Shown: in pieces, positions 1-64,000 of the stretch
How positions within the stretch are numbered: the first letter of the stretch is position 1
Layout: each line of letters starts with the position of its first letter
NCBI RefSeq assembly: GCF_000219625.1
Contig: NC_018204.1
Coordinates: 1 to 64,000, forward strand
Source: Zymoseptoria tritici IPO323
Taxonomy: Eukaryota; Ascomycota; Dothideomycetes; Mycosphaerellales; Mycosphaerellaceae
Direction: 5' to 3'
Length of the DNA: 64,000 bases
The notes under the pieces: generated by a model
The model's input: only the letters and a program-made list of their open reading frames with translations
What the model was told of the DNA's origin: nothing
Database searches by the model: none
Position numbers and translations under genes: made by a program

Positions 1-134
1 CCCTAACCCTAACCCTAACCCTAACCCTAACCCTAACCCTAACCCTAACCCTAACCCTAACCCTAACCCTAACCCTAACCCTAACCCTAACCCTAACCCT
101 AACCCTAACCCTAACCCTAACCCTACCCTAAAAC
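1..134. repeat. Telomeric repeat tract (CCCTAA)n at the chromosome end
   Basis: Twenty perfect CCCTAA units are followed by a few degenerate ones (CCCTA, CCCTAAAA, CCCTAGG). The C-rich strand reads 5' to 3' into the window, so the physical chromosome end lies to the left and the window starts at a telomere. The degenerate inner units are typical of the old proximal part of a telomere. Confidence 0.97.
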
Positions 135-142
135 CCTAGGTA

Positions 143-1048
143 GTGGAAAGCGACGCCGACGAAGACGCCGTCGACAACGGCAGCGACGACGGCAACGGGG
201 AGCCCGAGGAGATCGTGGTCGCCAAGGTGAGGGCCGCCTCCTCATTCTGTCGCCCAAAAAGGTATCCGAAGCAGAGGCCGATGCAGCTCAAGGTACTAAA
301 GGACCTACTGCCACAGAAGCGCAAGTCTGGCAAGGGGACCCTAAGATCGACCATTTCCTGTGAGACTGTAGACGAGATAACAGGTCGAGAACCGGGAGCA
401 GCGGCGGAAGCGAGAGAGCAGGACCCTGCGGATCCGGAGGGGAATAGCGGACTGGAGAACGCTAGAGGAGGGCCAGACCTACCTAGAAGCGATAGAGAAG
501 GGTCAGATCCTCCCGAGAACGCTGGAGGAGGGCCAGACCCACCTAGAAGCGACAGAGAAGGATCAGATCCTCCCGAGAACGCTGGAGGAGGGCTAGACCC
601 ACCTGGAAGCGACAGAGTAGGGTCAGACCCTCCTAGAGGCGATGGAGGAGGGCCAGATCCTCCCGGAAGTACTGGAGGGACGTCGGATGTTCCGGAGAAC
701 ACTAGGGAAAGACCAGACCCTCCTGGAAGCGATGGAGGAGGACCAGATCCTCCTGTAAGCACTAGAGGGACGTCGGATGTTCTAGAGAACACTGGGGAAA
801 GACTAGACCCTCCTAGAAGCGATGGAGGAGGACCAGATCCTCCTGTAAGCACTAGAGGGACGTCGGATGTTCCGGAGAACACTAGGGAAAGACCAGACCC
901 TCCTAGAAGCGATAGAGGAGGACCAGATCCTCCTGTAAGCACTGGAGGGACGCCGGATTCTTGGGAAGATACTCGCCAGCCGCCCTGTAGTACGTTGAAA
1001 CCCTCCGCCCTACACCGTCCGCTGCTAACTATCCGAAGCCGGCGCTGA
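143..1048 (+). pseudogene. Telomere-adjacent reading frame with proline/acidic tandem repeats, 5'-truncated
   Basis: An open frame of 301 codons begins a few bases inside the telomere. It starts at GTG with no ATG, and a stop at 137-139 precedes it, so the true 5' end was probably lost when the telomere was capped here. Residues 1-80 are mixed acidic and basic (a QKRKSGKG-type stretch near residue 60). From about residue 95 it becomes a run of G-G-P-D-P-P-x-S-D and G-T-S-D-V-P-E-N-T repeats. The frame ends at TGA 1046-1048. No known family is recognised. The minus strand is also long and open here, as expected for GC-rich tandem repeats. It could be the 5' portion of the long LINE unit to its right or an independent subtelomeric gene. 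Confidence 0.4.
431..955 (+). repeat. Coding tandem repeat, 60-bp then 90-bp periods
   Basis: The left part repeats every 60 bp (motif GGTCAGATCC near 501, 561 and 621). The right part repeats every 90 bp: GACCAGATCCTCCTGTAAGC recurs exactly at 741, 831 and 921. Both periods are multiples of three and preserve the frame, giving 20- and 30-residue protein repeats rich in G, P, D and S. Confidence 0.85.
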
Positions 1049-1232
1049 GGCCTAATGTGCGGAGGGCCTCCTGTAGCTCCGCCAGTATCCTGCGGCGGCG
1101 GGCGCCGTGTCTAGTGTAGAGGGAGTGGGAGGCATTTCCCCCACCCACCCGGATTACCGCCTCTGGTGTGACTTTGTTCAGGACGTCGCCGACAACGCTG
1201 GCAGCGCCGAGGACTATCACGTGAGCGCGTAA

Positions 1233-2198
1233 AGCCTGCGGAAAACACGGGAGGTCGACCTGGGTCTCTAGAAGCACTTCGAGAAATGCCTCGCCATCGC
1301 TCGTAGGACCATAGGAACGACCGTGATCGACGAGTGGCGAGGCTTTTTGCAACAGAGTCGAGACCTATGCCGGCGGGATAGGGACGAGGGGGAGACAGCG
1401 TTCGTCAAGGACGAGAGGCAGGAGGAGAGGCGGGAGGTGGTCGCCGCGGCATATCGGGAGTACTGTACGGCCGTGGATTGCGAGGTGGGGATCTGGCGGT
1501 CGAACTTTGAGTTTCGCCGCGCGACAGTGCGCCTGGCGGACTAGCTGGACCTCTACAAGAAGCTCCCGCCGCGAGGATCGTCGCAGACGACGGCGACGGT
1601 ACTTCCGGACAAAACGCCCTCCGCGAGGGGGGCCCTCTTCCGGGAGATGCGTCCGGACTGGACCAACAGACTCCCCGCTGGCTTTACGAAAGAGGACGTA
1701 GTACAGGAGGGCCTGGGGACGGAATGGAACGCCTTTGAGCGTGCGATCAAGGTGGGGAGGCGCTGGAGGAGGTTCGTGAGGGTTCTAAACCTTGACGCCC
1801 TGCTCCTTATCGACCTCGGGAGGGATCTGTCCTACATCCAGCACACCATCCCGCTTCCCGTTTTTGTCGCCTGGGTCCATCTCATCCGTCGAGTGCGGCC
1901 GGAGATTGCGCCGACGGCCGAGCGACTCCAGAGGTGGAGGTACTACGACCGCGCGCGAACTGCCGCGAAACCGTACGTGGCGAACCTGCGGCTCGAGATG
2001 CGCAGGTATCGCGAGCTGTCGCCGACGCAGCAGTTTGAATTCTCGGGCAGCGAGGACGGCGGGCCGCGGACGTGCGATCCGAGTGTCCTGTCGCAGCCTA
2101 GCAATGCGGTGACCGACGTCGACTGGGGTTCGTCGTTTTCGACCTTTCTGAACAACGAGGACGTAGGCGGAAGGGCTACGGAGGGACAGGATGGTTAA
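1233..2198 (+). pseudogene. Decayed reading frame, unidentified basic protein
   Basis: One frame stays protein-like from after a TAA at 1230 to the TAA at 2196-2198 and is broken by TAG at 1269-1271 and 1542-1544. Both TAGs fit RIP of CAG (glutamine). After 1647 there are 183 uninterrupted codons. The product is rich in W, R, E and L (for example WRRFVRVLNLDALLLIDLG near 1774-1830), mostly helical in appearance, and has no motif I recognise. It ends where the first monomer begins, so it may be part of the same long repeated unit. No start codon can be assigned: the first convincing stretch starts at GTG 1323. Confidence 0.4.
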
Positions 2199-2750
2199 GA
2201 GGAAGCGCGGAGGAGATGAGGTCTAGCGAGTTATCCAAGTATAGATTTGATCCAGACCGGTCCGGCTCCTCTGATTCGTCGGCCGCAAACTCTAAGCCCC
2301 ACGTCTTGGTCAATTGACCAAGGTGGGTCCGTGCCCGGTCACGTGGGCCCAGAAGCGCACTGCTGAACTGTCCCACCCGGACTCCTCCCTCCCTTCTACG
2401 ACCTCCTCCGCGGTAATTGCCTCTATCTCCTGCACAGCGAACTCCTCCGTCTCGTCCGCCTCGACGCGGATTTCGTTGAATCCGAGTCTGCTCGAGGGTA
2501 AAACAAGCTCTTATAGATACGACATGGAAGATTTTTAATGGACAGTTCTTCTCGTAATTGCCCGGTCTCGGAGCCCGTCTTTATTGCGAAAGAAACCGTC
2601 ACAAGGTTCAGAAGTGAGGTTTTCCAAGTATGCGACGAGCGTCGGATTCGTCTTGCTGCCCCGACTTGCCGGCAGACCCTTTACGAAGGATTTTCGGGTT
2701 TCGACCACAACTAACAACACCCGAGCAAGACATAGTACTGCCGCGGAAGA
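2189..2750 (+). repeat. 5' monomer 1
   Basis: This is the first of a tandem series, each starting with GGATGGTTAAGAGGAAGCG and containing the palindrome block, a GTGGGCCCAGAAGCG segment, the GATACGACATGGAAGA segment and an ending in GCAAGACATAGTACTGCCG. It is 562 bp long. Tandem monomers upstream of LINE ORFs are known in other families (for example mouse L1), where they act as promoters. That role here is inference. Confidence 0.75.
2305..2322. promoter_or_regulatory. 18-bp perfect palindrome CTTGGTCAATTGACCAAG, recurrent
   Basis: The sequence equals its own reverse complement. It recurs at 2867-2884, 2984-3001 and 4661-4678 (perfect), and with point changes at 4544-4561, 5148-5165 and 15137-15154. 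Most differences are G to A or C to T. It always follows CTCTRAGCCCYACG. A dimeric DNA-binding protein site or a cruciform is possible; no function is proven. Confidence 0.8.
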
Positions 2751-3351
2751 GGATGGTTAAGAGGAAGCGCGGAGGAGATGAGGTCTAGCGAGTTATCCAA
2801 GTATAGATTCGATCCAGACCTGTCCGGCTCCTCTGATTCGTCGACCGCAAACTCTGAGCCCTACGTCTTGGTCAATTGACCAAGGTGGGTCCGTGTCCGG
2901 TCGCGTGGACGAATCGGCCGCGACGGGAGGGCCGCTGCGTCCTCCCCTGCCTATTGGCTGGCCGCAAACTCTGAGCCCCACGTCTTGGTCAATTGACCAA
3001 GGTGGGTCCGTGCCTGGTCACGTGGGCCCAGAAGCGCACTGCTGAACTGTCCTACCCGGACTCCTCCCTCCCTTCTACGACCTCCTCCGCGGTAATTGCC
3101 TCTATCTCCTGCACGGCGAACTCCTCCGTCTCGTCCGCCTCGACACGGATTTCGTTGAATCCGAGTCTGCTCGAGGGTAAAACAAGCTCTTATAGATACG
3201 ACATGGAAGATTTTTAATGGACAGTTCTTCTCGTAATTGCCCGGTCTCGGAGCCCGACTTTGTTGCGAAAGAAACCGTCACAAGGTTCAGAAGTGAGGTT
3301 TTCGAAGTATGCGACGAGCATCGGATTCGTCTTGCTGCCCCGACTTGCCGG
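2751..3351 (+). repeat. 5' monomer 2, left part (interrupted by hAT)
   Basis: It has the same start as monomer 1 but carries an internal duplication of about 117 bp, so two palindromes occur 117 bp apart (2867 and 2984). It is cut at CTTGCCGG (3344-3351) by the hAT element; the remainder is 4342-4427. The uninterrupted equivalent is seen in monomer 1 near 2668. Confidence 0.8.
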
Positions 3352-4341
3352 CAGTAAGCTTGTTGTATTGGATTGTATTGTATATGAGGGTGGTGACAAT
3401 ACAATACAACGTGTATCTTGGCAACATACAGTGGATATCCACTGTATACAACACTCTTAGACCTCATCGTCCACCACTGTTGCTTGTGAGTCTCCTTAAG
3501 CAGTGCAGAAGGTTGTGAAGCCGGCTGTTGTATCGCTCATGAATGAGCTTGTTGTCTGACCATCTATAGACTTCTTAATGTCCTCGTCGTCGTCAAATGC
3601 TAGTGTTGTTGCTCCGGCTCTTGTTGTCTTAATTAGAGGTCTATATGCACTGCGAAGGAACGCATAAGCCTCGATAATGTCGCCATAGAGCTGTGAACGG
3701 CGGTAGTCAATCATATCTCTGCCGGAGCTGAATAAGCGCTTAGGGTTGTCGCTTATGAGGGGGACTAAAAGGCAGTCGAGTGCCATTCGTGAGAGGCATG
3801 GCCACTGACGGCGACGAGCCATCCACCAAGCAATGGCGTCGAATAGTAGTGTGCGTTCGCACAACGAGTGTATTCAGTGCCCTTGATCTTAAAGGAGTCC
3901 GGCTGAAGGGCCTTGTCGAATACAGCGCTGCTCTCACAGAGCGTAACATAGTCGGAGGTGCGATCCTTGCGTGGTAGCAGTTGCCAGCCTGCTGTCGAGG
4001 GTGTTAAGGCTAAAGATGAGGCCATGTTGATGGCAATGGTATTGTTACAATAGTTACAAGAGCAGTGGATTAATAGCTAACTTCTCAGGTGCAGACTCTG
4101 TTCATGCAGTGCAACAACACCGGCGCAGACTCCGAATACACCTCTGAAAACACCACCTCCGAATACACTACCATAAACATAGCCCTTAAAACCATGCCTA
4201 CTATCACCGGATACAGCTGTATTGTATCCAGCCGTACAGCACGACAATACAATACACCAGCCTTAAGGTGAGGATCCACGACAGCTGTATATACGACAAT
4301 ACAATACAATACAACAAGGATACAATACAACAAGCTCACTG
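3352..4341 (-). mobile_element. hAT DNA transposon, internally decayed, 990 bp
   Basis: The ends are inverted repeats: CAGTAAGCTTGTTGTAT at the left and, read inward from the right, CAGTGAGCTTGTTGTAT (one mismatch in 17). It is flanked by 8-bp direct repeats CTTGCCGG (3344-3351) and CTTGCCCG (4342-4349). Monomer 1 shows the empty site CTTGCCGG followed by CAGACC. An 8-bp duplication and CAGTG-type ends are hAT hallmarks, and the interior encodes an hAT transposase C-terminus. Subterminal regions hold many ATACAATACA repeats. Confidence 0.9.
3496..4025 (-). pseudogene. hAT transposase C-terminal fragment
   Basis: The minus-strand frame from 3864 to 3496 contains a classic hATC dimerisation region: W(P)CLSRMALDCLLVPL, then S-D-N-P-K-R-L-F-S-S-G-R-D-M-I, then a conserved R..L..D.IEA..LRS helix. 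This matches the C-terminal dimer domain of hAT transposases. Upstream sequence to 4025 continues in another frame (AQ/YSTPLLGGWL-like), so a frameshift separates the parts. The RNase H-like catalytic core is absent. The fragment cannot make a working transposase, so the element would need one supplied in trans. Confidence 0.85.
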
Positions 4342-4427
4342 CTTGCCCGCAGACCCTTTACGAAGGATTTTCGGGTTTCGACCACAACTAACAACACCCG
4401 AGCAAGACATAGTACTGCCGCGGAAGA
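4342..4427 (+). repeat. 5' monomer 2, right part
   Basis: This resumes monomer 2 after the hAT target duplication, with GCAGACCCTTTACGAAGGAT matching 2674 onwards in monomer 1. It runs to the next GGATGGTGAAG start at 4428. Confidence 0.8.
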
Positions 4428-5034
4428 GGATGGTGAAGAGGAAGCGCGGAGGAGATGAGGTCCAGCGAGTTATCCAAGTATAGATTCGATCCAGACCTGT
4501 CCGGCTCCTCTGATTCGTCGACTGCAAACTCTGAGCCCCACGTCTTGGTCAATTAACCAAGGTAGGTCCGTATCCGGTCGCGTAGACGAATCGGCCGCGA
4601 CGGGAGGGCCGCTGCGTCCTCCCCTGCCCATTGGCTGGCCGCAAACTCTGAGCCCCACGTCTTGGTCAATTGACCAAGGTAGGTCCGTGCCTGGTCACGT
4701 GGACATAGAAGCGCACTGCTGAACTTTCCTACCCGGACTCCTCCCTCTCTGCTACGACCTCGCCGTCTCCTCCGCTCCGAACTCCTCCATCTCCTAGACT
4801 CCGACGTGGATTTCGTGCAATCCAAATCTGCTAGCGGGCAAATGAAGATCTGATATATACGATATCGAAGATTAAAAACAGACAATTCTTCTTGTTATAA
4901 CCCGCACTCGGAGCTTGTATTAGTTTCGAAAGAACCCGTCGTAAGGTTAAGAAGTTAGGTTCTAAAAGTATACGACGAGCCTCGAATTCGTCTGTTCGCC
5001 CCGACTAGTCGGCAGACCCTTAAGAAGGATTTTC
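4428..5034 (+). repeat. 5' monomer 3
   Basis: The start is the same as in the other monomers, with the 117-bp internal duplication (palindromes at 4544, with one change, and 4661). The second half diverges from monomers 1-2. Its sequence from about 4909 (CTCGGAGCTTGTATTAG) is where copy 2 becomes homologous (14501 onwards). Confidence 0.7.
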
Positions 5035-5404
5035 GATAGTTAAGAGGAAGCGCGAAGGAGACGAGGTCCAGCGAGTTGTCGAAAGAGCCCTGCTCCAGAC
5101 CCGTCCGGCTCCTCTAATTAGTCGACCGCAAACTCTAAGCCCCACGCCTTGGTCAATTAACCAAGGAGGGTCTGTGTCCGGTCGCTGGGACCAATTGGCG
5201 CACCGCTGAACTTCCCGCTGAGACTCCTCCCTCTCTGCTACAACCTCGCCGTCTCCTCCGCTGGGATTGCCTCTATAGCCTGCACTGCGAACTGCTCTAC
5301 CTCCTCCGCCTAAACGCGGATTGTATCGCTTTCCGGAGCCATAGCTGAAGTCTACCCTTCTCACGATATAGACGATGCTAGGGCAGGCCGGCTACGGATT
5401 ACGG
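5035..5404 (+). repeat. 5' monomer 4, partial
   Basis: It begins with a mutated start (ATAGTTAAGAGGAAGCG) and contains the palindrome variant at 5148-5165. It passes into unique leader sequence and then the minisatellite. In copy 2 the matching stretch is split by a MITE at 14678-15066. Confidence 0.7.
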
Positions 5405-6113
5405 GTGTGGGCGGATTTCTCGCCTAATGCCGGGATAGGCGGATTTCCAGCCCACCTTGCCGCTAGGCGGATTTCTCGCCCAATGCCGGGATGGGCGGAT
5501 TTCCAGCCCACCTTGCCGCTAGGCGGATTTCTCGCCTAATGCTAGGATGGGCGGATTTCCAGCCCACCTTGCTGCTGGGCGGATTTCCAGCCCACCTTGC
5601 CGCTGGGCGGATTTCTCGCCCAATGCCGGGATGGGCGGATTTCCAGCCCACCTTGCCGCTAGGCGGATTTCTCGCCTAATGCCGGGATGGGTGGATTTCC
5701 AGCCCACCTTGCCGCTGGGCGGATTTTCCGCCTAATGCCGGGATAGGCAGCCTCCGCCTAAAAGCAAAACGGAAACTTCTAAGAATTATGGCTTTCTGCT
5801 TTTACCTCTCGTATCTCGCGTACATAGCTAATTTCAAAGATTCTGAGAACACGGAGAGTAACTCCAGTATAAGAAGTTCCTTTCTATGTGTCTATATTCA
5901 ATTTGAGATCGTTGTTGTGGTGTCAAAAAAGGTCGAGAAACTTGAGGTGTCGCTGCTAGACTGTGTGTCGGAATTTCCGTTTTGGCTTCTACACCTTGGG
6001 TAGATTTCCAGCCCACCTTGCCGCTAGGCGGATTTCTCGCCCAATGCCGGGATGGGTGGATTTCCAGCCCACCTTGCCGCTGGGCGGATTTCTCGCCTAA
6101 TGCTAGGATGGGC
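5405..6113 (+). repeat. 28/56-bp minisatellite in the LINE leader
   Basis: Two related 28-bp half-units alternate: GGCGGATTTCTCGCCTAATG with CCGGGATA, and GGCGGATTTCCAGCCCACCT with TGCCGCTA. The array is open in several frames on both strands purely because of its periodicity, so the short ORFs here are not called as genes. It is split by a 229-bp insertion (5761-5989) and resumes at about 5998. Confidence 0.9.
5761..5989. mobile_element. MITE-like insertion with TA flanks, 229 bp
   Basis: It interrupts the minisatellite, which is continuous in copy 2. The ends are imperfect inverted repeats: AAAGCAAAACGGAAAC at the left and, read inward from the right, GAAGCCAAAACGGAAAT. A TA sits on each side (5759-5760 and 5990-5991). 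This suggests a small non-autonomous Tc1/mariner-type element. There is no coding content. Confidence 0.6.
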
Positions 6114-6201
6114 GGAGAGCTGACCTAGCAGCCGAACACGTAAGCGGTATACACCTCCTGCTCGACGCTCAAGAACAGCCACCGTAGAAACCTCTACGGA
6201 C

Positions 6202-6453
6202 ATGGAAGTCCCACGATATAAGAGCCTGCGACGCTAGCGCTACTACGTGCAGCTTTGTTACGCTTTCTACCGGGTGCCCGATGAGGAGGGGGTGGTGCTG
6301 AATGTGGGCAGGAATTACTACGACGGGAGAGCACTACACTACGTCGTCGAGCTCCTCGTTGGCAAAAATACGCGGATAGCGAGTCCAACATGGATTCAAC
6401 AGCCTACAGAGGACGGCTCGGGTACGAGAACGGCACGAGGGAGAACAGATTAA
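6202..6453 (+). pseudogene. Small leader ORF of LINE copy 1, interrupted
   Basis: An ATG at 6202 opens a frame ending at TGA/TAA 6451-6453, with one in-frame TAG at 6235-6237 that fits RIP of CAG. The product is about 83 aa, includes RYYVQLCYAFYRVPDEEG and NYYDGRALHYVVELLVGKN, and looks like folded protein rather than noise. In copy 2 the ATG is ATA. No family is recognised. A second frame (6390-6629) with a very charged product overlaps its 3' part. Together they may be the N-terminal portion of ORF1 or a separate upstream ORF. Confidence 0.35.
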
Positions 6454-6860
6454 CGAGAGTAGGGCGGAGGAGGAGGAGGGAGAAGACGTGGACACAGGAG
6501 ATTCGAAAGCGAGACGGTGAGGCAACAGACGAGACCGGAGACGAGCTAGGCGAAGGGAGAGGAAGACGGGAGGATGAAGAGGATATAGGCCCAGCAGGAC
6601 GGGATGGCATCGAGATGAGGACGATGTAACGATGCCTGGAGAGGACGATATAACGATGCCGGGGACAGCCTATTTTTAGACCGGGGAGTGGAGGAAGAGA
6701 CGACGAGTAGGACGAGTAAGTACGGAGGGGAGGGTGGCCCTTTATACCACTACCTCGTCGAGTGTAACGATTCTAATTAAGCCGTGGACCCCGGTAGACG
6801 GCGAGATGAGAGGATGGCTATCGACGATGACTATCGACGATCGTTAGGCTGACCCTGCTC

Positions 6861-8804
6861 GTGATTGTGAGAAGGACGACCACACCCCGGCCCTATAAGA
6901 GCCGGATGTGTTCCCTCCTCTCTGGAGCCTCGCTACCACCTGTTTACGCTCTTGGCCTCGGTTTTCCTCTGCGGTGGAGACTTCGAACTATCCGTGAGCA
7001 CTCTCTGCCTAGGTTGCCCTCTCCTTCGAGTGCCTCCTACTACCGATCCCGACTCGTTACTTTGCCGACCTCTCCCTCGACGTTCCTCGTGGCTTCCTCC
7101 TCCCCTCTACCCTCAGCGTCGCCCTCTCTGCCCTCTAATCCTCGGATGTTATCTAAACCGTCGACGAGCGCGGTACGGCCCTAGGAAGGTCTGACGGCCT
7201 TTGCAGACGCCCTCTAGGAGCTCTATAAGGGCGTCATCCCGTGCGGCGGCGAGATCGACTACTTTAGCGTCCTGAGGAACAAGACCGGACATCCCGATAC
7301 GGAAGGACAATACTACCGCACCTTCGAGTGTAAGAAGTGTCGTACGAACAAAAGGCGTACTGTCAAGGCGTGGATCAAGAGCGTCACCGCGGAAATCGGC
7401 CGGTCGAGACTTACGCTTGTGGCGTAAACGATCCTGGACTAGCTTCGTGACTATAGTGAGGATACGGCCTAGCTCGTTGCCTAGATTGAAGATCGACTGG
7501 AGGAGCCGGTGACCGCGCCGGCGAAGCGAGCACTCGAGTCCGAGTCTTCGATCGAGACGGCGTCCACGGATTGTCGGTTAAGGAAGACGATCCGGCGTAA
7601 GGAGGACGTGTTCCTGGATATTCCCTCTACGGATCTTCCTTCTACGAGCATCCCTTCGACGAAGATTCCGTCGACGAATCTTCCTTCCACAGACATTCCG
7701 TCTACAGACATTCCTTCTACGAGGCTCCCTACCGACATCCCTTTGACTGGGCTGCCTTCGATCGACATCCCCTTAACGATCCCTACCGTCCTCGTCCCGG
7801 AGACCGACCCTGCTACGATTCTAGTCGACCCTGTACCGAAGCCTATTGTACAGATACCCTTCTTTTAGAAATACGCCGAGGCCTGCCTGATCCGCGCGGC
7901 GAAGGAGACGAAGCGATCGGTTGACCGCCTCCTGTATACCCTAGGCGAAGGTCCTCCTTATCGCTCGGACGAAGGTCCTCCTTATTGCTCGAGTGAAGAT
8001 CCTCTGGACCCTCCTGGACCTAAAGACAGCGCGAGCGAGCACCGGAAGGAATCGAGACCCGCCACGAACGGAGCCCCACTGCCTGGCCGGAACAATGCGC
8101 GAGTAGAGTCGATCGAGGAGAGATAGCGGAGGAAGAGTCTTCCGCACCGTTCCGTCGAGGAGAAGCGCGGAGGGAAGAGTGTTCCTCCCGAGGTGCGACC
8201 CTACGACCTCTTTCCTAGTAAGGACTACGACCTTCTCTCGCCCTTTTCTACGGCATCCGTCCCTCCTCCCCTCGTGCCCTCTCCGGACACGCCCTCTCCT
8301 GCAAAGGCGAAGGAGCTTACTCCCTTTCCGTTCTCTTCGTCGGGACGGTAGAGGCTGTGGATCGCGGACCTGGCTGCGCGTGCCGAACTAGTGACGCCCT
8401 CCCCGAAAGCGAAGACCTTCCGGATTCTCTCTGTGGAGCCGAAGCCACGAACGAAACCGACCTCTCCTTTAGCGGACCGTAAGCGGAAACCACTCTAACC
8501 CCGCTCTGTAAACCTTCCTGGGAGATTGTCTGCGGATTAGGTCCGCGAGTTCGTCGATCGCTATCGAGAAGCCGATAACAAATTCAAAAGGCGAGTGGTA
8601 CGGTAGAAGGCGAAGAGTGCCGGCGTCTTCGACGAGTTTAAAGCCGAGCTAATACGGTAGGGGCTGGAAGAGGAGCCGGCGGGACGGGAGGATGGCCCAG
8701 GCTCGAAGAGAGAGACTCGAGGAGCATCCTCTAAGAGAGAAAGTCGAGAGGTATCCGGGGGAGGCGAGTCCTCTCGCGGGTCGCGAGACCAGGAGGAATG
8801 CTAG
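6861..8804 (+). pseudogene. LINE ORF1 (gag-like), copy 1
   Basis: One frame runs about 648 codons to TAG 8802-8804 with several internal TAGs where glutamine or tryptophan is expected (for example 7182 and 7866). Order: an S/P-rich N-terminus; a conserved segment around 7190-7400 including ELYKGVIPCGGEIDYFSVL and FECKKCRTNKRR (a possible CxxC metal site); an (I/L)-P-S-T-x repeat (7617-7790); a charged P/S/R-rich C-terminal half. It overlaps the ORF2 start by about 110 nt in another frame, as is common in LINEs. No canonical CCHC knuckle or RRM was seen. ORF1 proteins bind element RNA and form the RNP; that role is inferred from position. Confidence 0.6.
7617..7790 (+). repeat. IPST/LPST 15-bp coding repeat in ORF1
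   Basis: About ten degenerate copies of a 15-bp unit (ATTCCTTCTACGGAC-like) encode I/L-P-S-T-D/S/K/N/R pentapeptides. The same array is in copy 2 (17380-17550) with RIP-type changes. Such S/T/P pentapeptide repeats are usually unstructured. Confidence 0.85.
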
Positions 8805-11800
8805 GATTGGATGTATTAACATCCGGGGCTTGGGGGATGATAGGTGGCCGATCCTGGCGGCGCTAATTAACGACGACGTCCTCGACTACCTCTTTATCGT
8901 CGAGACCTGGTTCGTCGAGTATAAGAAGCGCCGAGCGGATTACCACGTGATTGCGACCACGGTGAAGCCCGATACGGTGCCGAGAAAGGGTCGCTTGGGC
9001 TGTGGGATTCTGGTGATGGGGACGGTACGCGCGCGAAGTTGGCTTACCGGCAAGGTGCAGATTATTAGGACGGACGCTATAACCCTGCCGACGGACCGGG
9101 GAACGATTAGCGGAGTCTACTTTCCCCCTAAGCGGAAGCCGGATGAGGTCCGGTCTACGCTCGAGGCGGTTGCCGGCTCGGATGTCGTTCTCGGAGATAT
9201 TAACATCTGCTTTAGTAAGATGTCTCTCTAGAGCGGGAAGGCGTCGCCGCTTCTAAGACGGAAGGTCGTCTTGCGATGGATCGAGGACTCCGCGATAACC
9301 TATCTGATGCCGATCTAGGAGCCGATCACAATTGCGGACGCCGTATGCGAGAAACAACTGACGACTGACTACTGCTTTGTCCGCCGGACGCTGCCGCATG
9401 CGACGCTGGCTCTACCGCGACCGACGGAGAAGATGAATACCGACTATGTCTACTGGCTCTACCTCTAGCTGGACCCGACTGCGGGTACTCCGGGTGGATC
9501 AGCTGTGCCGTATCAACTTGGATCAGCCGTGCCGTATCAACTTCGACGCTATGCGATAAGCCGGCTGAACGACGACGATACGGCGCAGGCGCTCTGCTAT
9601 GGCTGGGAGAGAAGGGCGCGGCATCGATAGCATCTGTACTATATGAGCGCCAATGTGGACAAGCGGAATGCGGAAATCGTGTCGCTCTGCCAGCAGGTAA
9701 GCGAAGCCGTGCTGGGACTCGCCTCTGCGCGTCGTCGAAATCGTCCTCCGGGTAGACGAAAGGCGGAGGATATAAGTAACGGAGGCGGAGAGAAGAAGAA
9801 TAGAGACGGAGAGAAGAAGGATAGAGGCGGAGAGAAGAAGAATGGAGACGGAGAGAAGAAGGATAGAGGCGGAGAGAAGAAGGATCGAGAGGGAGAGAAG
9901 AAGAATAGAGGTAGAGAGAAGAACGACAGGCCTCGAAAGGCGATAACAGACCCGAAGCGAAAGCGAGCCGAGGATAATAACGACGCCGCTCGCAAGCCAA
10001 AGCGGCTACGCCGCCGTAGCAAGAAGAAGAAGGACTGGCGTCTCAAGGCGATGGCGAAGCCGAATCCGGACGCCGATGGCGGGACGCTCGAGACGGTCCG
10101 TCTCTATAAGAGAGCGCAGCGCCGCGCGAACGAGAACACACTGCTGGTGCTAACCCCGGCGGGGAAGGCGAGAGGGATGACGGCAATCGACGAGGTGACG
10201 GAGGGATTTGCCAGTCGATTCGTCTCGACGGCGACCCTCCCGGTACAGGAGATGTTTCCTGTCGACGATCGATCCGCCTCGCTCTCCTTCTCGATCGACG
10301 AGATAATGCAGGAGCTTACCTACCAGGATGCTACGAAGGCCTGCGGAAACGATAGGGTACACATCCGTCTAATAAAAACCCTCGCGACGACGAGCTTCCT
10401 CTAGATCCTAGCCGCCCTCTACAATTCCTGTCTCCGGAATAGTAAGACGCCGCGGAGCTAGAACGAAACTATCGTCTGTCTGGTCGTCAAGGACAAGACC
10501 CGATAGGAGGATAGTACGATGCCGGCGAAGGACGCTAATAACGTTCGTCCGATCTCGCTGGTAATGATGTTTCGAAAGGTCTTCGAGCGCCTACTCCTCC
10601 GGCGCTTTAATGGTAGGATATAGGCGAGGATGCATCCCAACTAGGCGGGATTTCGAAGTCACCACTCTACTGTGACGAACGCTGCGGTCGTCCATGCCCT
10701 CCTCGAATCGAGCCGGATTACACACGCCATGTTCCTCGATTTTCAAGCCGCCTTTGACGTTGTGGATCATGTACTGCTCGCGGACGTTCTACGCCGGCGG
10801 AGATGTCCGGAGAACATGCTAGCTCTAATTGCGAGCCTCTGCTTTTTCGACGTCTGGTCCTTTGTCGTTTCGGATTGTATAGCTTCTCGGTAGTTTCCGC
10901 GGACGAGGGGAGTTCTGTAGGGCTCACCCCTCTCGCCCTATCTGTTTAACATCTTTATTAATAGCTTGCTTGAGGACTTGAATCGACCTGGGACACTCGC
11001 CCTGGCCGGCTCTTCCGACGTGATGCCCGCGGCGCCGCCGATTCCTCGCGCGCTGTTCTTCGCCGATGATAGTGTTCTCCTCGCTAGCGACTTGGACGAG
11101 GTGCGTCTACTGATCCAGATCCTCGAGCGCTAGTCCTCCGCCAACCGCATCGCCCTGAACATTAAAAAATGCGCCTATCTGGCTCCGGCGTCTTCGCAGG
11201 AGGCAATCTACCTCTTTGGTGCAGAGGTACCGAGGAGAGAGGTATATACCTACCTCGGATTTCCCGTGACGGCGCGAGGGATTGACTTGAGGAGGCACCT
11301 TAAGAGCCGGCTCGAACAGGCCGGGAAACGAAGCGACTTCCTGACCCTCGACGCGGATGGTTGGGGCTTTACGCATCGCCTGCGAGTCTATCAGCAGTAT
11401 CTCGCACCGATGTTCGAGTATGGCGCGCCTCTCCTCGCGGCGTTTGCCGAGAACTCTCCTAAGTTCTGGGACGAGACGACCAAGGACGTTGCGAAGCTGA
11501 CGAAGTGGATCTCGGGTTATGCTTCTAACCCTCACTTTACTCGCAATCTCCTGGGAATCTCTGCCCTACCCTCGCGATTTAAAGCACTAAAAACTGGCTT
11601 TTAGGTCGTAAAGAAGCACGCTCCGGAAGAAAGTCCGCTGCGGAAGTTGGGATTACTGATCTGGAAACCTAAAGCGTTCTTCCGGCGCTTGACGGAGGAC
11701 AAGCTCTACGAGAAGTACCGCAAGACACCCGAGTCCTGGCCTCGCGACCGAAGCCTCAGCGAAGACCGCCGTTCTGTCCAGCGGTTCCTGCGCCAGGAGA

Positions 11801-12240
11801 GAGAGGAAGATATGGCCGAAGAGGCCAAGAAGTGGAGCCTGACCCGGATTATACCGGAAGAAAGCCGCCTGAAGCAGGACTTACGAGGAGCCGATCACTT
11901 TTTAAAGGCGCCGCGGTCCTTCTAGAAGCGCTTCCTCTAGTATCGGCGTAGAACCTTCCATACCTATGGTTTCTACGTCTGTACCAGCAAATTCATCTGA
12001 GGACACGAGACTTGCTACCGGGAAAACAGGACGAGCTGGCTCTCGAGGAAGGAACGACGGGCGAAGCAGAAGATGCATAAGAAAATGGGCACTACGAACA
12101 CGAAGTTTACCGAGGTAGACTTCCTTCTAAATACAGGATGCTGGGAGCGAGCCAACGAGATCCTCGAGCGAATCTCGACGAAGATTACGAAGGAGGAAGC
12201 TGCGAAGGAGGAAGCGGAGGAAGCAGCGGCACAGACCTAG
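8692..12240 (+). pseudogene. LINE ORF2: APE endonuclease - reverse transcriptase, copy 1
   Basis: A single frame of about 1,180 codons from ATG 8692 to TAG 12238-12240, broken only by RIP-type stops (for example 9229, 10402, 10507). Residues about 40-185 form an APE-like nuclease: CINIRGLGDDRW, LFIVETWF, GVYFPPKRKP, VVLGDIN. The later TDxCFV site (near 9369) has Tyr where the catalytic His is expected. A lysine-rich EKK repeat follows (9780-9930). The reverse transcriptase has RPISL, FLDFQAAFDVVDH, SPLSPYLFNIFI and the catalytic FADD at 11056-11070. The C-terminal part has Cys/His residues (near 11960-12010) that may be a damaged zinc knuckle, and an EEAAKEEAEEAAAQ tail. The enzyme nicks DNA and reverse transcribes the element RNA. 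Stops make this copy inactive. Confidence 0.9.
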
Positions 12241-12252
12241 TGCACACTGTCC

Positions 12253-12541
12253 TGAGTAGGACGTTAAAAGGCTCCGTCCGATGAGTAGGACGTTAAAAGG
12301 CTCCGTCCGATGAGTAGGACGTTAAAAGGCTCCGTCCGATGAGTAGGACGTTAAAAGGCTCCGTCCGATGAGTAGGACGTTAAAAGGCTCCGTCCGATGA
12401 GTAGGACGTTAAAAGGCTCCGTCCGATGGGTAGGACGTAAAGTGGCTCGGTCCGATGAGTAGGACGTAAAAAGGCTCCGTCCGATAAGTAGGACGTAAAG
12501 TGGCTCCGTCCGATAGGTAGGACGTAAAGTAGCTCCGTCGA
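12253..12541 (+). repeat. 29-bp VNTR in LINE 3' region, 10 units
   Basis: The unit is TGAGTAGGACGTTAAAAGGC plus TCCGTCCGA. The first six units are nearly identical. Later ones change to GGTAGGACGTAAAGTGGCTC. Copy 2 has about five units and the truncated copy about two and a half. Confidence 0.95.
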
Positions 12542-13456
12542 CCCGGGACGCAAAAGCGGAGATCATCCCTCGAGGATAAATTGGGCGTTTACCCTATCGA
12601 AAAGGAGTCTCTTCCCTCGAGATGAAAGTGGGCGTCCGATCGGTAGGACGTTAAAAGGCTGCGCTGCGACATAGGAGACGTGGGCGACTGGCAAGGCCCG
12701 GACTGGCTCCGCACCGGACGATCAACTCTATCCGGAAGGCCTAGCAGTGGATGTAAGGCGTGTACCCTAGATCTGCGGCTGCTTCCTCTCAAAGCCGGGG
12801 AGCGGGAGGAAGAAAACTGGTACCTCTGCAGAGCAGTAGGAGGCTTGGAAGAATGCGAAGGCGACGGCGTAGTAGGGGAGAGGAGTAGACGACGACGATC
12901 GCTAGAGGAGGAATTCTAGCCGAAGGGAAGACGGCTCTCCCTAAACCGTTCGGGAAGCACTTGTGGACTGGTGTACAAGCGGCTCGATCGGAATCGAATG
13001 TCTCCAACAGTGGATACGCCGGACAGAGGGAGGACAGAGCTCTACCGGACGGTCTTAAAGCGGGATGTTCCCCCTCAACGAGACGGGGTTACAGTTTCGG
13101 GCGGATGAGGAGACGCACACCTTGTCCGTCACCTGGGAGGTTTGGAAAACTAAGGTACGATGGACGGTAAGCAATTGCCGGAGCGATATTGTGCGTTAGG
13201 ATGCGGATTAGCCCATCGGTAGTCTCTCTTTTTGGCGGTTTGGTCAACTCGGGAGATGGTAAAAAGGACACCGTAAAACGTGGTTGGGCTAGGAGTAGCT
13301 GCGGTGCCGTGCATCGCGAGGCGCTTTACATGGGAGCGTAGGTCTGTTTCCTCCCCTCTAAAGACGGCCAAAAGAGCCAGGAGCAAGGGCTTGGATGGGG
13401 CTTTAGTTCAGATCAGGTGCAAAGGTAGACTAGCCTATATAAACAAGTACAATGAA
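12542..13456 (+). other. Conserved LINE 3' region, possibly with a third reading frame
   Basis: This 915-bp segment is shared, nearly base for base, with 13543-14458 and 22136-23051. From 12680 (GTG, no ATG) one frame is open for 80 codons (GDWQGPDWLRTGRSTLSG...). After a TAG it stays mostly open to the telomere repeats (SPTVDTPDRGRTELYRTVLK, GVAAVPCIARRFTWERRSVS). In the truncated copy (13682-14485) fewer stops remain in the same frame. This could be a decayed ORF3 or an untranslated region open by chance. The high conservation alone is expected of a 3' UTR recognised by the reverse transcriptase. Confidence 0.4.
13436..13443 (+). promoter_or_regulatory. TATATAAA box at LINE 3' end
   Basis: TATATAAA lies 21 bp before the telomere repeats and is identical in the other two 3' ends (14438-14445 and 23031-23038). 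It points towards the downstream neighbour, so any transcript would start in the telomere repeats or the next element. Promoter activity is inferred from the match alone. Confidence 0.45.
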
Positions 13457-13474
13457 CCCCTAACCCTAACCCTA
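13457..13474. repeat. Interstitial telomere repeats at LINE copy 1 3' end
   Basis: The sequence is CCCCTAACCCTAACCCTA, about three units of the same strand and register as the terminal telomere, lying exactly between the 3' end of copy 1 and the 5'-truncated copy. Confidence 0.95.
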
Positions 13475-14458
13475 GGCTCCGTCCGATGAGTAGGACGTAA
13501 AGTGGCTCCGTCCGATGGGTAGGACGTAAAGTAGCTCCGTCGACCTGGGACGCAAAAGCGGAGATCATCCCTCGAGGATAAATTAGGCGTTTACCCTATC
13601 GAAAAGGAGTCTCTTCCCTCGAGATGAAAGTAGGCGTCCGATCGGTAGGACGTTAAAAGGCTGCGCTACGACGTAGGAGACGTGGGCGACTGGCGAGGCC
13701 CGGACTGGCTCCGCACCGGACGATCAACTCTATCCGGAAGGCCCAGCAGTGGATGTAAGGCGTATACCCTAGATCTGCGGCTGCTTCCTCTCAAAGCCGG
13801 GGAGCAGGAGGAAGAAAACTGGTACCTCTGCAGAGCAGTAGGAGGCTTGGAAGAATGCGAAGGCGACGGCGTGGTGGGGGAGAGGAGTGGACGACGACGA
13901 TTGCTGGAGGAGGAATTCTAGCCGAAGGGAAGACGGCTCTCCCCAAACTGTTCGGGAAGCACTTGTAGACTGGTATACAAGCGGCTCGATCGGAATCGAA
14001 TGTCTCCGACAGTAGATATGCCGGACGGAGGGAGGACAGAGCTCCACCGGACAGTCTTAAAGCGGGATGTTCCCCCTCAACGAGACGGGGTTACAGTTTC
14101 GGGCGGATGAGGAGACGCACACCTTGTCCGTCACCTGGGAGGTTTGGAAAACCAAGGTACGATGGACGGTGAGCGATTGCCGGAGCGATATTGTGCGTTA
14201 GGATGCGGATTAGCCCATCGGTGGTCTCTCTTTTTGGCAGTTTGGTCAACTCGGGAGATGGTGAAAAGGACACCGTAAAATGTGGTTGGGCTAGGAGTAG
14301 CTGCGGTGCCGTGCATCGCGAGGCGCTTTACGTGGGAGCGTGGGTCTGTTTCCTCCCCTCTGAAGACGGCCAAAAGAGCCGGGAGCAAGGGCTTGGATGG
14401 GGCTTCAGTTCAGATCAGGTGCAAAGGTAGACTAGCCTATATAAACAAGTACAATGAA
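13475..14458 (+). mobile_element. 5'-truncated LINE copy (3' end only)
   Basis: It starts inside a 29-bp VNTR unit (GGCTCCGTCCGATGAG) right after the telomere repeats and continues to the same 3' end as copy 1. Only the last 984 bp of the element are present. It is close to copy 1 in sequence, with scattered TG/TA and CA/TA differences. Severe 5' truncation is the usual product of incomplete target-primed reverse transcription. Confidence 0.9.
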
Positions 14459-14497
14459 CCCCTAACCCTAACCCTAACCCTATAACCCTACCCCTAA
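14459..14497. repeat. Interstitial telomere repeats, second junction
   Basis: CCCCTAACCCTAACCCTAAC continues to CCCTATAACCCTACCCCTAA: about six units with slight degeneration, in the same orientation as the terminal telomere. It separates the truncated copy from copy 2. Confidence 0.95.
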
Positions 14498-14677
14498 GCT
14501 CGGAGCTTGTATTAGTTTCGAAAGAACCCGTCGTAAGGTTAAGAAGTTAGGTTCTAAAAGTATACGACGAGCCTCGAATTCGTCTGTTCGCCCCGACTAG
14601 TCGGCAGACCCTTAAGAAGGATTTTCAATAGTTAAGAGGAAGCGCGAAGGAGACGAGGTCTAGCAAGTTGTCGAAAG

Positions 14678-15066
14678 TAGTACTCTTGTTCGTATAGTTA
14701 CTAGTAGACATTAGCCCCTTACTACTACTACTAAGAGATTGCGAGGTCTATACCAACTCCACTGCCAAGTGTGCTATTCTTAGTTATCATTTGGGGGCCA
14801 AAATGTAACTTTTTAGTAGCAACGATACTATCGATCCGAAGCCTTATAAGAGGGACGCAAATCGATACATTCGGCTTAATTGCTACTTCCGTAGATCGAG
14901 CCCTACAGCCTATACTTCTAGACCTCGCCGTCGCCGTTTCTACTATTTCTGCTAGTTACCGGTAAAGGATATGTCTCGCACTACCAGATAAATCGCTTAC
15001 CAAACCAACCGGTAACCGTACCAACTACCACTACTAACTAAATCTACTACACTAATAAGAGCACTG
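14678..15066. mobile_element. hAT-type MITE, 389 bp, with 8-bp duplication
   Basis: It is flanked by GTCGAAAG on both sides (14670-14677 and 15067-15074). Copy 1 has the single, empty GTCGAAAG near 5078. The ends are TAGTACTCTTGTT at the left and, read inward from the right, CAGTGCTCTTATT. The left differences fit RIP of CAGTGCTC. There is no convincing coding frame. It contains clusters of ACTACTACTA and ACCAACCGGTAACCG. Confidence 0.85.
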
Positions 15067-15398
15067 GTCGAAAGAGCCCTGCTCTAGACCCGTCCGGCTC
15101 CTCTAATTAGTCGACCGCAAACTCTAAGCCCTACGCCTTAGTTAATTGACTAAGGAGGGTCCGTATCCGGTCGCTAGGACTAATTGGCGCACCGCTGAAC
15201 TTCCCGCTAAGACTCCTCCCTCTCTGCTACAACCTCGCCGTCTCCTCCGCTGGGATTGCCTCTATAGCCTACACTGCGAACTGCTCTACCTCCTCCGCCT
15301 AAATGCGGATTGTATCGCTTTCCGGAGCCATAGCTGAAGTCTACCCTTCTCACAATATAGACAATGCTAGGGCAGGCCGGCTACGGATTACGGGTGTA

Positions 15399-15874
15399 GG
15401 CGGATTTCTCGCCTAATGCTGGGATAGGCGGATTTCTAGCCTACCTTGCCGCTAGGCGGATTTCTCGCCTAATGCCGGGATAGGTAGATTTCTAGCCTAC
15501 CTTGCCGCTAGGCGGATTTCTCGCCTAATGCCGGGATAGGCGGATTTCTAGCCCACCTTGCCGCTAGGCAGATTTCTCGCCTAATGCTAGGATAGGTAGA
15601 TTTCCAGCCCACCTTGCCGCTAGGCGGATTTCTCGCCCAATGCCGGGATAGGTGGATTTCTAGCCTACCTTGCCGCTAGGCGGATTTCTCGCCTAATGCT
15701 AGGATAGGTAGATTTCTAGCCTACCTTGCCGCTAGGCGGATTTCTTGCCTAATGCCGGGATAGGCGGATTTCTAGCCTACCTTGCCGCTAGGCGGATTTC
15801 TCGCCTAATGCCGGGATAGGTAGATTTCTAGCCTACCTTGCTGCTAGGCGGATTTCTCGCCTAATGCTAGGATA
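15399..15874 (+). repeat. 28/56-bp minisatellite in LINE copy 2 leader
   Basis: It has the same half-units as 5405-6113 with many C to T changes (CCAGCCCACC becoming CTAGCCTACC). The array is uninterrupted and longer than either block in copy 1, with at least eight 56-bp units. Confidence 0.9.
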
Positions 15875-16624
15875 GGCGGAGAGCTAACTTAGCAGCCGAA
15901 CATATAAGCGGCATACACCTCCTACTCGACGCTTAAGAACAGCTACTATAGAAACCTCTACAGACATAGAAGTCCTACGATATAAGAGCCTGCGACGCTA
16001 GCGCTACTACGTACAGCTTTGTTACGCTTTCTACCGGGTGCCCGATAAGGAGGGGGTAGTACTAAATGTAGGCAGGAATTACTACGACGGGAGAGTACTA
16101 CACTACGTCGTCGAGCTCCTCCTTAGCAAAAATACGCGGATAGCGAGTCTAACGTGGATTTAACGGCCTATAGAGGACGGCTCGGGCACGAGAACGGTAC
16201 GAGGGAGAACAGATTAACGAGAGTAGGGCGGAGGAGGAGGAGGGAGAAGACGTAGACACAGGAGATTCGAAAGTAAGACGGTAAGGCAACAGACAAGACC
16301 GGAGACGAGCTAGGGGAAGGGAGAGGAAGATAGGAGGATAAAGAGGATATAGGCCTAGCAGGACGGGATAGCATTAAGATAAGGACAATATAACGATGCC
16401 TAGAGAGGACGATATAACGATGCCGGGGACAGCCTATTCTCGGACCGGGGAGTAGAGGAAGAGACGACAAGTAGGACGAGTAAGTACGGAGGGGAGGGTA
16501 GCCCTTTATACTACTACCTCGTCGAGTGCGACGATTATAATTAAGCCGTAGACCCCGGTAGACGGCGAGATAAGAGGATAGCTATCGACGATAACTATCG
16601 ACGATCGTAAGGCTAACCCTACTT

Positions 16625-18568
16625 GTAATTGTAAGAAGGATAACTACACCCTAGCCCTATAAGAGCCGGATATGTTCCCTCCTCTCTAGAGCCTTACTAC
16701 TACCCGTTTACGCTCTTAGCCTCGGTTTTCCTCTACGGTAGAGACTTCGAACTATCCGTAAGCACTCTCTACCTAGGTTGCCCTCTCCTTCGAGTGCCTC
16801 CTACTACCGATCCCGACTTGTTACTTCGCCGACCTCTCCTTCGACGTTCCTCGTAGCTTCCTCCTCCCCTCTACCCTCGGCGTTGCCTTCTCTGCCCTCT
16901 AACCCTCGGATGTTATCTAAACCGTCGACGAGCGCGGTACGGCCCTAGGAAGGTCTAACAGCCTTTGCAAACGCCTTCTAGGAGCTCTATAAGGGCGTTA
17001 TCCTGTACGGCGGCGAGATCGACTACTTTGGCGTCCTAAGGAACAAGACCGGACATCCCGACATAGAAGGACGATACTACTATACCTTCGAGTATAAGAA
17101 GTGTTGTACGAACAAAAGGCGTACTATTAAGGCGTAGATCAAGAGCATTACCGCGGAAATTAGCCGGTCGAGACTTACGCTTATAGCGTAAACGATCCTA
17201 GACTAGCTTCGTAACTATAGTAAGGATACGGCCCAGCTCGTTACCTAGATTAAAGATCGACTAGAGGAGCCGGTAACCGCGCTAGCGAAGCGAGCACTAG
17301 AGTCCAAGTCTTCGATCGAGACAGCGTCCGCGGATTGTCGGTTAAGGAAGACGATCTAGTATAAGGAGGACGTGTTCCTAGATATTCCCTCTACGGATCT
17401 TCCTTCTACGAGCATCCCTTCGACGAAGATTCCGTCGACGAATCTTCCTTCTATAGACATTCCGTCTATAGATATTCCTTCTACGAGGCTCCCTACCGAT
17501 ATCCCTTTAACTAGGCTGCCTTCGATCGACATCCCCTTAACGATCCCTACTATCCTCGTCCTAGAGACCGACCCTACCGCGATTCTAGTCGACCCTATAC
17601 TAAAGCCTATCGTACAGATACCCTTCTTTTAGAAATACGCTAAGGCCTGCCTAATCCGCGCGGCGAAGGAGACGAAGCGATCGGTTAACCGCCTCCTATA
17701 CACCCTAGGCAAAGGTCCTCCTTATTGCTCGGACGAAGGTCCTCTTTATTACTCGAGTAAAGATCCTTTAGACCCTCCTAGACCTAAAGATAGCGCGAGC
17801 AAGCACCGGAAGGAATCGAGACCCGCTACGAATAGAGCCCTACCGCCTAGCTAGAACGACGCGCGAGCAGAGTCGATTAAGGAGAGATAGTAGAGGAAGA
17901 GTCTTCCGTACCGTTCTATCGAGGAGAAGCGCGGAGGGAAGAGTGTTCCTCCCGAGGTACGACCCTACAACCTCTTTCCTAGTAAGGACTACGACCTTCT
18001 CTCGCCCTTTTCTATAGTATCCGTCCCTCCTCCCCTCGTGCCCTCTCCGGATACGCCCTCTCCCGCAAAGGCGAAGGAGCTTACTCCCTTTCTGTTCTCT
18101 TCGTCGGGACAGTAGAGGCTGTAGATCGCGGACCTAGCCGCGCGTACCGAACCGGTAACGCCCTCCCCAAAAGCGAAGACCTTCTAGATTCTCTCTGCGG
18201 AGCCGAAGCTACGAACGAAACCGACCTTTCCTTTAGTAGACTATAAGCGGAAACTACTCTAACCCTACTCTATAAACCTTCCCGGGAGATCGTCTACGGA
18301 TTAGGTCCGCGAGTTCGTCGATTACTATCGAGAAGCTAATAACAAATTCAAAAGGCGAGTAGTACGGCAGAAGGCGAAGAGTGCTAGCGTCTTTAACGAG
18401 TTTAAAGCCGAGCTAATATAGTAGGGGCTAGAAGAGGAGCCGGCGGGACGGGAGGATAGCCTAGGCTCGAAGAGAGAGACTCGAGGAGCATCCTCTAAGA
18501 GAGAGAGTTGAAAGGCATCTAGGGGAGGCGAGTCCTCTCGCGGGTCGCGAGACTAGGAGGAATGCTAG
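16625..18568 (+). pseudogene. LINE ORF1 (gag-like), copy 2
   Basis: It is colinear with ORF1 of copy 1 and stays in one frame for about 648 codons to TAG 18566-18568. Many more TAA/TAG stops are present. The CxxC segment reads EYKKCCTNKRR, with the first Cys changed to Tyr (TGT to TAT). The PST repeat (17380-17550) survives in an 86-codon open stretch. No expression is plausible. Confidence 0.65.
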
Positions 18569-21500
18569 GATTAGATGTATTAACATCCGGGGCTTAGGGG
18601 ATAATAGGTAGCCGATCCTAGCGGCGCTAATTAACAACGACGTCCTCGACTACCTCTTTATCGTCGAGACCTAGTTCGTCGAGTATAAGAAGCGCCGAGC
18701 GGATTACCGCGTAATTGCGACTATAGTAAAGCCCGATATAGTGCCGAGAAAGGGTTGCTTAGGCTGTAGGATTCTAGTAATAAGGACAGTATGCGCGCGA
18801 AGTTAGCTTACTAGCGAGGCGTAGATTATTAGGACGGACGCTATAACCCTGCCGACGGACTAGGGAACGATTAGCAGAGTCTACTTTCCCCCTAAGCGGA
18901 AGCCGGATAAGGTCCGGTCTACGCTCGAGGTAGTTGCCGGCTCCGATGTCGTTCTCGGAGATATTAACATCTGCTTTAGTAAGATGTCTCTCTAGAGCGG
19001 GAAGGCGTTGCCGCTTCTAAGACGGAAGGTCGTCTCGCAATAGATTAAGGACTCCGCGATAACCTATCTAATGCCGATCTAGGAGCCGATTACGATTGCG
19101 GACGCTGTGTATAAGAAACAACTAACGACTGACTACTGCTTTGTCCGCCGGACGCTGCCGTATACGACGCTAGCTCTACCGCGACCGACGGAGAAGATAA
19201 ATACCGACTATATCTACTAGCTCTACCTCTAGCTAGACCTAACTACGGGTACTCCGGGTAGATTAGCCGTGCCGTATTAACTTCGACACTATATAATAAG
19301 CCGGCTAAACGACGACGATACGGCGTAGGCGCTCTACTATAGCTAGGAGAGAAGGGCGCGGCATCGACAGCATCTATACTATATAAGCGCCGATGTAGAT
19401 AAGCAGAATACGGAAATCGTATCGCTCTACTAGTAGGTAAGCGAAGCCGTACTAGGACTCGCCTCTACGCGTTGTTAAAATCGTCCTCCAGGTAGACAAA
19501 AGGCGGAGGATATAAGTAACGGAGGCGGAAAGAAGAAGAATAGAGACGGAGAGAAGAAGGATAGAGGCGGAGAGAAGAAGAATAGAGATAGAGAGAAGAA
19601 GGATAGAGGCGGAGAGAAGAAGGATCGAGAGGGAGAGAAGAAGAATAGAGGTAGAGAGAAGAACGATAGGCCTCGAAAGGCGATAATAGACCCGAAGCGA
19701 AAGCGAGCCGAGGATAATAACGACACTGCTCGCAAGCTAAAGCGGCTACGCCGCTATAGCAAGAAGAAGAAGGACTAGCGTCTTAAGGCAATGGCGAAGC
19801 CGAATCCGGACGCCGATAGCGGGACGCTCGAGACGGTCCGTCTCTATAAGAGAGCGTAGCACTGCGCAAACGAGAACATACCGCTAGTGCTAACCCTAGC
19901 AGGGAAGGTAAGAGGGATAACGGCAATCGACGAGGTAACAGAGGGATTTGCTAGTCGATTTGTCTCGACAGCGATCCTCCTAGTACAGGAGATGTTTCCT
20001 ATCGACGATCGATCCGCTTCGCTCTCCTTCTCGATCGACGAGATAATATAGGAGCTTACCTACTAGGATGCTACAAAGGCCTGCGGAAACGATAGGGTAC
20101 ATATCCGTCTAATAAAAACCCTCGCGACGACGAGCTTCCTCCGGATCCTGGCCGCCCTCTACAATTCCTATCTCCGGAATAGTAAGACGCCGCGGAGCTA
20201 GAACGAAACTATCGTCTATCTAGTCGTTAAGGACAAGACCCGACGGGAGGATGGTACGATGCCGGCGAAGGACGCTAACAACGTTCGTCCGATCTTGCTA
20301 GTAACGATGTTTCGAAAGGTCTTCGAGCGCCTGATCCTCTGGCGCTTTAATAGTAGGACATAGGCGAGGATGCATCCTAACTAGGCGGGATTTCGAAGTT
20401 ACTACTCCACTATAACGAACGCCGCAGTTGTCTATGCCCTCCTTAAATCGGGCCGGATTATATACGCTATGTTCCTCGATTTTCAAGCCGCCTTTAACGT
20501 TGTAGATTATGTACTGCTCGCGGACGTTCTACGCCGGCGGAGATGTCCGGAGAACATGCTAGCTCTGATTACGAGCCTCTACTTTTTCGACGTCTGGTCC
20601 TTTGTCGTTTCGGATTATATAGCTTCTCGGTGGTTTCCGCGGATAAGGGGAGTTTTGCAGGGCTTACCCCTCTCGCCCTATCTGTTTAACATCTTTATCG
20701 ATAGCTTACTCGAGGACTTAAATCGACCTAGGACACTCGCCCTAGCCGGCTCTTCTAACGTAATACCCGTAGCGCCGCCAATTCCTCGCGCGCTATTCTT
20801 CGCCGATAATAGTGTTCTCCTCGCTAGCGACTTAGACAAGGTGCGTCTACTAATCTAGATCCTCGAGCGCTAGTCCTCCGCCAACCGCATCGCCCTAAAC
20901 ATTAAAAAATGCGCCTATCTAGCTCCGGCGTCTTCGTAGGAGGCGATCTACCTCTTTAGTACAGAGGTACCGAGGAGAGAGGTATATACCTACCTCGGAT
21001 TTCCCGTAACGGCGCGAGGGATTAACTTAAGGAGGCACCTTAAGAGCCGGCTCGAACAGGCTAGGAAACGAAGCGACTTCCTAACCCTCGACGCGGATGG
21101 TTAGGGCTTTACGCATCGCCTACGAGTCTATAAGTAGTATCTCGCACCGATGTTTAAGTATAGCGCGCCTCTCCTCGCGGCGTTTGCCGAGGACTCTCCT
21201 AAGTTCTAGGACGAGACGACTAAGGACGTTGCGAAGCTAACGAAGTAGATCTCGGGTTATGCTTCTAACCCTTACTTTACTCGTAATCTCCTAGGAATCT
21301 CTGCCCTACCCTCGCGATTTAAGGCACTAAAAACTAGCTTTTAGGTCGTAAAGAAGCACGCTCCAGAAGAAAGTCCGCTAAGGAAGTTAGGATTACTAAT
21401 CTAGAAACCTAAAGCATTCTTCCGGCGCTTAACGGAGGACAAGCTCTACAAGAAGTACCGCAAGACACCCGAGTCCTAGCCTCGCGACCGAAGCCTTAGC

Positions 21501-21980
21501 GAAGACTGCCGTTCTGTCTAGCGGTTCCTACGCTAGGAGAGAGAGGAAGATATAGCCGAAGAGGCCAAGAAGTGGAGCCTAACCCGGATTATACCGGGAG
21601 AAAGCCGCCTAAAGTGGGACTTACGAGGAGCCGATTACTTTTTAAAGGCGCCGCGGTCCTTCTAGAAGCGCTTCCTCTAGTATCGGCGTAGAACCTTCTA
21701 TACCTATAGTTTCTACGTCTGTACAAGCAAATTCATCCGAAGATACAAGACTTGCTACTAGGAAAACAGGACGAGCTAGCTCTCGAGGAAGGAACGACGG
21801 GCGAAGTAGAAGATGCATAAGAAAATAGGCACTACGAATACGAAGTTTACCAAGGTAGACTTCCTTCTAAATACAGGATGCTAGGAGCGAGCTAACGAGA
21901 TCCTCGAGCGAATCTCGACGAAGATTACGAAGGAGGAAGCTACAAAGGAGGAAGCGGAGGAAGCGGCGGCACAGACCTAG
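18456..21980 (+). pseudogene. LINE ORF2: APE endonuclease - reverse transcriptase, copy 2
   Basis: It matches ORF2 of copy 1 over its length. The start codon is ATA (18456-18458). Endonuclease motifs are recognisable but have stops. The RT core from 20469 to 20858 remains open (FLDFQAAFNVVDY, GVLQGLPLSPYLFNIFIDSL). The catalytic FADD is FADN because GAT became AAT at 20808-20810. At some sites this copy keeps the coding residue where copy 1 has a stop (CGG at about 20142 versus TAG at 10402; TGG at 20632 versus TAG). The two copies therefore decayed at least partly independently. It ends at TAG 21978-21980. Confidence 0.85.
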
Positions 21981-21992
21981 TGCACACTGTCC

Positions 21993-22135
21993 TAAGTAGG
22001 ACGTTAAAAGGCTCCGTCCGATGGGTAGGACGTAAAGTAGCTCCGTCCGATAGGTAGGACGTAAAGTGGCTCGGTCCGATAGGTAGGACGTAAAAAGGCT
22101 CCGTCTAATAGGTAGGACGTAAAGTGGCTCTGTCG
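21993..22135 (+). repeat. 29-bp VNTR, copy 2, about 5 units
   Basis: The unit is the same as at 12253-12541, with about half the number of units and TG to TA changes (TAAGTAGGACG, TAGGTAGGACG). Confidence 0.9.
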
Positions 22136-23051
22136 ACCCGGGACGTAAAAGCGGAGATCATCCCTCGAGGATAAATTAGGCGTTTACCCTATCGAAAAGG
22201 AGTCTCTTCCCTCGAGATGAAAGTAGGCGTCCGATTAGTAGGACGTTAAAAGGCTGCGCTGCGACGTAGGAGACGTAGGCGACTAGCGAGGCCCGGACTG
22301 GCTCCGCACCGGACGATCAACTCTATCCGGAAGGCCTAGCGGTAGATGTAAGGCGTGTACCCTAGATCTGCGGCTACTTCCTCTTAAAGCCGGGGAGCGG
22401 GAGGAAGAAAACTAGTACCTCTGTAGAGCAGTAGGAGGCTTAGAGGAATGCGAAGGCGATAGCGTAGTAGGGGAGAGGAGTAAACGACAACGATCGCTAG
22501 AGGAGGAATTCTAGCCGAAGGGAAGACGGCACTCCTTAAACTGTTCGGGAAGCACTTATAGACTAGTATGCAAGCGGCTCGATCGGAATCGAATGTCTCC
22601 GACAGTAGATACGCCGGACGGAGGGAGGACAGAGCTCCACTAGACGGTCTTAAAGCGGGATGTTCCCCCTTAATAAGACGGGGTTACAGTTTCGGGCGGA
22701 TGAGGAGACGCACACCTCGTCCGTCACCTAGGAGGTTTGGAAACCTAAGGTACGATAGACAGTAAGCGATTGCCGGAGCGATATTTTACGTTAGGATGCG
22801 GACTAGCCTATCGGTAGTCTCTCTTTTTAGCGGTTTGGTCAACTCGGGAGATAGTAAAAAGGACACCGTAAAACGTAGTTAGGCTAGGAGTAGCTGCGGT
22901 GCTGTGCATCGCGAGGCGCTTTACGTAGGAGCATAGGTCTGTTTCCTCCCCTCTAAAGACGGCCAAAAGAGCTGGGAGCAAGGGCTTGGATAGGGCTTTA
23001 GTTCAGATCAGGTGCAAAGGTAGACTAGCCTATATAAACAAGTACAATGAA
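22136..23051 (+). other. Conserved LINE 3' region, copy 2
   Basis: It is homologous to 12542-13456. The possible third frame is closed by many stops here. TATATAAA lies at 23031-23038, before the CCCTAA junction. Confidence 0.8.
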
Positions 23052-23064
23052 CCCCTAACCCTAA
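23052..23064. repeat. Interstitial telomere repeats at LINE copy 2 3' end
   Basis: CCCCTAACCCTAA is followed by GCTAACCC and the satellite. It is the third LINE 3' end joined to C-strand telomere repeats in the same orientation. Confidence 0.9.
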
Positions 23065-23074
23065 GCTAACCCTT

Positions 23075-24412
23075 ACTTCTTTACCGGCCTGCTAGCCGAC
23101 AAACGACACTTTCGCCCTACGCTTACTTCTATATAAAAGAGAGTTACCGCCCCGCTAGCCTACGAAAGGGAAATTACGCTCTACGCTTACTTCTTTACCG
23201 GCCCGCTAGCCGACAAACGATACTTTCGCCCTACGCTTACTTCTATATAAAAGAGAGTTACCGCCCCGCTAGCCTACGAAAGGGAAATTGCGCTCTACGC
23301 TTACTTCTTTACCGGCCCGCTAGCCGATAAACGATACTTTCGCCCTACGCTTACTTCTATATAAAAGAGAGTTACCGCCCCGCTAGCCTACGAAAGGGAA
23401 ATTAGGCTCTACGCTTACTTCTTTACCGGCCCGCTAGCCGACAAACGACACTTTCGCCCTACGCTTACTTCTATATAAAAGAGAGTTACCGCCCCGCTAG
23501 CCTACGAAAGGGAAATTACGCTATACGCTTACTTCTTTACCGGCCCGCTAGCCGACAAACGACACTTTCGCCCTACGCTTACTTCTATATAAAAGAGAGT
23601 TACCGCCCCGCTAGCCTACGAAAGGGAAATTGCGCTCTACGCTTACTTCTTTACCGGCCCGCTAGCCGATAAACGACACTTTCGCCCTACGCTTACTTCT
23701 ATATAAAAGAGAGTTACCGCCCCGCTAGCCTACGAAAGGGAAATTGCGCTCTACGCTTACTTCTTTACCGGCCCGCTAGCCGATAAACGATACTTTCGCC
23801 CTACGCTTACTTCTATATAAGAGAGAGTTACCGCCCCGCTAGCCTACGAAAGGGAAATTGCGCTCTACGCTTACTTCTTTACCGGCCCGCTAGCCGACAA
23901 ACGACACTTTCGCCCTACGCTTACTTCTATATAAAAGAGAGTTACCGCCCCGCTAGCCTACGAAAGGGAAATTACGCTATACGCTTACTTCTTTACCGGC
24001 CCGCTAGCCGACAAACGACACTTTCGCCCTACGCTTACTTCTATATAAAAGAGAGTTACCGCCCCGCTAGCCTACGAAAGGGAAATTGCGCTCTACGCTT
24101 ACTTCTTTACCGGCCCGCTAGCCGATAAACGACACTTTCGCCCTACGCTTACTTCTATATAAAAGAGAGTTACCGCCCCGCTAGCCTACGAAAGGGAAAT
24201 TGCGCTCTACGCTTACTTCTTTACCGGCCCGCTAGCCGATAAACGATACTTTCGCCCTACGCTTACTTCTATATAAGAGAGAGTTACCGCCCCGCTAGCC
24301 TACGAAAGGGAAATTGCGCTCTACGCTTACTTCTTTACCGGCCCGCTAGCCGATAAACGATACTTTCGCCCTACGCTTACTTCTATATAAGAGAGAGTTA
24401 CCGCCCCGCTAG
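23075..24412. repeat. 114-bp subtelomeric satellite with higher-order structure
   Basis: Nearly identical 114-bp units each consist of two related blocks of 50 bp (CTACGCTTACTTCTTTACCG...) and 64 bp (CTACGCTTACTTCTATATAA...). There are about 11.7 units. Variants at the unit end (GCGCTCT, ACGCTAT, AGGCTCT) and TATAAAAG/TATAAGAG show a four-unit pattern repeated 456 bp apart (ACGCTAT at 23518 and 23974). The array ends at a diverged GTCGATAAAAC. Confidence 0.95.
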
Positions 24413-25175
24413 TCGATAAAACTTCTACGCTTTATAATAGATATTATCTATCTAGGTACGTCGATCTAGCGAGGATCTAGTAAGGCCTTAGCTATAAGCT
24501 TTTCTCTACGTTATAAAATGTTAGGTAAGCGTTATAAAAAGATAAACTTTCCCTAAATTTAGAATGTCTTAGTAAAACACTTTATTTTCCTAGACTTTAA
24601 TAAATTATTTAAATACCTTCCTATTCTTTAGATAGAATAAGAGAAAGTACGTTCGAAAGAGCGAGCCTTCTTATTTTAGAATATATAAAAAAAAATTTAA
24701 AAAAGGAGTTTTTTAGCCCTAACCTAAACTAAAGGTTATCTCCTAGAATGTCGTAGGAACGAATATCTCCGTCTTCTCCTTCGAGTAGGATAGAGTCTAT
24801 ATGCTCTTCCGATTAATCTACTTTTAAGTAGTTACGTACGTATATATATACGGACGAACTCTACTATATAAGTCTAAGAGTAGAAATTATAGGCGCGAGA
24901 AGAGCGTATTTTTCTAGGTATATACCTATTTCTATCCCGGCGACGATAACGGACGACGAATCGTAGTAATAAACCCTTCTATCGGACACTATCGTATAAT
25001 GTTAGATATAGTATACGACCTAACTCGCGGCGCTAATCTAATCCGTAGTAAAGACCGCCGCTATACCGTACCTATTAAATCGTATTCCTCCCTCGCCCTT
25101 CTAGTCCTCCGATCGTAGTATAAGTCCTACTAAAATACCGTCCGATCGCCCTACCTACCTCTCTCCTATTACTAC
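24413..25175. other. RIP-mutated AT-rich sequence, no gene seen
   Basis: CA and TG are almost absent while CG and TA are common. No reading frame of note was seen. It probably continues the decayed element to the right. Confidence 0.6.
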
Positions 25176-25179
25176 TCCC

Positions 25180-27130
25180 CCCCCGTCTATTCTAAGAGGT
25201 CCCTAAGTAATATATCTTCCGCGAAACCGTACCCCTCTATTTACCCCTTACCCTTCTATCCCTTATCGACGGTATTATCCGTTAGAGTCGTTATCGTCGG
25301 TAAGGACTACGAGGTAGAAGAAGAAGAAGATAAAGAAGGAACTCCTACGGAAGAAAATGCTAGTAGGACATAGTAATTCGTAGTAGAAATGCGAGCGAGT
25401 TTCTCTACGGATAGAGATGTCGACTCGGGTTAGGAGGGCGGTACGTTAATATTCGGGAAGAGTTCCTAGAGAATGTCCGCTTCTTCTTAGACGGTTAGGG
25501 TAGGAAGGAGAGTAGAACATACGAGAGCTTCGCTAAAGGAAGGAAGGTAATAAGGCTAGTAGGTCGGGGTAGTAGGGAGGAGTAAAGGAGGAGGTTACGA
25601 CGAAGGTAGCGTTATATATATCTATAGGAACATTACTAATAGGGTAGACGGCGATAGGTAAAGATAGCGGGATTTTCTAGGATAAATCGTCGATATACGC
25701 CGAATCTCCGTTATCTACTACGGGCATCTAATCGTAGTACCGACGAGTCCGCTTTAGGGCGGGCGGGCGGATACCCTCGTTATCGTCGTTATCGTCGTAG
25801 TCTATATAGATACCCGCGGCGGAAGGGACCTTAGGAGTCTCTCTACGTATACGCTTAGACCTATAAGGAAGAGGAGTTCGCGGGCCTAAAGCCGTAAGTC
25901 GTCGTATAAAGTTATTATCTACGCCGGCGGAGATCTTCTAGAAGCGGAATACGGGGTAGTTTAGGGCTTTAGCGTAGATGCTATCGAAGCGCGCCGCGAG
26001 TACTAATAAGTACTTGTCCGCGTCGTACTTATAGCTAAAGGTAGACGTAGCGATAAGTCGGGCGCTACGGGTAATAGCGGCGGTAGCGGCGCTAGTAGAC
26101 TTAGGGGAGACGGCCTCGTAGAGCTAGGATTTCTAGAATTATAGGTCTTCGAATAGGAACACTATACGATAGGGGTCGGCGACGAGGAACACCTGTACGT
26201 GGTGCCGGCTACGAACCTGCGACGATACCGTCGTTGTAGAGCCAAGTTTCCTCCGGAGGATTAGAGAGGCCGTCGATCCCTCTTCCCTTACAACAACAAC
26301 AACAATACGACCTAGAGGTACGCCTCCTATTAAAACATAAGCTACAGAACAATAGCACGATTCGAACGCCCTCTACGCTACAAACGCTACAAACAAGAAG
26401 AAGAAGAAGAAGCAATCTACTCTGCCCTATACGCGCACCTCCTCGAAATCCGAACCGAAACACTTCAAAGAGCTGGAATAGTTAGTAGAATCTATAACTC
26501 TACGATCAACCTGCGTAGCTGTATACGTTTGGAAGCGGCATACAGTTCCACAAAGGCATATTAAGGATAAGAGAAGGTAGCGAGTTGGACAGCTGCTTTT
26601 GCACTGCTTTTGCACTGCGTTTCGAATTTGTAGCATACGTGCGTACGAAGCGGAAGGATCCGCTGAAAATTCCGCAAAAAGCTTAGCACGAAAATTCTGC
26701 AGCCCTAGGCTGTAGCACTCGTTTGATTTCCTTTGTTCTGCATTTGTTTAAAGTCCTTTAGTATTGCCTTAGGCACGGGGTTTTCCCCTAAGGTTAAAGA
26801 ATATAAAAGATTTTGATTGTAAATAGATCTGCTGCCTTGCCTTTAGGGCAAGGCCGTCCTACATAGTTATAGACTCCAAAAGGACGTAAATGGAAGAAAC
26901 AAACAACAACAAACAAACAAACTATACGATAGGTTCGTTAAAAACCGATAGCGCTATTATATCGGGTGTTCTTAGGTCGGACCGGGCGGCAGTTAGCTTT
27001 AGTTATATTTAACGCGTCTAGGATATCTAGCTTACGGCTATAGTAGGTATAAATAGGCTCTAAAGTAATATAAATTATAATAGAAGGAGAACTTAGGCTA
27101 TAGAGGTAACTAATAGGGAACAGTTAGGAT
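25180..27130 (-). pseudogene. Unidentified RIP-mutated ORF split by SINE-like copy A
   Basis: On the minus strand a frame reads coherently with only TAG/TAA interruptions from about 27125 (SYLYSLSSPSIIIYITLEP), through TKANCRPVRPKNTRYNSAIG, across the 26174-26920 insertion, then YEAVSPKSTSAATAAITRSA, KYDADKYLLVLAARFDSIYAK, FIRRLTALGPRTPLPYRSKR and acidic YIDYDDNDDNEG, to about 25180. The upstream part may extend past 27130. I recognise no domain. A repetitive-element protein is likely because only repeats are RIP targets, but a duplicated host gene is also possible. Confidence 0.45.
26174..26920 (+). mobile_element. SINE-like non-autonomous retroelement, copy A
   Basis: The 747-bp insertion is flanked by the direct repeat ACTATACGATAGG (26161-26173 and 26921-26933). 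It ends in a tail of AAAC/AAC units (26898-26920). It keeps normal CA/TG content inside RIP-mutated DNA. Shared features with copies B and C: CACGATTCGAACG (box B-like on one strand), CGCGCACCTCCTCGAAATCC, ACAAAGGCATATTAAGGATA, a GCCTTGCCTTTAGGGCAAGGC hairpin and GGACGTAAATGGAA before the tail. No protein frame is conserved. The head resembles copies B and C only loosely. Confidence 0.8.
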
Positions 27131-28015
27131 AGACGATTCTAAGGCCGACGGAAGAATTTGTTAAAGAGATAAATAAACAATAGAAACGTTTAAGGAGTAT
27201 ATATAAACCGTCGAGAAAGTAGAAGGAGTAGAAAGGAGATTAGTAGGACTAGAATCTACTACGGAGAGGATAAGAAGATAAAATATATAAAAGAAAAACC
27301 GAGCGTAGAAGAGTCTACCGTCCGATAACGACAATTAAACGATTAGCCGACTACTACTTACGATTCCTCCTAGTTAGGAGCACTTAAGGCAAGATTATTG
27401 TTACGTACGTTATAGTATTTCTATTACTAGCTACGACGAGACGAAACGCCGTAGCGACGGAAAGATATAGAAGATAAAGATAATATATAGGGATAGTTAG
27501 CCGTCGACGAGATATAAAATACCTTCCGCCCGTCTAGGGGCGTTAACGAGACGAGGAGAATGCTTCTAGATCTATAGAGAGGGAGCTCGGGCACTTACTA
27601 ATGCCGTCTTAGCGAACGCTAATTCGCGTTTAGTTCGTAGGACGGAAGTATTATCTAGTATTACTTAATACTTAGTTTCCCGGGAGTAAGATTAGGAGAG
27701 AGGAAAGCCCGTATACCCGGATCGGATTATCTAATTACTATTAATACGGCGCTAGATCGGGGGTAGATATCTTCCGACTATGTAGGTATTGCTCCGTACG
27801 CCGACTACGCTTCGTTACGGCCTTCTTAATAGCGTAGACTATATAGAGTAGAGCTATAGTATTAAATACTACTAGCGATGTCTACTATCGTTGTCGATCC
27901 TACGAATAATTAGTCTAAGGAGGTAGAGGAGCGGTAGAAGAGCGAAGTAATACTAGCGACTTAGCTTAAGTAGTTCCTAAGAGCGGCTTCCTTAGGCCAA
28001 CATAGAAGTAGTATC
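27131..28015. other. RIP-mutated relic, unidentified
   Basis: It has strong CA/TG depletion. A plus-strand frame between about 27590 and 28010 reads fairly coherently with RIP-type stops (ILSFPGVRLGERKARIPGSDY). The product is not recognised and the strand is uncertain. RIP ends abruptly near 27995. Confidence 0.4.
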
Positions 28016-29468
28016 GTCGTACTAGGCATCTGTTAAAGGTAGTTTTGTTCTGGTAGCAGCTCCGTTAAGGTGCAGAGGATAGTACTGCCCCTAGGTAGTT
28101 CGCCTGGGATAGGGAGAGAGAGGAAGCTATTACCGGGATGGAATCGAAGCGGACTGGTTGCAAGATCAGATAAGACTCTTAGCTCCGCTAGTAACACTCT
28201 CGGCTCCGCCAGGAGGAAGATCGAGTGTACCTTTTGTAAAAGTTCGTTTCCTTGTCTGTTTTGCAAATGATCAGGCTGTCTCGCCTCGCCTCCACTCGAG
28301 ACGGGACTCTTTGTCGTAAACTCACGCCACCCTGCTCGCATTAGACGGCGCGGAGAGAGGACTAGCTCCGGCTCCGAGACTAGCAATAATAGAGAATCGG
28401 ATGACTCGGTACGAGCGTGGTAGAGTTGCGGCGGGATCGGGAAACCTATGTTGGTGGAGAGTTCGGCATGTTGCCGGCGTGGCATTGGCGTCGAAGGTGC
28501 CGGTATTTGGCTTGCATGATTCTGTCGACAAGTCCGCTTCGCACTTTAGCCTTTGTTTCTCTGCTGACTGTCGATGAAGCTTGGGATTGTCGACATCTTA
28601 CTGTTCCCCTTACGAGAACATAGGAGAGGAGACAAAAGAAGCATCAGCGTTTGATCGGTCCATGCCGACTGTACCATCCTGCTTGCTGACTGCTCGCGCA
28701 CACAAAATTGGGAAGTGTCAGCTTGTTTGACAATCAAACTTGTCCCAGGCCGAAGGGATCTACGATACCTCCTTTCCAGCCTCGTTTCGACATGGCTCGA
28801 AAGGTAGTCTTGAAGTCCTCAACATGTACGCTGCTTGTGATCCTCTCGAGCTCTCTTCTTAGTTTCAAGGTCTCGTGAGGATCTCCGCATGTTCGAGCTT
28901 TCCAGGCTGCTGTGCTCCGTAGGCAAAGTGCTGCTTTTGGCGGAGCCCAAGGGGATTAGCTACTGCGGTAGACCATGGGAGTAGAAGCACACTTGCGCCG
29001 ATGCATTTCACTTGATGATCGTCTCGCATCTCTTCATGGCGTGTGGAACGGTCTCTCCAGCGGCATACCGCGCAGCGTTGGGCGATGACTGTATCGGTTC
29101 GACAGGCCGCTTCAGTTGAACGTGGACGGGGTGGGAGGTTCTAAATGTCTCAGTAGCGGATACTTGGTCTCACCTGTCATCAGAGACTTCGGATGTGGAG
29201 AATGACATTGCATCCTCCAAAGGCAAGAAGACCGAAAGAAGAGCGATGAGAATTTCCTGGAAGTGGTATCATGAAGCTCCAAATACGATGCCTGATTCGA
29301 AGACGAAGGCACCACCAGATCGTTCCCTTGCCATGTCCTTGTCCAAGACAACTTTCGCTGGGCGGTTTGCCCCAGTGTCCTTTCTTGCTCTCACCTTCCT
29401 TCACTCCTCCTCGCCGAATACATCGTCCTTCCAGACTAGAGCAGTATGTGATCGATTGACCCTGTATC
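28016..29468. other. Island of normal composition, no supported gene
   Basis: CA and TG are normal. Frames overlap on both strands (for example a 150-codon minus frame at 28033-28485) without family resemblance, clear ATG context or splice structure. I see nothing that I can call a gene. Confidence 0.5.
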
Positions 29469-29966
29469 TCAACCACCGGTGCGATAACCGCCAGCACCTC
29501 CCCAGCAGATTGTCGAAAGGAGGCAAACGAACATAAGGGGGATGAGGATGCACAAGGGCACCTTCCACCATAGCTCCGCCGGTTCATGATGCAGTCGCAA
29601 GTATCCACTGCTATTGTCCATGGTGTACTCCTTCCTCTCATCGCGTATTTCATCCAATTTGTCCGCCAGTCTTCTATCCTTCTCTTTCAAAACTCACTCC
29701 ACAGCATCCAGATCCAGGGTTCTCGAGATGATCGGAGATGTGAACCTGGCGCAATCTGCGACTGGACAGCGGCGTAGATGTACGGTTCTCGACTTTCGCA
29801 ATGAGGCGCCATATGTCTTCGCGTTGGTCTTGGAGACTTGGATCAGCTTGGCGACGTCTTGGAGGTGCTGGTGCCTCGAGATAAGTGTGCGTTGATGGTC
29901 TAGATCGGCGGCGGAGGGAGGGATGGCTGCATCCATGTTATCAGAGGGAGATGTGGTGGCAGCCAT
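29469..29966 (-). pseudogene. Small coiled-coil/membrane protein ORF, one nonsense codon
   Basis: From ATG 29966 the minus-strand frame encodes about 165 residues ending at TGA 29469-29471, interrupted once by TGA (29694-29696). Around the stop it reads DLDAVE, stop, VLKEKDRRLADKLDEIRDE, a continuous charged helix, which suggests CGA changed to TGA. Near the C-terminus is one hydrophobic segment, VPLCILIPLMFVCLLSTICW, a likely membrane anchor. An alternative is a true intron, since GTGAGT sits at the stop, but no convincing acceptor or branch site was seen. Function unknown. Confidence 0.4.
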
Positions 29967-30125
29967 GCTGGAATGAAGAAGTTGAGCGCCGCGAGTGATG
30001 TAGGCATATCGATGCGGCGAAAAACGTTGTAGACGTCGTGGTGACAGGGACAAAGAAACGTCAACGACAACTGGTCTTGTGCTGGCGCAAAGGCGCTTGG
30101 ACGTTTGTTAAGCGGCTTGAAACTT

Positions 30126-30484
30126 GAGGACGTGAGTTTTGGAGGACGTGAGTTTTGGAGGACGTGAGTTTTGGAGGACGTGAGTTTTGGAGGACGTGAG
30201 TTTTGGAGGACGTGAGTTTTGGAGGACGTGAGTTTTGGAGGACGTGAGTTTTGGAGGACGTGAGTTTTGGAGGACGTGAGTTTTGGAGGACGTGAGTTTT
30301 GGAGGACGTGAGTTTTGGAGGACGTGAGTTTTGGAGGACGTGAGTTTTAGAGGACGTTAGTTTTAGAGGACGTAAGTTTTAGAGGACGTAAGTTTTAGAG
30401 GACGTAAGTTTTGGAGGACGTAAGTTTTGGCGGACGTTAGTCCTATAGGACGTAACTTTAGCAGGACATGACTTTAGTAGGACG
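30126..30484 (+). repeat. 16-bp tandem array, about 22 units
   Basis: The unit is GGAGGACGTGAGTTTT. About 14 left units are identical. The right units show TG to TA changes (ACGTAAGTTTTAGA) and then degenerate (GGACATGACTTTAGTA). It lies in a non-coding part of the island. Confidence 0.95.
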
Positions 30485-33400
30485 TGACACCTTAGATGCC
30501 TAAGGCAGAAATTCACCCGGCGCTGTCGATTAGTCAAAATCTTCCATTGGATTGCGACCTCGATGACCTTGACAATCCTGAGGCAGAAATCCATCCCCGT
30601 CAAGATTCAATGTCAAGATTCAATGTCAGGGCAAGATTCAATTCTCCTTGCGTCCTCCACTATGCCATGTCATCTCTCATGTCATCATCTCTCATGTCAT
30701 CCGACGACCGACAACATCGTCACATAAGTGTCGCCACGGTGGGAGGGAGGTTCTTGGGCGTCTTGGGGATACGTCGTCTTTTGCGTACGTGGCTCTGAGG
30801 TGCACCTGGACTGCAGGATTCTTCTGTGAGGACGGAAGAGGGTTTTTTTGCTTTTTCGCGTCGAGGTTTGGAAGGAAGAAGTCGCGATGAGATGTGCAAA
30901 GCCTTCGGTTCCATTGTCCTGTCTTCTCTTCTCTTGCACCCTCAGGTCCCATCGAGTCGGCCATCGCATCGAGGTACGCAGCGGTGTCGCCATCATTCCC
31001 GATAATATTGGTGAAGCGTCTACGCCATCTGTCAGAGAAGTGAAGTCCGTCAACTTTCCATCCTATCTCATCTCATCTCATCAGACTGGTCACCACCCCG
31101 ACCCCGAATCCGAGCCTTGTTCTGCCGTCGTCGACAAGACAACGACACCGATAATCCGAGCCTTGTTCTGCCGTCGTCGACAAGACAACGACACCGATAA
31201 TACCTCGAATCTGACCTCCACCTCCACCTGCCGCCCACCGTCGACTCCGTCGTCCCATCGCCATCGCAATCGTCACAGCCGCCTCCTCCGTCCGCGCAGC
31301 ACAGCCGCAAACGACATCCAGCCAGCATATTCTACCGTCCATCCTCCACACGACTCCCAGCGAGGTTGGACACCCACGCTAACCGATCGACCCACGGAGT
31401 CGCGACGACGACGTCATCATCATGACTTCAGCCCGTCACTGCGATAATCACAGCCACTTACCGCTCCACGACGAGCGAGACGCCTGTGTTGCCAGCATCT
31501 CACAGTGGTCAAGTCGGGTACAAGGCGATTGCGGTGGACACGGATAGGATACCTTAACCTGCAAGGCTGAAGGAAGGGCAAAGGTGAACGTGACGATGAA
31601 GTTGATCACACTCGTCACGGTAGGCGATGACGGGAGATGAAGACGAGCTGGGACTCCTGCTATTCTAGTCCAGAAGCAGAATGCCAATGCCTGTCATAAA
31701 AGTGGTCGTGGTTAAGGGAACGGTGTAAGAACATTCCCCGAAGATCTCATTCGCGTGATCAAGTTCATGGGCAAGGTATGGCTGTATGTACACTGCAACA
31801 CGTAGGTTTCGTTCAGACCGACCAAACATGTTCGATCCATCCCATCCGATCGTACCTTACCGTATCAATTGAAATCCTCAATTTCTTGGAGAGGGCGGGG
31901 GCTGCACGTGACGTGGATTTGACCTGGACGGGAATTCGGAATTCGGAATTCGGGACCCGCCACGCCACGCCACGGAAGACATCGACATGCATCGACATCG
32001 ACATCTTCACATGTCGACATCTCCCATCGACCGACCGACTCACCGACTGATCGAAATCCACCGGACTGATGGTGAGATTTTCCAATGGTCATCTGTGATT
32101 CTGGACGCAGATCAGCTTTCGTGGCGGTCGAGCCGAGACGACAATGGCTTACACATTGCGACGGGAGGATCATGAGAGATGTACGGAATAACGGAGAAGA
32201 GATGTAAGGGATAAGCTGGAAGCACAGTGGAGGAACATGGGCATCGACATGGCACATCACATCGCATCCGCGAGAACCTGCCGCTTCTTCTCCCTCCACC
32301 TGCGGCTTCTCCCTCCCGTCCGTGAACTGGTTTCATCGCGCAAACGACACCCGCCGCCCGGCGCCCACGGATCTGTGAACGATGGATGCATGCATCAGAG
32401 TGTTACCGCCAGTTCATGCAGGCGAGATGGTGACAGGGAGCTCACCGTGACGGCCACGCACTCCGTAGCCGGGCATGTTCTTCTGACCCATGTGGTCTCC
32501 GACCTTCCCTTTGGTGTGCCAAAGTCGTCGACCGGTACCGGCAGCGATGCTGCCTATTGAATTGCAACATCGCCATCGCCATCGCCCTCGCCATCCTGCA
32601 AACGCGCGACTGGCAGACTGAAACCAAGGCCGCAAGCGAGCAACTTTTGGCACACACCCGACAGCCTGGCTGCGCCCCGTGCGTCAACCCAACCCAACCC
32701 CTCGGCACGCGACATGGACAGCCATATGCGAACGTCATTTCGCTCGCGCCCGTGTCTGTGGAGCGAGGTGCCCCGCACAGACACGACATGTCCTATCGGC
32801 GGCGGCGGCGTTAGCGAGAGCAACATGGTACGAGTACGTCCACGTTCCCAGCCTCTGACTCCACGGCTTGGTGCGCTTCTGGCTCTTGGAACATGTCAGT
32901 CCAGGCGTACGTCAAGGTCGCGATAAAGGTCTGTGTTGAGTTGGTAGGCTCTATGTGCGCCAGTACATCCAATGCCATTGCCTAGCTTGCACTCATTGGA
33001 CCTTCCAATGCCATGTCGATGGTATGGAAGATACTCTGCGCTTCATCCTTCCCTCCTCGTCGTCATCTCCACATACCCGCCCTCCCCTTCGTTTCGTACA
33101 TTGGAGGCCGACAACATCCCTGCTTACCCAGCCCAGCCATGAACTGAATATCCTCTTCATCGGCTGCCGTCTCCCGCATGTTCATTCAATCCTGCAGCTT
33201 TCCGACTGACTGTCTTCCTTCTGCTATGGCAACATTCTTGGCTCGAGGACGGAGTAGCAGGAAACCTGCTGAAAGGAATCTTTCTTGTGGCCAGCGCTTC
33301 TGCTATGTCCAGAGGTTACTGGGATTCCTCAATGATCCGGTTCAATCGTTCGTTCCATCGTTTGCCATCTTGTGTCTTCCTGTTTTCATCCTTGTTCCTT

Positions 33401-33678
33401 GCGGATCGCTCGGTTCTGGATAACCGTCTTTACAGCAGAGTGCTCGTCAGTATTCAGCTCTTCTCATTCATTTGTGAGTTCAACAACAAACCTCCTGTCC
33501 AACCACGCCCGACTTCCATTGACCCTCTCTTTCCAGGCAACCATAACACTCTCATTAATCAGATCGATCAACCGAAACCAACCCACCCACTTTCAGGAAG
33601 CGTCTTGCCAGAATTCAGACCCGAATACATCGATCCACCGCCATTACCCATCAATCCCTCCCACCGCCGCATTCCTTC
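30485..33678. other. Island of normal composition, no supported gene
   Basis: Many short overlapping frames occur on both strands. None has a recognisable domain. Short repeats include GGAATTC x3 near 31930 and CATCGACAT runs near 31985. The last 400 bases before 33679 are C/T-rich and may be the 5' UTR and promoter of the 346-aa gene. Confidence 0.5.
31108..31199 (+). repeat. Exact 46-bp tandem duplication
   Basis: ATCCGAGCCTTGTTCTGCCG and the following 26 bases are repeated twice without change (31108-31153 and 31154-31199). Confidence 0.95.
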
Positions 33679-34719
33679 ATGGCACGCACGACTCTGGACG
33701 ATCTTCACTACCACTATGGCGGCGAGTTGGAGATCATGGGTTCCTTGAACAGCACCAAGGCTCTCACCTGCCCGATCGTAGTGCACTCCAAAAACCAGTT
33801 CTTCCCATGCCAATGCGCGCTGGGAGCTTTCCGGACCGCTCGCATCGCCAACCTGCTCGAAGACCTGCACTTCCACAAGTCTCGGATGGAGAAAGAGTCG
33901 GACAACGATACCATCGTCTGCATTGCACGTATTGGGATGCTAATCGCGAAGAACACCTTCTGCTCCAAGCACGACCCACGGAAGCACCAACCCGCGTTGA
34001 AGACGCGCGTGCAGAGCGTCTTGGATAAGGCTCTCAAGTGTCCGACGCTCCTCTTTGCCGCGGGAGGCGAAGATCATGACTTTGAGAGTGTCGCAGCCAT
34101 GCTGCAGACGATGATCCCTCAGAACCCTCAACACTCAAAGAAGCGTCTCCGTGGGGCGGACGACGAGGATACGACCCAGCCGCCGATCACCAAGCGGGCA
34201 CGTCCGTTCCACGATGATCACGCGCCGCAGTGGAGCAACCCTTTCGTCCGTCAAGATTCTTCCGGTCCGCCAACACTCGACGCTACAGGCCAGGTCCGTG
34301 GAGATGTTCTCGGAGATGAAGCACAGAAGAACAACGGCCACGCGAGTCTGATCATACCAAACACATTCCCCGGACCCAACACCCCCGATCTGTCCCCCAT
34401 CCTCTCCTGCACCGACGACAGCTGGTGGCCGTACATCACCCTCTCCGACGACGACCTCTTCCCCACGTATCTCTCCGACACCGCTGCTGCTGCTGCATCT
34501 CCCTCCATCGAGAAGCTGGCTCGTATGACCAGCAGCGGCCTCCGCAGCAGCAGTACCCCTAACAACGAGCACTTCGACTCCACCAACAGTCCTCCTACCA
34601 GCTATTGTCCGTCCCAGTCCTCCTCGCAGTCGTCACCGCCGCAGGCAGTGGATCTCTCGTCGCGGACTGTCGAAGAGACGGAGCTGGAGAACTGGTATTG
34701 GACGTTCTCTGGGGAGTGA
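33679..34719 (+). CDS. Hypothetical protein, Cys/His-rich N-terminus, 346 aa
   Basis: An intact frame from ATG 33679 to TGA 34717-34719, the longest clean ORF in the window, with no RIP-type stops and normal dinucleotides. Residues 1-100 are compact and contain spaced C31, C44, C46, H64, H66, C81, C95 and H98, which could bind metal (TCPIVVHSKNQFFPCQCALG; FCSKHDPRKHQ). Residues about 140-160 form a basic patch (KKRLRGADDED...TKRARP), possibly a nuclear signal. The remaining half is S/P/D-rich and disordered. The end reads ELENWYWTFSGE. The N-terminal block resembles fungal-specific unknown proteins but I cannot name a family. It may be a nuclear regulator; that is inference. An upstream exon is possible, as the frame is open 5' of the ATG in another phase only. 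Confidence 0.7.
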   Translation: MARTTLDDLHYHYGGELEIMGSLNSTKALTCPIVVHSKNQFFPCQCALGAFRTARIANLLEDLHFHKSRMEKESDNDTIVCIARIGMLIAKNTFCSKHDPRKHQPALKTRVQSVLDKALKCPTLLFAAGGEDHDFESVAAMLQTMIPQNPQHSKKRLRGADDEDTTQPPITKRARPFHDDHAPQWSNPFVRQDSSGPPTLDATGQVRGDVLGDEAQKNNGHASLIIPNTFPGPNTPDLSPILSCTDDSWWPYITLSDDDLFPTYLSDTAAAAASPSIEKLARMTSSGLRSSSTPNNEHFDSTNSPPTSYCPSQSSSQSSPPQAVDLSSRTVEETELENWYWTFSGE

Positions 34720-35400
34720 GAGTCGCGGATGGGGTGGGATTGGGGGAGGAGGAGGAGCAGGGAGGGAAGCGTGGTGCGTGCTCGCAGTAGGACGGAGCGA
34801 GATAAAAGTGTACGAGTATCGGAAGGAGAGGGAGGGGATCGGATCTGGAGCTCATGCATGTACAATAGAACAGGGGACCCGCGACGAGGGAGAGGTGTAT
34901 GTTTCCAGTAGACTGGATGTGTCAGGATAGTAGAAAGATAGTAGATGTATTTTTTGTGATTGTTGAAGTAGCTTTGCAGGTATTGTCTAACTCTCGCCCG
35001 TTCGCCCTCGTTATCCCTTTGTCAAGGTACAGGACTAAGCTGACTTTTTTTTTTTTACGGATTCTTGCTCTGTACTTGGGATACTGTCCTACGCTCCGTG
35101 ACGTTATACTCCTCTAGGCGATCCCCGTCGAACCTCGCTCGTCGACTACCGTGGTGAGGTCGACAGTCGTTTTTACGGCTGGAATTGTCCGACCGGGTCG
35201 GGCATCAACGGCCTCGTCGACATCGAAAGCTGCTGCTCGCCACGCGCGAAGAACGGACTGGGCCAGGTGACGACGACTTAGGACCTCTCTACTACGGAGG
35301 GGGCTTTGTCGTTGTTAAGCGGAGTTGGTCCTCGACATTCAAGTCCGTGGTCGTCTCGCAGGACGGACATTAGCAGTCGTGCTTCTTCTCTTTATTGGAC
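34720..35400. other. Downstream flank of the 346-aa gene, no gene seen
   Basis: Normal composition to about 35400. It includes a run of T (35047-35056) and no supported ORF. It may contain the 3' UTR of the preceding gene. Confidence 0.5.
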
Positions 35401-37510
35401 GCAAAAGAAAGGGATCGTAGCTTTCCTAGCCGAGAGTTTCGCTTCCTCCGCTTCCAATGTACTTTAGCTATTATTCCGTGTAGTTCGGCGCTGTTTCGTG
35501 CTCCAGCGTTGCAAGAGTTGCGGGTAATGATGTCTGTCGGAATTCAATTCTAGTAGACTAAGCTGGGCCTCGCATGCTTTCCTTTTCCGTAAGTAGTCGA
35601 AGAATTTTGTTGTACGATATAAAACTTCTTCGCTAGTCTCCTTTTAGCAAGGCTCCCCCTAGTAGTAACCTACTTTATATTTCTTCGCCTTTAAGACCCT
35701 TTACGCCTCTTACCGCTATAACTCTATATAAGCTCGTAATTAACGCTAGTAATATTACTCTTACGCTTCGGCGACGGCTCGACGACCTCGTAGAATAAGC
35801 TAGAATAGGATAGGTAATAATAGAGTAGCCCCTAGATAGTAATCTCCGGGCCCCTTCTAAAGATAAGCCGTCTTATAGAGTAGTATCTCTAGAGAGTCTC
35901 TTTAAGATAGGAGCTCGTTTACGAAGAAGTATTAACTATTATATACTTTAGAACCTGTTTATCTTAATCCCTAGGCTAGCGCACCTATACTACTTAGCTA
36001 GCTATTATTTAAATTACCGCGGAGCTATAAAGACGGCCGGTTATAGTAACCTATTAACTTTTAGAAGGAGAAACCCGTACTATAGAGAGTTTAACGTAAC
36101 CTCCTCGCTCTTAACGATATTAGGATTTCTCTATTACGGACTACTTTCCTTAATATAAGTCGTTATAACGAGACGGGGGAGTAAGATTATAGCGGTAATC
36201 GATCGGAAAGAAGAGATAAAGTTAACGCTCGGGTAACGAGGAAGGCCCGGTAACGAGGAAGATAGATCTATTAAAATAGATAGCCGTAGCTATACCTTAA
36301 CTAGTAGAGACTATAGCGATCGGCGATTATATATAATTACCGGTCGCTATAAAGGTTATTAGCGGCGCGCTACGGGAGGCCTATAAATTTTAATCGTAGC
36401 TATCTCCCCTTTACCTAACCGTACATTACTACCGGCTATTAGTATAGCTAGTAAGTTAGAGAAATTCGTAGTATACCTCCTATAGAGTCTCCTATAGAGT
36501 CTCCTATAGCTTAGTAAGCTATTAATAACGGATTATCGGCCGTTCGTACTCTAGGCAACTCCGGGATACGTTACGTTTAGTATACCGAGTTAAGTAGGTC
36601 TCGCTTTAGGAATTATTACGCGTAAGCGCTTCTTAGACTAAAGCCGAGCGAGGAGATCCTAAGTAAGGAGAATAGAAGAAGAGTTTCTAGAGACATTCCT
36701 TTTAAGATTAATAAAGTCCTCTGTCGTAGTGTAGTATTAAAGGGCTCGGTCGTTACTTTATAAGCTAGGTAAAGCTCGTTAGCGTCGCCGCGGGGGGCAG
36801 TCGCTAGTTAGGGATAGTCTACTATTACGGGGATTAGCTTCTACGATTACGAGCGTTAGAAGTGTCCGGTCTATAAAGCTCGTTGTCGTCGTTAGTTAAG
36901 AATAAATAGTCTTATTGTAAGATTAGTATAACTGTTAGGTATTGACTTCTGCGATGTCGGGCGTTGGAATCAATAGGTAGATGAACTCCGGTATAGACAG
37001 CTAGGCTTGCCGGTCGTCCTACGCTAAGTGCCTATCTACTACTCGAAGCTGGGCTTCTATAGCCGACTTTAACCTTACTAATTCCTCTATCGATCGGCAG
37101 CGGATCGTAAGTAATAGAAGAGGGACCTTAATGCCTAAGGCTTCTAACATAACGTCCGGCTCTTCGTAAGGAATAGAGTGCTTCGATTAGTTACGCTGTT
37201 AGTAATAACTATTATAGCTTCTAGGCGGGGAAGGGATATAATACTAGATTAGAGTCTCGCTATTTAAGTAGAGGGCTTAATTATTATAGAAGGACGGCTA
37301 ACCGACATTTATGTTCTATACGATATACTAACCTCTTCCTAAGACCTCGAGCCGGATATACCTCGTTTCCTAACGATAGTATCGAAATATATAAAGCTTT
37401 ACGCCTAGATATCCTACCCTTCTTTATAACATCGACTCTTCTCTTCCTCTACCCCTTCTAGCCCGTCTTCGCCGCTAGCGGCAACCTTTTCCGAATATCC
37501 CTCTTTTCTA
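35401..37510. other. RIP-mutated relic, unidentified
   Basis: CA/TG depletion begins by about 35600. A minus-strand frame near 35600-35900 reads FYEVVEPSPKRKSNITSVNYE-like protein with RIP stops. Short direct repeats TATAGAGTCTCC occur near 36480. No domain is recognised. It ends at the left boundary of the gypsy element. Confidence 0.4.
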
Positions 37511-38103
37511 TAATTAAAAAAGCGGAAAAAGAATAATACTAATTATAAGGGCGAAGGCCCTTAAGCTATATAGACTAACTAAAACGAGCGAGTTATATAA
37601 TAATAATAAGCCCTTAAGTAAAACGGTGCCTAAGGCTTTAAGGGTTTAAGTAAACCTAAGGGAGGTTTTTAGTATTTTTAAATATCCTCCCCTTTAGTAA
37701 ATACGTAACCTTAAGCGTTCGTAACAACCTTAAGTAAAGGCTTAGGTTATATATTAATGCTCTTAAGTAGGTATACGTAATCTCGAATAAACGAGCGTAA
37801 TCTAGAAGGCCCGTAATTAATCGGAAGGTAAGGGTTTAAGTATAATCGTCTAGCTAATTCTAGTAGGTAAATAATCTAATTTACGTACTATTATAAGCCT
37901 TAAGCTAGTAACTACTAGTACGTAGTCGAATTTACTAGTAGGTCGCCCCTATAAGGATACAAAAGCGACTAAATTCTTCTTTTTAAACCCTCTCTTCTTT
38001 ATTAACTTCCGTAATCCTTTCCTTCCTTTCTTCCTTAGACCTTTATATAGTCTACGATTACTATACCTCTTTCTAATATATAACACCTTAAGTAATAGTC
38101 GCT
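37511..38103. repeat. LTR-like terminal block, gypsy copy 1
   Basis: It is homologous to 57826-58417. It begins TAATTAAAAAAGCGG where copy 2 has TGATCAAAAAGCGG, so an original TG end is plausible. It has repeated CCTTAAG motifs. Only one such block is seen, so LTR identity is inferred from position and the TG end. Confidence 0.5.
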
Positions 38104-40430
38104 ATAGCGAAGGGCGATAAAGATAAGCGTAAGAAGGACGATAAGAGTAAGGACAATAAGGTCGACAAATAGCTCCGCCGGTCTCCTCGAAAGCTAGCCC
38201 CTAAGTTCCCTCCTAAGAAAGCTATTTAAGACGCTATTACGACGGTTAAGCGTAGCTACTTAGATATACGGATATTAACTTAAGCTTTCGGCTCGGTCTT
38301 AAGTAAAAAGAACTAATCTACGCGCGTTACGGCTACTTAAGAGCTACTAGATAAGTTCGCCTTAAGGAAACTATTTATATAGCCTAATATTATAACTCGG
38401 CGCGACCGTATAGAGTATACTAAGTTTAGATACGAGCGAGCTACCGGCTATAAGTCGGCTTACGACGCTTAGCGCGATAGGCTCGATATTTCTACCTTAA
38501 GCCTCGGGTCTAAGCTACTAGGTATACGCGCCCCTATAAGTAATAATTACGAAATTCCTTAGCGTAATCCTTAGCTCGCGAACTAAGGACGTAGCTTAAG
38601 GAATCGTACTACCGCTTAAGGATAGGATCCTACGATACCTCGTAACGTACTTAATCGATCTCCCGATCTTCGTAGCTTATACCCTAAGCTAGATCGCTTC
38701 GACTCTTAAGGGAATATTAATAGTACCGCTATATACGCCTCCGTCGGCGCTCGACTCTAAGTTCTTCTTACTCTAAACGCCGCTACTAACCGTATCGCGG
38801 TTACGAGTATATAAATAAAGGAGGTTATATATTACTTAATTATAGTATCGAATGCTCCTATTATATATCTCCGTTAATTCCTAGCGGCCTTTACGATCTC
38901 TTAACTTAATACCCTAATCGATAGGCTCTAAGGATTTAAGCTAAGCGATCTTCGTAGCTTAGACTAGCGTAAATCGGACGGTTACCTTATTAGGGCCTAT
39001 AAGTAATAGCGCTTAGTGTCTCTCTTTACTTAGGCCCTAGGTAGTAGTCCTTAAGGTAGAAACTACGGTTATAAGTCCGGTAAACTTAAGGCCGGCCTAT
39101 TTAAGTTATATCGTAATAGTAGAGGATGTTTTAGCTACTACGCTAACTATAGCTATACTAACTACTATAGGCGGTGTTCTACCGGTAATTCCGATCTTTA
39201 GGAGAATACTAGGACTAAGAAGAGAAACCCGAAGGCTAAGGAGGGCGACGACGACGTAGAGGACGAGTAGGTAGACTTTAAGTCGGAGGTACCGATTCCG
39301 CTCCTAGAGGAGCCTATTTAAGTACCCTTAAGCCCGCCGCCTACTAGCCTAAGACTATTTAACTCCGGTTTAGGTAGGGTTACTTAGCTACTTAACCCTC
39401 TCCTTACTAGGTAGACGAACCTCGCCGATATAGACGATATCGACTTAGTTACTACTCGTTCTCCTAACTTAAGGGGTCCCTTATCTATACGTAAGGAGAT
39501 AGACACTACTCCTTCGCGGCTAGAGCGTCCTTACTTAGACTCTTTAAGGGGATTTAGCGGGTCTCTAGGCGCGAGGCCCTCGTCCTTCTAGCTTCCGGAC
39601 TTTACTTAAGGAATGCCCTTAACTATAGACGATAGGTATCGCCGCGACAACCCTTAAGCTAGGCGGAACACTCGTCTAGCTAATGTACCTCTACTCTTCC
39701 GAATAGGGACCTAGGTCCCCTCTTAAGCTCCTCCTCGCTTAACTTCTAACCTCTTTATATCGGCTAACGCTTAAGGTACCTAACTATTTAGGGGTACTCT
39801 TCCTACCCCTTTTACGATTAGTAACCGTCGTAGCCCTTAAGCTCCTACGCTAGGCCCTATCTAAGGATCGCTAATCCTAGCCCCTACGCCCCGACCGCCT
39901 ATCTAATCCCTAAGCCTACCGTATATCGATATAGCGGAGGATTTTATAGACTTAATATATAAGGGTAAGAGGCTATTATACGCTATCGATTAAACCCTAG
40001 TACTAGTAAGGATAGGCTCTACCGACGATTCCGATCTAATTCTAACCTTTACTAGTTAGCTTATATACGAGCTAGTACTCCCCTTAAGTAGTTTTACTAC
40101 CTAAGGGAATCTTTTCTTCGGTACGGCTCTAAGGGCTAACAATAGGCGTTAAGGATACTTTACTAAGGGTCCTACGGTTCCTCTAGGGAGTTAACGTACG
40201 AGGATCTATACGGAATATATTACGGAACTCTACCGTAACCGCTTTAATAAGCGTTAGTCCGTATATTAAGTAGTTTAGATAGCTCTCTCTAGAGCTTAAG
40301 TACGTCTTAAGGCTAATTAGAGTATTACCCCTTAGATGCTACATTTATAGGCGGTAATGTCGGCTCTTAAGACCTGGCTTATAATTAAGAAGGAATAAGA
40401 TGCCTAGTAGTAGTAGGGTAAGAAGGGTTA
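38104..40430 (+). pseudogene. Opposite-strand ORF of gypsy copy 1, RIP-mutated
   Basis: It is colinear with 58418-60730. The start codon is ATA (38104-38106) where copy 2 has ATG. The frame is dense with TAG/TAA where copy 2 mostly has the same or Gln. Recognisable stretches include KRKKDDKSKDNKVDK-like basic sequence at the N-terminus and a Cys/Tyr-rich stretch near 39110-39185 in which several Cys of copy 2 are Tyr. It ends tail to tail with pol, about 230 bp apart. Function unknown. Confidence 0.65.
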
Positions 40431-40664
40431 ATTTGAGTCTAAGTAGGATTAGTAGAGAAATCGTAGGCTTAAGTAGGAGTACTAAAAGCGTTATTTTTCT
40501 TATTTTTCTTTTCTTTTTCTAAGCCCCCTTATCTACTAGGCTATATATACGATTACGACGCTAGAAAGCTAGCGTAAAATAACTATATAATAGCACTTAA
40601 GGACTAGCCTTAAGTATAAAAAACATAAAATAAAAACCCTTTAGGGCCCTTCGGGGGATTTATT

Positions 40665-43600
40665 AAACTTAGGCCCTCGTATTAACCTTTCGTTTAGACT
40701 TAAAGGTTAGCTTCCTTCGTAGCTACGCCGTAGAATTACGAGGAGCTTCCCTTATATTCTAGGGTACTCGTTAACGGGGGATAACTATAATAGTATCTTC
40801 GTTATTACCCGACTCCCCTTAAGGTTTAAGTAGAGTCTCCTAGAGCTCGGAGGGGATTATAAGTAGTTCCTCCTCCGTTTCTTCTATAATAGGCTCTATA
40901 GGGATAGGAACAGTTACTATAATAGGGTTAACTTAAGCGTCTTCCCTCGCTATTACTACTATATTTACCGGATATATAACCGGCTAACTTAAGGGTACTA
41001 ACTTCTTTAGCTCCCTAAGACGTTTAGGGTTCGAGAGTAGCCTTAAGCTTCTCTACTTCTTTAGTATTATCTCGATTCGCGCGTAAAACGTCTCTATACT
41101 TTCTTCGGATCTTATTAGTAGCGAGTTTAAGCTTATATTAAAACTTTAGCTAATTATTAGTGTTTAAAGAATCTAAAGGTTTACCCTCCCCTAAAAGGAA
41201 TCGAAGGGCTCCTAACCGTTTAAGCTACTATAAAGACAACTTATCCTACTTATACTTAGGGATAGTCGCTAGAGTAGAGAAACTTAAGCGTAGATTAAGT
41301 ATAAGATTATTACGTAAAGAATCCTTAAACTCCTAGCTAGCGGCTTTAAGTAAGATCTCCTATCTATAGCGCTTCTACTAGTCCCTAAAACTAGTATAGT
41401 TAGCGCGGATTAGGCGATTACTATATACTTAGTACTTAACTATAGAACCGTCGTAGGACTCTAAGGTATACGTACTAAGCTAGCTTCGCTTAATTACCTT
41501 AAAGGGACCTACGAAGGTCGGTTAGAGCTTCGTCTTAGTCTTATTTAAGATAAGGACAAAGTCTCCCTTAATAAACTTACTATTAGTTTCCTTAAAGGTA
41601 TATCTACTAATAGCGCCGGCCCTTACCGCTTTCGTAAGTAGCTTCTCTACGGATATAACTTAATGCCTAGATTCGGGATCCTCGGGTTTAAGCTATATCG
41701 GACGTAGGTACGGATAATCCTTAAGTATTCGGGGCTATTAGCCGAATAAGAGGAAAAAGGGACTATACCTATAACTAGATTAAGCCCTAATCCTACTTAA
41801 ATATAGGGCCTCTAGGAAGTATAAGTCCTAAGCGTAAACGCTTTTACTATAGTACATTTTAGATAGGATTCGGCTAAGAACACTATTTAAGGCTTCGACC
41901 TTTCTATTCGTATAGGGATAGTAGGGTATTATTAGCCTATAGTTAGCTTAAAGGGTATCTATAAGGATATTAAACGCCTTACTTATAAAGTTAGATCTAT
42001 TATTACTAAGGACTTCCCTTAGGGGCCTAAAGTTAGTATAGATCTCTTCTTAAATAAAGCGAGCGACCGTCTCGGTTTCTTAATTAGAGATAGCCCTTAT
42101 AACCGGCTAACTAGTAGTATAATCTACGGCTATAATAATATACTTATTACTATTAAGTATAATAGGCATCGGGCTAATAATATTAATCGCCTAGCGCTCG
42201 AATAGCTTAAGCTTAGAGTTAGCCTAGTAGAATCGCGGTTCCTATAAGGGACTCCGAGATTTCTTCTTCGTAGCTTAATATTAGGGGTAGGTAGATACGT
42301 AGTTATAAACATCCTATTTAAGTAACTACTACTAGCCCCTTACTCGAAGAATACTATAAACGCCGGGTAATATAAAGTACCCGTAGTCGTTATAGTAGCG
42401 TTTAAGGAAGTCCTACCGGAATTCTAGATCTACGTAGGGTATAAGGCTTCTATTAGCCTCGCGATAATATAGGAGGTCGTCCTTAAGGATAAGATCTAAC
42501 ACCTTCTTTTTAATTAAGCGGCTTAGCTTCTTATCCTCGGGCATCTCCGCTATAGATTTGAAATAGATTACTCTATTAACTACCTTACGCTCGGAGAATC
42601 CTCGTATAATTGTCCCCCTTATAGCGTTCTCCTTAAAGGAGCGAGGTAGAGCGGTTAAGAAGTCCGCGGGTTTAAGTAATTAATCCCTAGGCTACGTAGA
42701 ACCCTCCCCTACTATATTAGCTAGGGTCCCTTCTATTAAGTCCGGGCGGCGGGAGAGGGCATTAGGAACGATAGCCTTACTCCCCTTACGGTAGCGGATA
42801 TCGATATTATAAGCTTAAAACTCCTTAATCTAGCGTATAAGTCGCTTAGTTAGAGTCTTCGAGGTTTTTAGGTACTATAGGCTATAATAATCTATAATTA
42901 CTTAAGCCTTAGTCCTATTGTCGATATAATAGTTCTATTTTCGAAGGGCTTCCTTAATAGTAAGGAGCTCCTTCTCGTATACTAGATAGTTTAGTTCTAC
43001 CCCTTATAGCTTACGGCCCTCGAAAGTAACCGGATATAATTTCCTACTAGAGTTAGCTTAATATAGGACCGTACTAAGCGCCTACTTACTTATATCCGTT
43101 TTAATAATAAAGGGCTTCTTAGTGTCTAGTATAATTAGTACTAGCTCGCTATATAAGGCTTCCTTAAGCTTCGCGAAAGCGATAGTATACTAGGTAGTCT
43201 ACTTAATAGGGCGCTTCTTCTTAGTACGTAGTAGTAAGTTATCTTCCTTAAGGAGGTCTAATAGTAGAGTAGCGTACCTAGCAAAGTCTCTAACGTACTT
43301 ACGGTAAAAAGAAGCTAGCCTAATAAACTACCGTACTTCTTAAGCGTTAGTCGGCTATAGCTAATCTCTAATAATAGAGATCTTGTCTTCTATAGGCCTA
43401 ACTTAATTATAGCTTACTTAGTGTCTATAGAAGTCGAATTCCTTAACCCTAATATAATATTTCTTAGGGGAGTAGTATAGCTCTTAAGATCGTAGGATAT
43501 CTAGAACTTCCCTTAAGTAGACTTCGTACTCCTCTAGGGTCTTAGAGAAGATTATAATGTCGTCTAAGTAAACTATATATATCTTATAAAGATGTTTCCT

Positions 43601-44260
43601 AAGGGCTTTATTTATTAAGCTCTAGAAGCTTACTAGTATATTATATAAGCTAAAGGGCATTACCTTAAAGTAGTATTTGCCTTAGCGAGTGTTAAATGCT
43701 ATCTTATACTAGTCCTCTTCCTTTACCTTTAACTACTAGAACCCGGAGGTTAAGTTAATCTTAGTAAAGTACCTTAAACTATAAAATATATCTAAGTAAT
43801 CGGAAATCCGAGGAAGGGGGAATCGATCCTTAATAGTAGCGTTGTTTAGAGCCCTAAAATTAACGTATATTCGCTATTTCCCCCCTAGCTTAGGTATAAG
43901 TAATACTAGGCTCCCCTAAGCCGACTAGGACTTATTAATTAGCCTACGCTTCTAGAGTTCCTCGATCTAAGACTCCTATTTAAGCGATTAGGCATAGGAC
44001 AGCTAATAAGGCTACTAATTAATCGGCTTATAGTCCCTAGTATTAATTAAATATATAATAAACCGGTCCTTCGGTAGCTTATTAGGTAAGGAAGATCTAA
44101 ATAGGTCTCTATTATCTAGGATAATACGGCTTAAGCTAGGCTCCTTACTTAAGGGAGGAGGAACGTCGTCTTCCTTAAGGGACATTAGGTCGTCCTTAGG
44201 ATCGCGTTCCTTCTCTTATTGCCGTTCCTAGTATTTATCTATATTTAAGAGATATAAGAG
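40665..44260 (-). pseudogene. Gypsy pol: reverse transcriptase, RNase H, integrase, copy 1
   Basis: The minus-strand frame has RIP stops throughout. RT: INLTSGF, KYYFKVMPFSLYN and catalytic YLDD at 43559-43570 (VYLDDIIIFSKTLEE). RNase H begins near FIIKTDISK (43100) and ends before NALSRRPDL (42740). Integrase: ERWAINIISPMPIIL, IIIAVDYTT, SNNRSNFISKAF and NYRLITPYYPYTNGKVE give the D,D(35)E core pattern between about 42230 and 41890. The C-terminal part to 40665 is charged and P/E-rich. It copies genomic RNA and integrates the cDNA; stops make it inactive. Confidence 0.85.
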
Positions 44261-44272
44261 TATATTAGGATT

Positions 44273-45069
44273 GTTTGTTTGTTTGTTTGTTTGTTTGTTT
44301 CTTCCATTTACGTCCTTTTGGAGTCTATGACTATGTAGGACGGCCTTGCCCTAAAGGCAAGGCAGCAGATCTATTTACAATCAAAATCTTTTATATTCTT
44401 TAACCTTAGGGGAAAACCCCGTGCCTAAGGCAGGACCTGCAAGCAGAATCTGCCGAAGGACTTCAAAACAGCGCAAGACAGAGGAAATTAAACGAGTGTC
44501 GTTGTCTGCAGCTGGGGCTGCAGAATTTTTGCGCCAAGCTTTTTGCAGAATTTTCAGCGGATCCTTCCGCTTCGTACGCACGCTGCAAATTCGAAATGCA
44601 GTGCAAAAGCAGTGCAAAAGCAGCTGTCTAACTCGCTACCCCCTCTTATCCTTAATATGCCTTTGTGGAACTGCATGCCGCTTCCAAACGCATACAGCTA
44701 CGCAGGTTAATCGCAGAGTTGTAGATTCCACCGACTGTTCTAGCTCTTTAAAGTGCACTTTTCCGTAGAGGACCCGAATCTCTAGAGGGAAAGAGGTGCG
44801 ATTTCGGTTCGGATTTCGAGGAGGTGCGCGTATAGGATAGAGTGGACTGCTTCTTCTTGTTCGTAACGTAGAGGGCTGTTCGTTCGAATCGTGCCGTTGT
44901 TCTGTTATAGCTTGTATTTCGAGGCGGATTTCGAGAAGGATTTCGGGCGGATTTCGAGAGGTTTTCGAGGAGGTTTCTTCCAGAGGTTTCTTCCAGACTG
45001 TCTTGGTTTCCCTTCCGAGGAAGGTACTTACGACGGCCACCGCGTGAAGGTGCAGTCTGTTCGGCCGTC
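44273..45069 (-). mobile_element. SINE-like retroelement, copy B
   Basis: The 797-bp insertion between gypsy protease and RT is flanked by the perfect 12-bp direct repeat TATATTAGGATT (44261-44272 and 45070-45081). The left end is GTTTGTTTG repeated, so the sense strand is minus with an AAAC tail. It keeps normal CA/TG inside fully RIP-mutated DNA. The 5' head reads AGACGGCCGAACAGACTGCA on the minus strand, followed by repeats of GAAATCCGCC. A 134-codon minus frame (44636-45040) is not conserved in the other copies. Confidence 0.85.
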
Positions 45070-45081
45070 TATATTAGGATT

Positions 45082-45640
45082 AACGTTAAGTAAATCCTCT
45101 AGTTCCTTAAGGGAATAGAGATCTTTATCTACCGGAACGCCCCTTAAGTTAGGAGCATATCTAGAGTATAGTATAGTATACTAAACCCCTTTATCCTATA
45201 AGTATACCTTGTTAGTAAAGAAGTTAATAGTTAGGTAGTACTACCTAAACTATTTAAGTCTAAGGATTACCTCGTAATTCGTAAGGTCTAATACTCGAGT
45301 AGTAATCTCCCCCTTAAAGTTACGTAGCTAGTAAGGTAGCTTAACTCTAAGGGTCGTCTCTATTACTATACCGTTAGGTAGAATTACGGTCTAGGAATCT
45401 ATAGCTACTTAAGCCTCCGGAAACTAATCCGCGATCGTCCGCGAGACGTATACGCGCGTAGCCCTAGTATCGAATAGGAACTTAGCTTTAATAGAATACT
45501 TACTTAGACCTAAGCGTCTAGAGGTAACTAAAAGGTTTAGCCCTATAGCGTTAAGATAGTTAAGTTAAGTATTAGGAGGGATTCTAAGTAAAGAGGGTAA
45601 CGTAATAGACGACTTAGAATCCTTAGTATCTAAGTCGCTA
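45082..45640 (-). pseudogene. Gypsy protease region, copy 1
   Basis: The minus-strand frame contains KAKFLFDTRATRAYVS near 45440-45490, matching the retroviral-type aspartic protease active site LxDTGAxxxF/YVS with Gly changed to Arg (GGG to AGG, C to T on the other strand). Downstream, NYEVILRLK and YAPNLRGVPVDK lead towards RT. RIP stops are frequent. Confidence 0.7.
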
Positions 45641-45649
45641 TCTATTTTT

Positions 45650-46610
45650 TTGTCGGCTTACTTAAGCCCCCCTTACGTCTATTATAGTCGTCCTATTTCT
45701 TCTATAAGTCTAGCTTAAGCTTCTTCTAATAGCGATACTAGGTATATCCGGCGACTCCGTAGTTATAGCACTTTAAGGAATACTCCTAAGTAGGTAGCTT
45801 AGAGCTATTATCGTTAGCTATATATTTAAGGGTAGCGGTAATATACTCTACGGTAGTCTTATTTACCTTCCTTAGTTTAAAAGCCTTCCTAGTAAGGGCA
45901 TTACGGTTTTCCTTAAAGGTAGGGGCATCTATTCTCGGGCCCCTTTAAGAATCTACGACCTCCTAGTTAGCTATATCGATAGCTTAAGCCTAGTCTATAA
46001 TCTCCTATAGTCTAGCCTTTTAAGGGGTAAGCTTATATCGAATAAGCTCCGCTCGGATTAATAGCTTAAGCCTATTAAAGAAGATAGTAGTATTAGAGAA
46101 GTTATTAGGCCTTAGCTTAAGTATACGAGCTATAGAGAGGATCTTATAGTAGAAGGTAATAACACCTCCTATTTACTTAAGGGCTCGGTATTATCTCTAG
46201 AGCTTCTCTTAGTAATAATAATCCTAGAAATAAGAGACGAGGTTACCGAGCATTAAGTTAAGGGTATAAGTACCCTCGCTAATCTTAAGCCTATAAGTCT
46301 CTTCTTATTCCTCCTACTAAGTAAGGGCGTTACGCTATATCTAGTTACCTACTAACTTAATAAGGTTAGCTTCGGATAGGCGGATACCCCTCTATCTTAA
46401 GGTAATCTAAGACCTTAAGTAACGCTCTATAGATCTAACCTAGATATTAGTAGCGTTATTTCGAGTGTCTCCCTAGTATAGCTCTAGTACCCGGACGGAA
46501 GCTTTAATAGAAGTATCTAAGGAATTAAGGGGAGTTATATCCCTACGTTAATAGCTATCTTACTATCGGCGCTAGTACGGACCGATTATTTGTCGTCCGC
46601 GGTAATAAGA
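45650..46610 (-). pseudogene. Gypsy gag (capsid-nucleocapsid), copy 1
   Basis: The minus-strand frame has about 315 codons with TAG/TAA at Gln/Trp positions. The capsid-like stretch is helical (TYTLNLMLGNLVSYF, GGVITFYYKILSIARILKLR). It ends in a nucleocapsid motif near 45730-45775, CYNYGVAGYTxYRY, which is a CCHC knuckle (CX2CX4HX4C) with Cys and His changed to Tyr by TG/CA to TA mutation. Gag packages the element RNA. The start was not identified. Confidence 0.75.
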
Positions 46611-46659
46611 TTAGTGTCTTTAAGCATATCGCCGTTAACGGTCTTAGGTTTAGTATAAG

Positions 46660-47110
46660 TATTAATAACGGGGCCGATCCGATAGGTAAACGCCTCGCTC
46701 CGGCCGAAAGTTAAACACTTCGCTCCGGCTAAAAGTTATACTTTACGTAGACAACGGTCTCGAGTTTAGTATAAGTATTAAAAAGGTAGCTAATCTAATA
46801 GATAAGCAATTTACTTTATTAAAAGTCGTACTTTACGTATAAGACCGTAATATAGTTTTCTAAACTCCGATCCGGATAATCTTAATAGCATTAATAGCTA
46901 ATTTAAACGGTAAGTAGCAATTTGCTCCGTCTAAAAGTTATGCTTTACGTATAAGACCTTAATATAGTTTTATAAAATCCGAATAACCCTAATAGCGTCT
47001 ATCGTATAGATCTCGAAGGTTGTCGATAAGTAGAATACTTACGACGATATTCTAATTAACCTATTAGTACCTAGAAACGCTTCATCTCTTTTAGTAACTT
47101 TACAACACAT
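46660..47110. repeat. Degenerate repeats next to gypsy copy 1
   Basis: Two to three diverged copies of a unit with GCTCCGGCTAAAAGTTATAC, TTTACGTATAAGACC and TTAATATAGTTTT occur at about 46720, 46820 and 46920. It could be leftover LTR or leader sequence. No gene. Confidence 0.5.
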
Positions 47111-47565
47111 TAACTACCGTGGGACCTACGTTAGTGCCGCCCGATCCACCGACGACCGCCTTTGCTTGCGACCTCTCGGCATTATTTATATACCTTCTCC
47201 TCCCCTCCCGGCGTTCTGTTTAATAAACGCCACCTCCACTACCAGTCAGACAATTTCGGGGACTCAACCGATGCTTCGCTATACTTTCGTAGCAGAAGCT
47301 ACGGCGGGTAGTGAAGGATTGTTGACGAGTGGAAGGTACACGACGATATTGCTATCAACATCTTCGTACCTGAAAACAAGTTCACCCAAACCACCGGCGA
47401 GCAGACATGCCTTAGTGACCTCGGCCACACGAGCGGCGACTTATACCTAAACACCACCTCTGGCCACCCATCCACTGTTGACATAGACGAAGGTAACAAC
47501 GAGTCCACTGGTCAGAATGCACATCTGCAAGCACAATCCGTAAGCATCCGCACGCGTGGTCCTGG

Positions 47566-47930
47566 TACCCGAGTGATAGCTTTAGGAGGTCGTGGCATTG
47601 CTTCGGGTTCCCAGCAAGCCCCACCTGTCCCAAACATGAACGAACATCATCGACCATCCTCGTCTGAGCGGCAACAAACTCGTCGACACCGGACTCAAGC
47701 CTGGTACCCGAGTGATGGCTTCAGGAGGTGGTCCCAGCAAGCCCCACCCGTCCAACATGAACGAACGTCATCGACCGTCCTCGTCTGAGCGGCAACAAAC
47801 TCGTCGACAGCAAACTTAAGCAGTACGTTAGCAAGAACGACTTCTCAGCCGCCGCGACCACCAAAAAGAGCTACATCGCCGTCGACAGCGAACTTAAGCA
47901 GTGCGTCAGCAAGAACGACTTCTCCGCCGC
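47566..47930 (+). repeat. Imperfect tandem duplications
   Basis: CGAGTGATAGCTTTAGGAGG to CAACAAACTCGTCGACA (47570-47686) is repeated with changes at about 47708-47808. Immediately after, ACTTAAGCAGTACGTTAGCA with AAGAACGACTTCTC occurs at 47814 and again at 47892. Confidence 0.85.
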
Positions 47931-49040
47931 CGGATTCTTATGTGAGCGTCAACAAATTCGTCTCGTCGATAGCGACGGACCAGTCTCGCAAGACGGGTCA
48001 GTCTTGGAGCAGCTTAATGAGTCGGTCGGATGCGTGCTTAACGTCTGCAGGCCCCAGTCGAAGCGGCCCTCCTCGAATATAGTAGCTGCAAGAGGCGTAT
48101 CTATTGAAACGACCTGACCCTAAGGTGTCTTCAAGAGGGAGGAAATCAATTACCTTCGGGCCTCGGGCATCCTTTTCTGAATGGCCCCACCTTCACCTCC
48201 ATTGCATTAAACACGACGTAGTCACGCTCGCTAACCGCCGCAACTCTGCAAGAGGCGAGCCTCGCCCAAAGTCTCTCCTAAAGTACCCACTCCGCAGCCC
48301 AGACGACTAGTCGATCGATGACGACCATCTCCTCCCTGGCACGCAAGACAGCTGGAACTTACCGACCACATCCCGACCGATCAAATTCCGGAGCGGGCTC
48401 GAAGTGCCGACTCTCCGCCCTCGGAGGGCCTGGACAATGGCCTTGGGTTTGACAATGCGGAGACTGATAATGAGGACGTGGAAGGGATGCGGAAGCGCAG
48501 ATGTCAAAATGGCAATTAGTGACAGTTGGAAACGACAGTCCGATGACCGAGGTGGATGGACGCGAGGTAGATAGGGACGAGGCGATTGACCAGGCAGACT
48601 AGACATATAAAGATAAGGTGGACGGAGATGATGACAATGCTAAGACCAGACCCGACCATCATCTAGCCCAGCGGAATGCCGGATCGCTTTCGGGATATTG
48701 GGGGCGCAAGATGGAGCGTCCGATGACGCGGGAGATGCATGGAAAATGCAGCGTAGAGTGGACGATACGAGGGATGATGTCGCGACTGCGTACGCGGAGC
48801 GGTTGCGCGCTTTTAGCACGCTGGCGGAGAAACAGAAGCAGGAGAAAGCTGACGTGTAATGGTCGAGCAGGCAGAGTCTGACTACAGCAGTGCGATTGCT
48901 GACCGCAACCGGAAGAACAAAGACGACAGGTCCATCTAGGAGGTATTGAGTTCCGTCGATCTGACGAAATTTTCAGTCTATACCTATCACGAGCAATCTT
49001 TGGTACACTTATCCATATGTCAGTCCTTGCCAATTCTGCC

Positions 49041-49150
49041 TTGACGGTGGCATTGACGGAGGATGAAGACGTTGACATTGACGGAGGATGAAGACGTTGA
49101 CATTAACGGAGGATGAAGACGGTGGCATTGACGGTGGATGAGGACGATAA
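49041..49150 (+). repeat. About 25-bp tandem repeat, 4 units
   Basis: ATTGACGGAGGATGAAGACG followed by TTGAC or GTGGC is repeated four times. The period is not a multiple of three throughout, so coding by this array is unlikely. Confidence 0.85.
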
Positions 49151-50275
49151 TTTCTCGAACACGCGGCACTGGCCCTGAGCCTTGGCCAAGGAGAAGCAAG
49201 TTGGAAGGTTCGCAATGAGGTGCTCGATGGAGCAGAGGCGGGACGGAAGAGTGAGCAAGCCAAGGCAAAACGACTGGCAGGATCTTGACAACGACTTATA
49301 CATGAGCTGTACGCCTGGGCATCGACATATCCGAGCCCTCCACCAGTCTTCCCACGCCCGCCAGTGCGGCCACAATCAGGATCGACTACTACCTCACCGT
49401 TCTACAACCGTCTCGAACGTCAACTCCGCAACTAGTATTAAGGAGCCTTCGAACGAGTGCCCGCCATCGACACCTTGTAGCCACGCGAGTCCTCCAGGCA
49501 AAATTCCAGGAGCACCTCTTTGCAACAGAGTTAAGAGCTGCGTATAGAACAGGAGCTCCGTGCCATGGAGCTGGAGCAGGAAACTAAGGGATGCGGATGG
49601 AGGACATTTGGACTTCCTTGTGAGCTGGAGCCGAACGTAAATAACGCGAGTGCAGTCCTCTTATCTCAGTACGCCGAATTGCTGCGCTGAAAAGGTTCCG
49701 TGCCCGTCCTCGGACTCAGCCAGATTCCGGGTGCCTGGAGGTGGTAAATGAGCGCAACGCAGCGATCCATTCATGCTCCTCGGCCGCTGTAAGATGGCTG
49801 GCAATGGAGCACTGTGCACTGTCGGTCGGTCCTGGTATGCGGCGCGAGCAGAAGGCTGCAATAGTCGTGCTTAAGCATGGAAATTTTGGTAGAGGGGTTA
49901 GTTAAGTGGTGGTTTAGGATATAGTATAGCTACGAAGGATACGGCGATCGAGCAAGGGTTTCAAGAAGACGTAATGTCCGACGAGTCTCAAGCTGACTAC
50001 ACGACATACCCTTTCTCCAAGCTCAATGGCCAGACAAGCCATAGCGTGCGTACACCGGACGTCTGATCCGAGGACCGGACCATGTATGATTCCGATTTCG
50101 TCTTCGTCTCACAACGACGACATCATCAACTACATCCACGACAGTCCACTGTCCCTAATTCGAGAGACTGCTCCGAAGCTGCATGTTCACTTCTACTTTC
50201 TTACGCAGTTTGGAGCTGTTGCTCTCGGCCATCTTTGCGTTCTTTACCCGCTCCGCCTGGACGTCCTTCAATTAT

Positions 50276-50415
50276 GAAGGACATGAAGGACATGAAACAC
50301 ATGAAACACATGAAACACATGAAGAACAGCTGCAGACATCCCACCATAGACTGCGATATTGCTACCGTTGGAAGCATCTCTACCTCCTCCTCCTCCTCCT
50401 CCTCCTTCTCCTGCC
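50276..50415 (+). repeat. 9-bp repeat and CTC microsatellite
   Basis: GACATGAAG and CACATGAAA units repeat six to seven times (50278-50325), followed 60 bp later by (CTC)n near 50385-50405. Confidence 0.9.
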
Positions 50416-51119
50416 GGAGCAAGTGCTGGCTCGTATTGAAGTGCGGCTGTATCAAAAGGTTGACGTGTCCAGAGGTGGGTGTCTTACCGCTCCTTCGGAA
50501 TGGATTGATATGGTGCATATAGAGGCTGGCCGGACTTCAGCATCCGACAACCTCCGGGAAAGTAGCCATAAGCCAAAGAAGCCGCGGGAGTGAGGTGGTC
50601 GTCCGAAAGTGGTCATCGACGTCGTCGACATGTATGGGGTGCTGGCGGAAATCAAGGCGAGAGCAGGAAGAGCAGACTTTGGCCGTGATGCAGAGGTCGA
50701 GTCGTGGCTCTTGCATTGCGTGTTTGCCAACGAAAACAAGAACACGCACCCTGCTATGCTTGTTCTGATTTATTAGGTCCCAAATGTTGGGGAGATCGGA
50801 TCGTATCGTAAGCAGGCCGAGCGAGGTAATGTAGAGGTAGACTGATGATGCAGCAGAAGTCGATGGTGTTCAGCTTGCACAAGCAAGATCGGCTTCACAG
50901 TCCATTTACCACGACAAACCCTTCTAAAACAACATATATTTTTCGATAGCAATATAGAATACTGTTGTAAGAGTCGGCTGCCTTTTTTTGAAAATAATTC
51001 TCGGCTGTTGGAGCGAGTATTTAACGAATCGAGTTGTAGAGGGCTTGCTAGCTAATCCGCTTTTTTTGTCCTCTAGGACCTCCCGGATTCGAAAGCCCTC
51101 TAGAAGTGGTTTGTATCAC

Positions 51120-51141
51120 GTGCACGCTGCATAGCGTGCAC
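51120..51141. other. Inverted repeat (hairpin) at left edge of pogo relic
   Basis: GTGCACGCT, loop GCAT, AGCGTGCAC: a perfect 9-bp stem. It sits where RIP-mutated sequence begins, so it may mark the end of the pogo element. No matching right end was found. Confidence 0.7.
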
Positions 51142-51825
51142 ACCTCAAATTCGAAGAACGTTAAAACTACGAATTTAGCTAATCTTTAATAAATTATTAC
51201 ACTACAACTATAACACCTATAGAGTCTATATTAAAGGAGCTAAAGGAGGCAGATATAAAGAATATTATATAAGTCGCAGATAATTAGGATGTGCACCGTA
51301 GCACTTTATCTCGTCGATAGCGTAAGGTAACTATTTCTAAAGCTAAATACTACGAAAATACTATAATTTTGTCGCACTAATAAGAACGTACTCTTATAGC
51401 CTACATCGACACCCTTATACGTAGAGGCACTCTACCGATACCGGCAATGCTCCTTAACTTTGCTAAAGATATAGCTAGTCGCCGTCCTTATCCTTCGTAG
51501 GCCTTAAGATTCGTTAGTCGGTACTTAGAAGCTATCGATTCGAAATACCTTAATCTACTCGATAAATACCGTAAGAAGGCCGACTCTATTAATTAGTACT
51601 AGGCCTATTACGACCTATTAAAAGAGAAGATATATAAGTACAACGTAGAGCGTTAGAATATATATAACATAGATAAGAAGGGCTTTATAGTTAGTATGCT
51701 TTAAAAGAGCCGGAGGATCTTTACGAAGGCTTACTACGAGAACGGCCGGTTTATTAGATATATATAAGATAGTAATCGTAAATAGATTACGTTGTTAGCT
51801 ACTATATGCGCTAATAGCACCTTAC

Positions 51826-51969
51826 TACCTCCGTACCTTATTTATAAGGCTAAGACTAGTAACATTTAGTCTTCGTAGCTATAGGATTTTAAGGACATTT
51901 ACGAGGCGTTCTTCGCGTCCTTACCGAACGGCTAGACTAACAACAACCTTAGCCTTTACTAGATAAAGA
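51826..51969 (+). repeat. 144-bp target duplication, left copy
   Basis: Bases 51826-51969 are repeated at 52805-52948, from TACCTCCGTACCTTATTTAT to CTTTACTAGATAAAGA, on the two sides of SINE-like copy C. The sequence is part of the transposase frame, so one copy is surplus. Confidence 0.95.
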
Positions 51970-52804
51970 TTGTTTGTTCCATTTACGTCCTTTCGGAGTC
52001 CAAGACTATGTAGGACGGCTTTGCTATAAAGGCAAAGCAGTAGATCTAGTTACAATCAGATTTTTCGGTATTCTTTGACCTTAGGGGAGACCCCGTGCCT
52101 AAGGCAATGCTAAAGGACTTTAAACAAATGCGAGACAAAGGAAATCAAACGAGTGTTGCAGCCCAAGGCTGCAGAATTTTCGCGCCAAGCTTTTGCAGAA
52201 TTTTCAGTATTGCAGCCCAAGGCTGCAGAATTTTCGCGCCAAGCTTTTGCAGAATTTTTAGCGGATCCTTCCGCTTCGCACACACGCTGCGAATTCGAAA
52301 GAGATGTAGCAGCTGTCCAACTCGCTGCCTTCTCTTGTCCTTAATATGCCTTTGTGGAACTATATGCCGCCTTCTAGCGCATATAGCTACGCAGGTTGAT
52401 CGCAGAGTTGTAGATTCCACCGAGTTCCAGCTCTTTAAAGTGCATATATGCTTCCTTTCGAGGGCGACGACGTCTCTAGGGACATGCGATTTCGATTCGG
52501 ATTTCGAGGAGGTGCGCGTATAGGGCAGAGTGGACTGCTTCTTTCTTCTTCTTGTTCGTAGCGTAGAGGGCTATTCGTTCGAATCGTGCTGTTGTTCTGT
52601 TGTAGCTCGTGTTTCGAGGCGGATTTCGAGAAGGATTTTCGAGGCGGATTTCGAGAAGGATTTCGGGCGGATTCGAGAGGTTTTCGAGGAGGTTTCCGAG
52701 GAGGTTTCTTCCAGACTGTCTTGGTTTCCCTTCCGAGGAAGGTACTTACAACGGCCACCGCGTGAAGGTGCAGTCTGTTCGGCCGTCTACAAACAAACAA
52801 ACAA
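51970..52804 (-). mobile_element. SINE-like retroelement, copy C, with 144-bp target duplication
   Basis: 835 bp, same orientation as copy B (left end TTGTTTGTTCCATTTACG). It contains an internal 50-60 bp duplication (GCAGCCCAAGGCTGCAGAAT at 52158 and 52211). The right end is GGCCGTCTACAAACAAACAA, so a short AAAC run is present at the head as well. It has normal CA/TG content inside RIP-mutated DNA. The minus frame at 52435-52800 is not conserved across copies. Confidence 0.85.
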
Positions 52805-52948
52805 TACCTCCGTACCTTATTTATAAGGCTAAGACTAGTAACATTTAGTCTTCGTAGCTATAGGATTTTAAGGACATTTACGAGGCGTTCTTCGCGTCCT
52901 TACCGAACGGCTAGACTAACAACAACCTTAGCCTTTACTAGATAAAGA
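52805..52948 (+). repeat. 144-bp target duplication, right copy
   Basis: This is the same 144 bases as 51826-51969. The transposase frame continues from here to about 54070. Confidence 0.95.
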
Positions 52949-54070
52949 AGGTATTCGAGCCGCTTATACGTAAGAAGGCTAGTAGAGGCTAGAGGCTGCT
53001 TATAATTAATAGCTATAGCTTATACGTAAATATAGCATTCCTAGAGTACTATATTTAATACCGGATCCTTATAGTAGTCTATCTACCTTATTTAATATAC
53101 TACTTACAACCTCTCGATGTCGGCCTCTTTAGCCCTTTAGCTACCTTCTATAGTACTAATCTATTACGAGAGATCTTTAATTTAAAGGGCCGCTCTACCT
53201 ATAGTAAACGCGACTTCTAGAGGCTGTTTTAGCTAGCTTATTAGAAGGCATTTAAGCCGGCTAATATCTATAAGGCCTTTACGAAGACTAGACTATATCT
53301 ACTAGATTTAACGGCTATGTTAGCGGCGTTCGACGAGACTAAAGACAAGCGTAAGAGTAAGAGTAAGAGCAAGAGTAAGAGCACGAGTAAGAAGGTTAGT
53401 AAAAGTAATAGTAGTAGGCCTACTACTATATATAAGAGCCGGCTAAATACTACTACCTCTATAATCTTAGCCTCTAACTAGCGGTAGCTTCGAACGCTTA
53501 TAAAGGACTACGTAAAAGAGGTAAACGACGAGACTAACCGGCATAAGGTGTAGAAGCTAAGTAATATAGTATTATATCTATAGACTAAGAACGCCCTTCT
53601 TAAGAGCGAGCGTAAGGGCTTACGTAATGCCTTTAACAACGAGAAGAAGAAGCGACAGCGTAGTACACCGCTCCTTACCCTTCTATAAGAGTAGGCTATG
53701 TAGTTTTATTTACTAACTAAACTAAAGTAATATGTCGCTATCCTCGCTAAAAAGGAGTAAGCTAAGGTTACTATAAAGTAGTAGAAGTAAGAGCGAGTAA
53801 TAGATAAGAAGGTAGCTACTTAATTAAAGGCTAATTAACGTACTTAGGCTAAGGCAGATAGACTAGCTATAGTAGCCCGGAAGGCTGCTAAGAAGGCTAC
53901 TTAGTAGGAGACTAAAGGTACTAATTTATAGCTAAAAACAGACCTCCTTACCTCTATACGTAAAGCCTTACTAGCGCCGGTAAGGGTAAGGCGTCGTATA
54001 AGGTAGAAGAAGCTAATTGTAGTGTTAAAGCTATCTTAAGAGCGGAGGGGGGGTCTATAGCTAGCTAATT

Positions 54071-54790
54071 CCTCTTAACCTATAATACGTATAATATTAA
54101 GGTAGAAGTTATAAGCTGCTTAGAGCTAATAGATATAATTATTACGATTAATTTAAGCTATTAAACAACTAATTCCGACTAGTAGTTATAATAATATTAA
54201 CTATTAAAGTAGTAGTTAATATAGAAGGATCCTCGGATTACGACCGTATACGTAATGTACCGTATACGCCCTATAAGCCTCTTCTAGTCCGAAAGCGAGC
54301 TTCGTAGCCCCGGATTTCAAATTCGAGCCTAAACTACGGAGGTTTAAATAGCCTACCCCGCTAAATTCCTAGATTTTTAGAAACGGTAGCGAGACCGACG
54401 TCTATAATACGTAGAATAGAGCCTTATATATTTCTTCTACCTATAATGTATAATATAAAGCTATTTATATATATCGCATCTTTAAAAACTAAGATAAAAG
54501 TTACTTCTTTATAGTACTATCCTCGTTATTACGATCCTTATAACCTCGTTTAGAATTTAAAGTTCAAAGTTTAAGTTTCTAACTTTTACGATAGAGGAAC
54601 GTAAGCTATAACAACTTTACGAGGTAATTAATATATTTCTATTATAATTACAACTAAGTTTAGAAGGTAGGCTAAACTATATAAAAGCTCGCGGAGACCT
54701 AGGGAGCCTACGACCGGTAGTCGGGCGCCGCGCTATACGAAAAGGCGACAGTCTATAGAGTGTTTAATTCTACGAATTCGCAAAACTAGG
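54071..54790. other. RIP-mutated sequence, no gene seen
   Basis: AT-rich with CA/TG loss. It probably holds the 3' part of the pogo element and its right end, which I could not place. A switch to normal composition occurs near 54790. Confidence 0.5.
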
Positions 54791-56466
54791 AATTTGGCGG
54801 GGTGGGCCATTTGAAGCTCCGTCTAAACCTAGTTGGGCATTTTTCCGTAAACCCAAATTCGATCGTTACCGCCCGATTAAACCTCCGGGTACTCGACCCC
54901 AAATTCGACAATATCGATTCTCTACCCGAGCAGTTTGCAAAGGAAGACGAACACGTAGGAGGTACATCAACGACCACACACTGTCAGTAACGACTACATG
55001 ACCCGCAACGGCGCACGCGCGGCGGTTGATCGACCTGCACTCGAACACATCGCGGCTAGATGTCGGGAGTCGCGGAACACATCGTCGTAGGAGAGAGGAT
55101 GCATGCATGCGATATCCGGTTTGCGTCAATAATCCGCCATGAAAAGGGTTGCATCTCTGCTAGCTATGTAACATATACAATCAACGCTACGAATCTTCGG
55201 CTTCCTCGCCAGACTCGAAATGCAGACTTCAGCCGAAGTTAGAATTCTTGAGACGGTATTCCAGGACTCCAAACCTGGACCGACGATCGTGACTATCTGT
55301 CTGTCGAGCATGCAAAGGGAAGCCGGACGGCAGATCCGAGCTCGAGAGGGCATGCCGTCGATTGGACAGGGCTCGAATTGACCAGCACAGAATGGCACGA
55401 GGAGGGGGCAGCGCGTTGATCGGACAGCCTCGAAGCCCTCAGAGAGAGCAATAAGAGCCAGTTGACGATCGATCACGCACAATGGGAGTGCATCCTATTT
55501 AAACCTGAGCTGTCGATCGTGCAGAGTCCTGCAAAGCGGATGAATACAGTGGCATGCTCCGTCGGTGACTTGATTCTGTTCTCCACTGAAGACCTCGCCG
55601 AAACGGACACATTCACTCGAGCTGCACTGTCCTTTGAGACAGCAAAGAAGAGCTATGTTCGATCCTGCGCGATGTGTGGCCCGCCATTGCCTTGACAAGA
55701 TATTCGAAGAACATGAAGTCCCGCCAATATGACAACGCCCGGCATGGATCGTACAGAGCCCATCCACTGCGCCAAGGGGATTTACGGGCAAGATTCAGTG
55801 CTTCGCAGCGGCCGGACAACTACCACCAAGCTCGCCAACGAACATAACAACTTGGGATAATCGATCGTGAAGTCTAATCGTAGACTTACGATTGCGTTGT
55901 TCCTCATCTTGCATGCCGCGCGGCCATGCCAGAGTCTCGTCGCCTTGCACAGGTTGCAATGACAGCGTGCGGAAGTTACTGAGTAAATCGAAAGCAAGCG
56001 AGTTGTCGAGGAAACCAACCACTCCTTAACAAGCAGGACCTCGTTCGAGTTGGCTGTGTCTTCAGCGGGATCTGCAGCCCCTCCTTCGCGGTCTCTAGCT
56101 TCTCTCTTCTATTCAAACAACTTGCATTTGGAGCTTTGTAGCGTCGCTCTGTCGTCTCTATGTTAACAAGGCACCATGCCCCCTACGATGCGCTGTCCCG
56201 TTTTCTACTAGCTTATCTACAACTCCAATTCCTCTTCGAAAAGGGGATGGAACTCCGGCAGAAGAAGCTGGAACTTGCGCGGAAGAGGAGGCGGAGATTC
56301 GACTGGCTGGAGAAGCTGGTACCGAGGCTATAGCGTCTCACGAAAAGACGCGAAAGTAAACTTCGAACGCCCTATGAACGCCTGGACGGAGACCTGATGC
56401 GATTGACCGTATTAACGAAAGAGGAAGATACCTTCGTCAAAAATTGCAATCTCGGAGACGGATGGA
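54791..56466. other. Island of normal composition, no supported gene
   Basis: Overlapping frames lie on both strands (for example minus 55126-55482 and plus 54802-54990), none with a family match or clear gene structure. Repeated CCCAAATTCGA-like motifs lie at 54852 and 54898. Confidence 0.45.
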
Positions 56467-56992
56467 TTGGACCTCGATGAGCACGAAACTTTCATCACGA
56501 GAGCGAGGTACCATTACAAGCCTATCAACCCCGATCGTCTAAGTGTTCTCGAAGTGCCCGACGAAAACGAGGCACCATCACAAGCCTATCAACCCCGATC
56601 ATCCGACTGTCTGCGAAGTGCCGGATGTTTCACTTGCATTGGAGATTACAACCCTGAAGACGTCTCATAATACCAAGATCAGCTACAAAGAGCCAGCTGG
56701 AGAAAGGGTCTTTGCGATAGCGAGGCATCATCACAAGCCTATCAACCCCGATCATCCGAATATCTGCGAAAGGCCGGATGGTCACGTGCAAAGCTTCGCT
56801 GCACTCAGTGCGGTTCCAATGCCAGCTTCCGCAGCAGGGAAGCGTCCTGGCTGGATGCGAGTGACACAAGGAGTTCAGTGCAACGAACAAGCTGAACAGA
56901 ATCGCGCTTATAGAGCGGAGCGTGCACAAGACTCCAAGCACGGCCGAGGTCGCGATAGTGACATACGTTTCCACTGGGAAGTACATCATTAA
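56467..56992 (+). pseudogene. Frame with three HHKPINPDHP repeats, shifted once
   Basis: Three imperfect copies of about 60 bp (56505, 56568 and 56719) encode HYKPINPDRLSVLEVPDE, HHHKPINPDHPTVCEVPD and HHHKPINPDHPNICERPD. The first copy is in one frame (to 56670) and the other two are in the next (56543-56992), so there is a shift or an intron between them. No family is recognised. Conservation at the protein level across copies suggests it was once coding. Confidence 0.4.
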
Positions 56993-57015
56993 ACCAGTCT
57001 TTGGCGAGCGCGCTC

Positions 57016-57402
57016 ATGCCAAGTTCGAGAGGATTTTCCCTTCGCGCATCTGCGCCGTCAAGAGAGCAGCGATCGATTCCTACGCCGGTCCCGAGCAACA
57101 ATGGAAACGAAGACGATCAAGACGACTTCGAGCCACAGGATCTTCACGAAAGCGCCACGATAACAGGCCAAAGCTCGGGCAACGGAAAGCTCGGGCAACA
57201 CGAGCGGGAAGGTCACGCCAGCCAGCCGGCGGCAGATACCTCGGACCACCGCCACGGCCAAGGCGGTAAAGAGGCCTTCGACGACGAAGACGACTTCGAA
57301 CCAGACGAGGAAGACGACTTCAGAACAGACAGTGAAGACGACCTCAAACCAGACGGCAGAGACGACTTCAAACCACCGCCACCACCAGGAAGAAGAAGAT
57401 GA
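57016..57402 (+). CDS. Hypothetical acidic-repeat protein
   Basis: From ATG 57016 the frame runs to TGA 57400-57402, about 128 aa. The C-terminal 45 residues repeat E-D-D-F-E-P-D / E-D-D-F-R-T-D / E-D-D-L-K-P-D / R-D-D-F-K-P, ending PPPPPGRRR. The N-terminus is S/R-rich. It is probably disordered. It may be the 3' exon of a gene including the upstream HHKPINP frame. Strand and existence are uncertain because low-complexity DNA is open by chance. Confidence 0.35.
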   Translation: MPSSRGFSLRASAPSREQRSIPTPVPSNNGNEDDQDDFEPQDLHESATITGQSSGNGKLGQHEREGHASQPAADTSDHRHGQGGKEAFDDEDDFEPDEEDDFRTDSEDDLKPDGRDDFKPPPPPGRRR

Positions 57403-57825
57403 CTTCAAGTCACAGGATCGCCAGGAAAACACCATGATGACAGGCTCATTTTCGAGTAAGGACGAGCATTAGGGCCACGGCAGCCACTGACAGACACTTC
57501 ATGACCACAGATGAGGTCGCGATTTGGACATGAACGATACGAGACGAGCGAGGGCGGGAGTCAGAAGACGCCATCACAATGGAGGATCTCAACATCATGA
57601 CTTGCAAAGTCCTCCTCGTGTTGCTTTGAGAGAGAGGTTCAGTAATGGGAGGACATGCCATATGGCGCGTACAAGTGCTGCTGCGAGATTCTCTCAAACC
57701 TGCAGCGCTGTCTGTACCGGATCTGCGTCGTAACCCGCAAAGTCCTACCCTTCGTGCTGTTGTGGGAACCTTGGGCCTAGCATGACGTGACGGTAGATTC
57801 GACTGCCTCTGGCGTAAGTAGCGGC
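57403..57825. other. Flank of gypsy copy 2, no supported gene
   Basis: Normal composition. A 128-codon minus frame (57446-57832) has no recognisable features. Ends at the TG of the gypsy terminal block. Confidence 0.45.
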
Positions 57826-58417
57826 TGATCAAAAAGCGGAAAAAGAATGATACTCATTTATGAGGGCGAAGGCCCTTAAGCTATATAGACTAACTGAAAC
57901 GAGCGAGTTATATGATAATGACGAGCCTTTAAGTGAAACGGTGCCTAAGGCTTTAAGGGTTTAAGTAAACCTGAGCGAGGTTTTTGGTGTTTTTGAACAT
58001 CCTCCCCTTTGGTAAATGCGTAACCTTAAGCGTTCGTGACAACCTTAATTGAAGGCTTAGGTTATATGCTAATGCTCTTAAGTAGGTGTGCGTGATCTCG
58101 AATAAACGAGCGTGATCTAGGAGGTCCGTGATTGCTCGGAAGGTAAGGGCTTAAGTGCAATCGTCTAGCTAATTCTAGTAGGTAAATGATCTAATTCACG
58201 TACTATTACAAGCCTTAAGCTGGTGACTGCTGGCACGTGGTCGAATTTACTAGCAGGTCGCCCCTCTAAGGGCACAAAAGCGACTGCGTTCTTGTTTTTA
58301 AACCCTCTCTCTTTTATTAACTTCCGCAACCCTTTCCTTCCCTTTTCCTTGGACCTTTATACAGTCTACGATTACTATACCTTACAACATTACAACATAC
58401 CTTAAGTAATAGTCGCT
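57826..58417. repeat. LTR-like terminal block, gypsy copy 2
   Basis: It is homologous to 37511-38103 and starts with TG. Whether it is a true LTR depends on finding the same block beyond 64000. Confidence 0.55.
58356..58362 (+). promoter_or_regulatory. TATA-like box before the opposite-strand ORF
   Basis: TTTATAC (TTTATATAG in copy 1 near 38042) lies about 60 bp upstream of the plus-strand ATG at 58418, in C/T-rich sequence. It would suit a promoter for the opposite-strand ORF. Confidence 0.3.
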
Positions 58418-60730
58418 ATGGCGAAGGGTGACGAAGACAAGCGCAAGAAGGATGATAAGAGTAAGGACGACAAGGTCGACAAGTAGCTCCGCCGATCTCC
58501 TCGCAAACTAGCCCCTAAGTTCCCTCCTACGAAGGCTGTTTAAAGCGCTATTAAGATAGTTAAGCGCGGATACTTGGACGCAAGGATGTTAACTTAAGCA
58601 TTTAGCTCGGTCTTAAGTAGTAAGAAGCAGCCGTCACGAGCTGCTGCCACCCAAGAATTAATAGACAAGTTCGCTTTAAGGAAACTTTACGTCTAGCCTA
58701 ATGTTATGTCTCGGCGTGACCGTATAGAGTACACCAAATTCGGGTATAAGTAAGCTACCGGTTATAAGTCGGCATACGATGCTTATCGCGATGGGCTTAA
58801 TATGTCTGCCTTAAGCCTTAGGTCTAAGCTACTAGGTATACGCGCCCCTATAAGTAATAACTACGAAATCCCTTAGCGCAACCCTTAACTGGCGAACTAG
58901 GGCCGTGGCTTAAGGAGTCGCACTGCCGCACAAGGTTAGGACCCTACGATGCCTCGCAACGTCCTTAACCGCTCTCCGGATCTTCGTGGCTTGTACCCTG
59001 AGCTGGATCGCTTCGACCCTTAAGGAAACATTGATGGCACTGCTATGCACGCCTCTGTCGGCGCTCGACTTGAAGCTCTCCTTACTCCTAGCCTAGCCTC
59101 TAATCGCATCGCGGTTACGGACGCATAGATAAGGGAAGTGATGTATTGTCTGATTATAGTTTCGAATGCGCCTATCAAGTACCTTCGGCAATTTCTAGCT
59201 GCCTTTACGATTTCCTAACTTGATGCCTTAATCGATGGACTTTAAGCGTTCAAGCTGGGCGATCTGCGTAGCTTGGACTGGCGTAAACCGGACGGTTACC
59301 TTATTAGGGCCTGCAAGCAATGGCGTCTAGTCTCTCTTTTTACTTAAGCTCTCGGCGGCAGCCCTTAAGAAGGCAACTATAGCTGCGAGTCCGGCAAGCG
59401 TAAGGCTGGTCCCTTCAAGTTATGCCGCAGTAGTAGAGGCTGCTTTAGCTGCTGTGCCAACTATAGCTATACTAACTACTACGATCGCTGTTCGGTTAGA
59501 GATTCTGAACTCTAGGGAAAGACTAGGACTAAGAAGAGGAACCCGAAGGCTAAGGAAGGTAATAACGATGTAGAGGACGAGTAGGTGGACTTTAAGGAGG
59601 AAGTCTTAATTCCGCTCCTAGAAGAGCCTATCCAAGTGCCCTTAAGCCCGACGCCTTCTAGCCCTAGACCTTTCGATTCTGGATCCGGTAGAGTTACGCA
59701 GCTGCTCAACCTATTCCTTACTAGTTAGACGAACATCGCCGACATAGAGGACATTAACTTGATAGCTGTTACAGCTCGTTCTCCTGACTTGAGGGGTCCT
59801 TTGTCTGCTTGTGAGGAGATGGATACTACTCCTTCGCGGCTAGAGCGTCCTTACTTGGATCCTTTAAGGGGGTTCGGTGGGTCTCCGGGTGCTAGGCCTT
59901 TGTCCTTCTAGCTTCCTGAGAACTACGCCTAAGGAATGCCTATAACCATAGATAATATGTATCGCCGTAAGTACCCTTAAGCTGGGCGTACGACCCGTCC
60001 GGCTAACGCACCTCTACTCTTCCGCATAGGGCAACAAGGCTCCTCTAGGCCTGGCCCCGCCCTCTTCCCGACAGGCGATCGTTAAGGCACTCTAGCGCCA
60101 GGGCCCCCTGGTTTAAGTACTCGTCGGGGCCCGCCTCCTCGGCCGAGTACCATGCCCGCTCCTGTTCAAGCTCCGGTTCGAAACGTACCAGCTCCAGCTC
60201 GTCAATCTCTAAGCCTACCGTTCTATGATGCGGCGGAGGATTTCGTAGATCTGATGTACGAAGGAGAGAGGCTCTTATACGCTATCGATCAGACCTTGAT
60301 ACTAGCACGGACCGGCTTAACTAATAATTACGACCTAATTCCAACCTTCTCCGGCCGCCTTGTATACGAGCTAGTGCTCCCCTCAAGCGGTTTCGCCACC
60401 TAGGGGAACCTGTTTTTTGGCACGGCTCCTCGGGCTGACAATGGGCGTCAAGCATACGGCGTAGAGGGCCTAATAGTTCCTTAAGGAAGCCAACGCACGC
60501 GCGTGTACACGGAGCACATCGAGCAGCTCTACCGCAACCGCTTTAACAAGCGCTACTCCGTGTATTAAGTCGTCTGGATAGCTCTCTCGCGGGCTTAAGT
60601 GCGTCTTAGGGCTAATTAAGGCATCACTCCTTGGATGCTGCACTTGCAGGCGGTGATGTTAGCCCTTAAGACGCAGCTCATTACCAAGAAGGAAGAAGAT
60701 GCTAAGAGGGAGTAGGCTAAGAAGGGTTAA
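58418..60730 (+). pseudogene. Opposite-strand ORF of gypsy copy 2 (about 770 codons, unknown)
   Basis: From ATG 58418 one frame continues without any shift to TAA 60728-60730, broken only by TAG/TAA that fit Gln (CAG/CAA) or Trp. N-terminus: basic MAKGDEDKRKKDDKSKDDK, then RRSPRKLAPKFPP. Middle: DRIEYTKFGYK, LRSKLLGIRAPISNNYE and a helical region. A Cys cluster near 59425-59495 (C-RSSRG-C-FS-CC-ANYSYTNYYDR-C) may bind zinc. Then comes an acidic/proline-rich part and a C-terminal domain (60190-60700) with FYDAAEDFVDLMYEGERLLY and HIEQLYRNRFNKRYSVY. No family is recognised. It is present in both copies on the strand opposite pol, so it belongs to the element. Confidence 0.7.
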
Positions 60731-60959
60731 TTCGGGTCCAAGTAGGATCGGTGGAAAATTCGTAGGCTTAAGTAGGAGCACCAAAAGCGTTGTTTTTCTT
60801 GTTTTTCTTTTTTTCTGAGCCCCCTTATCTGCTGGGCTGTGCATGCGATGCAATGCGATACGACGCTGGAAAGCTAGCGCGAAATGAATGTATAATAGCA
60901 CTTGAGGACTGGCCTTAAGTATAAAAACATAAAATGAAAACCCTCCGGGGGATCTATCA

Positions 60960-63900
60960 AACTTAGGCCCTCGCATTAACCTTTCGTTTAGACTTGAAGG
61001 TTAGCTTCCTTCGTAGCTGCACCGCAGGATTACGAGGAGCTTCCCTTGTGTTCTAGGGTAGTCGTCGACGGGGTATAACTACAATGGTGTCCTCGTTATT
61101 ACCCGACTCCCCTTGGGGTTTAAGTGGAGTCTCCTGGAGCTCGGAAGGGATTACAAGTGGTTCCTCTTCCGTTTCTTCTACAACAGGCTCCGTAGGGATA
61201 GGAACAGTTGCTGTAATAGGGTTAACTTAAGCGTCTTCCCTTAATGTTGCTGCTGCATTTACCGGATGTATAACTAGCTGACTTAAGGGTGCTGACTTCT
61301 TTAGCTCCCTAAGACGTTTCTTTTCGAGAGTAGCCTTAAGTTTCTCTACCTCCTTAGCATTATCTCGATTCGCGCGTGAAACATCTCTATGCTTCCTTCG
61401 GATCTTATCAGCAGCGAGTTTAAGCTTGTGTTGAAACTTTGGCTAATCGTTAGTTTTTGAAGAATCTAAAGGTTTGCCCTCCCCTAAAAGGAATCGAAGG
61501 GCTCCTAACTGTTTAAGCTGCTATAAAGACAACTTGTCCTACTTCTGCTTAGGGATAGTCGCTAGAGTGGAGAAACTCAAGCGTAGATTAAGTGTAAGAT
61601 CATTACGCAAGGAGTCCTTAAACTCCTGGCCAGCGGCCTTAAGTGAAATCTCCTGTCTACAGCGCTTCTGCCAGTCCCTGAAACTAGTGTAGTTAGCGCG
61701 GATTAGGCGATCACTATGCACTTAATGCTTGACTATAGACCCGTTGTAGGACTCTAAGGTATACGTACCAAGCTAGCTTCGCTTGATTACCTTAAAGGGA
61801 CCTACGAAGGTCGGCTGGAGCTTCGTCTTAGTCTTATTTGAGATAAGAACAAAGTCTCCCTCGATGAACTTGCTATTAGTTTCCTTAAAGGTGTGTCTAC
61901 TAATAGCGCCGGCTCTTACTGCTTTCGTAAGCAGCTTTTCTGCGGCAATTGTTCTAGCGTTCTGCATTACTTAATGCCTGGATTCAGGATCCTCGGGCTT
62001 AAGCTGCATCGGACGCAGGTACGGATGATCCTCAAGTATTCGGGGTTGCTGGCCGAACAAGAGGAAGAAGGGGCTGTATCCACAACCGGACTGGGCCCGG
62101 ATTCGGCTTGAATACAGCGCCTTAGGAAGGTACAAGTCCCAAGCGTGCACGCTTTTACTATAGCACATCTTAGAAAGGATCCGGCCGAGAACACCGTTTA
62201 AGGCTTTAACCTTCCCGTTCGTGCGGGGATGGTAGGGCGTCGTTAGCCTATAGTTAGCTTAAAGGGTATCTATAAGGATATTAAACGCCTTGCTTATGAA
62301 GTTGGATCTATTGTTACTAAGGACTTCCCTTAGGGGTCTAAAGTTCGTATAGATCTCTTCTTGAACAAAACGAGCGACCGTCTCGGTTTCTTAATTCGAG
62401 GTAGCCCTTGCAACCGGCCAACTAGTAGCATAATCTACGGCTGTAATAATGTACTTGTTACTATTAAGTGTAACAGGCATTAGACCGACAACATTAATCG
62501 CCTAGCGCTTAAATAGCTTAAGCTTGGAATTAGCTTGGTGGAATCGCGGCTCCTACAGGGGACTCCGGGACTTCTTCTTCGTAGCTTAACACTGAGGGCA
62601 AGTGGAAGCGTAGTTATAAACATCCTGTTCAAGTGACTACCACCAGCCCCTTGCTCGAAGAATGCTGCAGACGCCGGGCAGTGCGAAGTGCCCGTAGTTA
62701 TTATGGCAGCGTTTAAGGAAGTCCTACCGGAATTCCGGATCTACGTAGGGTACAAGGCTTCTATCAGCCTCGCGATAATACAGGAGGTCGTCCTTAAGGA
62801 CAAGGTCTGACACCTTCTTTTCAATTAAGCGGCTTAGCTTCTTGTTCTCGGGCATCTCCCCTATGGTTTTGAAATAGATTACTCTATTAACTACCTCACG
62901 CTCGGAGAATCCTCGTATAATCGTCCCCCTTGTAGCGTTCTCCTTAAAGGAGTGAGGCAAAGCAGTCAAGAAGTCCGCGGGTTCAAGTGATTAATCCCTA
63001 GGCTATATAGAACCCTCCCCGGCTATGTTGGCTAGGGTACCTTCCATCAAGTCCGGCCGGCGGGAGAGGGCATTAGGGACTATGGCCTTACTCCCCTTGC
63101 GGTAGCGGATGTCGATGTTATAAGCTTGAAACTCCTTAATCTAGCGTATAAGCCGCTTAGTTAGAGTCTTTAAGGTTTTTAGGTACTATAGGCTGTGGTG
63201 ATCTGTAATTACTTAAGTCTTAGTCCTATTGTCGATGTAGTAGTTCTATTTTCGAAGGGCTTCCTTAATAGCAAGGAGCTCCTTCTCGTGCACTGGATAG
63301 TTCAGTTCTGCCCCTTGTAGCTTGCGGCCCTCAAAAGCAACCGGATGCAATTTCCTATTAGAGTCAGCTTAATGTAGGACTGCACTAAGCGCCTACTCAC
63401 TTGCATCCGTTTTAATAATAAAGGGCTTCTTAGTGTCTAGCATAATTAGTACTAGCTCGCTGTATAGGGCTTCCTTAAGCTTCGCAAAAGCGATAGTGCA
63501 CTAGGCAGTCCACTTGATAGGGCGCTTCTTCTTAGCACGCAGTAGCAAGTCATCTTCCTTAAGGAGGTCTAATAGTGGAGCAGCGTGCCTAGCAAAGTCT
63601 CTAACGTACTTGCGGTAGAAGGAAGCTAGCCTAATGAACTGCCGCACTTCTTAAGCGTTAGTCGGCTGTGGCTAGTCTCTAATAATAGAGATCTTGTCTT
63701 CTATAGGCCTGACTTAATTGTAGCTTACTCGGTGCCTATAGAAGTCGAATTCCTTAACCCTAATGTAGCATTTCTTAGGGGAGCAATACAGCTCTTATGA
63801 TCGCAGGATATCTAGGACTTCCTTTAAGTGGACTTCGTGCTCCTCCAAAGTCTCGGAGAAGATCACGATGTCGTCTAAGTAAACTACATACGTCTTGTAA

Positions 63901-64000
63901 AGGTGCTTTCTTAGGGCTTCGTTTATTAAGCTCTAGAAGCTTGCCGGTGTATTGCATAAGCTAAAAGGCATTACCTTAAAGTAGTATTTGCCCTAGCGAG
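60960..64000 (-). pseudogene. Gypsy pol, copy 2 (partial): RT, RNase H, integrase
   Basis: Minus strand. At the right edge RT: MPFxLCNTPASF, YLDD at 63870-63881 (YVVYLDDIVIFSETLEEHEV). Then RNase H with EKELLAIKEALRKQNYYIDN-like sequence (63240-63290), NALSRRPDL (about 63060) and an 81-codon open stretch (62724-62969, KKLSRLIEKKVSDLVLKDDL), typical of the integrase N-terminal zone. Integrase core to about 62200, YSPFFLLFGQQPRILEDHP (62030-62085), FIEGDFVLISNKTKTKLQPTF (61810-61870), and a P/E/K-rich tail to 60960. Several TAG/TAA stops make this copy defective, though less than copy 1. Confidence 0.85.

What the first reader, a model, noticed from the sequence alone, without database searches (positions are those of the whole stretch)
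2189..23064. A fungal APE-type LINE whose 3' ends sit on telomere repeats: candidate telomere-targeting retrotransposon
Three independent 3' ends (13456, 14458, 23051) stop at the same base and continue straight into CCCTAA repeats. All copies point the same way, 3' end away from the chromosome end. A telomere's free 3' end is the G strand; an RNA ending in CCCUAA could anneal to it and be reverse transcribed, giving exactly this orientation. Insect SART/TRAS (APE-type) and Drosophila HeT-A/TART, and fungal MoTeRs (restriction-like nuclease), are known telomeric elements. An APE-type one in a RIP-competent ascomycete would be unusual. The sequence shows geometry and junctions; mechanism is inference.
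Basis: partly seen in the sequence, partly recalled or inferred. Interest (0 to 1): 0.92.

Follow-up and report, generated by a model that had tools for sequence, protein, structure and literature searches.

The report
Fungal LINE retrotransposon that targets telomeres
Chromosome ends of this fungus carry dozens of copies of a jumping gene that appears to copy itself onto telomere repeats, always facing the same way; the layout was noticed in 2014 but filed as another kind of element, while its enzyme looks like the LINE kind with an AP-type endonuclease.

The parts
1..131 (+). terminal telomere array (CCCTAA)n, slightly degenerate at its inner end
138..2201 (+). upstream block with a broken reading frame (read-through 1050-2201 has 19 homologues of 237-452 aa). 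28 subtelomeric matches in the genome, 23 of them 9.1-12.4 kb outside a LINE 3' end in the same direction. Belonging to the LINE itself is not settled
2188..5085 (+). repeated 5' units (starts near 2188, 2750, 4427, 5035), possibly the 5' UTR
   Evidence: self-comparison
3355..4333 (+). about 980-bp insert with similar inverted ends (MITE-like by eye), also present in other copies
   Evidence: read
5408..6116 (+). 56-bp tandem repeats (5408-5748 and 5997-6116) upstream of ORF1
7152..8813 (+). ORF1 region (read-through frame with stops), no Pfam match and no homologue found
8776..12240 (+). ORF2 of copy A, one frame with RIP-type stops (start approximate)
8785..9490 (+). AP-endonuclease (EEP) domain of ORF2 (boundaries approximate, carried over from the relatives)
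10528..11265 (+). reverse transcriptase (RVT_1, E 4.3e-25)
12241..13456 (+). 3' UTR of copy A with 29-bp tandem repeats (12253-12539) and fixed 3' terminus AAGTACAATGAA
13457..13474 (+). telomeric tract at 3' end of copy A (CCCCTAACCCTAACCCTA)
13475..14458 (+). copy B, 5'-truncated, starts in the 29-bp repeats
14459..14497 (+). degenerate telomeric tract at 3' end of copy B
14499..23051 (+). copy C, 5'-truncated at copy-A position about 4907, more strongly RIPed, with a stretch about 14678-15066 that copy A lacks
23052..23064 (+). telomeric tract at 3' end of copy C

Best explanation
It is a family of APE-type LINEs specialised to telomeres. The 3' end of the element RNA is reverse transcribed from a 3' end of the telomeric G strand, starting right after ...TTAGGG, so that the antisense cDNA extends the chromosome outward. 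The copy often stops early (5' truncation, down to about 7 bases). The new end is then capped by telomerase with a fresh TTAGGG array, and the next copy can be added on top. Shown: location, orientation, junction base, many different events, telomere tracts at both sides of truncated copies, and APE + LINE-type RT in the family. Inferred: priming by the telomere 3' end, the role of the endonuclease (a nick in the repeats, or none because the natural overhang is used), pairing of a C-rich RNA end, and telomerase re-capping. The first two rivals below are the two variants of this explanation.
Against: Every ORF2 stretch listed in this genome has at least 1 stop (79 rows; 43 of 136 candidates scored), so activity now is not shown. 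No transcript, no enzyme test and no new insertion was seen. The relatives whose endonuclease is intact are not shown to be telomeric. Terminal erosion followed by healing could also make 5' truncations: other subtelomeric sequences end in telomere tracts too. Blocks upstream of several copies are shared between chromosome ends, so recombination also shapes these regions. Pfam and NCBIfam models do not score the endonuclease domain above cut-off.
Confidence: 0.9

Rival explanations
1. Variant 1, endonuclease-independent end attachment: the RNA anneals through a C-rich 3' end to the single-stranded overhang of a short or eroded telomere, HeT-A-like; the APE domain is not needed for this step.
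For: Tracts under the element are short (7-59 bp, median 24, 50 read) against terminal arrays with 90-162 bp of perfect repeats (15 ends read), and exact units are commonest next to the element (unit 2: 42 of 49, unit 4: 12 of 29). Terminal arrays outside the tip copies are not shortened.
Against: APE catalytic residues are conserved across the relatives. Telomere length control would restore the outer array in any case. A fixed register is equally expected from a sequence-specific nick.
Confidence: 0.45
2. Variant 2, nicking by the APE domain inside double-stranded telomere repeats followed by ordinary target-primed reverse transcription (SART/TRAS-like).
For: Domain with L1/TRAS1 endonuclease fold and conserved active site. 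Fixed junction after GGG of the G strand.
Against: No target-site duplication can be read in a tandem repeat. The short inner stump is not what uniform insertion into a 120-bp array would give, unless the inner part is preferred or tracts later shrink.
Confidence: 0.45
3. Segmental duplication: one ancestral LINE-telomere junction was spread by recombination between chromosome ends.
For: C1L, C1R and C2R share stretches of about 17 kb with the LINE. Two tract-and-flank pairs among 50 junctions are exact repeats. Dhillon et al. report long shared subtelomeres.
Against: 47 different flanks of 50, differing tracts, many different 5' break points.
Confidence: 0.03
4. Penelope-like element without endonuclease (the published filing).
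For: 3' telomeric repeats and orientation are as in telomeric PLEs (PMC4522978).
Against: APE/EEP domain present; RT profile finds R2 (7.6e-41) and LINE-1 ORF2p (7.8e-39), and no chain named telomerase or Penelope up to E 10.
Confidence: 0.02
5. The element inserts anywhere and only copies near telomeres survive.
For: Subtelomeres are repeat-rich.
Against: No internal copy among 83; base-precise telomeric junction and uniform direction cannot come from survival; another LINE survives all over the genome.
Confidence: 0.01

Closest known systems
Z. tritici non-LTR 'family 4' of Dhillon et al. 2014 (PMC4522978)
   Same: Almost certainly this family: limited to subtelomeres, 34 full-length + 49 truncated copies (83; I count 83 3' ends), 1-3 telomeric hexamers at the 3' end of all full-length and 38 truncated ones, 3' end away from the telomere, truncated copies in tandem.
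   Different: They filed it as a putative Penelope-like element lacking an endonuclease, 3.4-3.5 kb long. That length fits about the part from the 21-bp repeats to the 3' end (copy A 9825-13474); the endonuclease lies further 5'. Identity is by description; their sequence file was not read.
MoTeR1 (Magnaporthe/Pyricularia oryzae), FoTeR (Fusarium oxysporum), CNL1 (Cryptococcus)
   Same: Non-LTR elements at chromosome ends; MoTeR and FoTeR have the 5' end towards the terminus and FoTeR has telomere repeats after the 3' end and truncated copies; FoTeRs show RIP and VNTRs.
   Different: MoTeR and FoTeR have a restriction-like endonuclease C-terminal to the RT, and CNL1's RT groups with MoTeR; here an N-terminal AP-type endonuclease.
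SART and TRAS (Bombyx, R1 families)
   Different: Insect elements; relation of the RTs not tested here. SART and TRAS insert in opposite directions (PMC10088271 passage).
HeT-A/TART/TAHRE (Drosophila)
   Same: 3' end towards the centromere, head-to-tail arrays at ends (recalled).
   Different: There telomerase repeats are absent (recalled); here a CCCTAA array caps each of the 15 ends whose terminal array I read.

Membership tests
APE-type non-LTR retrotransposon (LINE) | N-terminal AP/EEP endonuclease with E, Y, D-x-N, D, DH catalytic set | tested here: met
   Residues conserved in intact relatives, fold match to L1-EN and TRAS1-EN. In the window copy two conserved H read Y, as RIP would give.
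APE-type non-LTR retrotransposon (LINE) | RT of the L1/R2 kind and 5' truncation | tested here: met
APE-type non-LTR retrotransposon (LINE) | assignment to a named clade (Tad1, L1, I, R1 ...) | not tested
   no reference RT set was at hand; no tree was built
Telomere-specific retrotransposon | all copies at telomere repeats with fixed junction | tested here: met
   83 of 83
Telomere-specific retrotransposon | observed transposition into telomeres | not testable with these tools
   needs long reads or a retrotransposition assay
Penelope-like element | GIY-YIG endonuclease, or none, with RT close to telomerase | tested here: not met
   APE domain present; Pfam shows RVT_1 and no GIY-YIG in the window frame and 8 relatives; RT profile matches R2 and L1 and no chain named telomerase. 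No Penelope reference was at hand.
CRE clade / MoTeR-FoTeR type | C-terminal restriction-like endonuclease, no APE | tested here: not met
   APE at the N-terminus. A C-terminal CxC..H..C motif is conserved in relatives; a restriction-like domain was not sought separately.
SART/TRAS (R1 clade) | R1-clade RT plus telomere specificity | tested here: inconclusive
   telomere specificity met, EN fold shared with APE LINEs in general; clade not tested

The most novel reading that the evidence does not exclude
An APE-type LINE of a telomerase-positive ascomycete that evolved telomere specificity independently of MoTeR/FoTeR and of SART/TRAS, and adds itself to short or freshly healed chromosome ends, so that it works as a second, RNA-templated way of extending ends beside telomerase.
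Probability: 0.35. Interest if true: 0.85.

Novelty: new variant of a known kind. Interest (0 to 1): 0.62.

Why it matters
The fungal telomere-targeted LINEs that I found in print either carry a restriction-like endonuclease (MoTeR, FoTeR) or group with one that does (CNL1). An AP-endonuclease LINE with the same target and geometry would be a separate invention of telomere targeting, in an organism for which a 19-isolate set of telomere-to-telomere genomes is in print (PMC9970103, abstract passage). It corrects a published class (Penelope-like, endonuclease-less) for a family with 3' ends on at least 35 of 42 contig ends of this genome (34, plus C13 right). The very short remnants between telomere tracts look like a direct record of aborted events, which makes the end-attachment versus nick question testable in long reads.

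Tried and rejected
Rejected: one ancestral junction copied around as the sole cause (47 of 50 flanks differ); Penelope-like; survival bias. Of 66 exact GAACCCCTAACCC places, two (C6:8368, C15:632709) proved not to be LINE ends when read, and one (C4:2869918) is ambiguous: a 3-nt remnant or a telomere variant; 63 are among the 83 ends.

Led nowhere: tRNA and Rfam scans of the window found nothing. ORF1 had no homologue at E 0.001. Pfam and NCBIfam miss the endonuclease domain in the close relatives: only E 0.04 and 0.06 in two of 8 and nothing in 3; some of the most distant hits (P0109 and others) do carry precomputed endonuclease labels. No relative in viral contigs; two weak hits in a bacterial MAG (L059, L060) were not used. 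The 5' end of the element could not be fixed: shared blocks run on upstream of the window's copy; one such block also has a 90% copy at internal C6:1269374, whose similarity ends at L039 3634. Whether RII_Cassini (LINE/I of a later Z. tritici paper) is this family could not be told. The plain Foldseek search was never served; the fold result is the VIA-align second look. No RT tree was built for lack of named references.

Literature: the searches for earlier reports were (listings). Of PMC4522978, PMC9970103, PMC8445621, PMC7014611, PMC8381367, PMC12810828, PMC13068351, PMC9453070 and PMC10088271 I saw passages; of PMC12857005 the abstract, passages and one whole section. PMC4700185 was not read (one search failed).
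Full report
What was checked. The window begins with a terminal (CCCTAA)n array. Three 3' ends of one repeat family stop at the same base (13456, 14458, 23051) and go on as CCCCTAACCC, i.e. one C plus CCCTAA units. The copies run from the telomere inward.

Whole genome. The window is C15:1-64000 of a genome of 39,686,251 bases in 21 contigs. Size and number agree with Z. tritici (Mycosphaerella graminicola) IPO323 as described in PMC4522978 (39.7 Mb, 21 chromosomes); the match of single chromosome lengths is recalled, not from a call. The 22-base 3' end, up to 3 mismatches, has 80 matches (41 forward, 39 reverse; reversed-pattern control 0). All forward ones have low coordinates and all reverse ones the high coordinates of their contig; 34 of 42 contig ends carry one or more, and the largest distance from an end is 85,374 bases among the 73 places whose contig length a call had printed. 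A junction pattern gives 82 matches: 79 of the 80 plus three very short remnants (C7:2664408, C9:19631, C13:1185637), which adds one more end (C13 right). The one missed (C4:2864069) was read directly and continues CCCCTAA. Together 83 places: 77 CCCCTAACCC, 3 CCCCCTAACC, and one each of CCCCTAATCC, CCCCGAACCC and CCCCTAAGTA. All 83 have the same direction relative to their chromosome end.

Control. A second LINE-like 3' end from the same subtelomere (an (AAAC)n tail; I take it to be the Tad1 family of PMC4522978, a label by inference) gave 373 candidates of which 40 were scored: spread over the chromosomes, 20 in each direction.

Independence. Fifty of the 83 junctions could be read with their flanks: tracts of 7-59 bp, median 24, and 47 different 10-base flanks. 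The exactness of the repeat units falls with distance from the element (unit 2 42 of 49, unit 3 24 of 38, unit 4 12 of 29). Terminal arrays read at 15 ends have 90-162 bp of perfect repeats. Many flanks are the same element again, cut at different points: 24 distinct break points from copy-A position 132 to 13432 abut telomere tracts (27 rows, three of them second rows for one junction; one point is the window's own copy A and two lie in the upstream block). At chromosome tips, short copies lie directly under the terminal array on C10L, C11R (two in tandem), C7L, C1R, C4L and C9R, and on C13R about 7 bases (AATGAA plus C) stand between a full array and four further repeats. A 14-base remnant stands between two tracts on C7R. 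Such stubs are what one expects if reverse transcription starts at the RNA 3' end on a telomere and aborts. Against this as the only cause: flanks that are other subtelomeric sequences are also cut at different points and capped by telomere repeats, so erosion or breakage with healing happens here as well. The remnant at C9:19631 is not flanked by telomere on its outer side but by the (AAAC)n tail of the other LINE.

Size of the element. Counts fall from 3' to 5': 83 ends, 43 RT stretches (a lower bound), 38 longer endonuclease-region matches (of 40 rows), 28 upstream-block matches (of 29 rows, the 29th being a 51-bp internal one). 23 of the 28 lie 9.1-12.4 kb outside a 3' end, the other five 17.8-26.7 kb. 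Since shared sequence goes on further, part of this may be a composite subtelomeric unit spread by recombination, and the true 5' end stays open.

Mechanism. The antisense strand of the element continues the telomeric G strand 5'-...TTAGGG-G-TTCATTGTACTT-3'. That is what priming by a G-strand 3' end gives, with the RNA ending in ...AAUGAAC or in a C-rich tail that pairs with the repeat. The outer side is telomere array in every tip copy read, so the new end is capped again, most simply by telomerase. Whether the 3' end is natural or made by the APE domain is not decided: the short inner stumps speak for short or eroded telomeres, the conserved active site for a use of the nuclease.

Known before. 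[quoted passage not shown] That length fits about the stretch from the 21-bp repeats to the 3' end only, which would explain how the endonuclease was missed (inference). MoTeR and FoTeR (PMC12857005) and CNL1 (PMC12810828) are the fungal telomere-targeted LINEs I found; MoTeR and FoTeR have a restriction-like endonuclease and CNL1's RT groups with MoTeR. A 2023 paper that lists telomere-associated elements names only MoTeR1 for fungi (PMC10088271, passages). My paper searches turned up no description of an APE-type one in fungi in what I looked at; the library lacks most subscription journals.

Verdict. Observation confirmed; interpretation supported in kind; geometry known since 2014, class new. 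Interest 0.62.

Noticed in passing
window 23072-24412: 11.8 copies of a 114-bp tandem repeat lie just inside the 3' tract of copy C.
   Followed up: no
window 1050-2201: A broken frame upstream of the LINE has 19 homologues (237-452 aa, precomputed Pfam label PF28402, one from Cladosporium fusiforme); the session's Pfam copy shows no such model in four of them.
   Followed up: partly
L007 3400-3520 (C9 near 19631): The (AAAC)n tail of another LINE is joined directly to a 14-base remnant of the telomeric LINE: an insertion into it or a chimeric transcript.
   Followed up: no
window 37517-43689 and 57831-64000: A diverged direct duplication of about 6 kb (81-84% identity).
   Followed up: no
junctions: The base after a telomeric tract is G in 23 of 50 flanks, for LINE and non-LINE flanks alike; may reflect how telomerase starts on a broken end.
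   Followed up: partly
C6:1269374-1270608: An internal chromosome-6 stretch, about 90% similar to a block repeated upstream of the LINE at many chromosome ends.
   Followed up: partly
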